Origin: Quercus robur
Lineage: Eukaryota; Streptophyta; Magnoliopsida; Fagales; Fagaceae
Reading direction: 5' to 3'
Assembly (NCBI RefSeq): GCF_932294415.1
Contig: NC_065535.1
Span: 24,330,782-24,394,781, forward strand
Length of the DNA: 64,000 nt
The notes below the pieces were generated by a model that was given only the letters and a program-made list of their open reading frames with translations, ran no database searches and was not told where the DNA came from. Below are positions 1 to 64,000 of this stretch, in pieces. The stretch's first letter is position 1. The number at the start of each line of letters is the position of its first letter. A program made the position numbers and the translations under genes.

Positions 1-59
1 AACTAGCCCCCAACCCCTCCCAGGGATTCTGTAATTGGTATGAAGGGGCCTCTTCGACG

Positions 60-660
60 CCTCCCTTCTTCTCAGTCTGTTCATTCTTCTTATTAACTGC
101 GGCCACCAGGCATTGCCTGGCAACTTGCTGGCTCCCCCTTACCATGGCTAAGCCCTGCTTGGTGGGAAATTTAACTTTTAGATGCAGGGTGGAGGGAACA
201 GCCCCCATTGCGTGGATCCACGGCCGTCCCAAAATAGCCGTGTATGGTGAAAACAAATTGACCGCTATGAATGTTACCATCACCTCCTTTCCTTCCATAT
301 TCACGAAAAGGGAAATTTGTCTCTCAAGAGCGACCATCCTGCTGTCAAACCTGACCAACGGCATATCATACTTTGATAGGTCCCGGTTTTTTAACTCGAG
401 CCCTTTGAATAGGTCCGGATACATCACATCGGCCCCACTCCCTTGGTCTACCATCACTCTTTTAACCAAGAAACCACTTATCTGGGTTGTAACTACCAAC
501 GCATCGTCGTGTGGCTGGACTATTCCCTCTAAGTCCTCATCGCCAAAGGCAATGGGCTCCCGTTCAATCTTCATCTTTTTCTTAGGCGATTGCTCTCCTG
601 TGCAATTGCCCGTGGATACTATGGTCAGTACTCCTCTACTGGTTGTGATCAGACCCCTTG
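60..660 (-). pseudogene. Ty3/gypsy aspartic protease region, degraded
   Basis: The minus strand translates to a retropepsin-like stretch: a hydrophobic lead (ISGFLVKRVMVDQGSGAD, plus-strand about 440-490) where the active-site triad D-T/S-G appears altered to D-Q-G, followed by the typical flap and a downstream ILGRPWIHAMGAVPSTLHL block (about 185-240) found after the protease in plant Ty3/gypsy polyproteins. The polyprotein would continue left towards reverse transcriptase outside the window. A D-Q-G in place of D-T/S-G is seen in some plant lineages, so it need not mean inactivation. Identification rests on these motifs and on the gag lying upstream at 1137-2010 in the same orientation. Confidence 0.7.
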
Positions 661-1136
661 GGGTGGCGTGGATAACTTCAATCACTCCCAATGGTGGTAG
701 GAGAGGATTTCCCCTCTATTGAGCGCCCTGGCTGGTACCCCGATTTCCGGAATCCACCACAAACTCCTTCAGATATCCTACCTACACTAGCTGCCCTAGA
801 TGGTCTTTCAACACCTGACATTGCTCGATGGTATGGCCCTTATCCTTATGATACGTATAATACAAGTTTTGGTTTTGCCAAGATGGGTCACCTCCCATCT
901 TGTTTGGCCACCTAAAATATGGCTAATTCTTAATCCAGTCTACGATCCTATGTACCGGCTCTTTGAACGTCACATTCACCTCCCCCATCTATACTTTTGA
1001 CTCTTATATTCTTAGATCTTTCCGGGGTAGGGGCTGAAATCAGGGCTGCCGAGGGCGATTCATTAGTGGGGCCTTACCCTTACTTTGCAGCCAATCATTT
1101 TCGAGACGCTTGTACTCCTCAATGCGCCTCATTAGC

Positions 1137-2010
1137 TACCTCATACCCTCGGGAGGCTTCTTCGTCAGTGACTCCCGTAGTTTGGAGTCTTCGGGGAGTC
1201 CCATCCTAAAGGTGCTTGCCGCGATCTTTTCGTTGCCTCCACCTATCTCATTATAAAGCTCCCAAAACCGACTGGCATAACTGCGAAGGGTTTCCCCAAC
1301 CCTTATTTTCATAGAAAGCAACACATCCATTGGTTGTGGTACCCGCCTGCAAGTTACAAACCGTGCACCGAACTCCTGGATTAACTCGGCAAAACTATGA
1401 ATGGAACCCTTCCGCAACTCATTAAACCATCTTAATGTTGTGGGTCCAAGGCTCGAGGGAAATACCTTGCACATCAGCGCGTTGTTGTGAGTGTGTAGAG
1501 ATATCATTTGGATATAATGGTTGACGTGCTCCATGGGGTCCGTCTTCCCATCGTAGGAATTTAAAGGTGGTCAGGTGAACCTATCTGGCATTGGGGCCCG
1601 TTCAATGTCATTTGAGAAGGGCAACCGTACAGCTTTTCATAAGGTGCGACTCATAGCATCCATGGCCGCATTTCGGGGCCGTTGCTCTTCCGGTGAATCC
1701 GAACTCCCTCTTTCATACTCCTGTGATCGTGAACGTTCCTGATGTCGGTGGGATTCTCGTGAATGTGAACGGTCCCGGTGCCTATGAGACTCTCGTGAAC
1801 GTGAACAGTCCTGGTTTTGATGGGAACTGGACTGTTTGGACCCCCAACCATTGCGATCTCCTCCGCTCATAGATCTCCCCGATGGGTTATCTCGGTCCCC
1901 TCTTCTGTGTCTATCCTTTGCCTCCAGTTCCAAATCTCTTACCAGTCTACGCAACTGTTCAAGCTCCTCATCTCTTTCATCCAATCGCTTGTGCCCCGAA
2001 GCATCCAATG
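1137..2010 (-). pseudogene. Ty3/gypsy gag polyprotein with RS/RH-rich N-terminal region
   Basis: Minus-strand frames give a gag: an N-terminal charged segment with a coiled-coil-like run (DERDEELEQLRRLVRDLE) and then repeated Arg-Ser/His-Arg tracts (about 1690-1830), followed by the retrotransposon gag core (1534-1136) with GPTTLRWFNELRKGSIHSF, FVTCRRVPQPMDVLLSM and GETLRSYASRFWELYNEI, the usual plant gag signature. A stop codon near 1630 separates the two parts, so it is a broken gene. Its role in a live element would be the capsid/nucleocapsid of the virus-like particle. The RS/RH-rich tract resembles the charged domains of splicing factors, but a role beyond nucleic-acid contact is not shown. 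Confidence 0.8.
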
Positions 2011-2239
2011 TTGCCTGGTTTGTCTAGTATGACCCCTTTCCAAGGACGGACTATTCTTCTCTGTGTTCATACTCCCTATCTTCGTGCCTTTTTTGCCTTC
2101 GCTCTCGCCACGTGGATCCTCTAGACGATCCCACTGAACCATTTTCAGCAGAACCTTCTAACCGTTTTCCAGACATCTTCCGAGGGTGGGTCTTGGCCAA
2201 ACCACGACTTTGTAGGAGATTCTCACATATGGCGCCAAT

Positions 2240-2939
2240 TGTGCGCACCTTAAGCGAGCTTAATAGACCAGTCTCGCTCTTGGGCTCACAATATACTTAT
2301 AATGTGGGTTTTGGATTTCTTACTCTGGGTGATTCTAACTTAGAGACCCAGCAATGTTTCTACAATCTCTGGACTACTTTCCTCTCACTCTTTGTAGCTC
2401 TTAATCTAGACTCGAGTCTCTCCTTTCAGACCTTTAACCACCATTTCCTCTCCTTGGCCTCGTATATTTATAGTCCAAAATTAATGGGAAAATCATGATT
2501 ACTCTCAAGGCTAGTGGGAATGGAGGTCCAATATTGTTATCGCTAAGTGGATGTTTAGTTGGGAGTATGATGTGAGTGTGATGTGAGTGGCATTGGAACT
2601 GGTTCCTACTTCAAAGAGGAGATGATGTTCAGCGGCGGAATTTGCCAAGGAGTCGCTGAGCATCCAGGATAGGGCCTTCCCAACCACTCATGAGCCTAGG
2701 AGATGGACGTGCCGGGCAACTTTCCGGCCGCGAACTGACAAGTACCTATTTCAAAGACCGGCCCAACAGGTTTTGGGCCAGACATAATACTGCATGATTT
2801 GCTCCCATGGCCCTAGTGGGTCTTAAGCCTAGTTTCTCTAACATAAGTGTCAGGGACCGTGGGACATATCATTCAGCTTGGGTCTAAGGCTCCAAATGGC
2901 TCTGGGGGCTTGGTGCCGTACAGTCACCAATCACATACA
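2240..2939 (-). repeat. 5' LTR of the minus-strand Ty3/gypsy element
   Basis: The LTR begins (plus strand) at the TG of TGTGCGCACC beside the primer-binding-like site and runs about 700 bp. The outer end is near CACATACA (2933-2939) and is approximate because the other LTR is outside the window. It shares a long diverged stretch with 44150-44757, including the blocks around TTTATAGYCCAAAATTA and GGAGGTCCAATRT. Confidence 0.65.
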
Positions 2940-3049
2940 CTAACTAGTTTGTAAGTTATATAGTAAAACTTATAGTACATTTAGGATATTCTATATTTGA
3001 ATCCTCAATTAGAATCTTGCCACATCATATTTACTTTTATATTTTCTTA

Positions 3050-3184
3050 AATTAAAGAAAATACTATAAATACAAACTATTTTACAAAATATTTTACAAA
3101 TTACTGATATAGTGAATAATTATTGGTATGTAAAAAAGTAATGTTAGTGGTGGGTTTAAATGAGACCCAATAAAAATTTGCCAC
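3050..3184. mobile_element. MITE, left half (interrupted by the LTR element at 3185)
   Basis: This stretch matches the first two thirds of a second MITE copy at 5647-5832 (shared blocks: ACAAAYTACTGATRTRRYGA and GTRATGTTAGTGGTRGGT). The remaining third resumes at 5439-5505 after the LTR element. The bases 2940-3049 just left of it are AT-rich and show nothing identifiable. Confidence 0.65.
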
Positions 3185-3498
3185 TATTAAGAACTCTATA
3201 GGCATATAGATAATCATTGTTGTAATGTTGCATTTAGTTAATTAGTTAGTTGTAGGATTGCAACAAGTTGAACCAAGTTAGTTACAAGTTGTTAGTTGGT
3301 TATCTGGCTAAGCAACTTGTATAAATACTTGTAATCTATAGCATTTTGGATATTGAAAAATAAACCAATTGCTTAGTGCATTAGTGCATATTTCTCTCTT
3401 AATCTCTTTCTTTCTCTATGAAGGGTGACTACTTCGAATTTAGTCAATTTCCCTATTTTTTTCATCCATCCCCATTAGGAAGCACTAGGTTCTTAACA
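3185..3498 (+). repeat. Left LTR of the non-autonomous element
   Basis: It is a direct repeat with 5101-5438. Shared landmarks are an ATTAGTTAGTTGTAGGATTG block, CAACTTGTATAAATACTTGT (a TATA-like site) and CCCCATTAGGAA near the end. The left copy lacks part of the right copy's TTAG reiteration. Confidence 0.85.
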
Positions 3499-4091
3499 AG
3501 TGGTATCAGAGTCTTTGATCTTGAGATGGGTGAATATTGTGATCTACGTGAAATCTTGAAAGAATTATGGCATATGGTTGATGAAATTTTAGAGAAAGTC
3601 AAGGCCTTGGCTAAATCTTAAAAAGCCATGAAAGAAGAGCTCTCAAGATTGCAAGAGAATCTTAAGAACATGTCCGAAAAAGATTTACAACCTCTTGATT
3701 CAATAGAACTCAAAGAGAAAATTAAGTTCCAAGAACCAACATCTACAGTTACCAACTGAGATGCTAATTTGTATGTCAAAGTGGATGATGATGTCCATGT
3801 ACACGCTGCCCTTGAATGCCATGTGCAGTCTCGCCTACTTTTTCAAGTTCCAGTGCGGCTTAGTGTATCTAAGAATGAAACTGCTTTTGCATGTCCAATT
3901 CAGTCCATAAAGCCAACAAAGGTGATGATGATCTTTCGAGACCTAAAGAGGCCATAAGAACCAAAAAATGTTGGTCTTGAACAAGGACCAATGAATGCAA
4001 ACATATGCTGCAGGGGAAGTCATAGATGACGTTTTTTATTTTTTGTCATCCAGCTCTATCAAAAATTTGGGGGGGTGGTCCATTTTGCTGT

Positions 4092-4160
4092 GATGGCTTT
4101 CCACGAGAAAGAGGACGAGTTCTTGGTGGCAACAGTACCATAAATGCTAGGTTCTATAGC
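4092..4160 (+). pseudogene. GMC-oxidoreductase-like fragment (mandelonitrile lyase/HOTHEAD type)
   Basis: Twenty-three codons read DGFPRERGRVLGGNSTINAR plus FYS. The R-G-R-V-L-G-G-x-S-x-I-N-A-x-F-Y pattern is the FAD-contacting N-terminal signature of plant GMC oxidoreductases such as (R)-mandelonitrile lyase and HOTHEAD. The fragment sits inside the non-autonomous LTR element at 3185-5438 with a stop straight after, so it is a captured or decayed scrap and not a gene. The following open stretch (4144-4404, another frame) is not recognised. Because the match is short, chance or another FAD enzyme remains possible. Confidence 0.5.
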
Positions 4161-5100
4161 TAAGCCGATCACAATTTTTTTTAAGGAATCAAGTATGAAT
4201 TGGGATCAACGTTCTGAATTTGATCGTAATAAGATAATTACTTATGAAGAAGTTGCTCTCATCAAAGAGGAGGAATTAAAGAAAGTTTCTTGGGGTCCTA
4301 ACTATCAAGGTAAGGTCCCTAAATGTACTAGTGTGGTTTTAAGAAATGACTCAGTCATTAGGGACGTGTATGGCCTTAGCAACAAGAAAAGTGTAGTTTC
4401 TTAATCGGAACAGATTCTGTTTTTAGGAAAGGATTAGATTTATACGATTATCAACTTCTAAATTCTGCTAAATGTGTTAAGAAGTAGTTAAAGATTGAAC
4501 TGGGAGTGCCATTTCCAACATTTAATGGTAATGTTTTGGAAGAAAATCTAGTGGGACGGCTGACGAGAAGTGTGATACAGCTCATTTCTTCCAACTGGTC
4601 TTACGAGAATTGGACAGAAGGAGCTGATCAAGTTTTCATAAAACAAGGTTTTTTCCCAAGGAAAATGCTTGTGAAAATTGTACAACTAAAATATGTGATT
4701 ACAAGTGTCACAATCTTGAGCTTATGGTGCATGGTTGTCCGAAAAATATTTGGCCACTTGCATATTTTTGTTTGGATGGAAACATTAATTAGGCGTACTG
4801 TTGTTATCATGAAACATATTATCATAGAGCAGCCCATTCAATTGGTGGCTATCCAATTTGTGTCAATCAAACACTTAGGTCTTGAAAGAACTCCTAGAAA
4901 ATCCAACCATAAATATTCATGTGGGGGTTTGGACAATAATGAAAACTACTTGCTCAAGTTATGGGTTGTGATTAATTGCTGTGGAGTTCTTGGTGTGTTC
5001 GATGGTCAAGATGCCTTAGAGTATTGGTGTTGTGGCCGATCACCCCTCATGAATATTACAAGAAAACCTTGAGGACAAGGTTTTATAAAGGGGAGGGAAA

Positions 5101-5438
5101 TATTAGGAACCCTTTAAGCATATAAATAATCATTGTTATAATGTTGCATTTAGTTAGTTAGTTAGTTAGTTAGTTGTAGGATTGCAACAAGTTGAGCCAA
5201 GTTAGTTACAAGTTGTTAGTTGGTTATTTGGTAAGCAACTTGTATAAATACTTGTAATCCATAATATTTTGGATACCGAAGAATAAACTAATTGCTTAGT
5301 GCATCAGTGCATATTTCTCTCTTAATCACCTTCTTTCTTTATGGATGGTGACTATAATTAAATCAATTTCTCTACAATTCCCATCAATTCCCCTACAATT
5401 CCTACCCGTCCCCATTAGGAAACACCAAGTTCATAACA
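5101..5438 (+). repeat. Right LTR of the non-autonomous element
   Basis: It is the direct-repeat partner of 3185-3498. It follows the purine tract at 5087-5100 and ends TTCATAACA next to the CCAC duplication. It contains an expanded TTAG run near 5152-5175. Confidence 0.85.
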
Positions 5439-5646
5439 CCACATCAACAATTTGTAAAAATATTATAAAATAATTTTTGTCTATAGCATTACTCTTTCTT
5501 TAATTAATAAAATAGATAATTCCATATACAATTATAGTAATAATAAATACCTATTAATAATTACCATAACTAACTATATCATAAAATAAATACCTAATAA
5601 TTATTATGATAAATATCTATTAATAATAATTATCATAATTAATAAA

Positions 5647-5832
5647 GGAAAATGCTAGAGATACAAACTCAATGTATTACAAAAAATTTTACAAACTACT
5701 GATGTGACGAGTGATTATTAGTCAATGAAAAAGTGATGTTAGTGGTAGGTCCAGATAAGAACCAGTATAAAGTTGGTCATATCAACAGTTTGTAAAAATA
5801 TTGTAAAATAATTTATATTTGTAGCATTACTC
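5647..5832. mobile_element. MITE with terminal inverted repeats, intact copy
   Basis: The ends AATGCTAGAGATACAAA and TATATTTGTAGCATTACT are imperfect inverted repeats. The copy is uninterrupted and gives the pre-insertion arrangement of the copy split by the LTR element (3050-3184 plus 5439-5505). No coding potential. Confidence 0.6.
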
Positions 5833-6239
5833 ATTAATAAATATCTATAAAAGCACAATCATAATAAATACCTATTAATAACTACCATTATTATCAAATT
5901 TCATATTTTATATTTCATATACAAACACAATTGAAATAAATTTCTATTAATAATTTTCTTAAAACCAAAGATATCTAACTTTTGGTTAACCCTATAGCAT
6001 TTTGCCACATAAGTTTTTGAAGCCTCACAACTTTACACATCAATATTCTAATTAATTGAGTTTAAATTTTATTCTACATTTAAACTCGCAATTAGAATCT
6101 TGTTACATTATATTTTCTTTAATTAATAAGATAGATAGTTCAGTATACAAATAAAATCATAATAAATACCTACAATTGGTTGACCTTATAATATTTTTCC
6201 ACCTAAGTTTTTGAGTCCTCAAAATTAACCAATATTCTA
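5833..6239. other. AT-rich intergenic sequence, no gene seen
   Basis: It contains short reiterated AT-rich motifs (AATAAATACCTATTAATAAT and variants, also at 5520-5640 and 6600-6720) that look like remnants of a dispersed repeat. No coding frame or RNA gene was recognised. Confidence 0.5.
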
Positions 6240-6507
6240 CTCCCTCTATCCCAAATTGTTGGCCCTCTATTCAATTTTGGGATGTCCCAAAATGAAGTCA
6301 TCTTTCTAAAATTAATAAATAAATTTTTATCTTACCTTTACTTTATTTTTTTAAAAAGTCAATACCATTCTTTCTCTATTGCTTAAATTAATAAGGAAAG
6401 TTTTGAAAATTTGTACATTTTTACCTAATAGACAATTCATTAATTGATTATCTCTTAAAAAGTTAAATTTTCTAAACATAACCAACAATTTCAATTTGGG
6501 ATAGAAG
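6240..6507. mobile_element. Stowaway-like MITE
   Basis: The left end CTCCCTCTATCCCAAATTG and right end CAATTTGGGATAGAAG are inverted repeats, flanked on each side by TA (6238-6239, 6508-6509), as expected for Tc1/mariner-derived Stowaway elements. A related, more eroded copy is at about 41850-42145, which helps define the start of the duplicated block. Confidence 0.75.
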
Positions 6508-6917
6508 TAGTTAATTGATTTTAAATTCTATTATATATTTAAATCCGTAATTAGAATCTTGCCCCATTGTTTTTTTTTTTTTTTTCTTTAATTAATAGAA
6601 TAGATAGCTTCATATATAAGCACAATCGCAATAAATATCTATTAATGATTACCATAAATTTATCATAATAAATATCTATAAAAGTAAAATCATAATAAAT
6701 ATCTATTAATTACTATCATTATTATCCAAATTCATATTTTATATTACAAAGAAATCTTCTGCTTAAAACTTGGGTTAAGCCTTCATCTTTATTTTGCCAA
6801 TCCGTGCCTCTTGCTCCTCGTCCCAGATCAGTTTCACGATATAATGTATGTTTTCTATTTGACTTACTTAAAGAGAGAACATGCTGAGTTGCTTGTATCT
6901 ATTCTTTTCTTGTCAGT

Positions 6918-7144
6918 AATTTTCAAATAGAGAGGACAAGAGGGTTTTTTATTGTACATTCCATCACTCATAGTCGTGGATCCATGAATATCAGTTATAT
7001 CTTCCTCTCACAGTTTATTAACTTAATAGGAGTAACTGTGAAACTTCTTTGTTAAAAACATTTTATCTATGTCATCACTGTTTTCAATAACTTTTTATTG
7101 GAAGGAATGTACAATAAACCCTCTTGTCCTATCCGTTTCAAATT
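6918..7144. mobile_element. Fold-back MITE
   Basis: The arms AGGACAAGAGGGTTTTTTAT (6932 onward) and its near inverse complement ending in TAAACCCTCTTGTCCT (about 7115-7130) extend outward to AATTTTCAAA / TTTCAAATT. The equivalent element is present in the second block at about 45196-45442, so it was inserted before the duplication. Confidence 0.65.
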
Positions 7145-7733
7145 ATCTATTTCCTCCATTTCACTGATTGGATTGTTATTTAATAATTCTTTAATTCAGT
7201 TCTATATGTTTTAGAAATATCAATTTTGCATATATATATATATATATTAATTTGATCATTGATGTACTCTGTTCTTTCTAATTTTGAGTTCTGAAATTGA
7301 GATCTATCGGTGCCTTTCTAACAAAAGAATTAGAATCTTGAGTGTCATTCAAAAATTCAATTCAATTCACTTTTTAATTCTTTTTCTTTTTGCACTTAGA
7401 AAGTAATTATGCCTATAGATTATTGAAGTTGTACTTGTTTTTTACAATTCAGTTGTTATAATAATAAGTTTTGGAGGAAGAATTCAAACCATATTTCTTC
7501 TTATAAAGGAGATTGCGTAATGCCACCAAATTACAAAACTTTTAATAATAGAGTAGAGTTTCTAATTTCCATCTAAATGCAAAATTTGCATATCATTTCT
7601 ATGCAAATGGTTTTAGATGTATTGTGGTGGAGGTTGATATTATCATTATAGACTTTATTTCTCACGATTAAATTCCAAATTAAGTTTAATAAATGTTGGG
7701 GACTGAAAATATTGACAAACATCATTATCTTAG

Positions 7734-7888
7734 AGAACTCATAGCAGTGGAGCTAAAAAGTTATATAGCTATTTTAGCTCCACCAAAACACAAAAAAACC
7801 CATGCAACGGTGGAGCTAAATCTATTTTTTTTTAGCTTCATTGCTATAGTGCACATCTATCTATAGATGTGCATTGTAGCTTAGAGCT

Positions 7889-7931
<43 letters not shown>

Positions 7932-8595
7932 CCGGCCATTAAAATAATACAACTTTGCTTCTTCTTTTTTTCATTCTTTTATCACACCGTGCCTCTCTCT
8001 CTCTCTCTCATTCACTCTCATCTCATCTGAAACTCATCTCTCTCAAGCTCACTCACTCCAGTCTCTTAAGCTCACTTCGATCTCTCAAGCTCACTCTCTC
8101 AACTCTGGTCTCTCTGAAGCTTGACATCACCAACCCACCAGCCATCCCAAGCCATCGATCAGCCTCAGACCCATGCCATCTGCCTCAGACCCGCACTGCC
8201 AATCCACCTCAGACCCACACTGTCGATCACTCTCACCTCTCTGTCTCAACGTCTCTGACCCACGCCTCTGCCGACCTCAACGTTACCGGCCCAAGCCGAC
8301 CCAAGCCCCAAGCTACCAATCAACGCCTCCAACCCACGCCTCCACCCAGTCCTCCATCTCAACGCTCACCCAACACCGACAAGCCTGGGTTTCTCTGGGT
8401 TTCATCGTCGAAGCCGCCGCTGCCTTCCTCAACCCATTGCTTTGGTTTTCGCCGATCCAAGCTTTGGGTTTTTTTTTTTTTTTTTGCATTGCGTGAATTT
8501 GATTGGCATGGTGTGGGTGTTGCCTGGTGGGTCGGGTGGGTGTGGGCTTGGTTGATTTTTTTTTCTTTGTAATGGGCTGTGGTGGTGGTGGTGGT

Positions 8596-8626
<31 letters not shown>

Positions 8627-8853
8627 GATTGTTATTTATTGTAGATGATATATTATTTTATTGTAGTGGATATATTATTTTATTGTGATGTTTATATTAT
8701 TTTATTATATTGAAAGTTAAAATATATCCACTGCTGCAGCAAATATATAGGTAAAATATATAAAATAACTTTTGGTGTTAAATAACTAAATTTTTAATTC
8801 ACTATTGTGAGAACTATGCTAGCGTCTCACATAAAGTGGCACAAGCATAACTC
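7734..8853. mobile_element. TIR DNA transposon inserted only in block A (Mutator-like?)
   Basis: The block B counterpart (46080-46130) runs straight through this point, so these 1.12 kb are an insertion. Near-identical 9-mers TTATCTTAG (7725-7733) and TTGTCTTAG (8854-8862) flank it, which fits a 9-bp Mutator-type target duplication. The left end carries GAGAACTCATAGCAGTGGAG and a matching inverse lies at about 8785-8815, about 40 bp short of the right edge. Inside are an (AT)n run, a CT-rich leader-like tract, a proline/serine-rich open frame (7955-8572) that looks like low-complexity filler, and a (GT)n run at 8604-8628. No transposase is present. Confidence 0.6.
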
Positions 8854-8862
8854 TTGTCTTAG

Positions 8863-9720
8863 ATATTTACAACACAACGTTGTTGGATTGGTGGAAGATA
8901 AGGATTTCGAAGTTGGGAGCGGCAGTTTTAACTTTTAACGTCAGAACGCAGAACTTAGAAGCAGATGGCAGATAATTGGGGGCTGTGTTTTTTCTTTTTA
9001 AATAATTTATTAACTAATTTTTTATTTTAAAAATTGAGAACGTCGCTTTCATTATACTATATTTTTAATTTCAATGCCAGATTGCTCTAATGTATGATCT
9101 CGTGGCCTGCTTTGCCATTTGCTGTGCAGCCTGTGCGTCCTGAATATCTAGACGGGGCTACTTGGAACTGCACTTTAGGCCACATGATTTTATTTATTTA
9201 TTTTAAATATGATAGAATTTCAGGCTAAGGTAACGATTTTCTTATATTATAGATTAAAATATCAACCAATTTTTGATATAAATTGAGTTTAAATTCTAAA
9301 TCTTTATTTAACAATAAAAAAATTTTATTAATTGAACTAATTAAAATTCATAATACAAGTGTTACTTGGTAACCTTATTTCTAGCTAGGTTGAATATCGT
9401 TCTTCCATTGCAAATTAGGGAGGTTGTTACTTTGACCGAGCTGCAGTGTTTTAGTAGCTAGTGATGCCAAATATATGGCAGTAATTAACTAAACACTAAT
9501 TCTAGCTATCAGTGTCTTTGTTTTCATTGTGTTATTTCCAAAGGCAGGCATCATTGCTGGTAAGGATACGGTCCCATAACATTCATTATCACATCTAGAC
9601 TTATTGGTTCATAATACCTGATTAAGTTAACTTTGCATTATTCTTGAAATTATATATTCTCATTGGCATTCACAAAGGAAACGATTTTCCTAAAATTTCC
9701 CTCTCAGTCTCTTTGCAGGA
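8863..9720 (+). promoter_or_regulatory. Upstream region of EG45-like gene 1 (conserved in gene 2)
   Basis: This is the about 850 bp before the start codon. It is colinear with the region before gene 2 (46100-47051) and its first 200 bp are repeated at 15095-15420 and 52370-52690, which marks the tandem unit boundary. The last about 60 bp before the ATG (ending TCTCTTTGCAGGA) are nearly the same in all three paralogues. No clear TATA box was picked out here. Confidence 0.45.
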
Positions 9721-10351
9721 ATGGCGAAGCTTCAACTTTTCTTTCAAAGCCTAGTTGTAATTCTGGCAGCGCTTTTTTATCTCTCTCATGCTGATGTTGG
9801 CACAGCTGCCCAATATAAAACCCCATATTTACGTTAGTGACTCTGGACAAACCAAATGTAACTTCATAAATAACTTCCATAACTACTGCGATTCAAAACT
9901 TTGAACTGTTTTTTTTTTCTTTCTTTCTTTTTTTCTTATTACACAGCCACAGCCTGTTATGGAAATGATGCTTCACAGTTCCCCTCGAGCAACCTGTTCG
10001 CGTCGGCCGGCGAGGGGATATGGGACAATGGTGCCGCCTGTGGGAGACAGTATTTAGTGCGGTGCATAAGCGCGGCTCACCCTAGAACTTGCAAACCCGG
10101 CCAGACAATTCAAATAAAGATTGTTGATCGTGCACTTACTTCAGTTTCTAGGCCTTCCCGGAATGGTGCTACCATGGTTCTTTCTACAACTGCATTTGGG
10201 ATGATAGCCAACCCTTCGGCTTCATTCATTAACATAGAATTCCAGCAGTGAGTCTCTATTGTCATTCTTCATTTTCATTTTTCCCCATCAGCCCCTTAAT
10301 TTTTCTTTTGGTTTTTATGGTTTTGATTTTTATTTAATGTGCAGGGTTTGA
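9721..10351 (+). CDS. EG45-like domain secreted protein, paralogue 1 (3 exons)
   Basis: The coding exons are 9721-9832, 9947-10247 and 10345-10351 (112, 301 and 7 nt; 139 residues). Exon 3 supplies only the last Val codon and the stop. Residues 1-24 form a signal peptide (basic start, hydrophobic core, cut after LSHA). The mature protein has the EG45/plant natriuretic peptide layout: TACYGNDASQ, IWDNGAACGRQYLVRCISAA, then VDRALTSVSRPS and the C-terminal IEFQQV. This family is a one-domain relative of the expansin/barwin double-psi beta-barrel, secreted to the cell wall; members affect water and ion balance, but the function of this copy is inferred only. Four cysteines are seen; the later pair of canonical members (VDxCP...C) is absent. 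The exon 1 donor is GTTAGT, weaker than the GTAAGT of the paralogues. Confidence 0.85.
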
Positions 10352-10533
10352 AGTCATTATGGTATTTGATTGATGAGGTGAGGGAGCCCATCATTGTTTT
10401 ACATAAGGGCAGCGCAGAGCCAAGGGTTGCCCCATTTAATCTGCTAGAAGTTAAACTTGTTTATATTTTTTTTTATCAAACTTTCATTAATAAATGTGAG
10501 TTTTATATATTAAACAAGATTTTACTAAATAGA

Positions 10534-11600
10534 TGTTGGGGGTTTCCCGAAGTTATGTGTGGGTTTTTATAAATGTATGAGTTTAGAAAATAAATGTCTT
10601 GGGAGTTAAAAGATTTGATGGTATAGTATATATACCTCATGCACCCGTCAATCTCAAAGAGTTCTCTTACTCTTCCACACTCTTTCTTTGTGGGTTTTGT
10701 GAGTGTGAGTCACTTTCTTTGATTATTGTGTGTTTGGGATTGCAAGTGAGGAAAGGCCTACTAATTCCTATCAAAGTTGTATTAGAGTATATCAGTTTGT
10801 AGTGAGAATGACCATTGCCATCGAGATCAAATCATTCCAAATTCCCCAACTTATCAAAGAAAATTTTGATAATTGAAGTATCCAAATAAAGGCATTATTT
10901 GGATCCCAAAAGGCATTACTTGGATCCTAAGATGCATGGAGATTGTGGAGAGAGGTTATAAAGAGTCACATGGAGCATCTTTGACTCCAAATCAAAAGGA
11001 AGCCTTGCAAAAGACTCAGAAGAAATATCAACAAATTCTTACCTTAAAATATCAAGGTTTGGATGAAAATATATTCGGGAAAGTTGCAAATGCAACTTCA
11101 TTCAAACAAGCGTACGTGTAAGATTCTTAAAAACTTTCTAAAGGAAGTTGATAAGGTGAAAAAAGTCCGTCTTTCAAACATTGAGAGGAAAGTTTGAAAG
11201 GTTGCACGTGAAAGAATTTAAATCAATTTCTAATTATTTTTCAACGGTGTAGGTCATTATTAATCATAAGACTTGGAGTCAATAACAATTAACCAACTCT
11301 TGGGATCTTTATTAGCCCATTAAGGAGGGCTTAACAAAAAGAAGCAAGGGCCTTTGTAGCAACTCCTACAATCTAAGCTCACCTAATTGAATGAGAAAAG
11401 GTGGCCCGAAAGTAGCCAAAGAGGCCGAAGACATAGATGTGGTCGACGAATATCTAGAGGATCCAGAGGAAGAAAGGATCTTAACTCTCCCAATTATGGA
11501 AAAAAAAAATTTCAAAGTTCTCAGTCCACTAGAGAACGTGGAAGAGGAGGTTTTTCAAGACCATACCAAAGAAGGTATGACAAGTCTAATGTTATGTTAT
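10534..11600 (+). pseudogene. Copia LTR end plus gag relic (block A)
   Basis: About 240 bp of LTR (10534-10773) are followed by a decayed tRNA-iMet primer site (GTTGTATTAGAG for TGGTATCAGAG) and a Copia gag starting at ATG 10808: MTIAIEIKSFQIPQLIKENF, then DAWRx[25 protein letters not shown] and, from about 11390, the Arg/Gly-rich zone ahead of the zinc knuckle (RERGRGGFSRPYQRRYDKSN). Several frame changes make it non-functional. The same relic, cut short, is in block B (47827-48354), so the Copia insertion came before the duplication. No protease, integrase or reverse transcriptase follows. Confidence 0.8.
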
Positions 11601-11823
11601 AATTTGTATAAAAAAAATGACCGTTATGCTTTTGTTAAAAAAATTGTATACATTTTATACATTGAATAAGAAATAAAGTTATATTACCTATAACTAAGTG
11701 TGATTTTGGATTAACTTTTTGCTAGAAACCTATTTATTATTTTATTTATCTATATATTGAAAGAAAGTTAGCAAAATTATAACTGTACTTTAAAAAAAAT
11801 TGAGACTTTTAAAAAAGCTATTG

Positions 11824-12419
11824 TTTACAAGAAAAAAAAAAAAAAACTTAATATAATGAAAAAGGTCATTGCAGTAACAGCTAAGTGGTTGTAATAAGGT
11901 GCTATTGCAACAACAAAAAAAGTCGATGCGAGCCATTGTAATAAATTCTGAGGCACTAGATTTATGTAACACTAAATTTTGTTGCAATAAATTCCACATA
12001 TTTTGCAACGATTAGGTTGATGCAATAAGCTATTGCTTCAATAATCTCATTGCAATAGGTTGAGATTTTTTTTTAAATAAATAATTTTTACATTAATTTT
12101 TCCATTAACCTGTTTTACAATTCAAACACCATATCTAGGAACAACACTATCAAATTAGAGAAATACGTAAAATATGCAAAAGTCGAAGTACTTCATTTCA
12201 ACAGATATGTCAAAAAAATACAAATATATACAATTATACACAACTTGTTGAGTTTACACTCAAGCACATAGTTTAGAAAAGTATGTAAAAATCAATACGG
12301 CGTGTAAGAAAAGTTTATTCCAAAAAGTGCTATCCAAGCATGCTTCATGACTATTTCATTGACTTCCGCCTATTTTGGAAAAAGAAAAAGAAAATAAGTA
12401 TAAAGTTGAAAGATACCCC

Positions 12420-12450
<31 letters not shown>

Positions 12451-13283
12451 ACACAATGACACCAATATACAGCATCACTAATTCTCAAAAAAAAAAAAAA
12501 AAACCATTACTACTTGAAGGCTGTACAAACAAAGAAAAATCAAATTTAAATTTAAAAAGAACCAAAAGATTACTTCAAAATCAGAGAGAAAATCCTTAAA
12601 CCAATTATCAAAATTAATTACAAATAAAATTTAAGAGAAAAATTGGAGTCAATAGAGAGAGAGAGAGAGAGAGAGAGAGATGTAAATTTGAGAGATAAAA
12701 TTTGTAGTTAGTAGATAAATTTGAATTTTGAGATAGGTGTGGGTAAGAGAAAGAGGGAAATTAAGATGTTAGAGAGAGAGAGAGAGAGAGAGAGGAGATG
12801 AAAAATTTTAGAAAGAAAAAAGAAAAAAAGGGAGATAGATGTGGGTGAGAGAAAGAGGGAAACTGAAATGAAAAAAAAAATTAAAAAAAAAAGATAGACA
12901 TGGGTGAGAGAGGAAACTGAGATTAAAAAAAAAAAAAAATTAAGTAGTGCAAATTTCTCAAATTTTCCCACTACTCAATTATTCTATTACATCAAAGTAG
13001 TTTGATGTGAAATAAGGATTTAACCTATTACAACAATATAGTTTAATATAAAATAAAATATTACCTATTGCAACAACATATTTCAATGTAAAATAAGGGT
13101 TAACTATTACAACACCTTTTGATGTAACATAGTAATTCTTGCTACAATCTCAAGTTAATGCAATAAATTTAAGTTACTATTACAACAACAAAAACAACCT
13201 AGAAATACAATAGTATATATATTACTATATTATTATTTTTTATTGCAATAAAATATGATGTAATATGTATTTTTTCTTGTAGT
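11824..13283. mobile_element. CACTA-like non-autonomous element (block A)
   Basis: The right end reads TTTTTTCTTGTAGTA (about 13269-13283), matching the inverse of the CACTACAAGAAAAA end used by the CACTA elements elsewhere here. The left end is a decayed TTTACAAGAAAAAAAA (about 11824). Subterminal repeats of the type TTGCAATAGGTT / ACCTATTGCAACAAC occur near both ends, as in plant CACTA elements. The interior has GA-rich tracts and no transposase. Block B keeps only the right two thirds (48355-49170). Edges are approximate and no target duplication was fixed. Confidence 0.55.
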
Positions 13284-13510
13284 ATACATAAGCAAATAAG
13301 CAAAAAACTTAAAATAAAAAAAAAAACTAATCCAAACCCATACAATATATACACATTTAAGACTGAAATATAAAATGATAGATAAAGAAAAAAAAAAGGT
13401 AAATAATTAGGAAGAAAACCTATAATGAATTTAGAAAAAAAAAAATAACTATTCAACATTAGTAGTCAACACTGAAAACATTTATATTTGAAAATTGCTA
13501 GTCAAGTGTC

Positions 13511-13557
13511 AAGGATGGAGGCATACTTGGGCTTTGGGGGACAATGGCCCCCCTCAA

Positions 13558-13597
<40 letters not shown>

Positions 13598-14012
13598 TGT
13601 TTTTAAATTACTAGTATAGATATAGGTACTACTTTTAGCAATTTTGTTATTTAAATTACATTTTTCCCCCTAAACAATATAGTTGATTCTTTTAAAAAGT
13701 AATGCTATAACCACAAACTTTTCTATAACATTTTTATAAATTATTGTAACTCTAATATTTTTCCTCTTTTTAAAGACTATAAAAAATTTATACATCTAGA
13801 ATCTAAAATAAAATTTACAAGTCCAAAACAATTAGTCCAACAAAAAAAATTAAAAATAACAAAGTTAAAAAAAATAAAGCTCAATCAATCAATTTTACCC
13901 ATCAAAGATACACACACCCCCAAAAAAAAAACACTCAGCTGCTAAGAAGCAACAAAGCTAGAGGACAACAATAAAGTTGCCCCCTAATTCCAAATCTTGA
14001 TTCCATCCCTGG
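13511..14012. mobile_element. TIR element insertion specific to block A
   Basis: Block B runs through here without it (around 49225-49250). The ends AAGGATGGAGGCA and TGATTCCATCCCT are imperfect inverted repeats, and GTGTC is found at both 13506-13510 and 14016-14020. It contains an (AT)n run at 13561-13590 and no gene. The exact ends and superfamily are uncertain. Confidence 0.5.
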
Positions 14013-14528
14013 ATGGTGTCATTAATATCTACAATATAAAAAATTTAATACATAGCACATAAACATATATTGAAAATGAGTAAAAGGAATTAAGTTTAAA
14101 ATTTTATAATAAAAGTTTTCCGAATGGATTAGATATAGGTACAGCTCAGTAGGATGGTAGGGGTTTGACCTAATTGTGTCATATCAAAATCGGGTGCAAG
14201 TCAGAAACTCATTTGATTCAAACAAGTTGCGCGCTGTTCCTATTATCCATTCCCTTTTTATCTTCAAGGTTGGGGCAGATTGATAGGTGTGGATCCAATT
14301 TTCCCATTCCTTGCGCACAATGGAGTGTCGTAAACTAGGGAAATTGTTCGTACACATACTCGTTGATATTCATTCCACAACAGAATCTTTATAATTTTAC
14401 ACGTGGTGTACACAATTTTTATTCATGTTTAAATTTAAACCATGAAATATGGGATGATTTATGAACAATGTGCAATATAAGGAGTGTACGAGAATCAATG
14501 ATCCCATAAACTTCTTGAACAAAATAAA

Positions 14529-14792
14529 ATGGAGTACGATGTATCAAAGATTGGAAGCTTCAGAAAATCAACTTTACTTTACGTGTTGGGGTTCATGCAT
14601 CTACGTATGGTTGTGAACTTGGTTTTCTGCTTTGATTGGCCTTATGAAAATCTCTCTATTACTTCCCTCCAACCTCTAATATCTAACCTGACTGAACCTG
14701 AATTCTCCATATACGAACTTGTTTCGAGCGTTCCACGACCATGCTGTTGTTGCCGTTTGAGCACTGGCATCCTATACTTAATTGCTGACTAA
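14529..14792 (+). other. Open frame of unknown nature, shared by both blocks
   Basis: An 87-residue frame ends SSVPRPCCCCRLSTGILYLI plus AD. The block B equivalent (51860-52081) stays open and differs by substitutions and a 12-bp in-frame insertion, but its first 25 codons are out of frame. No family is recognised. It lies about 4 kb downstream of the EG45-like gene in both blocks. It may be chance, a transposon scrap or a conserved non-coding stretch. Confidence 0.25.
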
Positions 14793-15481
14793 AATGTCTA
14801 TTTGGCTAAAAGCTATTGATTTTTAACTTTTTACTTTTTGTCTCAGATTTTTTTTTTTATATAATTAAAAAAAATTAATGTTGCCTTTAGTTTTTTGTTA
14901 CATATATATCATAAAAACTACCCAAAAATTATATCTTCTGTATTGAACCATGCAAATAAGCTACAAAATAAACCATGAGATACCAAAACGGTTGTTGCCT
15001 TGTGGCTGCGCTATATGGCGGCAGCTTGCAACTTTGTTAAGCTAGCTAGCTGTATGTTGAAGCAATGGGTTATAAGTTTATATGTATAAGAAACGTCAGG
15101 GAATGAAAATATTGAAACGCTTCATTGTCTTAGACATTTACAACAGAATGTTATTGGATTGATGGAAAATTCGAAGAGTAACATTTGACAAAGATTACGA
15201 AATTGGAAACTGCGGTTTTAACTTTTAACGTTAGAATGGGCCGCAGATGGCAAATAATCGGAAATGGGACAAGCAAAAGCGCCCAAAATTTTGACTAAAA
15301 ACATTATTTTGGCTGTATTATTTTCTTTTAAATAATCTTTTTAATTCATTTTTTATTTCGTATTTTATTGACAACGTTGCTCTTCATGATATATTTCTCA
15401 CAAGAAAATTCCTATAAATAAACCTTTTAACCTTCTGCCATATGAACTCTCCGTTTATTTTATTGAAAAATCTTATATAAA
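14793..15481. other. Intergenic; repeat of the tandem-unit start
   Basis: No gene seen. The part from about 15095 to 15420 repeats the promoter-side sequence of gene 1 (8863-9070), including the block AACTTTTAACGTYAGAA, so a new tandem unit appears to begin here. Its expected EG45-like gene does not follow. Confidence 0.5.
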
Positions 15482-15486
15482 GATAA

Positions 15487-16186
15487 TGTGGGGTCCGAAA
15501 TCTGAGGTCCCAGCCCACCTTGTATTAAGAGCCCAAAGCCCAGGCCGAGAAGCCCTACTACCAAGGATGTCTGATGAAAGCCCCTTAAAGGCCCAAGGAT
15601 GTGACCGAGGACGATCTCACGCTCAACACCTCGCAAAACGCCTGAAGTAAAGAACAAACTCAGTACCAGAGCAGTACAAGGGAGAAAGCTGCCACACCGT
15701 AATTTGGAGCCCAACACCTGACAAACCCATACTCCAGACCCTGCTATTCAACTTTCCCCAACCACCCTCAACCACTCTGACGTATGGATTGATAGGACGA
15801 GTACTTACCCCAAAAAAGGAAAAACTGACACGTAGGTGAAAAACGGGAAGGGAATACTAGTATAAAAGGGAAAGGGAGCTGAGACAGAGTGGGGGGGGGG
15901 GGGGGGGAGGGGGGACAAAAAGACCCTACAAAAAAGAAGAATGGGGAGAATGTGATGCTCCTCGGACTAATTTCGAGGAGACAAACCCTTCAAGCAACAT
16001 CGATGTAAGGCTTAGCTATTCAGTCCAAACCTACCTTTATGCGAGTCCTCATAAAAATCAGGTCAGACTGCTTCCCGACGACCAAGGGCAAGCCTTTCAA
16101 ACCCACTCTCTACAAATCATATTGTTCGGGCCCATTATATACGAACCCAATGTTATCCTTGGGTCGTTAAAAATCGTGTCCCTATA
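15487..16186. repeat. Solo LTR with 5-bp target duplication GATAA
   Basis: A 700-bp segment starting TGTGGGGTCC and ending CCCTATA is bounded by GATAA at 15482-15486 and 16187-16191. The block B counterpart (about 52760) shows the empty site, AAAGATAATTTTTT. The 3' end should be TACA and is mutated. A TATA-like TATAAAAGGG (15861-15870) and a run of 17 G (15891-15907) are inside. It arose by recombination between the two LTRs of a former element; the family (probably Ty3/gypsy) is not fixed. Confidence 0.8.
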
Positions 16187-16191
16187 GATAA

Positions 16192-16480
16192 TTTTCCATA
16201 TTTTGTAATATTTGGTAGTATAAAAAAAAATCCAATTAAAAATTATCTTTAGTGAACAAAAAACCCCAATTAAAATTGTTTAATGATAATACGGATAGTT
16301 GGCCAACCGTTAGATCTCATAAATATCTATGATCTAAAAAATATGTAGCTCTTGTGAAGTTGCACCAAGTGTAACTATAAATAATGTTATACTACCCTTA
16401 AAAAAAAAAACAAAATGTTATACTACCCAATCACTTGTTATTGAATTTATGTTAAGAACACATATCTTCTGTTCCAGTTT
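16192..16480. other. AT-rich intergenic sequence, nothing recognised
   Basis: There is no coding frame or repeat of known type. It continues block A sequence right of the solo LTR and ends where the outer TIR element of the nest begins. Confidence 0.4.
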
Positions 16481-17437
16481 TTTTGTCTCACTGTGTGCTT
16501 CACCAATGACATTATAACACATGGCCCTTTTAATTTTTTTTTCTTTCCTAAAACTGACCTCCGTTTGTCTAACTCTTAAATCACGTGGGTTTTTTTTTTT
16601 TTTTTTTTTTTTTTTTGGTCTAACAAAATCGTGGCAGTAAGTTTTTCAAAAAATAAAAATAAAAAATAATTCTACAAGAACGAACCTTTATCAAAATGAC
16701 TCACCTAATTATTTTCAAGGAATCTTAAGATTTTATAAAAATATCTTATGAAAAGAAATTCAAGTGAGATAAATTATAAATACCAAAATATTATAGTCAC
16801 TAGCCATTTTTTTCTTCTCTTTCACCTTATTTTCTCTCTTTTGCTCTTTCTATAGTTGCAGATTCACCAAGAGTGAAAAGATTATCAACATTATCCAGAT
16901 TCACGGCGGAAGAATAATGTGGCTGAAGCTGTTGAAGATGAGAGGGCTCCAAGTGAAAGAAAAAAAGGAAAATTTTAAAGAGTTAAAATTTGAAGACAAA
17001 TGAACGTTAGCATTAAAAAAATAAAAAATAAAAGAGATGTGTGTAGGGGTGTCAATTTGGGTTAGCGTGTCGGGTTCGTGTCATGTCGAGGTAGGAGTAT
17101 TCGACTAAATGGCTCAACCCTAACCCGACCCATTTAATAATCGTGTCATGATCCTTCAACCTTAACCCGACCTGTTAATAAGGTGGGTTGACCTGACCCA
17201 ACCCATTTGACACGCTTAATAAACGAGTCGTGTTGGGTTGACACGAATGTAACACAATCTATTTCAACTTGCATAATATTAAATATAACATCCATCTAGA
17301 AATAATTTTTTTTACATCCCAAAAGGAGTGCATGCACTTCAAGTCTTTAACCCACATTCAAAATAATATAGTTCAACAAAAATATAATATTCATTTAGAA
17401 ATAAGTTCTTTATATTCCAAAAGAAGTGCATACACTT

Positions 17438-19342
17438 TGTTAAGGGCCATTTGTGAGAATCCAGGTAGAAAGAAGAAAAGCCCAATAATAAGGGCAGCAA
17501 AGAATTGGCAAGTAGATAGCAAAACCATTAGGTTCAAGCGGCAGGAATAATGAATCACAGGACCATAAAATAAACAAATGGATCTTGAAGAGGCAATTCG
17601 GCTTCAAAGAAGCCCAGAAAGGGAGAAATAGCATCCCATGGGCAGTGTATGATGTAGAAAAGTGAGAAAGGACCACCGCAAGCCCAAAGTAATGCAAACT
17701 AAGAAAGTAAGGGGTTTATAGCAGGCCCACGAACCCCAAGGATGAGAATAAGGTAATTGGGTCAGAGAAGCCCAATAAAGTTAGTAAAAGCCAATGGGAA
17801 TGCAGAGTTAGTAAAAGGGTCAAGGAAGCCCAAAGAAAGCAAGCGGGCCAACGTTACCCAAGAGAAAGACAAAAGGGACACAGGAACCCATAAGTAGGAA
17901 AAACCAGTGGCCATACCAAGCCACTGGGGGAAAGAGTAAACGGCTAGCCTAAAGAGGCCCCACAGGATTGAGTCATTACAGCAGGGATAACAGAACAATA
18001 TGGCAGGAAATGAGGGAAATCAAGAAGTGGGCCAAAGGAATATAGGGTCCATAATCAAATAAGGCCTAGCTCCTAAGAGGAGTGGGAAATCAAAAAGCAG
18101 CCCACATAAAAGGTCAAAGAAAAAGGACGGCAAGCTATGCAGGCAAGCCTCCAAACCACAACAGACGAATGGGCAACAGGAAAATTTTGGACACATATGG
18201 AAGGAAGGCACGCGCAAGGCCCAAGTACCACTAGCCTGTACCCAGCCAATACAGAGCATAGTGAGGTCGGGGGTCAAAGATTCAAAGGGCATGATTTGGT
18301 GGTGAGGAAAGGGGAAAAATCTATTTTTAATGTTCCGGCTCAGGCTCTTTCGAGGAGGTGTCATGCTGGGATGACTTGCTACCCAAAAGAAGTAAGCTGA
18401 ATTGAAATCACTAGGTGCATGTCATGAGGGATAGGGAGAGAGAAAGAACTTAAACTGTAGCAGGAAAGGGTGCCACGACAGACAAGCAAACAAAATACCC
18501 TTTTTTGTCTAGTGATGGGGGTGGCACACAGACGGAACAGTGATGGTCAGCCAGTACACCCAGACCAGACAAAGGAGGTTAAGGGTTAAAACAGTAAAAT
18601 CCAATCACGACAGGCACTATAAAAAGAGGGTCTTGCCGTGAACAGAGGACAGAGCAACAACAGGAACCTTGACTAAGAAATAGGAATTTGAAAAGAGAAA
18701 CCAAGAAATAGAAAAAGAAACGAGTGAGAAAGAAAGAAAGAAAACAACCAGAAAGAAAACAAAGTGAGAATTAGAACGGCAAGCATGCACCAGTAGATTG
18801 ATTCCCTCTCTCTCTTATGAAGTCCTGCTCTTTGTGAAAACCACAAGGAGCCTATGTGCTTAAACCACTCAGGTCCATTTCCCTCAGGGCAGGTAATCTC
18901 CACGGCAGGACTTTTCTTGAGAGATTAATTGCGTTGAGAAGGAACATTCTTTCCTCTCTGGCTTTGCTCCTGCGGACCAGACTTTAGTTGATTTTCTAAC
19001 ATTCTGATTAACCCATACATATTAATACTTGTTCACTTCTGTTCTGTTCTCTCCCTTCCATAAAAATGATTATTATTGCTACTATAATTGTGTTCAAGGG
19101 CTGTTTGGTCATTTTCCATTGAGTGGTCAGATATTTTATTATTATTATATTTGCCACAACTTGTCTAAAACAGTTTTGCCTGCCGTAAGCATGTCCCTGA
19201 CAAGCAAACCTGGCCTAGTTTGCACACAAGCCAAACCAACTTGAGTTGCAATTGGACCGGTCCCAACTTCCTTATCTAAAAAACTTGGACCTAGTGCCGC
19301 AGGAAGCAGCCCAACACCACTAGCACAGCCCACCACTTTACA
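17438..19342 (+). repeat. 5' LTR of the Tat retrotransposon
   Basis: It is 1905 bp and matches 30124-31735 plus 39801-39862 nearly throughout, with small indels; the right copy lacks about 90 bp near 17640-17760. It preserves the uninterrupted version of the site where the CACTA element landed in the 3' LTR (19276-19290). Confidence 0.92.
18618..18626 (+). promoter_or_regulatory. TATA box in the Tat 5' LTR
   Basis: TATAAAAAG sits in GC-richer sequence (GCACTATAAAAAGAGGG) and is conserved at 31064-31072 in the 3' LTR. It probably sets the U3/R boundary and the start of the genomic RNA just downstream. Confidence 0.6.
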
Positions 19343-19360
19343 ATTGGCGACTCCACTAGG
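19343..19360 (+). other. Primer-binding site, tRNA-Arg type
   Basis: ATTGGCGACTCCACTAGG directly follows the 5' LTR. The TGGCGACTC start is the form known from Ogre/Tat elements primed by tRNA-Arg; the ACTAGG part departs from the usual CTGGGG-like text by a few bases. Confidence 0.75.
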
Positions 19361-19380
19361 AAGTTGGGAAATAGATAGGG

Positions 19381-20679
19381 GTGAAAAAAAAAAAACAAAA
19401 CCCCTCGCAAACAATTCCATCAAAGTCTAGAATGACACGAAATATGAGTGTCATGCCCTCGCAAGCAAAGTCCAGGCCAACAACACCTCACCAACAGCAA
19501 CTTACCCAAACAGAGGGTGCTAACAGAACGGGGGCTGATCCTCAACCGCAACCAAGAATTCCCATGGACAATGTCAGTACTTTTATTGAAGTATTGCAAT
19601 CACCGCAGCACTCGCAGCAACAAATGATGGAAGAAATCCGTCAACTAAAAGCAGACAAGACGAAGGAGAAAGGGAGCCAGCATGACCCAAAACATGTGAC
19701 AGATAAAGAAGAGACACTAGCAGGAGGTGTCCCACGGAATGTAGAACAGCGTTTCATTACTATGGCTAAAGTAGCGGCTTTCCTGGAACAAGAGTGAGCC
19801 AGAACACCTAAGGAGAGGTTTTACGCACGAAGGCCTCCTTACCCACTAAAAGTACTCAGCAAACCATACCCCGAGAGGTATGAGCCGAGGGCCTTTGCAC
19901 AATACAATGGTGGGAAGGGAAGTGCAGTTGAGCACATGAGCAAGTTTATTGATACCCTTGGTCCTTACGCCACAGACGAAGACTTATGTCTTTGAGAATT
20001 TTCAAAGTCACTGTGTGACCGGGCATACACCTGGTACATTGGCCTAAAACCAGGATCGAACCCAACTTGGGATGACATGGTGGATGTATTTTGCACTAAT
20101 TACTTCCACGGAGAGGAAACAGTAACGCTTGCAACCCTGTAAGTGACCAAACAAAGGAATGGCAAAAATTTGATGGAATACATCAAGAGGTTCAAGGATA
20201 TAGCACTTGACTGCTATAACCATTGTGAAGAAAGAACCTTAGTAGAAATGTGTATGACTAACATAATTCGGGAATTCAGAGTAGTCCTAGAAAATCTAGA
20301 AATTTCCCAGTTTGCACACATGTTGCAGAAAGCCAGGAAGATGGCCCAGTCTGTAAAACCAAGCTCAGAAAAAAGAAACGTCCCGCAGGCTATGGCGGTG
20401 TCCACTGGAGAACGAAGAAGGAAAACTGAAGGGACAGAATATGATACGCCCCCACCCATACCATATACTCCTAAGGAGCTGGATGTGCTACTAGACAAAT
20501 GGATAGCAGACGAAATCTTTAAACCCAACCAGGTTTCCAGAGAACCCACGGAGGAAGAAAGAAGAGATCCTCGCTTCTGCCACCTGCACAACTATGTACA
20601 ACGTCCCACTATAGAATGCTGGACGCTCCACAGATTGGTGCACTGTAGGATTAAGGAAGGTACACTGGAGTTAACCTAG
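19381..20679 (+). pseudogene. Tat gag, three in-frame stops
   Basis: One frame runs the whole length but is stopped at 19795-19797, 19993-19995 and 20140-20142. Readable parts: a Gln/Pro-rich N-terminus with QQQLTQTEGA and QQMMEEIRQLKADKTKEKGS; the capsid-like core PYPERYEPRAFAQYNGGKGS, AYTWYIGLKPGSNPTWDDMV; KNLMEYIKRFKDIALDCYNH and FAHMLQKARKMAQSV; then a zinc-less C-terminal HNYVQRPTIECWTLHRLVH. It would form the particle in a live element. The stops fall at codons consistent with single-base change, so it is an old but largely unrearranged copy. Confidence 0.85.
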
Positions 20680-20832
20680 TAGGAGGTCCAAAGAAACCCA
20701 CTTTCGAACCACAAGGGAAAGGGTATAGCAACAGTGGTAATATACACAGCCTCGGGGGAGGACATGGAGGAGAATTTGGCCCTGCCTGCCGCAGCGATTA
20801 CCACTTTATAGCAAAGTGTCAAATTCAAAAAT

Positions 20833-21477
20833 TTGTTTGACCAGTTGGGACTCACATCAAAGGAAAGAAAGATAGCCACAAAGGCTTTGGTGAGTATCGC
20901 CTCCAGGGCAAGGGTAGAGTGCTTATCAACAAAATTACCAAAAGACAGAGCCCTCCTACAGGAATCAACCGAGATCACGTTTAGCAATGAGGATATGGCG
21001 GTGGGACACCCAGATCACAGAAGGCCTCTCTATTTGGTAGCATCCATAAACCAAATCCCCATCAAGAGAGCTTTGGTAGATACAGGTGCTTCCGTAAATC
21101 TCATTCCATTGAGCACCTTGCAAGTGGCAGGAATTTCAGAAAGAAAGATCCAAGGATGCCCAATCGAAGTGACTGGGTTCGACGAAAAGGGCGAGTACAC
21201 CGCAGGCTACATCCAGTTGTGGTCGAAAGTAGGTCCCATAGCTTCTTTAGTTTGTTTCCATATGGTCAGAATGGAAGTATCCTATTATGTGCTTTTGGGA
21301 AGGCCTTGGTTGCACAAACACCGATTGGTCTCGTCCACCTATCACCAGTGTGTGAAAGGAAGATTAAATGACAAGATGATACGTATAGCTGCAAACCCCT
21401 CGCCATTTGAGCAAGCAAAAGCTCACCTAGTGGAAACCATGTTTTACGACCAATGGACTCCATCTGGGGAAAGCTAG
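20833..21477 (+). pseudogene. Tat aspartic protease region
   Basis: A 214-codon open frame holds the retropepsin: KRALVDTGASVNLIPLSTL with the catalytic D-T-G-A-S (about 21077-21091), the flap region, and VSYYVLLGRPWLHKHRLVSS, the standard sequence after the protease. It is cut off from gag by stops at 20677-20813 and from the reverse transcriptase by frame changes at 21475-22094. The catalytic residues are intact. It would cleave the Gag-Pol precursor. Confidence 0.85.
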
Positions 21478-21509
21478 GTTTTAAAGCCACGAGGTACCTT
21501 CGTGCTTAG

Positions 21510-22094
21510 GTGGAAGATGTTGAAGGTGACCCAGAACCCGATCTAAGGGAGTTACTGGCACGAAAGAAGAAAGAAAAGAAGCGTCTGTCGCAGAATCAGA
21601 TAACACACCCTAGTGCATCAGGGTCCGAGGCCTTGATGCTAGGATTGTGTATAAGTTATGAAGGCGCATGGGGCCCACGAGTGAGATTCAAGGGGGCCCC
21701 ACCCAAGAATGGCAGCACGGGAGTTTGGAATGTTGTGTCGCTCAAGAAAGTTTGGGAAAAGAAGAAGAAAAGAATGGGGAAGTTATGGAAGAAAAAGACG
21801 CACAAGTTGTAGTAGAAGAAGAATTGGAAGAAGTTGACCTAGGGTCTGGTTCACAAGAACCAAGGCCTATCTCAATTAGTGCAAGTTTGACAAAAAAAAG
21901 AGAAGTCAGAATTGATACTCCTGTTGAAAGAGTTCAAATATGTTTTCGCTTGGGACTACAGTGAAATGCCAGGATTAGACCCTGGGCTAGTTGCGCATAC
22001 ATTAAATGTAGACCCAGAGGCCAAGCCGGTGGCCTAGCCTACCAGGATATTTCACACAAAAATAGAAGGGCAGATAGTCAAAGAAGTACAGAAA
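21510..22094 (+). pseudogene. Spacer between protease and reverse transcriptase, frameshifted
   Basis: Acidic, Glu/Lys-rich linker frames (VVVEEELEEVDLGSGSQEP at about 21810-21865) lead into the N-terminal edge of the reverse transcriptase in another frame: DYSEMPGLDPGLVAHTLNVD (about 21954-22013), then a stop at 22036-22038 and FHTKIEGQIVKEVQKLLAAG. It is the normal polyprotein order with at least one frameshift and one stop. Confidence 0.7.
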
Positions 22095-23819
22095 TTGCTA
22101 GCCGCAGGATTCATCAAGCCTATTCAACATCCTTACTGGCTATCTAACATAGTACCAGTAAAGAAAAAGAACGGCCAGATAAGATGTTGTGTAAATTTCA
22201 GAAATCTCAACAAAGCCTGTCAAAAGAACGAGTTCCCATTGCCAAACATGGATTTACTAATAGATTCTGCGGCAGGAAGCGCCATGTTTTCGTTCATGGA
22301 TGGGTTCAGCGGATACAATCAGATCAAGATAGCACCAAAGAATGTGGAGAAAACTGCTTTCAAAATACCTATGGGCAATTTCTACCACACTGTGATGCCC
22401 TTCGGGTTAAAAAATGCAGGTGCGACTTATCAACGAGCAATGACGGTCATATTTCACGACATGATACACCAGGAACTAGAGGACTATATGAATGACATAG
22501 TGGCTAAATCAAAGAGAAGAGAAGAACACTTCTACATGTTGAAAAGGGTATTCGAAAGATGCAGAGCCTTTAAGCTAAGAATGAACCCCCTCAAGTGCAC
22601 ATTTGGGGTGTCCTTTGGGAAATTTTTAGGTTTCCTGGTTCATAGCAGGGGGATAGATGTGGACCCAACCAAAGCCATGGCTATAGCAACTATGAGACCT
22701 CCGGTCACGGTAAAAGAGTTAAAAAGCTTCTTAGGAAAAGTCCCATACATCCGAAGATTTATTCCTGTGTTGGCATCAATCACCTCTGCTTTCACCAAGT
22801 TGCTCAAGAAGGCGCAAAGTTTTGAGTGGGGGGAAGCACAGCAAACAGCCTTCAAGAGGCTACAGCAGATAATGGTGAACCTCCCTACGGTACAGGCCCC
22901 TATCCACAAAAAACCATTGCTACTTTACTTAGCCACCAACTCGTATGCCATTGGTGCACTAATCGCTCAGGAGGATGGAGGTGGCATCGAGCAGCCAGTA
23001 TACTACATCAGCCACGCCTTAAAAGATGCAGAAACTCATTATCCAAGGGTGGAGAGAGCATGCCTGACCATTGTATATGCTTCGCAAAGGTTGCATCATT
23101 ATTTCTTGGCCTATGAAGTATGGCTGATGACTAAGTCCTATGCCATCAAAGTTTTGTTACAACATTCGATCCTCTTTGGCAAAATATCCCAGTGGTTGTT
23201 ACAATTGTCACAGTACGACTTGAGAATGGGGACACCTAGGGTGGTGAAAATTCAGGCTATAGCGGATCTATTGGCACAGTTTCCGGGAGAGAAAGAATTC
23301 TCGCTGGATGATGAAGTTCCAGGGAAAGTAGCCGTGGCGGAAGAGGTCAGAGAACAATGGGTAATGAAATTCGATGGGTCTTCTACTATCCAGTCTGGAG
23401 GGGTGGGAGTAGTCTTGTATCATGAAGAAAACGAGGCGGTGGCACGATTGTTCAAGCTGGAATTCCCCTGTTCAAACAACACAGCAGAATACGAAGCCTA
23501 CCTAACCGGGCTAGCCACGGCTCTCGAAATGGGAGTCAAACATTTGAGAGTATTGGGAGACTCAAACCTGGTCGTCTGCCAGACCAAGGGAAACTTTTCC
23601 TTAAAAGAGCCCAGTCTAGCCCCATACAGAGCAATAGCCCAGAGGATGGAAGGAAAATTCTCAACCTTCGAAATAGAGCATGCTCCAAGGAATGAAAACC
23701 GATTTACGGATGCATTGGCCTCATTAGGGTCGCAAATAGTTTTCAAAGGGGATAGCACCAGGATAGAAGTCAGTAAAAGGGAAGAATCCATCATTGAGGT
23801 GTTAAAGGAAAGGTTCTAG
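22095..23819 (+). pseudogene. Tat reverse transcriptase, RNase H and archaeal-type RNase H
   Basis: It is the longest open frame of the window (574 codons). The reverse transcriptase covers about residues 1-210: RCCVNFRNLNKACQKNEFPL, YNQIKIAPKNVEKTAFKI, MPFGLKNAGATYQRAM, and YMNDIVAKS where the family has Y-V-D-D, so one catalytic Asp reads Asn. A first, Ty3/gypsy RNase H follows (about 270-410: LLLYLATNSYAIGALIAQED, HALKDAETHYPRVERACL). A second RNase H (about 440-560) has the archaeal/plant-type acidic set: WVMKFDGSS, NTAEYEAYLTGL, VLGDSNLVV and RFTDALASLG. The second RNase H is a known mark of the Tat/Ogre/Retand group. The frame is open but joined to nothing upstream or downstream. Confidence 0.92.
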
Positions 23820-25507
23820 GAGGAACAATGCGAAAGAGATTGGGAGATCCCCATAAGGGAAGTCTTAATAAAGGGAGAAGACGCTATAGAATTAAAAATA
23901 CTAAAAGACTACGCCTTGGTAAGAGAGGAGTTGTACCGCAGGATGCTAGGTGGGGTCTTGTCCAGATGCATGGGGCAGGAGGAAGCCCAGAGAAAATTGA
24001 AAGAAGTACACGACAAGACTTGCGGGTCCTGCGGGGAAGTCAGTCTTTACCGCAGACTTCAAAGGGCAGGCTTCTATTGGTCAAGTATGGGTAAAGACGC
24101 AAATCAAGTCCAAACCCAGTGTAGGAACTGCCAGCTTGCGGCAGACAGAGAGGTAAGTTACGCTGTATTCATCAGCGAAGACTAGAGAAACCCTTTCATA
24201 CAATACCTAACAAAAGGCATCCTACCACAAAAGCACAATGAAAGATACAAGTTTAAGAGGTTGGCAACACGTTACTTTTTGCATAACATGGTCCTTTTCA
24301 AAAAAGGATATAATGGAGACCCTTTGAAGTGCTTGGGCCCTGAAGAAGTAAAAGAAATGATAAAAGAAGTACATTTAGGGGAATGTGGTGAACACTAGGG
24401 GAAGAAAAAGTTTTACAGATGCCTGCGATAGATGGACTACTACTGGCCTACCATGAAAAGAGATATGACAGAATTTATAAAAAAGTGCCACAGTTGTCAA
24501 ATACAAGCCAACTTGATTCATACCTATCCGCAAAATTTACATAGCATGGTCACCCATAGCCCTTCCACACTTGGAGGCTAGATTTAGTAGGTCATACCTA
24601 TCCGCAAAATTTACATAGCATGGTCACCCTATAGCCCTTCCACACTTGGGGGCTAGATTTAGTAGGACCAGTTAACCCACCATCACATGGATACATATAG
24701 ATATTAGTGGCTACAGAGTATTTTACTAAGTGGGTAGAGGCAGTACCACTCCGTAAGGCCACAGGAGGAGCAATGGCAAATTTCATCAACGAAAATATAA
24801 TTGTAAGGTTTGGGATGTCCCACAGGATCATCAGTGACAATGGCACACCATTTGTCAACAATGACATGAGGAAGATGTTAGAGTTCTACCAAGTCAAGCA
24901 CCACCGGTCGTCGCCTTACTAACCTCAAGGGAATGGGCAAGCAGAAGCAACAAAAAAAACTCTCATAAAGATTATCAGTAAGATGAGCCAAGAGTATACA
25001 GGAGGATGGGCGACACACTTGCCAGACGCTCTTTAGGCTTATAGAAAATCACCAAAGTCAGCCACAGGCTTCTCACCTTTTTCCTTAGTCTACGAAACTG
25101 AGGTAGCAAGCCCAGCAGAAATAATGACTCCGTCCCTGAGAGTTGTGCAGATGCGAGAAAAAGAAAAGGAGGGAGAAGTCTTTGCGGCAGAAAGGTGTGA
25201 AGATCTAGGACTTGATGAAAAGAGAGAAAAGGCCTAGGAACGCAGCCGCAGATACAGACAAAAGATAACTGAAGCCTATGGTAGGATGACCAAGGAGAGA
25301 GTGTTCGCAGAAGGACAACTTGTCCTAAAGGTGGCAGACTATGTCAAGCGAGGCATGGCAGGACCATCTAAGTTTGCACCGAAGTGGGAAAGACCCCTTG
25401 TGATAAGGGAGGCACATCGAAGTAGGTATTACCGTCTAACTCAAATGGATGGCAGAAACTTAATGGATCCCATCAATGGGAAGTGGCTGAAACGTTATTA
25501 TGCCTAG
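23820..25507 (+). pseudogene. Tat integrase, several stops and a 74-bp duplication
   Basis: The remains are, in order: a zinc-finger-like segment (HDKTCGSCGE..., 24010-24150; and KCHSCQIQANLIHTYP, about 24485-24530), the catalytic core with VATEYFTKWVEAVPLRKATG, HRIISDNGTPFVNNDM and GNGQAEATKKTLIKII (the second Asp and the Glu of the D,D-E triad), a stop at 24921, GFSPFSLVYETEVASPAEI, and the C-terminal SH3-like part (25286-25507, GQLVLKVADYVK, GKWLKRYYA). The first catalytic Asp should lie in the segment hit by the 74-bp tandem duplication (24519-24667). It would insert the cDNA in a live element; this copy cannot. Confidence 0.88.
24519..24667 (+). repeat. 74/75-bp tandem duplication inside integrase
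   Basis: CATACCTATCCGCAAAATTT starts at 24519 and again at 24593; the two units differ by one inserted T and one A/G change. Because 74 is not a multiple of three it shifts the frame. Confidence 0.9.
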
Positions 25508-25830
25508 GGAAAAGAGTTATGTGGTTGTCCTTTTCTTTTGTCTTGCTAAAAGTTTTTATGTTTCCTTTACTTTTTTCCTTCAAGTGATTAGGTCACAGGA
25601 CAAAAAATTATAACGTGCTTTCATGAATATGTAATGAAAAAGTACGAAGTATTAGCACTATGTCATAGCAATAGTAAAAGTAGTAGCAAAGTGTAGCATC
25701 ATAATTACAAACCCAAACTGTGGCAAACACATGCCAAATAAGTGCTATAGGTAACATATAAGTGTTCTAGAGGAAATAACAAAAGAAGGAAAGCAAAAAA
25801 AAAAAAAAAGGTAAGGGAACTACATCATCA

Positions 25831-28800
25831 TCAATGGAGTCCGGAAATGAGAGTCTGATCTCCAAAATGACTAGGTCCACCAATGTTAGAAAGAAGGCGC
25901 TCGCGACGACCCTCCAAGTCCGCCACCTCCTTCTTTAGAATCTCGATTCGGGCATCTATAGCATCAACAACTGGCTAAACTCTCCTCATAAAAAGGGCTC
26001 GAGCAACCTCACGGAGGTGATCTAGAACAAACCCCACAGCAAAACCCACACTGATAAGCTCCTGAATCGCGGCCCTCCACTGCAGGATCCTCTCGGTAGA
26101 GACAGTGTCAATGAAGCTGTGCTTAATGTCGTTCAGCACACATCCCAACATCTTCAAGAAGTGCTCCCTGGTAGAACGGCCAAGACAGAATCCTTGCATA
26201 AAATCACCACGGCTGCTGTAGATCATCACTAAGTGGGAAACACAATCCTCGGGAACTCGGAAGCCATAAAAATCCACGTAAGGAGGACTAGAAGCCTAGA
26301 AGTCTGCCGAGTCAAGGTCATTAACCTCTGGCTGATCAAAGCGGATGAAGAAGGCTATAGTATCATTTGCAGGCTCTAGGATGGTAGCAGAACTGCTGCC
26401 CACCTCAAACTAAGAAAGGGCAGTGGGAAGCGGACCTATTAAGAAAAACGCAAGGTAAAATGAGAAGCCATGGTTTGGGAAGAAAAGACTTACAAAAAAA
26501 AAAAAAAAACAAAATGAAAGGGAAGATAAAAGGGAAAGGAAACTTACCGGGACCAGCAGGAATGGGGGCTGCAGGTACGGCAAAAACAAGTACTGTAGGC
26601 ACAGCAGAATAGGTGCAGTGGATACAACAGAAAAAAGTGCAGAAAGTGCAGCAGGAATACGCCCTACAGGTATGGCAGGAGCAGGCATTCCTACGCCTAT
26701 TGCGACTCTTGGCCCCTCAAAAGTCTCTGCAAGTAGGGAGATAGGCATACAGATGAAACGCAAATACATATAAGAAGAAAAAAAAAAGAAAAAAAAAAAA
26801 GAAAAGAAAAGAGTGAACTTAGCAAAAAAGAAGAGAAAACACATACCCATAAAGTCAGGCTCGGGTGGAGCACTCTCCTCTTTGTCAGAATCAGAAATTC
26901 TCTTCTTCAGGATAGGCATATCATCAGGATCCTTAAGAATGTTATCGGACCCCTCAAAGGATAAGTCTGTGTCAGGACCACGTGTAGCGGAATTGGAAAT
27001 GGAGGAAGGAGTAACAACTAGAGAAGCACCATCCTTTGCAGCCTGGGAGAGAGCCGCAAAAGGGTCACTTGTGGAAATAACAAGTGGAAGAACAGAAGAA
27101 GCGGTCTTGGTCTGAACGGTAGCAGGAGAAATGGCTCCCTCTAGAGGAGCAGGTGTCTTGGCGGAAAGAGGTATAGTCTCACCAACCCCTTCAGTATGAG
27201 TACCCTTTTCTCTGGGTACCAACTCGACGGAAGGGGTGGGAGCTTTAGCAGGAACCTTATGTGCAGCAGTAGAGGGAGTAGGTCTTGTAAATGCCACATC
27301 GGCCCCATCAAAAAAGCCTTCCATGGGTACACCCATGGAGGCGAAGATCTCCTCGCAGTAGGGTGATATACGGAGAGAGGTTCGGACTCCTCCTAAAAAA
27401 AAAAAGGGAAATATAAATACTGATGTGAAGACCAAAGGAACTATTAACTATATGAGGCAAACAAAAGACATGTGGCAGAGGGAGCACGTACGAGGAAGAA
27501 AAAAAAAAAAAAGAGAAGTGAAGAAAAGAGATGTACCTCAAACTCGAGCTCATCAAGTAGAATAGGACGGGTAACTGACGTTTCCTCCTTATGCTTAGAC
27601 TAAAAATAGAGGGGGACGGAAGTTAGCAAGGTTAGCCGAAAGAAAGTTAAGAGGTATTTTCTATAAATAAAAATAAATAAATAAATAAAAAAAGATAACT
27701 TACCCTCCGCTCAGCAGCAGACACAGGATGAGGATTTGTCTTCCTTTTGCTGTCTCGGGTTCTATTGGCAAGGAGAGCACTTGTAGGTGGCAATAGAGTG
27801 GCAAGCTTGGATTTACTTGAAATTTAAGCTTGACAGGAGCTTTCTTACTTGGTGTAGAAATGTTTGTCACTTTAACCTTTTTCTCCCAACCGGGAGGATA
27901 ATCGCCAGCGTGCCAGTACCATCCTTCTTTCTCTTCATCCCATTCGAAGATGACTGACCGGTTCTGTTTTCTGGCATATACCAAAGCAGACTTGGAAGGA
28001 AGAAGCAAGCAAAGGTTAACCGAAATAACCATATTGAGCCCATCAGGGGGAATAAGAGAGAAGTCGTACCTGCCCACTAGCTCATTCTCGAATGTAGTCA
28101 TCACCGCTTGCCAATAACCATGCATAGAAGGAGTGCAGAGGCCCTCCCTTAGTGAACCAGGAACTGTAACTGCACTGAAACGCTGCCTTCAGAATTCAAA
28201 GGCAGTATGCCGCAGAAAAGGATGAACCGAAGTAGGAGACTCTATAAGGAAGGAAATGTCATCGGGAATATCCTGATCTAACCCAAACTGTCTTCTTACT
28301 CGGTTAGCAGGATAATGAACGAACTTGATGCCTTCATCGGCTAAGTAAGGCAGCCATCTGACGTTAGTGGCCGCCAGATAAGTGATCCTCGTCTCGTCAA
28401 AACCAGTCAAGGGAGTAGTAGTCCCAACAGTATCGACAAACAAACCCATGGCAGAATCTATGCATGTATAATTTGCACCCAAATTTCTATAAGCCTTCCA
28501 AGAAAAACCAACGCCTTCATCAAAAGACTCAACAACAGAATAACCAATAGGCTGCAAGCTAGACCAGCGGAAAGCCAACAGAAAATCAGACTTAAATCTA
28601 CCATAGAAATCAGTGATTACCCTCGAACATGATTGGTATTTATCTAGCAAAACGAGCAGGTCTACACTTTGTCAAATATTGGGCACAATGCTCAAATAAC
28701 AACTGCTGTAGAATAGTACAGTGGACGGAAGAGGTAACTATATGACAGGATCTGCCTGACTCTCGTCACTCCGCAGGATGTCTAATTGGACATATAGATG

Positions 28801-29695
28801 CCCAAGAACATGGGGCCAACGGCAAGCTCACCCTAGTAGATATTTTGATGGCTAAACGAAAGTATAAAGGTTTTATGGCATAATGGGGGTGGAACTCAAA
28901 AACAAATTTACAAAGCCAAAACACAACAAAAGCCGCTCGGCGGGCAACTACAGAGAACTTAGAAGACGAACTAACCCAGTACGACAGTTTGGCGTTCTCG
29001 GCGATCCTCTTCGTCAGTTCAGCCTCAATAGCCTCTTTTTCCAGAGAAAATTCTAGAGTGGCAGGATCGGCATCACTAAGAATAGGTAGGAGTAACTGAT
29101 TGGCCACGTCTTCAAGGGTAACAGTGAGTTCGCCGCATGAGAAAAAGAAGGTGTGGGTGGTGGTACACCACCGTCGGACCAAATGTCGAAGGTTGTAGAG
29201 GTCCCGGAAGTATGAAAGGCAATGAGATGAGATGATGGCTTACAGGACACCGGCTCGTTGCAATAACTCCATGAAACCCACATCATATAACTCATTATCT
29301 ACCCATTCTCTCTAACCTAAGGCAGTACCCGACCCAAATTCAAAATGGATGGATACGGGAAGTGAGATGCCTTGGCGAATGGCTAGATCAGGGATTGAGG
29401 ATGCTAACAGAGCCCAAGAGATATGGGGGTTTCACCGACAAAGGGTGAGCCACCTGCGACCCGGTGGCAGCGGCGCATAGTCGCCGAGAATCTTTGGGAA
29501 GTGAAGGTGGACTTCGTACCACGGATCGATCAAAGGGTCGCATTCACTGTCGGGGTTGCACTATATCTCTTCCCCAACGGAGTGCTCTGACTCAGAATAC
29601 TCTGCCTCCTCACCTACATCAGGTACGGAAGGAGGGTTGGAAGCGATTTCTTTCCCTTTAAGGCGGGAAAAGCTTTGACTTTTCACTGGTGTCAT
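25831..29695 (-). pseudogene. Antisense plant mobile domain (PMD, MAIN/MAIL-like) gene carried by the retrotransposon
   Basis: It lies on the minus strand between integrase and 3' LTR. The putative start is ATG at 29695 (MTPVKSQSFSRLKGK), then an acidic EAEYSESEHSVGEEI, a stop, YEVHLHFPKILGDYAPLPPG, and the PMD core: RDLYNLRHLVRRWCTTTHTF, FSCGELTVTLEDVANQLLLP, RRAAFVVFWLCKFVFEFHPH, then (28650-28189) YLADEGIKFVHYPANRVRRQ and 28125-27700 with EEKEGWYWHAGDYPPGW. A Pro/Ser-rich zone (27435-26840) and a coiled-coil end (26277-25831, EILKKEVADLEGRRERLL) finish it, with poly-pyrimidine intron-like gaps between. PMD is the aminotransferase-like domain of Arabidopsis MAIN/MAIL1, known both as host genes and as transposon cargo. 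Stops and frame changes are present, so this copy is decayed; splice sites are unproven. Confidence 0.75.
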
Positions 29696-30111
29696 GGCAA
29701 GAGGGCTTGACCGAAGAAGATGGGTATGAGTGTTTGAAAAGAAAAAGACAGTGAAGAGAGGGAGACGGAGAGAATGTGTTCTTGGAAAAGAAGGAGTTTA
29801 TGTTTAATGTGCAGAGGGACTCCTCTTTAAATACCCAGGTCATTAATAACGGCACGAAGGAAGGCGACGGGTCAGCCATCAGAATGGGATGAAATTAATG
29901 AAACGACGGCTATGCTTAAAGAATAACTGCCAAACTGAGAAATTCGAAGAGACAACCCTATTCGCGGCAGGAGAAGAAAGAAAAAAATAATATGTATATG
30001 AGGAGGGGTCTACTGCTTAAAAAGGCCCGCGAAGGAAAAGAAAAAAGAGAGGGAGAGAGGACAAAAACGTCTTTTCATTCACATATGAACCGCAGGAACA
30101 TTTCATATGTT

Positions 30112-30123
30112 CAGGGGGCTAAA
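30112..30123 (+). other. Polypurine tract of the Tat element
   Basis: CAGGGGGCTAAA ends exactly at the 3' LTR start. It would prime plus-strand synthesis. Confidence 0.6.
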
Positions 30124-31735
30124 TGTTGAGGGCCATTTGTGAGAATCCAGGTAGAAAGAAGAAAAGCCCAATAACAAAGGTAGCAAAGAATTGGCAAGCA
30201 AATAGCAAAATCATTAGGCCAAGTGGCAGGAATAATGAATCACAGATCCATGAAATAAACAAATGGGTTTTGAAGAGGCAAGTGAGGTAATTGGGCCAAG
30301 GAAGCCCAAAGAAAGCAAGCGGGCCAAGGATGCCCAAGAGAAAGACAAAAGGGACACAGGAGCCCATAAGTAGGAAAAACCAATGGCCATACCAAGCCAC
30401 TGGGAGAAAGAGTAAACGGCTGGCTTAAAGAGACCTAGCAAGATTGAGTCATTACAGCAGGAATAACAGAACAATATGACAGGAAATGAGGGAAATCAAG
30501 AAGTGGGCCAAAGGAATATAAGTTCCATCATCAAATAAGGCCCAGCTCCTAAGAGGAGTAGGAAATCAAAAAGCAGCCCACACAAAAGGTCAAAGAAAAC
30601 AGATGGCAGGCGAATAGGTAACAAGCAGATTTTGGACACATATGAAAGGAAGGCACGCACAAGGCCTAGGCACCACCAACTTATACCCAGCCAATACAGA
30701 GCATGGTGAGGTCGGGGGTCAGAGATTCAGAGGGCATGGTTTGGTGGTGGGAAAAGGGGAAAAATCTATTTTTAAGGTTCCAGCTCAGGCTCTTTCGGGG
30801 AGGTGTCCTACTAGGATGACTTACTATCCAAAAGAAGCAAACTGAGTTGGAACCACTAGATGCATGCCATGAGAGATAGGGAGAGAGAAAGAACACAGAC
30901 TGTAGCAGAAAAGGGTGCCACGGCAGATAAGCAAACAAAATACCCTTCTTTGTCTGGTGATGGGGGGTGGCACACAGACGAAACAGTAATGGTCGGCCAA
31001 TACACCCAAACTAGACAAAGGAGGTTAAGGGCTAAAACAGTAAAATCTGGTCACCGCAAGCACTATAAAAAGAGGGTCTTGCCGTGAACAGAGGACAGAA
31101 ACAACGGGAACCTTGACTAAGAAATAGGAATTTGAAAAGAAAAATCAAGAAATAGAAAAAGAAACGAGTGGGAAAGAAAAAAAGAAAACAACCAGAAAGA
31201 AAACAAAGTGAGAATTAGAACGGTAGGCATGTACCAGTAGATTGATTCTCTCTGTCCCTCATAAAGTCCGGCTCTCTGTGAAAACCACAAGGAGCCTCTA
31301 TGCATAAACCACTTAGGTCTGTTTCCCTCAAGGCAGTTAATCTCCATGGTAAGACTTTTCCTGAGAGATTAATTGCATTGAGAAGGAACGTTCTTTCCTT
31401 TCTGGCTTTGCTCCTGCAGACCGGACTTTAGTTGATTTCCTAACATTATAATTAACCCATACATATTAATACTTGTTCACTTCTGTTCTATTCTTTCCCT
31501 TCCATAAAAATGATTATTATTGCTGTTGTAATTGTGTTCAAGGGCCGTTTAGTCATTTTCCACTGAGTGACCAGATATTTTATTTATTTTATTATTGTTA
31601 TTATGTCTGCCACAACTTGTCTGAAACAGTTCTGCCTGCCGTAAGCACGTTCCTAGCAAACCTGGCCTAGTTTGCGCACAAGCCGGACCAACTTAAGTTG
31701 CAGCTGGACCGGTCCCAACTCCCTTATCCAGAAAA
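30124..31735 (+). repeat. 3' LTR of the Tat element, first part
   Basis: It is colinear with 17438-19279 apart from small deletions. It is interrupted at 31735 by the CACTA element and resumes at 39801. Confidence 0.92.
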
Positions 31736-31754
31736 CACTACAAGAAAATCAAGC

Positions 31755-31995
31755 AGTTGCGGCGGACCTATTGCGGCGGGTGCAAAAACAGCCGCTATAG
31801 GTCGCCTACTGCGGCGCATTTTGGGCCTGCCGCTGTACATGAGATCTATTGCGGCGGGCCAATAGCCCGCCGCAATAGCTATAGTATTTGCGGCGTGCTA
31901 CAGCGGCGGGTCATTGACCCGCCGTAATAGACCTGTTTCAGCGGCCCAAGCTTAGATATAGCGGCGGGTTAATGACCCGCCGCAATAGACCCTTA
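31755..31995. repeat. Subterminal GCGGCGGG repeats, left end of CACTA
   Basis: Direct and inverted copies of the form (T/A)GCGGCGGG-spacer-CCCGCCGCAATAG occur here, forming short GC-rich hairpins. Such subterminal repeats are the transposase-binding zone in known CACTA elements; that role here is inferred. The mirror set lies at 39315-39785. Confidence 0.75.
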
Positions 31996-31999
31996 CATT

Positions 32000-34900
32000 T
32001 CCCCCCCTACACCTAAATTTTCCCTCTGTTTATTTTTGTCCCTTTTCATTTTTAGCGCGTTTTCGTTTTTAGCCATTTCAATATTTCATTAGTCTCCCAC
32101 ACACACACTCTCTCTCTCTCAGACACTTTGAAAATCTCTTCACTATCTCATCTCTACCACTACGCACAGCCACAGCCACCACCACCCACAACCACAACCA
32201 CCACCACCACCACCACTCAAAAATCGAGCCTAGTTAGGTCCAAAAACAAATGGGTCAGGTCTAGCCTGACCCATTTCTCTTATCATTTCTAACCCTAGTG
32301 GTTCATCCCCCTAATCTAGAACCTTCCCTCTTTGCTTGAGCTACCTGATCTCATCACCTCAAACCGACACTGCCACCACAGTATCTCGACGACGCCGCCG
32401 CCACACCCCCAGCCAACGGTAAAGTAATCTCCTTCGCAGATCTCCTTTCTCCCCTTCTCCTCTCAAACGCTGATCTCCCTTTCTCCCCTTCTCCCCTCAA
32501 ACGCAGATTAGCTCTTGAATAGGATTTGAAGAATCCAAGAATTTATATAGAAGCTGCAGTGACCAAAAATAATTTTAAAAAAATACTTATCATTTTCGTT
32601 CGCACTCTCTCATAAACCCAGTCACAGTCCCACTGTGATTTAAGATATTTCCAATTGAGCTAAAGAAAGATGCTTCTTCTTCTGTTTTTTTAGCTGAAAT
32701 TCGAAAATTCTGATTACTATATTTGTTTGTTTCAGACTTGTTTTTCATATGCTGAAGTGGGTTTTTACTTTTAAGGTATTTTTGGGGGGCTTAAATAAAT
32801 TTGGGTGGTTTGAGCAATTGAGCTGGGACCGTTAGATTCACAAGGGATTGGAGTGCAGAAGCAAGTACCTCTGAGGAAGCATCCAGGGAGAGAGAAGCTT
32901 TGCTTGGCAAGCTGGTTGTTTACTACTTTTTGAATCGGTATGTTCCATAGCCTAGGCATTTACGATAAATCTGTGAATTATTTTAAGGAAAACCATATCT
33001 TTATAACATCTATTTTAACTTCTAATTGGGTCTAACACAATTATTGGTTCTGTTGTGTTTTTCTTTTATTAATAACCATGGCTATTATATGAGCTCAATA
33101 AGTTTGATAAATGTATCTAGTGGATTGTTCTTGTGAAAGAATACATGAACAAGAATTGCTTATTTGATTGAAGCAGATTGTGGTAATTACAATATTACAC
33201 ATGGATGATGAAAACTTTGATTACAATGTTTTTAATCAATTTACTGCTATGTGGCCATTATGATATTCCCTAGTACTGCTGGATTGTAATCTGACAGGTA
33301 GAGAAGAAGGGCCTTGTTGCATGCATGGGATGATAACATTGAAGTATTACTTATATATACAAAAGAATCATTTGAAGTTACAGAGTGAATGTCATTTTGT
33401 ACCATAGATACTGTAGATTTTTGGTAAATGGTGGATAAAAAAAAAGTTTGAATAGTGAAATTCCTTGTAGCATGTGTAGAAAAACCACAATTTATCATCC
33501 CTTACTAGAATATTTTTATGAAAAAAAAAAAAAAAAAAAGCTGACATCCTCATGTTTTGATATGCAGGATTAGGGAATTCAGTGAATGGGCCCAATGTCT
33601 TGTACTTGATTTGATTAATTTTGTGTGTGTGTGTGTGTGTGTGTGTTGTGTAGAATATGGAATCAAATGTTGTCAGCATGGGGTAGTGAGGATTAATTGT
33701 TGAGATGAATAGGGGTCAAGGTGGCGAGAAATGATGTGATTGATTTGGGGATTAATGGAATGGAGTATTTGGTTTCGGAGGATATATTTGCTGACTTCCA
33801 TTTGAGATTCGTGTTACCATCACTTTGTTCAATTGGGAGCATAAATATATGTCAATATTTTAACATTTTTAAATGGGCACTTGGTTTAACTTTAGTTGTA
33901 TGGATGATAATTGAATGAATTTTGAACTCATTGGTGAAAAGAAAAGTGTATGGACTTTGCCTTTGCTCCCCTTTAATGGGTTTATATTGAGATTCTTCTT
34001 GGCATTTTTTATTCGTTTATTTTGTCTTTTCATGGACCTCATGGTATAAAGTGGCTAGAGTTAGTTTGCTTATGTCATTGATTATACGAGCTTGAGCTTC
34101 TTCTACCAGGTTCTATAAGAATGATATCTGTAATTTTGTTAGATATTCTTAGTTAGGAAACAGATATTGGAATAGTTTTGTGAAACTGTTGCTGAATTTT
34201 TTGGTCTATTGATTGCACGTGTAGTTCAAAACTTGCCTGTACATCCCTTTCTCTTTTACTAAGTGAGTGATGTTCTTCTTCTTGTACTTCTTGTATTTTA
34301 TATGTTTGTTTGGGTTACACAGGAAAGGGTGGTGAGGAATAAGGAGGTGGACTCAAAGGGTGTCGATTCTGCTCCAGGTTTGCTTTCTGGGTATACTTAT
34401 TATTTATTGTTGGATTTCTGTACTGTACTGTAGTGATTGGGTTTGTCTCTGAAAACAAGAACTTTGATTTTTATTTAGTTGTTTATTTAAGGATTAAGTT
34501 GCGTGTGTCTTTAGATAATGAAGTAGTTTAGTTGGTTATTTATTTATTTGCTTATCGGATATGTGATCATATTCTTTCGTTATTTCAATATATTTTTTTT
34601 TATTATGCGAATATGATATTAGTAGGAATCGACCAAGTAATACTATTTTTAATAGTTTCTAAAAAAAAAAAAAAAAAATACTATTTTTAATATACACAAA
34701 CCAGATCAGGCCATATGTCTGTAATTGTGAAAAAGAAATTTGTGGTCCTAAAATTTATTTTTTTTGGATCTGGGGTGTTTTGTTGTCTGGGATTCGATGC
34801 ATAAGCACCTCAACAATGGACTTTTTGTGTTATATGGGTTTAAGTAGCTCCTGTAATTTTTGCCATGCCAAAAGTTAATCCCCCTGTTGATATTTGATAA

Positions 34901-36375
34901 GACTTAGTTGACTGTTGATATTTGGATGGAGACTAATTTTTTAGAATTTGGCGCCTTGCTTCACTCGGGCTAACGCCTTTTTGGCACCTCGTCGCCTCGG
35001 GCGATACAAGGCCTTGGCACCTTAAGGGCGCCTTTCACCTTTGACTACCTTGTTCTAACTTTCGAATTATCAAAAATAAATGTCGCTCGTGTGATTTGAT
35101 GGTGATATGGGTCAAGATGGACCTCTTTTACTGTGAATGATCTAATAAATATATCATATAGTAGACTACTATCAGTTACATGTTTCTTTTTTTAACTTCT
35201 CTATCTGTCTTTATTTTCAAGATTACTTCTTTACAATAGTACCTAATCTGCTAACAATATAGATACCAGCTTATGCTCAGGGTAAAGAAAAAAAATGAAA
35301 GATGGCTTTGCATATTAGTAATTTTTGGTAAGGTTTCATAGTCTTTAATTTAATTTTATTTTTTCCTAGGAAAAAATGTAGAGGAGAAGCCAAACTTGCT
35401 CATTCCAAGAATTGCTACTGAATCATGAAGTAGCTTAATTAGCTCAACTGAACTTGAGCTCTCAACTGTACATAACATTTTTGCTAATAAATCTTAGCCA
35501 AAACAACTGGAGCCTACCAACAGTTTAAACATTAGAGACCCCAAATTTCAATTCTTTAGAATGCAATCTCTTCTTGCCACTAAGAGGGACTCCAAACAGC
35601 TTGACAGTACTGTTTGTATCCTCAGTTTACATTCTTGATGTTTCATTTTGTGTCTAATTCTTTATTCATTTACTCTATTTTAAACTTTGGTTCTTTTATG
35701 ATGTGATGTACTATCACTATTGGAATATAAAGTATAACACTAAGAGGGGATACAAAATTTTTATTTTGAGAGATGTTTTGCATTTTGCACACTAAGATCT
35801 CCATTTGGGTGATCTCATGTCTTTCCAAAAAAGAAAACACACTTCAATTTTTCTTAAGGTTTCTAAAGGGTAGAACAATGGTCTTAGGACTACAGTTTAT
35901 AAAGCAAAGCCATCAATGATTTGACTCTCTCACTCTTTTAACTGATACTACTAGTCTTTAAACCATCCAAAGGAATATATATTTTAAACGTACTTCTGAC
36001 GTTCACTTGTCATCAAAGGCTAGAGCAAGTGAAAAACACACTAGAATGTATCCAAACTGATATAAACCAACTCATCAAACACAAACAGTTTGCAGAAACT
36101 AATTAGAGGTATGGTTTATAGAGAAAAATATAATCGATAAATAAAGCTGTATGTGTGTGTTTGGTGTATAGGTATTTATGCCAATTGAACTGAAAAGAAA
36201 AAGACAGGGAAAAAAGCACCATCCAGCTTACTTATCTCAATTAACATGATTTGAAAATCACCCATTGGAAAAAGACTTTTTCATGGTGTCAAAATAGAGT
36301 GACCAGGTTAACCAGAGACTTGTGTGTGTGTGTGTGAGAGAGAGAGAGACAGAGAGATTAGTGTTGTATTCTCAC
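32000..36375. other. CACTA interior: leader-like and intron-like sequence, possible small exons
   Basis: CT-rich and CCACCA-rich text (32100-32410) is followed by T-rich intron-like sequence. Two exon-like segments with AG/GT borders occur: about 34322-34377 (VVRNKEVDSKGVDSAP) and about 35371-35429 (EKNVEEKPNLLIPRIATES then stop). Neither is recognised. A GC-rich dispersed-repeat scrap (GGCGCC, CCTCGGGCGA) lies at about 34948-35040 and a (GT)n at 33622-33646. Confidence 0.35.
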
Positions 36376-36589
36376 ATAGGTATCAAGCTGCCTAACAAAG
36401 CTTGAAAAGTTGTTGTGCTTGAAGTAGTTTGGTAGGAGATCTCTAGCAAACTCAGGAGGCCTCCACACAATGTGATCAGTGCGAGGGTCATCAACCAGTT
36501 GGTATGTCTGTCAGAAATGGTGCTGGCATTGTCTTTTGAGACTCCACTGAGAACACCATCTCTTCACACCTCTCCATTGTGAAAGCCAT
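36376..36589 (-). pseudogene. Captured first-exon fragment of a class B4 heat-shock transcription factor
   Basis: From ATG at 36589 the minus strand reads MAFTMERCEEMVFSVESQKT, then MPAPFLT, a 2-nt deletion, [14 protein letters not shown], then directly [20 protein letters not shown] and [10 protein letters not shown]. This is the HSF DNA-binding domain; the MERCEEMV start is that of HSFB4. Normal HSFs have about 11 more residues (an SWG...FVV segment) between HIV and WRPPEF, so an in-frame internal deletion is present as well as the frameshift. The text stops where the HSF intron normally lies. It is therefore a captured exon-1 end, not a working factor, carried inside the CACTA element. Confidence 0.88.
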
Positions 36590-37129
36590 TACCACCAGAC
36601 TATTATGCTTCTTCTTCTACCACATATGTCTTTACAATGACTCTCTATTCATTCACTCCAACCCCGCAACATGTTTAAAGCTCTCTATCTCTCTCTCATA
36701 AAGAATTTTCTAACTTTAGGAAACAAAAACATATGACCATGTCACTAAAATAAAAGTTAATCCCTGTGCTCCCTAGTTTTTTACCTTTAAAAAGTAGATG
36801 GGCATGTTAGTAAACTATTTCATTTTTTTATTTCTAGAATAACTATATGTAATAAGATCTTATGAGCTATTAATTAGCTATTGATTATTCCCTTGACTGC
36901 ATTTGACTGCATTTGACAGAAGAGAAAAGTATCACTATTTTTATTTTATTTTAATTATTTTTATGAATGAGAAAAGTATCACTATATATGGTGCTAATGT
37001 TATACAGAGCACAAACGCGTTACTGATTTTGCTTAGACTGATTTTTATTAGGGAATGATTATTTGATCAATGAATACATTGTGGTACTGTGTGGAGCTAC
37101 AACCAGGACCAGAGTTGAGAGAGCAAGAA

Positions 37130-37274
37130 AGGGTCTGACTTGTAATGCTTGGTTCGGTCTTGGAGTGCCTGAGCTGGTTGTTATTGCTGGAGATGCAGCT
37201 CTGGTTTTTGGGCCCAAGAAGTTGCCTGAAGTAGGAAAGAGTATTGGCAAGACTGTCAAGAGCTTCCAACAGGT
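37130..37274 (+). pseudogene. Captured exon of thylakoid TatA/Tha4
   Basis: The frame reads RKGLTCNAWFGLGVPELVVI, AGDAALVFGPKKLPEVGKSI and GKTVKSFQQ, then a GT donor (GTTTGTAAG). This is the transmembrane helix, the F-G-P-K-K hinge and the start of the amphipathic helix of TatA/Tha4, the pore subunit of the twin-arginine translocase of thylakoids. Asp replaces the usual hydrophobic residue in the AGxAAL part of the helix. The transit peptide exon is not seen; a possible continuation (EAAKRGGPPIKDQE, about 38729-38770) is weak. It is a captured exon inside the CACTA element and unlikely to make a working protein. Confidence 0.85.
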
Positions 37275-37275
37275 T

Positions 37276-39314
37276 TGTAAGTTCAAATTGAGTCAGTTTA
37301 TTTTGTTGGGATATGAATGAAAGTTTTGGTTTTTAATGTTGTTTGGTTCTCTGGGAAATGAAAAGGGGAGAATCTTATACTCAAGAATTCCATATGCAAT
37401 AATGTGGGAAATTTGATTTACAATGAAACTTAATGTACTTGTTAAGAAAAACTTATCAAGAAAATATAGTTGTTGAGAAAAGTGAGGAAAAGGGTAGCAA
37501 AGAAAATTGGTATACTATGGCTTATCCACAAAAAAAGGAAGAGAAAATTGGTGTCTTATGTTTTTATATGTTGTTTTGGTTTCCAAAAGAAATGGCAAAT
37601 TGAACTGAAGGAAGCTTAGTACTTGTATTGGGGTATGATTGAGGGCAAAAAGGGATGCTGAATTAAAGAAAAAGAAAGCTTGAGACTTGTGTTTGTAGAA
37701 ATGATTTTGTTCTCTTAAATTTACTTAACAGTTGTTTTGGGGGTCAGTTGTGGAAGTTTCTGATTTCGCAGATAATTAAAGAATGAAATTCTTTGAATTT
37801 AAGATAATGTGTTGTCAAAGTCCAAACTTTGTAATTATTGGAATACATATTAATTTGCTTCTTGTGAAATTGTTTTAAATTTTGATGTCTTGCTATTATG
37901 CTTTATTACAAAGGTACAGAAAGAAAGTCATGTACTGAGATATTCTATATGATTGCATTTTTTTTGGTCGTATCATGAGTTTTCTATGAAATATTTGATC
38001 TTACCAGCTGTCATTAACTTATTATCTATTTTGGCATTTCAAAGTTCAGTTTAGTTTTAACTTTTAGGTGAATTCGTGGGGGTGATATATGGATTAGTTT
38101 CATACTTGCTATTAACATCTGGAATTGATTTCAGAAAATATTTTGGTTGATGATAATGTAAGGACCTCTTCATAATCCTTGACACTCCCCTTGTGTTTGA
38201 GGGAGAGAAGGTTAGGCTTGAAGATTAGATGTTGAGGGAAAGAACAACCATGAATAAATGCTTTCAAATGGTTTTAGCTAATATTGAGATTGTTGACTGT
38301 TTTTTGTAATATTGGATGATTGTTGTTGAGTTGTTTTTATTTGATTAATTCATTTTAAGGGCTTCTCTCTATCTTTTTCACACGTGGAATGCTAAAATGG
38401 AATTGCATATTTAAAGAGATGTCCATTCCTAAAGAATATTGCTAGTCATGATGTTATAGTTACCAAATGTATTGATAACTTCTCTATGCATTTAAATTCA
38501 TTGTTTGATTAGGAACATAGCTAAAAGTGAATGATTAAAGGCTGGTGAAGGAAAAAGATTTCTAGAAGCACCATGTTATTAATAGATGTTTATGGAATTA
38601 TGTGGTGACACCTTTGCATCCTTTGAATTCTATATCAAGGGACCTCCCAACACCAATCATTTTGATTTGATCCCATCAGTTGTCTTGTTGTGCCTCTGCT
38701 TTGTAATTTCAAAATTTCAAAACTAGGAAGCTGCAAAGAGAGGTGGTCCTCCCATAAAAGATCAAGAAACATGTCTTCATTTAACTTGTTCCCATTTTTT
38801 ACTTTGGTAATATTTTCTTGTCATTCTATTTCATTTATATGCACTTATTAAGTAATCCTACTTTGTATGTAGGATGCTCCTCTAATCGAACAATCTCCAA
38901 CTCTTCCCAAATCATCAACCAAGAAGGTTATAAGTTTTATCTTGGAGTTCTTGGACTTTTTTGTGTACAGAGAACTACGGAAGAACAATCGCATTTTTTG
39001 CAAGTGTTGAAAGATATTTTTAAACACTTTAGAATTTTAATTATAGTATTAGATTAATTTTAGCGGTTGTTTTATTTAAATGACCACAACTTTTTTTTGT
39101 TAATTTTAAGATGGTGGTTATAGACAATGTTATGTATTTAATAATATATTTCTATGTTAATATTACGTTAGTTTTAAGACATTTGTTGTGTTAATTAGTT
39201 ACATTTGTGGTATTGTGTTAGTAGAGTTAAAATTATTATAGGTTTTTTTGTAATAAATTTGTGAACTATTTATTTATTAGCAAATAGTAGTTTTAAAACC
39301 CACGAAAAAAATAC
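37276..39314. other. CACTA interior right of the TatA exon
   Basis: T-rich, intron-like sequence. A short exon-like piece is at about 38729-38770 and another possible one at 38874-38966; neither gives a recognised protein. No transposase is seen. Confidence 0.35.
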
Positions 39315-39785
39315 CTATAGCGGCGGTCAAAAAGCGCCGCTAAAGGTGCATATTTTACATTTTAAATAAATACCTACAGCGGCGCTTATCGCTTGCCGCT
39401 AAAGGTTGAAACATATAGCGGCGGGCATGAACCCGCCGCTAAAAGTACAATTAGCTGTTTTGATTGATTGTCTATAGCGGCGCTGTTTGCCCGCCGCTAA
39501 AGGTAGACACCAATAGCGGCGGGCACCACCCCGCCGCTAAAAGTCAATGCCATGAATTCTGATCACGTATAGCGGCGGTTTTATGCCCGCCGCAATAGAC
39601 CTTCACCCGCCGCTAAAAGGTACATCTATAGCGGCGCTTTTCACGACCGCCGCAATCGACCTATAGCGGCACTGCAACACCGACGGGATGGCCCGCCGCA
39701 ATAGCACCCGCCGCAGTAGGTCGAATGTACCTTTAGCGGCGCTTTTTTGGGCTTTAGCGGCGGTTCTGGCCCGCCGCAATAGCCT
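39315..39785. repeat. Subterminal GCGGCGGG repeats, right end of CACTA
   Basis: A dozen or so alternating direct and inverted copies of TATAGCGGCG and CCCGCCGCTAAA are spaced about 20-50 bp apart, more numerous than at the left end. Confidence 0.8.
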
Positions 39786-39800
39786 GTTTTTCTTGTAGTG

Positions 39801-39862
39801 AAACTTGGGCCTAGTACCGCAGGAAGCAGCCCAACACCACTAGCACAGCCCACCACTTTACA
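39801..39862 (+). repeat. 3' LTR of the Tat element, last part
   Basis: It continues the LTR after the CACTA insertion (AAACTTGGGCCTAG to CCACTTTACA) and matches 19282-19342. It is followed by the CACTT target duplication. Confidence 0.92.
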
Positions 39863-40631
39863 CACTTCAACCCAAATTCAAAACAATATAGTTTAACAAA
39901 AATAAAATAACATAGTTCAACAAAAACAAGTGGGTCATATCATGCAATCAAGAAAAACACAAGGCACATGGGTTCAAAGTTTATTGTACAAAAGCATTAT
40001 GCAGAAAATATAAACACATTGGAGAGAGAGAAATAACCGATTTGAGAGTTGACACTTTGAGTTTGAGAATTGGGCGTGAGAAGATTAGTACGGTTGAAAT
40101 TTAAAAAAAAAAAAAAAGAAAAAAGAAGAAAAAAGGAAGAAGAAGAAGAAAAAGAAGAAGATATTTATAAGAAGGTTTAGAGATTTAGGATTTGTAAGGT
40201 TTAGAGATCTAGGATTTGTAAAGTTTCAATTTTCAATTATATTCCTTGTAAATTTTTGTAATTACTCACTTTTCTTTTTTAAATTTAAAATATATGTTGA
40301 ATATAAAAGGTATTTGATAAATCTAAAATAAGATGAATATTTATTTATTATACGAGTTAAACAGGTTGTGTTAAGTGGGTCATTTTGTATTGACACAAAT
40401 AAATTGGCGTGTCAAACGTGTTTATTGCGGATTACGTGAGTTGACCCGCTTATGACACGTTTCTTATCGTGTCGCTTTTGGGTCAACCCATTTATAACCC
40501 AAACCCATTAAGGCCCAACCCTAACCCGAAATAACCCGTGTCGGGTTCGTATCGTGTTCATGAGTTGGGTTGAACATTGACACCCTAGATGTGTGTCATA
40601 ATAAAACAGGTGAAGCACAATGTGAGATAGC

Positions 40632-40960
40632 GGATGTGCATCCCATATTTTGAAAATTCAACAATTAGATTACATGTTTTATATGTTCTTAACATGCATG
40701 CCAATTTTTATATCAATTGGATGTTATTTATCATTCGATTCATAAACTTATCTTGTATGAATTATTTTAAACTACAAAAACTTAAATTTAAACAATTAAT
40801 TGATGACATGACTATTGATTTTTTATCACCTTGAAATTTTGCAAACATAGAAAATATAAGAAGATAATGTAATCCAAATTTCGTCAAAATTCGCATTCAG
40901 CTAAAAAATATTGAATGGTATATCATTACTTAAATTTACATAAGGTGTAACTTAAACATA
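40632..40960. other. Intergenic, nothing recognised
   Basis: AT-rich; no gene or repeat identified. Confidence 0.4.
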
Positions 40961-41480
40961 ATTCATATATATTACCCAAATGAACCTTTCAACTTCGGTA
41001 GAACATAAAGTGGTACACAACCTTTCAACTTGCTATGTGTATGATTTTTTTTTTCCCCCATTTTCAACTCCAATTATTTTATAAGAAAAGTAAAATCAAT
41101 ACATAACAAGTTATTATTGGTGGAACATAGAATGGTTCACAAAAAATGGTACAGAGAATTTGTATTCATTAATTTGAATACAAATCTTCTGTACCATTTT
41201 TTGTGTACCACTCTATATTCTATCAATCACAACTTACTATGTGTATGATTTTTTTCCATTTTCAACTCCAATTATTCTTATAAGGAAAGTAAAATCAATG
41301 GTAAGTTGTTATTAGTGGAATATAAAGTGGTTCACAAAAATGGTATAGAGGATTTGTATTCATTAATTTGAATACAAATCTCCTGTACCATTTTTTGTAT
41401 ACCGCTCAATGTTCCACCAATCATAACTTGCTATGTGCATAATTTTTTTTCCATTTTCAACTTCATGAAAAAAAAATTCA
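40961..41480. repeat. Tandem fold-back repeat, about 175-bp units
   Basis: Two complete units and a partial one contain the palindromic block GGTACAGAG...TTGAATACAAATC...CTGTACC around 41122-41220 and 41305-41405, each followed by CTATGTGYATRATTTTTTTCC and TTTTCAACT. Each centre can form a hairpin (ATTCATTAATTTGAAT). It is probably a MITE that duplicated in tandem. Confidence 0.65.
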
Positions 41481-41553
41481 TGGTTAAGTCATTATTCTTC
41501 TCTAAAAATTAGTAATTTAAGGCATTAACTCTTTTGATTAAAAGGAAAAATGG

Positions 41554-41556
<3 letters not shown>

Positions 41557-41596
<40 letters not shown>

Positions 41597-41776
41597 GCAG
41601 CTTTAACTATCCGAATTCCATGTCATCATCTTCTTCCTCTCTCCCATCAACTATGTAATAATTTCCCCTCTACCTTGCCCTTGTGTATACAAATCATATC
41701 CCGCAAGACAGATTTTGGCTGTAAACATTGTGGAGGTTAGCAATTAAATTGTTTTTTTTTTTTTTTTTTTTTTTTT
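41557..41776. repeat. Microsatellites (AT)n and a 26-T run
   Basis: (AT)n lies at about 41558-41592 and a T run at about 41751-41776. The text between has no recognised gene. Confidence 0.7.
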
Positions 41777-41849
41777 GAGATGAATGTCAGAAAATTAAAT
41801 TGTTATTTTGAAGTGTGGGGAGCATTGCAATAACGCCCATATCATTGAG

Positions 41850-42145
41850 GACATTAAATTGTTAGCCGTCTATTTAATTTGTGGATGCCCCAAAATGAAG
41901 TCCTCTTTCCAAAATTAATAAATAAAATTTTTACTTTACCCCTACTTTATTTAAAAGTCAATAACATTCTTTCTTTATTGTTTTCTCAAAAAAAAAAAAA
42001 AAAAATCTCTATTGTTTAAATTAATAAGGATAGTTTTGAAAATTTATACATTTTTACCAAATAGAGAATGCATTAAATGATATTTTCTTAAAAAGTTTAA
42101 TTTTCTAAACATGACCAACAATTTGAGACAGATGGAGTAGTTAAT
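41850..42145. mobile_element. Eroded Stowaway-like MITE, block B
   Basis: It is the counterpart of 6240-6507 (shared: CCCAAAATGAAGTC, AATTAATAAGGAWAGTTTTG, CTAAACATRACCAACAATTT), with a poly-A gain near 41988-42005. The left end is lost. It marks the left limit of the duplicated block. Confidence 0.6.
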
Positions 42146-42225
42146 TGAGTTTAAATTCTATTATATATTTAAACTCTCAATTAGAATCTTGTCAAGGGTT
42201 AGGCTTGTGTGTGTTAAAATACTTA

Positions 42226-43823
42226 TGACACGTTTGGTACACTGAATGTAGATTACAATAAAAATAGTAATTTTTATTACCGGGAATAAATGTGTTGTAA
42301 TGAAATAACTAAACATTTTCATGAGTTTGGTTGTGAATTATAACATTAGAATAAAGTTTAAGATCTATTTTAAGAAATATCTTACTCATACAATTATATT
42401 TCTTAGAAAATAATATTTTTAAATTTGAGAGAGAGATAAGTTTTTTTTTTTTTAAGATTTATTTTTCCATAATTGTTAAGTGGATATGGAAAGTTTTTTT
42501 TTATTTAGAAATATATTAATGTTAGAAATGATTACAACTACTAAGGAATAATTATTACAACCCTTTGAGAGAAGAATAATTATTCTTCATTTTAAAGAAT
42601 AACTATTCATAAGGAATGACTGTTTTCTCTAATAAAAACTGTAAGGTTGAATTTATTCAACCATCTAATTGGCTTTATTCCGTGCCAAATTTGCTTGTAA
42701 TTCAGCATTTAGTAACCCTGTATCTAGGTGGGTTTGTTGTAAGGGTAGTGAGTGAGATAGAGTGAAGATTGCTCAAGAGTGTACAAGAAAACAGAGTGTC
42801 GCGGCTGGGACTCGCGGGTGGACTCGCGGCTGCAAGCCGCCAGAAGCTGCACACGTGCCAAGCATGCTGGAAGATGAACAGTCATGCTAGCTGGAGCACT
42901 ACAGGACAAAACAGGACAACTGGCCATACGGTTATCTCGCGACTTGGTCAAGCCGCGAGGTCTAGCCGCAGGCCACCCCTGTTTTGCCAAAACCTGACGT
43001 TTCACATTCCTCTCCACTCTAGTATAAATACCCCTTTAACCCACGATTGAAAGAGAGCTTCCAGAGAGAGTTTTGAGAGAGAAACCCTAAAGAAAAACCA
43101 GATTGCTTCATCCACAATCTATACCTTAGAGTCTCTTCAAATTCCCTTACTCTCTTCCTCTCCATTGTCAAAACCTTGAGAGGCATTATACCAAACCTGG
43201 TTCTCACCATCATCATCTTTGTGAGACAGTCGTTTGGAGTTCTGGGAAGCAGTTAGGAAGGAGCCAATCTTCATTGGTTGATGCTACGGTCTAGTAGCGG
43301 AATCCGGGAAGCTAGAAAAGAAAAAGGTTCGGCGCAACCTCGTTGGAGTAAGAAGCTTGGAGGGCTTAGGTGCACTGGGTAGATTAGGCTTGGAGGGTCT
43401 ATTGCTGTCCTTGTATCCCAACTGTATTTTCTAGTGGATTGATTATCGCTTGGAGGGCGGCGGAGAGGTTTTTCGCCGAGGACTTCGGTTTCCTCTTCGA
43501 TAACACATCGCGTGTTGTCTTTGTGTTTGCATCTTCCTTTCTCTCTATCTTTGCCTTTACATTATCTGCTATGGTTTTATTTTGTTATGGCTTAGATAGT
43601 TTATAACCAATTTCATATTATAGCATGTGTTAAGTTTCCGCACACTAAGTGTTTGACATATTGCTTGAGTTGGTTAAGTTGTATTTTGGGAGTCTAAACG
43701 TTCAAAGGTGTTTTGTACACGTTTTTTTTTTAACTTTCAAAAACATAAACAAAATACTGAATAACTAAACCATAAGAATAACTATTACATTATAGTACAT
43801 ATTACAGTCTACCAAACATGCCA
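42226..43823. mobile_element. PIF/Harbinger-like element containing a Copia solo LTR
   Basis: The ends TGACACGTTTGGTA and TACCAAACATGCCA are inverted repeats; TTA flanks both sides (42223-42225, 43824-43826), the PIF/Harbinger target. The tandem copy at 44806-44822 shows the empty site (AAAATACTTAGTATTCT). Without the solo LTR it is about 0.6 kb and has no gene. Confidence 0.8.
42735..43719. repeat. Probable Copia solo LTR
   Basis: This is a GC-richer block within the AT-rich Harbinger element, from TGTTGTAAGG to TTTTGTACA. It contains TATAAATACCCC (43022 on), a leader-like AGAGAGAAACCCTAA, and a CTTGGAGGGCGGCGGAGAGG/GCCGAGGACTTCGG stretch of a kind common in long plant Copia LTRs. No target duplication was found, so both ends are approximate, and 'solo' is inferred from the absence of gag/pol. 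Confidence 0.55.
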
Positions 43824-43835
43824 TTAGTATTCTAA

Positions 43836-43910
43836 AAAAAAAGAATCTTGACACATCAATTTTTTACTTTAATTAACAAAATAGAAAACACAATCAAAAT
43901 AAATAAATAA

Positions 43911-43950
<40 letters not shown>

Positions 43951-45110
43951 GATTACCATATATATCATTATAATAAATATCTATAAAAGCACAATCATAA
44001 TAAATACATATTGATAACTGTCATTATTATCAACATTCATATATTATATTATAAAGAAATCTTCTACACAAAACTTGGGTTAGGTCTTTATCTTTATTTT
44101 GCCAATCCATGCCTCTTGCGCCTAGTCCCAGTTTCTTGGATATATATTATGCACGCCAAAATTCGAGACTATTGGGTTGGGCCTCACTCAGGTTCACAAT
44201 CTATTTGTATTGTGGGCTTGAGTTTCCTACTTTGGGTTGGCACAGAGACTCAACAAATTTTTCTCTCCCTCTCTCTCTGTAATCTCCTCCTCTCTCCTTT
44301 AACTTCTCATATTTATAGCCCAAAATTAGTGGAGAGACTATGACTACTTCCATGGTTAGTGCAATGGGAGGTCCAATGTCGTTAATTATAAGTGGGTGTT
44401 TAGGTGGGAGTAGGGTGTGGTGAGAGTGGTTTTAGAAATGATTCCCACTTCAGTAAATATGCTCGACAACAATATTCCCCAAGGCACTGTCGGGCATATA
44501 AGAGATAGTGTCCCCGAGCGCCTTTCTTCTTGCTCGGGATATGATTCGCCGAGCAAGGCCCAGGCAGCGGAATAGGGTGCGTGCTAATTGAGATTATTAC
44601 TCCTTAGGCTTTTGGGAGATATGAGGCCTGGGATTGTGGCTTTTGTGGGCTCAAGCTGAGGCCTTAGGTAGAAAGAGGTTGATGCCATTGGCCACACTGT
44701 TGATTAAAGATCCAAGGCCCACCTGGGCCTGGGTATCACAGTGCCATACATATACCATTGTTAGTTTCTTTATGACATTCTCTCATCTTCCCGTGTGTGT
44801 GTTAAAATACTTAGTATTCTTAAAATAAATAAATAAAGAATCTTGCCACATCGTTTTTTTCTTTAATTAACAAAATAAATAGTTTCATATATAAACACAA
44901 TCAAAACAAATATATATTAAAGATTACCATAAATATCATCATAATAAATATCTATAAAAGCATAATCATAATAAATACATATTAGTAACTGCCATTATTA
45001 TCAACATTCATATATTATATTATAAAGAAATCTTCTACGCAAAACTTGGGTTAGGTCTGCACCTTTATTTTGCCAATCCGTGCCTCTTGCTCCTACTCCC
45101 AGATCAGTTT
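43836..45110. repeat. Tandem duplication of about 1 kb flanking an LTR
   Basis: 43806-44130 and 44800-45105 are direct repeats (AAGAATCTTGMCACATC, TAAAAGCAYAATCATAATAA, AAACTTGGGTTAGGTCT, TATTTTGCCAATCCRTGCCT). The left unit is followed by an LTR (44150-44757). The second unit continues into block B colinear with 6780 onward. Confidence 0.7.
44150..44757. repeat. Solo LTR related to the one at 2240-2939
   Basis: It shares order and text with the window-start LTR: CTTTGGGTTGG/ACTCTGGGTG, TATTTATAGCCCAAAATTAG, GGGAGGTCCAATGTCG, AAGTGGGTGTTTAGGTGGGA. Ends are approximate and no target duplication was fixed. Confidence 0.6.
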
Positions 45111-45195
45111 CACGATATCATGTATGTTTTCTATTTGAATTACCTAAAGAAAGAACTAATGAGTTTCCTGTATCCATTTTTTTTCTTGTCAGTAA

Positions 45196-45442
45196 TTTTC
45201 AAATAGAGAGGACAAGAGGTTTTTTATTTTACATTCCATCACTTACGGAGGTGGATCTATGAATGTTAGTTGTATCTTCCACTCACAGTTTATTAACCCA
45301 ATAATTGTGAAACTTTTTTTTTTTTTTTTTGCTAAACAACTGTGAAACTTCTTGTTAAAAACACTGTATATATAGCATTACTGTTTTCAAAAACTTTTTA
45401 TTGAAAGGAATGTACAATAAACCCTCTTTTCCTATTCCTCCA
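45196..45442. mobile_element. Fold-back MITE, block B copy
   Basis: It is the counterpart of 6918-7144 with a T-run insertion (about 45311-45330) and a decayed right arm. Confidence 0.6.
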
Positions 45443-47051
45443 TTTCTCAGATCGGATTGTTATTTAATAATTCTTTAATATAGTTCTATATTTTTTAGAA
45501 AATTCAATTTTGCATCATATATATATATTTCGTATATTTAATAATATATTAATTTGATCATTGATTTACTCTGTTGTTTTTAATTTTGAGTTCTGAAATT
45601 ATGTGATCAAATGATTAAATTTACCATATCACAATAGTTTATACTTTTGGGATAATCGGTAATTTAACAAATTGAGATATATCAGTGTCTTTCTAACAAC
45701 AAAATTAACATCTTGAGTGTCATTCAACAAATCAATTCAATTCACTTTTTAATTCTTTTTCTTTTTGCACTTAGACATGCAGTATTATGCCTATAGATTA
45801 TTGAAGTTGCACTTTTTTATGATTCAATTGTTATAATAAATTTTAGAAGAAGAATTCAAACCATATTTCTTCTTATAAAGGAGATTGTGTAATGCCATCA
45901 GACTACAAAACTCTTAATAATATAGTAGAATTTCTAATTTCCATCCAAATGCAAAATTTGCATATAGTTTCAATGAAATGGTTTTAGATGTATTGCGGTG
46001 GAGGCTTTGATTTTTTCATTATACACTTTATTTCTCACGATTAAATTTTGAATTCAGTTTAATAAATGTTGGGGACTGAAAATATTGACAAATATCATTG
46101 TCTTAGATAATTACAACACTATGTTATTGGATTGGTGGAAGATTTGGAGTATAATTATTTGACAAGGGTTTCGAAGTTGGGAGCGGCAGTTTTAACTTTT
46201 AACGTCAGAACTTAGAAGCGGACAGCAGATAATTGAAGATGGGATGGCTGATTATTTTGGCTGTATTTTATGTTTTTAAATAATTTATTATTATTTATTA
46301 TTTGTATTTTAAAAATTGACAACGCCACTCTTCATAATGTATTTTTAATTTTTTGATAAGAAAAAATAAAATTAAAAAAAAATTTACCAGTTGAGCTAAC
46401 AAAAACCCACCATCTTTCATAATTCACTTCCAAAAATAGGGTCAATGCCTGATTACTCTGATGTATGATCTAGTGGCCTGCTTTGCTCGTTTGCTGTGAT
46501 TCCTGAATTGGTAGACATAGAATTTAACTTATGGTAATGATTTTTGTTTTTCATTAAACTACGATATCAATCGATTTAACAGTAGAAAGTTGAATTTGAA
46601 TCTCAAATTTTTATTTAACAACAGAAAATTTTACTAATTGAGCTATTTGGAACCTATAAGACAAGTGTTTATTGATAACATTATTTCTAGGCTGAATATA
46701 GTACTTCACGTGTTGTTAGTACTGTGTTTAAGTTGTTTTTTTCGTTTTTTGAGGGTTTAATAAGTTATTTTCCATTGCAAATTAGGGAGGTTGTTACTTT
46801 GACAGAGCTGCAGTATTTTAGTAGCTAGTGATGCCAAATGGCAGTAACTAGTTTACCACTAATTCTATGAGTATCTTTGTTTTCTTTGTGTTCTTTCCAA
46901 ACCAGACGTATTACATCTGGACTTATTGGCCCACAATACCTGATTAAGTTAACTTTGCATCGATCCTTTGAACAAATTCTGAGATTATTCTCATTGGTAT
47001 TCACAAAGGAAACGATTTTCCAAAAATTTCCCTCTCAGTCTCTTTGCAGGA
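45443..47051 (+). promoter_or_regulatory. Upstream region of EG45-like gene 2
   Basis: It is colinear with 7150-9720 but without the 1.12-kb transposon found in block A, and with small insertions such as 46335-46410. It keeps the tandem-unit start (AACTTTTAACGTCAGAAC at about 46195). No separate gene seen. Confidence 0.45.
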
Positions 47052-47668
47052 ATGGCGAAGCTTCAACTTTTCTTTCAAAGCCTATTTGTGATTCTGGCAG
47101 CGTTTTTTTGTCTCTCTCATGCTGATGTTGGCACAGCTGCCCAATATAAAGCCCCATATTTACGTAAGTGACACTGGACAAATCAAATGTGACTTTCATA
47201 AATAACTTCCATGACTGCGATTCAAAACTTTGAACTGTTTATTTTATTTTTCTTTCTACACAGCCACAGCCTGTTATGGAAATGATTCTTCACAGTTACC
47301 TTCGAGCAACCTGTTCGCATCGGTCAACGAGGATATATGGTACTTTGGTGCCGCCTGTGCGAGACAGTATTTGGTGCGGTGCATAAGCGCGGCTCAGCCT
47401 GGAACTTGCAAACCCGGCCAGACAGTTCAAGTAAAGATTGTTGATCGTGCACTTTCTTCAGTTTCTAGGCCTTCCCAGAATGATGCTACCTTGGTTCTTT
47501 CTACAACTGCATTTGAGATGATAGCCAACCCTTCGGCTTCATTCATTAACATAGAATTCCAACAGTGAGTCTCTGTTGTCATTCTTCATTTTCACTTTTC
47601 CCCATCAGCCCCTTAATTTTTCTTTTGGTCTTTATGGTTTTGATTTTTATTTAATGTGCAGGGCTTGA
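47052..47668 (+). CDS. EG45-like domain secreted protein, paralogue 2 (3 exons)
   Basis: The exons are 47052-47163, 47264-47564 and 47662-47668 (139 residues), the same phases as paralogue 1. The signal peptide is at residues 1-24 (LSHA cut). The core reads TACYGNDSSQ, DIWYFGAACARQYLVRCISA, GTCKPGQTVQVKIVDRALSS and ends IEFQQA. Changes against both other copies hit normally constant places: NEDIWYFGAACARQ for GEGIWDNGAACGRQ, AFEMIA for AFGMIA, and a C-terminal Ala for Val. The exon 1 donor is the strong GTAAGT. The frame is open, but these changes suggest relaxed or shifted selection. Predicted to be secreted to the apoplast; function inferred from family only. Confidence 0.85.
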
Positions 47669-47826
47669 AGTCAACACAGTATTTGATTGATGAGGTGAGG
47701 GAGCCCATCACTTTTTTACATAAGGGCATAGCAGAGCCAAGGGTTGCCCCCTTTGTTAGAAGTTAAACTTGTTTGTTTTTTAATTAAAGTTTCATTAATA
47801 AATTAAACAAGATTTTACCAAATGCA

Positions 47827-48354
47827 TGTTGGTGGTTTCCTGAAGTTATGTGTGGGTTTTTATAAATGTATGGGTATAGAAAATAAATGTCTTGGGAGTC
47901 AAAAGATTTGATGGCATATAATATATATATACCTTCTGCATCTGTCAATCTCAAAGAGTTCTCCCACTCTTTCCCTTCTACACTCTCTTCTTTTGTGTGT
48001 TTTGTGAGTGTGAGTCACTTTCTTTGGCTGGTGTGTGAGATTTTGGGATTGCAAGTGAGGAAAGGCCTACTAATTCCCATCAAAATGGTATAATTAGAGC
48101 ATACCAGTTTGTAGAGAGAATGACTATTGCCATTGGGATCAAGTCATTCCAAATTCCCCAACTTATCAAAGGAAATTTTGATAATTGAAGCATCCAAATA
48201 AAGAAATTACTTAAGATCCCAAAAGGCATTACTTGGATCCCAAGTTGTATGGAGATTGTGGAGAAAAGTTACGAGGAGCTAGTCACATGAAGCATCGTTG
48301 TCTCCAAATTGAAAGGAAACCTTGCAAAAGACTCAGAAGAAATATCAACAAACT
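47827..48354 (+). pseudogene. Copia LTR end plus truncated gag relic (block B)
   Basis: An LTR of about 256 bp (47827-48082) is followed by ATGGTATAATTAGAGC (decayed tRNA-iMet primer site) and gag from ATG 48120: MTIAIGIKSFQIPQLIKGNF. It is the same insertion as 10534-11600 but about 1.3 kb of the block A sequence (to about 12370) is deleted after 48354. Confidence 0.75.
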
Positions 48355-48778
48355 CTGAAAAAAGAATAACAAAATAAGTATAAAGTTGAAAAGCACCATA
48401 TAAAACACGATGACACCAATATATACCATCCCTAATTCTCCAAAAAAAAATCACCATTACTACTTGAAGCCTGTACAAACAAAGAAAAATCAAATTAAAA
48501 TTTAAAGAGAACTAAAAGATTACCTGAAAGTAATAGAGATTATTCTTAAACCAATGATCAAAACTACAAAGAAATTTGAGAAATAGGGATCAAGTCTCTC
48601 CAAGTAGATTATGAAAGAGAGACTAAAATTTGAGAGGAAATTTGGAGTTAGTAGATATGAGAGAAAGATGGAAATTTGAGAGATGAAATTTGTAGTTAGT
48701 TGATAAATTTGAATATTGAGATAGGCATGAGTAGGAGAAAGAGGGAAACTAAGACGTGAAAAAAATAAAATAAGAAAT

Positions 48779-48810
<32 letters not shown>

Positions 48811-49170
48811 TGTGGGTAAGAGAAAGAGGGAAACTAAAATGAGAAAAAAAAAAGTGGGTGGGGGGGGGGGGGGAGAGACAAGTGTGGGTGAGATGAGAAA
48901 TTGAAATGAGAAAAAAAAAATGATAGACATGGGTGAGAGAGGAAACTGAGATGAAAAAATAATAATAAGTATTGCCAATTTCTCAAATTTTCCTGCTAGT
49001 CAATTATTCACCTCTATTACATCAAATTAAGAAGGTTGATGTGAAATAAGGATTTAACCTATTACAATAATATAATTTGATGTAAAATAAAAGATTACCT
49101 ATTGCATGCAACAACATATCTTAATGTAAAATAAGAGTTAGCTATTATGAAAACCTATAATGAACATAGA
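48355..49170. mobile_element. Remnant of the CACTA-like element, block B
   Basis: GA-rich tracts and ACCTATTGCATGCAACAACA-type subterminal repeats are colinear with 12370-13110. Both ends are lost to deletions. It contains a G run (about 48860-48874). Confidence 0.5.
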
Positions 49171-49663
49171 AAAAAAAATCCTCAACATTAGCAGTCGATA
49201 CTGAAAACATTTATATTTGAGATTTGCTTGCCAAGTTGACAAATAGTGTCATTAGTGTCTACAATATAAAAAATTTAATATATAACACATAAACACATAT
49301 TGAAAATGAGTAAAAGGAATTAAGTTTAAAATTTTATAATAAAAGTTTGCTGAATGGATTAGATACAAGTTCAGCCCAGTAGGATCGAGGTGTCATATCA
49401 AAATTGGGTGCAAGTTAGAAACTTATTTAATTAAAACAAATTGCTCGCTATTTCTATTATCCATATCCTTTTTTTTTAAAGGTCAGGGCAGATTGACTGG
49501 TGTGGATCCAATTTTGCAAGGTTACATCTGGCAATCCTATTCCATGCGCACAATAAAAGTGTCATAAACTTTGGGGAATTGTTCATACACACTCATTGAT
49601 ATTCATTCCATATACAATTGTTTATAATTTTACACACGATGTACACAATTTTTATTCATGTCT

Positions 49664-49697
<34 letters not shown>

Positions 49698-49937
49698 GCT
49701 GAATACATGTTTGTGGTACCTACGAACAATCAGCTGTGGAAAGGTGTTTGGTCTTTGAATTGTCCGAATAAAATCAAGAATCTAATGTGGCGAGCCTGTC
49801 GTAATTCTTTGCCTACGAAGGTTAACTTGGTACGACGAACTATCCTGAATAACCCAAGCTGTGACCGACGCCTGCAAGATGCAGAATCGACCATTCATGC
49901 TGTTTGGTCCTGCCCTGGACTCGATATTGTTTGGTCA

Positions 49938-50877
49938 TGTTAAATATTAGCATTGATACACCATGTTGAATATGCTAGTATAGATGCGGAAGCGAAAGCA
50001 TAAAATATAAAACACAATAACACACGAGGGTTACGTGGTTCAGCCTAACGGCCTACATCCACGGAAAAAACCCTAAAGGGCTACATTAATAATATATTAG
50101 AGTGTAATACAAATCCTGTGTTACAATGAATCATAACATGTGTATATATAGTAGACTGAACTCTAGACTAATAGACTTCTAGTACAAGTAGGAGACTTGG
50201 CTTGCACACAAAATAGAATTAGACTTGGGCCTATGCTAATGGACTAATATATCTCTAACACCCCCTCTCAAACTCAAGATGGAAGCTTGATGAAATCTTG
50301 AGATTTGATAAGGTTGAGAAGATCCCTTGAATGAAGTTTGGCTCTGTGACGGTAGTTTGAGGAAGGCAATGGTCTTGCAGTGTTGATGCGACTTCTAACG
50401 GTGGCTTGACTATACCGGAGAGTTTTGACGGCAGCAGTAGGAAGCCAAAGAAGATGAACGCAGCGAAAAATAACACCGAGGAAGACAAAGATTGCTCTTA
50501 AATATACCATAAGGACAGAAAACCATGACCACAGGAAGGTGGCTCTGATACCATGTTAAATATTAGCATTGATACACCATGTTGAATATGCTAGTATAGA
50601 TGCGGAAGCGAAAGCATAAAGTATAAAACACAATAACACACGAGGGTTACGTGGTTCAGCCTAACGGCTTACATCCACGGAAAAAAACCCTAAAGGGCTA
50701 CATTAATAATATATTAGAGTGTAGTACAAATCCTATGTTACAATGAATCATAACATGTGTATATATAGTAGACTAAACCCTAGACTAATAGACTTCTAGT
50801 ACAAGTAGGAGACTTGGCTTGCACACAAAATAGAATTAGGCTTGGGCCTATGCTAATGGGCTAATATATCTCTAACA
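49938..50877 (-). mobile_element. TRIM retrotransposon with exact 5-bp duplication GGTCA
   Basis: Two LTRs (49938-50260 and 50554-50877, TGTTAAATATTAG to ATCTCTAACA) flank 293 bp. TGGCTCTGATACCA (50540-50553) is the inverse complement of the tRNA-iMet primer site and sits beside the right LTR, so the element is on the minus strand; the pyrimidine tract CCCCCTCTC (50261-50269) is the inverse of its polypurine tract. GGTCA flanks both sides (49933-49937, 50878-50882). No coding capacity worth the name. The LTRs differ at only a handful of bases, so it is young. Confidence 0.95.
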
Positions 50878-51081
50878 GGTCAAACCCGATCCTGTGGAGT
50901 GCTAGACGAACCAGACAATTTGTGGACTTTAAGGAGCTACTGTCTTGGATGATTACTAATCACCAGGACCTAGAGTTGTTTGCAACTATCGCCTGGTCAG
51001 TTTGGACACATAGGAATCAAGTACGTCTCTTACAGAACTGCTGCAATCTCTCCCAGATAACTCAACTCGCAAAGGAACGAC

Positions 51082-51633
51082 ATGGCAAGTTTCTTGCAAT
51101 GCAACAACCCAGAACTCCAATCATTCCTCGCCCGTGTTAAGTGGCTCCCCCCCTCGGTTGATTGCCTCAAAATCAATTTCGATGGTGCCATTTTCAAAGT
51201 GGAGGAATTATCTGGTATTGGAGTCGCCATTCGAGAAAGTCACGGCTTGGTCATCGCCTTGCTCTCTGAGAAGCTCCCAAGAGCTTACAGTGCAGAAGAA
51301 GTGGAGGTGCTAGCTGCTGCCAGGGCTCTTGTTTTTGCTAGGGAGATAGGTGTTGATAATATCATTTTGGAAGGGGACTCGAGCACTGTTATCAAAGCCC
51401 TGCAGGGGGAGGACCGGTCTCTTTCAGCTTGTGGCCTTTTGATTGAGGATGTCAAACTCCTGTCTAGATCTTTCTCTAAATTACTTTACTCGCATACTAG
51501 GAGAGAAAGTAATAAGTTAGCTTATAGTTTAGCACGTTTTTCGATTAGTATTTCTGATTTTGAGGTTTTGATGGAATTTGTTCCTTCACCTCTTGTTCCT
51601 ATTTTTCAAGTTGATTTAGCCGGGGATTCTTAA
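51082..51633 (+). pseudogene. LINE-derived RNase H-like domain (RVT_3)
   Basis: A 183-codon open frame has the RVT_3 RNase H fold found at the C-terminus of plant LINE ORF2: DCLKINFDGAIFKVEELSGI, AEEVEVLAAARALVFAREIG, IILEGDSSTVIKALQG and HTRRESNKLAYSLARFS. The first Asp (NFDGA), Glu (EEVEV), Asp (EGDSS) and a final position (NKLAY for the usual N-x-x-A-D/H) are visible. It is the tail of the LINE at 49690-51700; a frameshift separates it from the preceding WSVWTHRNQV segment. Confidence 0.8.
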
Positions 51634-51700
51634 TAAGATGAGTTATAGTTTTTCAATTTTCACCCTCCAAAAAATAAAAATAAATTTTTTTTATACGAAA

Positions 51701-53162
51701 AATTAAAAATTAAACCATGGAATATTGAATGATTTATGGAAAATGTAAATAAAGAGCGTACTAGAATCAATGATCCCATAAACTTTTTAAACAAATAAAA
51801 TGGAGTACGACGTGTCAAGATTGGAAGCTTCAGTCTTCAGATAATAAACTTTACTTTACGTGTTGGGGTTCATGCATCTACGTACGATTGTGAACTTGAC
51901 TTTCTGCTTTGATTGGCCTTATGAAAATCTCTCTAGAACTTCGCTCCAACGTCCAATATCTAACCTGGCTAAATTCAGGTTTAAACCTGAATTCTCCACG
52001 TACGAACTTATTTCGAGCGTTCCACGGCCATGCTGTTGTTGCCGATTGGGCACTGGCATCCTGTACTTAATTGCTGACTAAAATGTCTATTTGGCTTAAA
52101 GCTATTGATTTTTAACTTTTTACTTTTTGTCTTAGATTTTTTAAAAAAAATTAATGTTACCTTTTAGTTTTTTTGTTACATATTTAACCTAAAAACTACC
52201 AAAAATTATATCTTCTGTATTGAACTATGCAAATAAGCTACAGAATAAACTATGAGATACCAAAACGGTTGTTGCCTTGTGACTGCGCTATATGGCGGCA
52301 GCTTACGACTTTTTTAAGCTCTAGCTAGCTGTATGTTGAAGCAGTGAGTTATAAGTTTATTTGTATAAGAAACGTCAGGGAATGAAAATATTGAAACACA
52401 TCATTGTCTTAGACATTTACAACACAACGTTATTGGGATTGACGGAAAATTCGAAGAGTAACATTTGACAAAGATTTCGAAGTTGGGAACTGCAATTTTA
52501 ACTTTTAACGTTAGAATGGACCGCATGGCAAATAATCGGAAATAGGACATGCAAAAGCGCCTGAAATTTCGACATAACGACATTATTTTGGCTGTATTAA
52601 TTTCTTATAAATAATCTCTTTAATTCCTTTTTTATTTTTAATTTTAAAAATTGTCAACGTCGCTCTTCATGATATATTGCACACAAGAAAATTCCTATAA
52701 ATAAACATTTTAATCTTCCGCCGTATGAACTCTCCATTTATCTTGTTGAAAAAATTTATATAAAGATAATTTTTTGCATCACTAAAATTTTTCAGAAATT
52801 TACTCTATCTCACCAAAAAAAAAAAAAATAACAAAAACAAAACAAAACAAAAGGTTCTATAACCTTTTTTTTCAAGATAGCTATCAAACACAGGAAAATG
52901 ATATTCTTTTTTAGTAAATATTTTTTGAAAAATAAATTATTTTCTCAGAAAACTTAAAATTGAATCAAACATAACACAAGTATGTAGGATTCAAGATTAT
53001 ATATATTCTGATACGTGCATGGATTGAGTAAGTTGAATGGGTGCGGTCCCTGTAGCGAACGTGTAGAAGCTCTACTATTTGTGTTAAGCCAGTTGCTGTG
53101 TTTAAGGGTTTTTGTTTCTTTTTTTAAGGGTTTAATAAGTTTTTTTTTTTCCAATTTTTTAA
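51701..53162. other. Intergenic, block B tail and tandem-unit start
   Basis: It carries the counterpart of the unknown frame at 14529-14792 (51860-52081), then the repeated unit start (about 52370-52690), the empty site of the block A solo LTR (about 52760) and AT-rich sequence. No recognised gene. Confidence 0.45.
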
Positions 53163-53493
53163 TCTATACCGTTAATAATGGGATTTCCTATTTGGCTTTC
53201 AACATTTTATGTACTAAAATACTCTCACACAAATTCTTAAACTCTCTAAAATACCCTTATCTTTTAGTTAAATAATTTTAAATTAAAAAACACAAACTGG
53301 TTAAAAGTGTAATTTATTGTTCCTAAGTTTTAGGTTTTTTCCTTTATCTTCTCCATTCAACCTAAAACTTAGGACTCTATCTCTATCTCATTTATATATC
53401 ACTTTTAAATATTATAACACTAAATCAAAAAAAAAAAATAGATACATAAAAAATAGTATTATTGCACGCGCAAAGCGCGTGTGATAATTCTAG
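53163..53493 (+). mobile_element. Small non-autonomous Helitron 1
   Basis: It begins TCTATACCGTTAATAATGGG after an A and ends CTAG before a T. A perfect 7-bp-arm hairpin CACGCGC-AAA-GCGCGTG (53465-53481) lies 12 nt before the end. These are the defining Helitron features: 5' TC, 3' hairpin and CTRR, A/T insertion, no inverted repeats or target duplication. It is 331 bp and has no gene. Confidence 0.75.
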
Positions 53494-53561
53494 TTGTTAA
53501 TTAAGGAGGTTGTTATCTTGACCGAGTCTCTTGCAGTGTTTTATATAGTAACAAATGGTAA

Positions 53562-53986
53562 TCTCTATGTTAAGAGGATTCAGAAAGTTAATTATGGTTT
53601 CAAAAAATGTCAAAATAATGCCTAATTTAATTAAATAATTCTTATTCTTACAAATTAAAAATGAGGTTAAAATTGTAATTTAACAAAATTAAAAAAAAAA
53701 AAAAAAAAAAAACTACCAGAGAAACCTTTTTCCTAAAATTAGAATACTCTCTATTTAAATATATCACACGTACATTTAATACATTTTTCCTAAAAATTAG
53801 CACATACTAAAACCAACAGTTTACTCAATTTTAAATCCTAAATTTTAGTTTCTTAAAAACTCCTTCTTGTGTAACCTTACTAAAAATTGATAAATTCAAA
53901 TTGAAAAATTACATTAAACTCAAAATAATAATAAATAAAAAGAGCATCATCGCCAGGTGTGAAGCGCGTGTGATGAAGTTAATTAG
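53562..53986 (+). mobile_element. Small non-autonomous Helitron 2 (eroded)
   Basis: It begins TCTCTATGTTAAGAGGATTC after an A, and ends GTGAAGCGCGTGTGATGAAG then TTAATTAG before a T. The hairpin and CTRR end are partly decayed. Comparison with genes 1 and 2 shows this stretch is extra. It sits 240 bp upstream of gene 3's start codon. Confidence 0.55.
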
Positions 53987-54027
53987 TTTATTACTCGTTT
54001 ATTGTTAAAGCAAGTTGTTACCCCTCG

Positions 54028-54036
54028 CCTATATAA
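54028..54036 (+). promoter_or_regulatory. TATA box of EG45-like gene 3
   Basis: TATATAAAA in CGCCTATATAAAAAGTGG, about 190 bp before the start codon and just right of Helitron 2. It is the clearest core-promoter candidate among the three paralogues; the start of transcription is not known. Confidence 0.45.
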
Positions 54037-54223
54037 AAAGTGGTGGTGGTATTCTTGAACTAATTCTATCATTTTTTTTTTAATTGTGTTCTTTACAAAG
54101 ATAACACCTTACTAAGTTAACTTTACATCCTCTGACCAAGTTATTAATAGATTATTCTCATTGGCACTTCACAACATATAGGACACGATTATTCTCATAT
54201 TTCCCTCTTATCTCTTTGCAGGA

Positions 54224-54975
54224 ATGGTCAAGCTTCAACTTTTCTTTCAAAGCTTGATTGTAATTCTAGCTGTGCTTTTCCATCTCTCTCATGCTGATGT
54301 TGGCACAGCTGCCCATTATAGAACCCCATATTTACGTAAGTGCATGGAATTGGACAAATGTGGCTCCAAAAAATAATTAACTTCCATAACAGTTTTTCAG
54401 AACTTTGAATTTTTTTTTTTTTTTTTTTTTTTTGTGCCTTTTACACAGCCACAGCCTGCTATGGAAACGATGCATCACAGTTCCCCTCGAGCAACCTGTT
54501 CGCATCGGCCGGCGAGGGGATATGGGACAATGGTGCCGCCTGTGGGAGGCAGTATTTGGTGCGGTGCATAAGCGCAGCTCACCCTAGAACTTGCATTCCA
54601 GGCCAAACAATTCAAATAAAGATCGTTGATCGTGCACTCAGTTCAGTTTCTAGGCCTTCCCGGGCTGGTACTACCATTGTTCTTTCTAAAACTGCATTTG
54701 GGATGATTGCCAAACCTACCGCGTCTGCCATTAACATAGAATTCTCGCAGTGAGTCTCTATATTATTGTCTTTCTTCATTTCCACTTTTCACCATTATCC
54801 CCTTAATTTTTCTTTTGGTCTTTATGGTTTTCAATTTTTTTCTTGTTCATATTGTATTTCTTCCCCTATATCCAATCTCTCATTTCCCTTTCCTTAAAAT
54901 TGTCTCGATGGAGGAGGGAACTGTTTTGTTATTCTTCTTGACATTGGAAAATTTTATTTGATTTGCAGGGTTTGA
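54224..54975 (+). CDS. EG45-like domain secreted protein, paralogue 3 (3 exons)
   Basis: The exons are 54224-54335, 54449-54749 and 54969-54975 (139 residues). The start is the ATG after TCTTTGCAGGA, the same as in the other two. The signal peptide runs to LSHA (residue 24). The core reads TACYGNDASQFPSSNLFASA, GEGIWDNGAACGRQYLVRCI, RTCIPGQTIQIKIVDRALSS and ends IEFSQV. It keeps every family residue that gene 2 lost and has strong splice sites (GTAAGT, ACACAG), so it is the best candidate for the functional copy. The second intron is 219 bp, longer than the 97 bp of genes 1 and 2. Predicted role: small apoplastic EG45/plant natriuretic peptide-like protein; expansin-type wall loosening is not expected from one domain alone. 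Confidence 0.9.
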
Positions 54976-55439
54976 AATGGACGTACAATATTTGATTAAT
55001 AAGGTGGGAGAGCCCATCATTATTCTACACAAGTGCAGAGGAAAGGGATCGAGAGGAAGGTGGGAAATTTCCCCTTTGCTTGCCCTAAATGTATTAACAT
55101 AATGTGTTTCTTCGTCATTTTTTTATGTATTTGTTTGATGTATCTCTTTTTTCATTTATACAATAGATGGACCTACTTTTTTATATGTAAACGTCAGTTA
55201 CAAAAAAATAAAAAATAAAAAATAAAAGATAAAAGATAAAATCATTAGTATTTTAAAGTTCAAAACCTATACAAAAAAATTAGAAAACATATAAAGTACC
55301 ACGGATTTTTAATCGTAAAGTTAAAAAAGCATTATTATTACCTGCAAAGTGGTAAAAAAATTCTCAAATTAATAATTTAATGTAATAAATATTACATTAT
55401 TAATACCTAATGAAATAATTTATTCTTTATCAAGTTAGT
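54976..55439. other. Downstream of gene 3, no gene seen
   Basis: AT-rich 3' flank, including AAAATAAAAGATAAAAGATA reiterations near 55205-55240. No clear terminator signal was picked out. Confidence 0.35.
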
Positions 55440-55876
55440 CCCTATTCTTTACATCATATGACAATTTGGTCTCTAACATTTCAATTGTGTCAATTTAGTC
55501 CTTGACTTTTTCAGTGTTGTGTCAATTTAGTCCTTGTCGTTATTCCTTAGATAGAAAAATCTGATGTGTCAAACAAAATAATAAAGAATGATTTTTCATG
55601 CCACATCAACTACAACTTGTACTAGCATGTTAGATTTTTTTTTTTTTTTTAAACTCAAATTTTATGTACTCAGATTATATCACCCTAAAATTTGTAAAAC
55701 CACTTTCAATTTGGTTTCTATCCTTTCAATTGTGTCAATTTGATCCTTAACCTTTTCAGTGACGTGTTAATTTGGTACTTATCATTATCCCCTAGATGGA
55801 AAAATCTGACGTATGAAACGGAATAATAAAAAATGATTTTCCATGCCACATCAACTGAAAACTATACAACCACGTT

Positions 55877-55921
<45 letters not shown>

Positions 55922-55965
55922 TCAAATTTTATGTACTCAGACCATATCACCCTAAAATTTGTAAA
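55440..55965. repeat. Two-unit tandem repeat, about 275 bp each, with expanding T run
   Basis: Both units share TTTCAATTGTGTCAATTT, CATGCCACATCAACT and AACTCAAATTTTATGTACTC. The internal T run is 15 or so in unit 1 (55630-55647) and over 40 in unit 2 (55876-55918). It resembles a widespread plant dispersed repeat; the family is not fixed. Confidence 0.7.
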
Positions 55966-56307
55966 ATCTCTAAAGCCTTCTGTCCAAGAGTGCATGCTTG
56001 CAGAAATTGGTTGCAACTACAAATGAGGAAAACAACGATCATGAAATTCACATCCAGGAAATTCCTGGTGCAACTGCTTTTGAAAGACTCAATTATTGTT
56101 CTTCAAACAACAAAGTCTCTTCTTCTGTGGTCTGAGGAACTCAAAGTGGTTAGCCATTGAAGAGCCATAGTTATGATCTGGGACATTGGTTACTAGGAGA
56201 GAGAGAGAGAGAGAGAAATTAATAAATAATGATATCCAAATGACTGGTAACCGTGTATATTTACACGATTACTGTAACTCAAATGTAAATTTACACAATT
56301 TTAAACA
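55966..56307. other. Intergenic, nothing recognised
   Basis: It contains a (GA)n run at 56199-56215. No gene or known repeat identified. Confidence 0.4.
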
Positions 56308-56315
56308 AGCTGATG

Positions 56316-56909
56316 CAGGGCCGGCTCTATGGTGGAGCAAAAAATGCAACTGCCTAAGGCCCCAAGTAAAAAAAAGGCCCCTAAATTTTAACCAATAGGA
56401 TTATTTATAATCAATAAATAAAATAAATTTTTTTATTAGATGAAAAAAAAATAAAAAAATAGAGAAAAATGCAACGTCGCCCACAATATTTTTCACAACA
56501 CTTGTACAACTAATGCTAAGTAGCAAGTTATTACAGCCTATTGTTGATGGCAAAAAAATAATTATAATGATATTTTCAAATAAAAAACAAAAAACAGTTT
56601 AAAATCTAGGATTTGTTGTAAAAAATATTGTGAATGTTGCACTTCTAAAAAAAAAAGAATAATAATAAGAGTTTAATTAGCAAACTTTTACTAGTTTTCA
56701 TCTAAATCTACCATTAACACCACTGTTTTACTTACCACTATCAATCTACCACATCAACAAGTATGAAAATTTTTGTCAAATTTTTTTGTCTTAAAAATTC
56801 AAAAAAAAAAAAAAATTCTATGTAGTTCATGTTAATTAGTAGTAATTTTGCATCTAAATAAGATGATCAATTTTCGCCTTAGGCCCCCAAATGCATCAAG
56901 CCGCCCCTG
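56316..56909. mobile_element. hAT-type non-autonomous element with exact 8-bp duplication
   Basis: The ends CAGGGCCGGCTC and GCCGCCCCTG are inverted repeats; AGCTGATG flanks both sides (56308-56315, 56910-56917). It is 594 bp. Inside are AAGGCCCC and its inverse TTAGGCCCCC near the ends; no transposase. Confidence 0.88.
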
Positions 56910-57279
56910 AGCTGATGTGGGTGATTTTTTGGGTTGAATGTGTAAAATTCACTACAAGAAAAATGAGCTGTTGCGGCGGACCTATTGCGGCGGGTGCAAA
57001 ATCTGCCGCTATAAGTCGTTTATTGCGGCACGTTTTGGGCCTGCCGCTGTAGAAGAGATCTATTGCGGCGGGCCAGTTGTCCCACCACAATAGTTCTAGT
57101 ATTTGCGGCGTACTGTTACGGCGGGCCAATGAGCCGCCGTAACAGACCTGTTTTAGCGGCCCAAGTTTAGATATAGCGGCGGGTCATTGACCCGCCGCAA
57201 TAGACCCTTACATTTCCCCCACTTCGACCTAAATTTTCCCTCAGTTTTTTTGCCCCTTTTCATTTTTAGCGCCTTTTCA

Positions 57280-57875
57280 TTTCTCCCCCACACACACACA
57301 CTCTCTCTCTTTCTCAGACACTTCGAGAATCTCCTCACTGTCTCGTGTCTACCAGTACCCACAACCACAGCCATCACCACCCACCACCACCACCACCACC
57401 CAACCCACAACCACCAAATCACAAACAAAAACAAACCTCTGTAAACCCAACCCAGCAAACTCAGTCACCACCATCCACCATCACCCACCCACCTGCCACC
57501 ACCATAAACCCCAACCCAAAATCAACCCACCACTAGCCACCACCACTAGAAAACAACGACCAAATCACAAAACCCAACCATCACAAATCACAAATCACAA
57601 AACAACCACCATCACAAAGACAAAATCTAGCCATCACAAAATTTCACCCACCACCAAATCCGATCCACCACCAAACTGTGACCCACGACCCAGACCCACC
57701 ATGACCAAGTGACCCACAGTGACCGCCGAAGCACTGTGACTCGCACCCATGGGAAATCGGTGAGAGGGAGAGAGAAAACGAGCAAGAGAGGGCCACAAAC
57801 AACCCCACAAACGCTTCTCTCTCAGCTCCGCTAGGTATACTTTCATGTCCGATCCATATCTCTAAATATTTTCTG

Positions 57876-57906
<31 letters not shown>

Positions 57907-60207
57907 AACAGAAAAGCTTTCACAAAGATAATATAGAAAAAGCTTTAAAAGCTGCGTTTCTTTTGAAGTTGAAAGAGAAATTTCATTTTTGCATGTTTGA
58001 TTTTTTTCCTTTTCGTGTGCTCTTCCAAACAGAGCCAGAATTTTCTGTATGTATTGTTTTTTGTGTTTTTCATGTGTTCTTTTTGTTAAAGATCTGAAAC
58101 GATAATGTCTTGTTAATGATTCTTAACAAATATGCATGTTTGTCATGTCTTTTAGCCTCAGATTGACAAAACCCACATTTTGTTTTAGCGTTTTATAATG
58201 ATTTATATTGTTGTTTGGAATATTGTTCTTATATTATATATTATATAAATTTGTCTCTGTGTGTGAATCTTATAAAAAAAGTGTTCTTTTGTTTGTGTTC
58301 TCATGTTGTGGACAAAACTATGTTGTATAATAATATATTATATATGTCCGAAGTTACCCTTTTTGTTTGATAAAAATATATATAAAATTTTGGGGGGTGT
58401 GTAATATTATTGAAACCAATATATAATTGTTGTGAGAGGGTATATGAAGCTTGGTTTTTTTAGATTGTTGATCTGTGATTCTATGATGGGTTGGCCTATT
58501 TGATATTGCTATTTATTCTTTCGTAAATTTTGGTGTGTGTATAATATTATCGATATCGATATAATTGTTGTGAGAGGCTGTTGGAAGCTTGCTTTTTTAG
58601 ATTGTTGAGTGGTGATTCTATGATGGGTTGGCCTATTTTGATGTTGTTATTTATTCTTTCGTAAATTATGGGGTGTGTATGATATTATTGAGCTCAATAT
58701 AATTTTTGTGAGAAGTATTTGGAAACTTGTTGCTTAGATTGTTGATTGGTGACTATGATTTGTAGTCCTATTGGGGACCTTATTGTTATTAATGTTTGTG
58801 AGGGTTTTTTTGTTATTATTTGTGCTTATTAATGTTGAATAGATTATAATATAATCCCAAGAGATGCCTTGCATTATTGTATGTGCTGCGAGAGATAAGT
58901 AAAAGTTTCTTTTCTCTTGTCTGCTTTCACAGCTCTGATTTCGAATCAAAATCAATTAAAAATCACTTTCAAATTTTTTTTATTTCCATTTTTTTGCTTT
59001 AGGGTTATAGAGAGAAAAAGTTTGTTCAGCCTCAGACCAATTTCTTCACAATCCCAAAAATACCTTCTTCAAGTATCTCTCTCTCTACTTTTCTTTCAAT
59101 TTTTTAAGGTATTATAACATTGAATTTGTTTGTACTATTGATTTGTGTAAGCTTTTCAGTTTGAGAAAATTTTAGCTGTTTTTGTTTGTGTGGATGCAGT
59201 TTGACTATATAGGTTTTGTTTTATTATGCAATTTGGATGTGGGTTTGTGATTGTTTCTCTTTTTCTAGTATTGGGTTGTGAGAATTGCTAATTAAAATTT
59301 CACTTCTTTAGTGTGTTTTGATGTTTCCTTTTTTACATGTTGTTGGGTTTTGTTGTGTGAATGAATGATTGTGTTGTTGAGCTCAAGTAGTTGGGTGTTG
59401 GGAGCTAAGTGCTTAGATTTTGATGTGGACATTATGGAGGGAACGGAATTGTTGTACTTTTAAGGACGTAGAAAGCACAGGGACTCAATTGATAGCAACG
59501 TTTAATAGTAACTCCATTGGAGAGTTTATAAAGTCTTTGCCTTTTTCTACATACTATTTCATTGTAATTCTTTATACTTATTGGTGTTCAGTGCACCTGA
59601 AGTAGTCTTTTGTCAATAGAATTATTATTTACCTCTTAAAAAAGAAAAGAGAAAGGTGAAGGGTGAGGTCCTAGCTTTAAGATCCATTGGCTGTTTGTGT
59701 AACTTACCAATAAAATAACTAAAATTTTATGTCGTAGTTTCAAATTTAGAATAGCCCATTCACTTGGAAAATCTGCGTATCTCTTTCATGCATATTTATG
59801 TGTCTGATGAAAGCATGAAGTCTATGTCATTATATCTAGTGGTAAACTAACTATATGTTGGTATAGAATGGTGTGATATCACTTAGGCATATCATTAATA
59901 TATATATATATATATATTGCGTCAATATCCTTCTCTCTCTGTCTTTCTTATTGTATAAATATTAGAACAAAACAATTCCTTATAGAAGGATCTATGCACT
60001 ATATTTGTTAAATTGAAACTGCTGTCCTTTTTTTTGGGGATGGTGGGAGCATGTCATAACAACCTCTGAGTTCTTGCTGTTTAATGTTGAAATGGTGGAC
60101 TACTTTACTTTCAATTTTTTAGCTGGTATCTATATAACTATTGATTTATGTTGTTTTTATTTCCTTGGATTGGTGATTGTGAAGTGAAACTGGGTTCCAT
60201 TAACCAG
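57280..60207. other. CACTA 2 interior: leader-like, CCACCA-rich and intron-like sequence
   Basis: The CCACCA-rich text continues to about 57740; an A run lies at 57879-57904; the rest is T-rich and intron-like. Three diverged tandem copies of a TTGTGAGAGG...GATTCTATGATGGGTTGGCC block lie at about 58380-58760. Apart from the LINE scrap (59417-59640) no gene is recognised. Confidence 0.4.
59417..59640 (+). pseudogene. LINE ORF2 C-terminal scrap
   Basis: DVDIMEGTELLYF-type text in one frame and MWTLWRERNCCTFKDVESTG, TQLIATFNSNS in another; the latter is the W-x-x-W-R-E-R-N motif that closes plant L1-type ORF2 proteins. An untranslated tail and an A-rich TTAAAAAAGAAAAGAGAAAG end follow at about 59636-59655. 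It is 5' truncated. Confidence 0.7.
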
Positions 60208-60330
60208 AGACTATAGCTATTGAAGATGCTGTCAGAGTTCTATTGCATGGTTTAGGGGAGGATATTAATAGAGAAGGTCTCAAGAAGACTCCTTTTCGTG
60301 TTGCCAAGGCACTTCGTGAAGGAACCAAAG
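60208..60330 (+). pseudogene. Captured exon of GTP cyclohydrolase I
   Basis: The exon lies between an AG acceptor (60206-60207) and a GT donor (60331). It reads TIAIEDAVRVLLHGLGEDIN, REGLKKTPFRVAKALREGTK. This is the N-terminal helix of the first domain of plant GTP cyclohydrolase I, the first enzyme of tetrahydrofolate pterin synthesis in the cytosol; plant forms are long, two-domain proteins. The coding text is undamaged but the other exons and the zinc and catalytic residues are absent here. It is a captured fragment in the second CACTA element, in the same direction as the element's 5' leader. Confidence 0.88.
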
Positions 60331-63300
60331 GTGCTTTTTTAAACCTCCACTTTGTTAAATCTAACTACCTCTGTAGTCTATTTTTACCATTGATTATTAG
60401 CTATTCTTTTCTACCTATTCCTTATAACATTTGTACATAAAAATGTTGGTTAGAATAATATTATAGAACACAATAGAATTTGAGGGGTTTTTTTATATAA
60501 TTTTTGTACACATGCAGCTGTATTATGAACTCTCAATTAAAGTACTTACTTTTTATGGATTTTCATCGAGGCTGTCATTTTGCTCTGCCAGTTTGACTTT
60601 CCCTAAATGACTTACTTTTTGCCATGCATTAAAGTGATTGTGTTTGAATTTGTTAAATTTGTTGTATATTTAGGTTGGTTTATGGCAATAGGTTGAAGAA
60701 CTTACTAAAAAAGGAATGAGCAAAGCAGTAATAGTTGGTGGCATAGTTAGAGTAGAGTTTTTTTATTTTTGTGGGTCCCAAAAATTAAAGTTTATAGGTT
60801 TATTTGGTTTGCATCAATGGGGATTGATATCTTTTTTTTGTTTTATTAAGTGATTATGTTTTCTGTTTCTTTTGTCCATGTTTGTGTGTTTTACTGTGCA
60901 TATGTGATTTTTTTTGGTTGTTGCTCTTTTTTTTCTTTTTTTTTTACTTGAGATGTGAGTTGAAGTAATGGTCAAATTTATAATTATTAAAACTATTATT
61001 GTGATTTTGGAGTGTCCTGCTGGTATAAGGATCCTCTCCATTTGAAATCCATTTCATGATTCATATTAAATGTGCAAATCTATAGGTGTATCTAGTGTCG
61101 TGTCATTTAAATTTGCAATTTGTAGTTCGTACACCATTAGATTAAGGAAATAAAACTTTAACCGTGAAATGGACTTTCTTGAATGAAATGGAGAGGATCC
61201 TGTGCTGCAGCTGACTTACTGGCTGTATTTGTATAGAATTTCGGTTGTACTATGATCTCTGTCATTTGGTAAAGTATAAAACTAGATTCCAAAACCTTCT
61301 GCTTATCATAAGCTCATAAAAGAAACAACCATGATAAGCTAAACAAACATGATAATGGTGGGCTTATCATGGGCGGCCCCCTCCAAGATGTGTATTTGTT
61401 TACCATAATTAATTGGTGCGAAAATGAAATGGGGTTTTACTTAGCTGAAATGGAGACCGTGGTATAATGGTTATTGTTTGGTATTGTTTAAACTTTACAT
61501 TGACATATCAAAATTTATTTTTGGCATCTTATCTTGATGGGGATTTGAAGCTACTGATATGTGTTTTTAGTCTAAAAGTAGGGATGAGCCAATGATTGGC
61601 AGTCTGTTTCAGCGGAACCTGAGGTCATATATGCCTTCATCCCTTCTTGTTGAGAATAAGGACCAACTGGGTTAATAAATCTGTTGTCAAGCAATGAACT
61701 TTGAGTTTTTTGGTGGATAAATATTGAAAAGTAGAATAGGAACTTTCTCTTTTTGTTTAGCCTTTTAGTCAGGCAGGGATAACATGATTGCTGTTATGTG
61801 CAGTGTTACCTTTTGTATCTTGACTGTGCATTGATAAGGCTTGTGTTTATTTGTGTGAGTGACACCCAGGTCTAGTTCTCATATATGGGGAACTCTGTCC
61901 TGTTTTTTTGTTTGTTTAAAAATAATTTTATTATCTTTTAAAAAATGATGGTGTCTTTAGGCCTGAAGTCCTGAAGTAAGTAAAATTGATAGTTACAATT
62001 GAAATGGAAAATAATCAATAAAATCTACAATGGAACTTATCTCACTGTGACCCAAAACTCGTGAACATTCAAACAAAATTCTTAGGAACTACAGTTTTAG
62101 CTGATAGTTACAATTGGTATTGTGCATTTGGATCATTCACAGTGGTTTTATTTTTTTGGATTTTTCTATTCACTGATTTTTTTGGAATTTTTTTCTAAAA
62201 AGTTAACCTCTTTTTAACTGAGAAGCTCTCTAGCTTTTTTGGCTTTTGAGTGTTTGACAAATTGCGTTAAACAATGCTTTAAAGTGGTAGATTTATAAAG
62301 CATGATTAGTGAATTGTAGAGTTTTTTCAATAAAAGCTTCAAATTTTAGCTTCCTAATCATGAAGGTTGATGTAGTTAAGCTTTAAACTAGTTTTCTATT
62401 GGGGAGGGTTTGGGAATTGGGATAAGCTTAGGTCTTAGTTTTTTTTTCTAAAATACATTGAAAATGCTATTACTATTAGTTGTATGCATAATTTATATGT
62501 TTTTAATATATTTCATTCTTCTTTATTTAGGTTTTTTATTTATTAGTGCTCATTTAGATGGAGAAACAAATTTTTATAAATCTTTTCCCCTTTAAGAAAG
62601 AAACCAAATAGAATTCTCTTTTTTTTTTTTTTCTTCTTTTTTTTGAGAGAGAATTTGATTGGGAGGCATTGACTCTCTCCCTCAACAACACATGATGAGC
62701 CAATCCAGCCAAGGACTATAATATAAGCGAGTGAAACTTCCTCCAATCACAAAACATTGTATTCTGTATTATGGGTCCCAAACCTTCACCTTGATTCTCA
62801 TTGGTGCGTGTGGTACACAAACACATGGTTGAGAGTGGAATTTTCTTACAAATTGGCTTGGGAAAAGATAGAAGAAGCAAAAAAAAAAAAAAAATGCATA
62901 ATATAGTATAGTATAGAGTTTTTTTAAATAAAAGAGTGTCAGAGGTTAGGGTCAAGTGAACGTGCAATATTTGAAGCATAGATCTGGATCCACTCAAAGC
63001 ACCAAACTCAAATTAAACAACACAAAATCAGTACAATATACACAATACATCACAACACACCAACACTTCTCTCACTCACTGCCACTCTTACCGGTCTTTT
63101 GTTTTTATACTTTCAAAGGAAAGAGAGAGGAGAGAGTGTGTGTCTGTGTGAGGTAGTGTTTAGAAAGAGAGAGAATCTAGAGAGAGAGAGTGCTTAGGTA
63201 ACTAGCTTTCAGCTTCTTCACTGCTCACTTAATAGCCCTGACCCCAAGAAACAAAGCAGCAGTAGTGAAGCGATTGAATGGTTCTTCTCTGCTCCAACTG

Positions 63301-63783
63301 CTGCTGCTAGACTCTGCAAACCAGCATAGGAAGAAGGCGGTGGTTTGGCTTTTGTAGTAAAGATTGACACTTTGACTGCTATTATTTATGTTTGAAGAGG
63401 GAAAGAGAGAGAAACAGCAACAAGAAAGTACCTTCTTTCATGGGTAAGCCTAATATTTCTCTCATAATACCCCAAGAGCTGGCTCTTTCAACTTTCAACT
63501 TTGAAATTGGAAAAAAAAGGATGAGAAAAATGTAAAAGGGTTTATAAAGAGAAATACAAGTAACACTGCATGTCAATCTGTAACATTCAGTTCATTATTA
63601 GAAATTGAAAGAATACAAGGAATATAAAGAGAAATACAAGTAACACTGCATGTCCTTATTCTGTAATTTCATTTTGGATGCTATTAATGAGATTATTAGT
63701 AATTTCATTCAAAGAGATTATGCTGTAATTTCATACCAAATTCTTTTATTAATTTATTTATCATTTTGGTGCAAATATACTAG
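60331..63783. other. CACTA 2 interior between the captured exons
   Basis: T-rich, intron-like text to about 62600. From 62640 to 63420 the sequence is less AT-rich and promoter/leader-like (GCCAATCC, AAGGACTATAATATAAGCG, CT and GA repeats at 63118-63192, and the short frame MVLLCSNCCC at 63279). This might be a captured promoter and 5' leader of another gene; no protein is recognised. A 32-bp direct repeat (TATAAAGAGAAATACAAGTA...) lies at 63543 and 63624. Confidence 0.35.
61028..61201. mobile_element. MITE with perfect 16-bp inverted repeats
   Basis: AGGATCCTCTCCATTT (from 61028) and AAATGGAGAGGATCCT (to 61201) are exact inverse complements; further pairing (GAAATCCATTTCA / TGAAATGGACTTTC) continues inside. 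174 bp. No target duplication was found. Confidence 0.75.
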
Positions 63784-63854
63784 CTGCTGTGGGTGCGAGG
63801 GCTACCACTTCCATCACAACAAATCCATTGTGTGCTGTTAAGACCAGACTCCAG
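63784..63854 (+). pseudogene. Captured exon of a mitochondrial-carrier family protein (NAD/folate transporter type)
   Basis: The exon lies between an AG acceptor and a GTAAGT donor (63855). It reads AVGARATTSITTNPLCAVKT plus RLQ. The T-N-P-L-x-x-V-K-T-R-L-Q text is the form of the carrier signature P-x-D/E-x-x-K/R seen in plant NAD transporters (NDT) and the folate transporter, which have W where C stands here. Only one exon is seen before the window ends, so further exons could follow at the right. It is taken as captured because it lies downstream of the second CACTA 5' end with no closing end between; an ordinary host gene starting here is the alternative. Confidence 0.7.
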
Positions 63855-63900
63855 GTAAGTTGGGTGTGCTTCTCTTTGTAACGCCTTGTCTCCTTTCAAT

Positions 63901-63907
<7 letters not shown>

Positions 63908-63933
<26 letters not shown>
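63908..63933. repeat. (AT)n microsatellite
   Basis: A pure AT dinucleotide run in the putative intron right of the carrier exon. Similar runs are at 7893-7926, 12420-12448, 13561-13590, 41558-41592 and 43917-43946. Confidence 0.8.
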
Positions 63934-63938
<5 letters not shown>

Positions 63939-64000
63939 CTGTTTGCACTCATGAGTTTGTAGTTGAAGCTGTTTTATATTTCATCTTGCATAACACAAAC

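Follow-up and report, generated by a model that had tools for sequence, protein, structure and literature searches.

A five-layer nest of transposable elements in Quercus robur, with fragments of several loci in a Pack-CACTA

Nesting is common among the LTR retrotransposons of plants, and the LTR and the integrase domain were the rarest insertion targets in a study of these elements (PMC6911290). Within the Ty3/gypsy elements, the Tat lineage is recognized by a reverse transcriptase (RT) followed by two RNase H domains (PMC5348765), and Gypsy elements bearing a plant mobile domain (PMD) are also known (PMC9289625). Among DNA transposons, hAT elements of the Ds-l4 type contain filler DNA (PMC3260210), and Pack-CACTAs with fragments of multiple loci are likewise an already known kind. 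In Arabidopsis, Pack-CACTAs have been attributed to the fusion of neighbouring CACTAs by aberrant excision (PMC13317346, PMC8903248), and a 2026 review noted that DNA transposons might still have an undiscovered mechanism for capturing unlinked gene fragments (PMC13317346).

In the window, a stretch of 64,000 nucleotides of the Quercus robur genome, the nest was confirmed to be real: a Tat-type retrotransposon carries a CACTA element in its 3' LTR and itself lies in a hAT element, which in turn lies in a long-TIR element (Table 1). These four elements had been named in a preliminary description, which missed both the captured genes in the CACTA and a further layer, the 345-bp repeat monomer that surrounds the long-TIR element and brings the layers to five. 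As in nested LTR retrotransposons (PMC6911290), one element was inserted in another successively; here, however, DNA transposons and a retrotransposon share one stack, and the CACTA sits in an LTR, among the rarest targets in that study.

Table 1. Positions of the nested elements, their target duplications and the captured fragments in the window
Feature	Position	Strand	Basis
Left piece of 345-bp repeat monomer, target of outermost insertion	16407..16453	+	matches loci L002-L008 up to 16453
Outermost long-TIR element, ~0.64 kb without hAT	16451..40644 (left limit 16451-16458, right ~40644)		TIR and repeat-monomer homology limits
Left inverted repeat, outer element	16486..16609	+	alignment
Right inverted repeat of outer element, inner part	16956..17043 (rest 40596-40627)	-	alignment
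hAT target duplication GATGTGTG, left copy	17036..17043	+	exact match
Non-autonomous hAT, 1114 bp without insert	17044..40587	+	TIRs, family copies
Tat target duplication CACTT, left copy	17433..17437	+	exact match
5' LTR of Tat, also uninterrupted empty site of CACTA	17438..19342	+	LTR alignment
Tat internal region, reading frames in separate pieces	19343..30123	+	domains
Antisense plant mobile domain (PMD, PF10536), two reading frames	28189..29239	-	Pfam
3' LTR of Tat, split by CACTA	30124..39862	+	LTR alignment
CACTA target duplication AAA, left copy	31733..31735	+	exact match
Pack-CACTA, 8065 bp, cargo of seven separate loci (four contigs)	31736..39800	+	donor matches
Donor A (C37:11.157 Mb), left piece	32599..32629	+	31/31
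Donor B (C37:7.937 Mb, WRKY gene), left piece	32632..32839	-	96%
Donor C (C41:15.875 Mb, Adaptin_N gene)	32840..33613	-	95%
Donor B, right piece	33642..34293	-	96%
Donor A, right piece	34293..34392	+	97%
Donor E (C41:7.366 Mb)	34390..34873	-	88%
HSF gene fragment (donor C1:17.32 Mb), gene on minus strand	35111..36907	+	PF00447 E 2e-10
Donor F (C3:2.491 Mb)	36921..37040	-	93%
TatA/Hcf106-type gene fragment with intron (donor C3:19.686 Mb)	37076..38270	+	95.4%; PF02416 E 4.9e-14
CACTA target duplication AAA, right copy	39801..39803	+	exact match
Tat target duplication CACTT, right copy	39863..39867	+	exact match
hAT target duplication GATGTGTG, right copy	40588..40595	+	exact match
Right piece of 345-bp repeat monomer	40644..40961	+	repeat homology
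Second Pack-CACTA, same family and orientation, target duplication ATT	56950..64000 (runs on to window coordinate 66252)	+	ends, donor matches

Exact target duplications, together with empty sites at three of the four points of insertion, support the proposed order (TIR element, hAT, Tat, CACTA). The three target duplications claimed beforehand, of 8 bp (hAT), 5 bp (Tat) and 3 bp (CACTA), are all exact; by a simple 4^-n reckoning, an exact match beside an independently fixed element end would arise by chance at ~1.5e-5, 1e-3 and 1/64, respectively. The suggested search for empty sites found them for the CACTA, the Tat and the outermost element, which strengthens the case far beyond these chance figures. 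The ends, duplications and empty sites show that the layers arose by ordinary transposition, apart from the hAT, which is treated below. First, a long-TIR DNA element of ~0.64 kb entered a monomer of the 345-bp repeat. Second, a hAT that is non-autonomous and belongs to a large family entered the right inverted repeat of this element. Third, a Ty3/gypsy retrotransposon of the Tat type, bearing PMD reading frames, entered the hAT, and fourth, a Pack-CACTA entered the 3' LTR of the retrotransposon. An assembly artefact is extremely improbable, as the target duplications, the matching LTR breakpoints, the hAT ends and the continuity of the TIR all agree.

Empty sites of the outermost element were found as 28 monomers of the 345-bp repeat, in 7/7 loci; TRF, run on four of the seven, reported 345-bp arrays in three and a 219-bp period instead in L004. 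The small TIR element of the preliminary description proved real, with an inverted repeat of ~124 bp whose right copy is split by the hAT and resumes beyond it; the repeat aligns with a score of 88, whereas none of 500 dinucleotide shuffles scored above 52. Its limits of 16481 and 40631 were wrong and were rejected, because repeat-monomer homology lies further out, only outside ~16453 (left) and 40644 (right). The long TIR is a Mutator-like character, and a candidate 9-bp duplication (16449-16457 and 40645-40653) is degenerate, with at best 6/9 positions alike by eye. A genome search for the left arm, which skips common words, matched only the arm itself, so the class of this element is putative. 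A Helitron was rejected, as long inverted repeats are present and Helitron ends were not seen by eye. The failure to find a second copy of the arm, the want of a clear target duplication and the two weak relatives of the middle of the element (74% over ~160 and 94 bp) would also suit a local inverted duplication that is not a transposon. This is unlikely: repeat-monomer homology breaks off and resumes at both ends, as in a simple insertion, and a MITE-like repeat at 41083-41183 resembles the left arm (66%, E 1e-6, the alignment starting ~10 bases outside the left limit).

The hAT element, with ends TAGGGGTGTCAAT and ATTGACACCCTA, had been described as flanked by an exact duplication within the outer element, and indeed both copies of GATGTGTG are identical. 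No empty copy of this site in the outer element was found, the left arm matching only itself genome-wide; the insertion is nevertheless attributed to ordinary transposition on account of its 8-bp duplication and of the inverted repeat that it splits. All 40 family copies scored (the best 40 of 907 candidates, the window copy included) cover 389/389 bases at 92-100%. Five siblings were fetched from the 39 scored, and an 8-bp duplication with short TIRs, as expected of hAT, was observed in the window copy and in all five. Each of the five possesses its own duplication and a single CACTT, that is, the empty site of the Tat element. The siblings carry one extra T before TAGGGG, absent in the window copy, and the internal segment at ~39930-40217 of the latter is unlike theirs. 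As in the Ds-l4 type (PMC3260210), the hAT is non-autonomous, ~1 kb long and has a differing internal segment, but here it has a large family of similar copies.

The Tat-type retrotransposon (17438-39862) was correctly placed in the hAT between exact copies of CACTT. Its LTRs start with TGTTRAGGGCC and end with CCACTTTACA, and the internal region encodes a protease (below the Pfam cut-off), an RT, two RNase H domains and an integrase zinc domain. RVT_1, RT_RNaseH and RVT_3 lie in one frame, the arrangement of RT and two RNase H domains that it shares with the Tat lineage (PMC5348765). A PMD is shared with the PMD-bearing elements (PMC9289625) at E values of 7.9e-19 (above the Pfam cut-off) and 1.7e-5 (below it), although here it is antisense and in separate frames.

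The 3' LTR is identical to the 5' LTR at 1433/1596 aligned bases, in addition to 60/62 to the right of the CACTA; the 163 differences among the 1596 comprise 141 transitions and 22 transversions. The private divergence of the hAT was 27/774, counted in columns where at least 4/5 siblings agree, with sibling L062 represented by 455-456 positions only (its right part was not placed and its start motif not found) and with ~39930-40217 left out as not homologous. For the same reason, a count that kept this segment, with 135 private changes among 1005 positions, was discarded. The LTR divergence is ~1.5 times the value permitted by twice the hAT private divergence if rates are equal, yet the hAT has to be the older of the two; the counts are small, but the LTR dating fits the nesting poorly. 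Absolute dating from the LTRs was rejected as unreliable here because of the transition and transversion counts and this conflict.

The CACTA element begins with CACTACAAGAAAA and ends with TTTTTCTTGTAGTG, the CACTA...TAGTG ends being accompanied by subterminal repeats. Its reported position in the 3' LTR held up, as both copies of AAA are exact and the 5' LTR is uninterrupted at that site. Duplications of 3 bp occur in the family, namely AAA here, ATT in a second element of the window and TGA in a sister copy on C4. The longest reading frame is at most 107 aa, and no transposase was detected in the 7 frames scanned against Pfam, out of 60 of at least 45 aa; in one of the 7, SNRNP200_wHTH was matched below the threshold (E 0.0037). 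As no intact transposase was seen, the element is filed as non-autonomous.

With host gene DNA between its ends and donors identified, the element is a Pack-CACTA. WRKY, adaptin, HSF and TatA/Hcf106-type genes are among the seven donors. The genome searches scored the best candidates only (in one of them 40 of 184), and closer donors may thus have escaped notice. Intron sequence is retained in the pieces from the HSF and TatA genes, which shows that DNA and not mRNA was copied. The C4 sister has the same cargo arrangement and a longer stretch of donor F, and it has in common two gaps in the HSF exon relative to the donor (2 and 33 nt). The cargo from seven loci was gathered before the two copies parted. 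The element resembles Pack-CACTA/Pack-TYPE elements (PMC8903248) and soybean Tgm-Express1 (PMC1947982) in its CACTA ends, its 3-bp duplication, its intron-bearing genomic fragments of several genes (Tgm-Express1 has five) and in that no transposase was seen. In contrast to both, seven donor loci are represented here, and three are nested.

These three captures have the form A(B(C)B)A. The two pieces of donor A are 72 bp apart in the donor and those of donor B 336 bp, and in both donors the pieces have the same orientation and succession as in the element; each new piece replaced a short stretch (72 bp of A, 336 bp of B) of the earlier donor. Of the four nested joints, three contain 0-2 bp of filler and one contains 28 bp, mostly a GT repeat. 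No CACTA terminal sequence was seen by eye at these joints, and the exact CACTA end pattern was absent from the fetched stretch around 8/8 donor or relative loci. We infer that breaks inside the CACTA were mended with sequence copied from ectopic donors, the joints having little homology or none. That CACTAs gain fragments of distant loci by repeated patching of this kind, an ectopic donor being copied into the middle of an earlier patch, is a tentative proposal to which we give slightly less than an even chance.

The nested captures fit break patching better than the published model, in which neighbouring CACTAs join by aberrant excision and trap the DNA between them. Fusion is a published mechanism in Arabidopsis, and two family members lie 17 kb apart here in the same orientation. 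However, the published scheme would predict side-by-side blocks with CACTA terminal remnants between them, and none was seen at the four nested joints, each of which lies within an earlier donor that has lost 72 or 336 bp. Fusion is quite improbable here. A somewhat stronger contender, though still rather unlikely, is that an A-B-C chimera was built elsewhere by ordinary filler insertion at breaks and then captured whole. The left part of the nested cargo recurs as a 713-bp copy (C3:11666118-11666830; A-left, B-left and part of C, 98%), and the 10 kb fetched around this copy contain no CACTA ends; the nested assembly may for this reason have arisen outside a CACTA. This copy ends inside C, however, and does not contain the other halves of B and A; it is consequently a fragment of the chimera and not the source as it stands.

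The second Pack-CACTA carries a different cargo with a similar D(E)D arrangement, the D pieces being 7 bp apart in a relative of the donor. Its donors were mostly taken from search matches, with 4 loci retrieved for checking. Identity in D is only 82-87%, and L066, the nearest of the fetched GTP cyclohydrolase loci (95.6%), covers just 205 bases; D may therefore be a donor paralogue.

Taken as a whole, the account of four successive ordinary transpositions, a Pack-CACTA cargo from seven loci and nested captures, for which break patching is proposed, is very probably sound. By itself, the stack is a clean case of nesting, and the cargo of the CACTA is more informative. Nested capture in CACTAs was not found in literature listings of open-licence papers. 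If break patching is true, the cargo would nest like the surrounding transposons, with the order of capture recorded, and this would be the second route to gene capture that has so far been missing. Because sister copies exist and donors are identified, the nested captures would make this second route testable by sequence alone.

The window corresponds to C2:24330782-24394781 in the searched genome (786 Mb, 42 contigs), probably that of a plant judging from its elements and genes, and it holds a transposon stack of the ordinary kind, in which the order of insertion is established. The preliminary description was right to report four nested elements, but its outer boundary has been corrected and one extra layer, a 345-bp repeat monomer, has been added. 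For the outermost small TIR element, placed there at 16481..40631, skipping the hAT let the left arm (16486-16609) align with 16956-17043 and 40596-40627 taken together in reverse complement (alignment score 88; highest of 500 shuffles, 52), indicating an inverted repeat of ~124 bp with the hAT inserted in its right copy. The element therefore stands, but not its limits: the flanks 16407-16453 and 40644-40961 are two portions of a single 345-bp monomer present elsewhere in the genome, and because monomer homology reaches up to those points from outside, the limits become ~16451-16458 to ~40644. The intact monomer, which is the empty site of this element, was counted 28 times across 7/7 loci with 5 substitutions per 26 bases tolerated. 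Its best candidate 9-bp duplication has 6/9 bases alike, a genome search with its arm returned no further copy, and one with its middle returned only two relatives, both weak. At 41026-41462 there is a MITE-like 194-bp tandem, whose arm is 66% similar to the outer element's left arm.

The hAT is flanked on either side by GATGTGTG, as read directly at the junctions, and the inverted repeat resumes across it, in agreement with its claimed insertion in the TIR element. Among 907 genome candidates for its left end, all 40 that were scored, the window copy included, span 389/389 bases at 92-100% identity. Five of the 39 scored siblings were fetched, and each of the five carries its own 8-bp duplication, an extra T ahead of TAGGGG that the window hAT lacks, and an uninterrupted site with one CACTT at the position of the window's Tat element; this joined empty site bears out the claim that the Tat, with CACTT on both sides, inserted into the hAT. 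The segment ~39930-40217 of the window copy is unlike all five siblings and may represent either another subfamily or replaced DNA.

One Tat reading frame contains RVT_1, RT_RNaseH and RVT_3 (Pfam), two RNase H domains being a hallmark of plant Tat elements (PMC5348765), and adjoining frames contain an integrase zinc domain and a protease match below Pfam's cut-off. Antisense (minus-strand) frames at 28189-29239 give two plant mobile domain matches, of which one passes the cut-off and the other falls below it; this domain is described as the commonest additional domain among plant Gypsy elements (PMC9289625). A 75-bp tandem duplication (24518-24666, 97% alike) lies in the internal region, ~209 bp of the 5' LTR (17602-17810) is absent from the 3' LTR, and an RNase H-like frame (RVT_3, E 2.7e-24) occupies 51061-51633, outside the stack. 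The LTRs are identical at 1433/1596 positions (141 transitions, 22 transversions), plus 60/62 right of the CACTA. Because the hAT, with private changes at 27/774 positions, is older than the Tat, an LTR difference of at most ~7%, twice the hAT private rate, is expected at equal rates; the observed 10.2% exceeds this, on small counts. Faster decay of methylated LTRs would explain the excess over the hAT, as a guess.

The CACTA (31736-39800) has ends CACTACAAGAAAA and TTTTTCTTGTAGTG and is flanked by AAA on both sides, as read directly at the junctions. Since the 5' LTR is unbroken across the insertion point, it serves as the empty site, and the reported position of the CACTA in the Tat LTR is upheld. 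A genome search (best candidates only), followed by fetching of the loci, traced the cargo to seven places on four contigs.

Features of the stack and source loci of the CACTA cargo
Feature	Location	Strand	Details
Tat LTRs	17438-19342 and 30124-39862		CACTT on both sides; junctions read directly
Donor C piece in CACTA	32840-33613		between two donor B pieces
HSF DNA-binding fragment in CACTA	36361-36510	minus	PF00447, E 2e-10
TatA/Hcf106 fragment in CACTA	37042-37317		PF02416, E 4.9e-14
Second Pack-CACTA	56950-66252 in window coordinates, past the window end at 64000 (L009 131-9433)		same family and orientation, 17 kb downstream; TSD ATT
Donor, HSF gene	C1:17.32 Mb		92-96%
Donor, TatA-type gene	C3:19.686 Mb		95.4% over 37076-38270, intron retained
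Donor A	C37:11.157 Mb
Donor B, WRKY gene	C37:7.937 Mb
Donor C, Adaptin_N gene	C41:15.875 Mb
Donor E	C41:7.366 Mb		88%
Donor F	C3:2.491 Mb		93%

Introns are retained in the cargo, so capture occurred at the DNA level. A full-length sister at C4:58.945-58.954 Mb shows the same arrangement (95-99.6% identity) with its own duplication, TGA; both HSF-exon gaps are common to the two copies, and the sister retains 1301 bp absent from the window CACTA, part of which donor F accounts for.

Three captures are nested as A(B(C)B)A. In donor A, 72 bp separate the pieces that make up 32599-32629 and 34293-34392 of the CACTA; these enclose both donor B pieces (32632-32839 and 33642-34293), which are 336 bp apart in their own donor and enclose donor C. 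These positions indicate that 72 bp of A were replaced by B plus C, and 336 bp of B by C. Read by eye, the four joints carry filler of 2, 0, 28 and 0 bases, the 28 being mostly GT repeat; CACTA terminal sequence was seen at none of them. The left part of the nest (cargo 32562-33261) has a 713-bp copy that sits alone at C3:11666118-11666830 (L054 5118-5830); this copy is 98.0% identical to the window CACTA, versus 99.3% between the window and the C4 sister over the same stretch. It ends inside C, with no CACTA ends within the fetched 10 kb, so the chimera may first have been assembled inside a CACTA or elsewhere. The exact CACTA end pattern was found in 0/8 of the fetched stretches (seven donors and this relative).

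The second Pack-CACTA shares its ends and one inner stretch with the first, the remaining cargo being different. Its own sister lies at C6:11.88 Mb (98% over the 6841 bases searched), and its cargo also matches several other loci. Its cargo includes an exon of GTP cyclohydrolase I (PF01227, E 3.4e-7), for which the closest of the fetched loci, on C38, spans only 205 bases. Its arrangement resembles nested captures: a piece from C1:1.18 Mb (92%) is flanked by two pieces that only 7 bp separate in a relative on C39 (82-87% identity), and another C39 locus has matches to both flanks near each other.

The published route of Pack-CACTA capture is the fusion of neighbouring elements (PMC8903248, PMC13317346). 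Break repair has been suggested as an origin of captured DNA (PMC3260210), and filler DNA has been attributed to strand annealing at transposon excision sites (PMC4423477). The cargo here may have been gained through break repair that copied ectopic donors, and the nested captures are the part of this stack that merits a second look.
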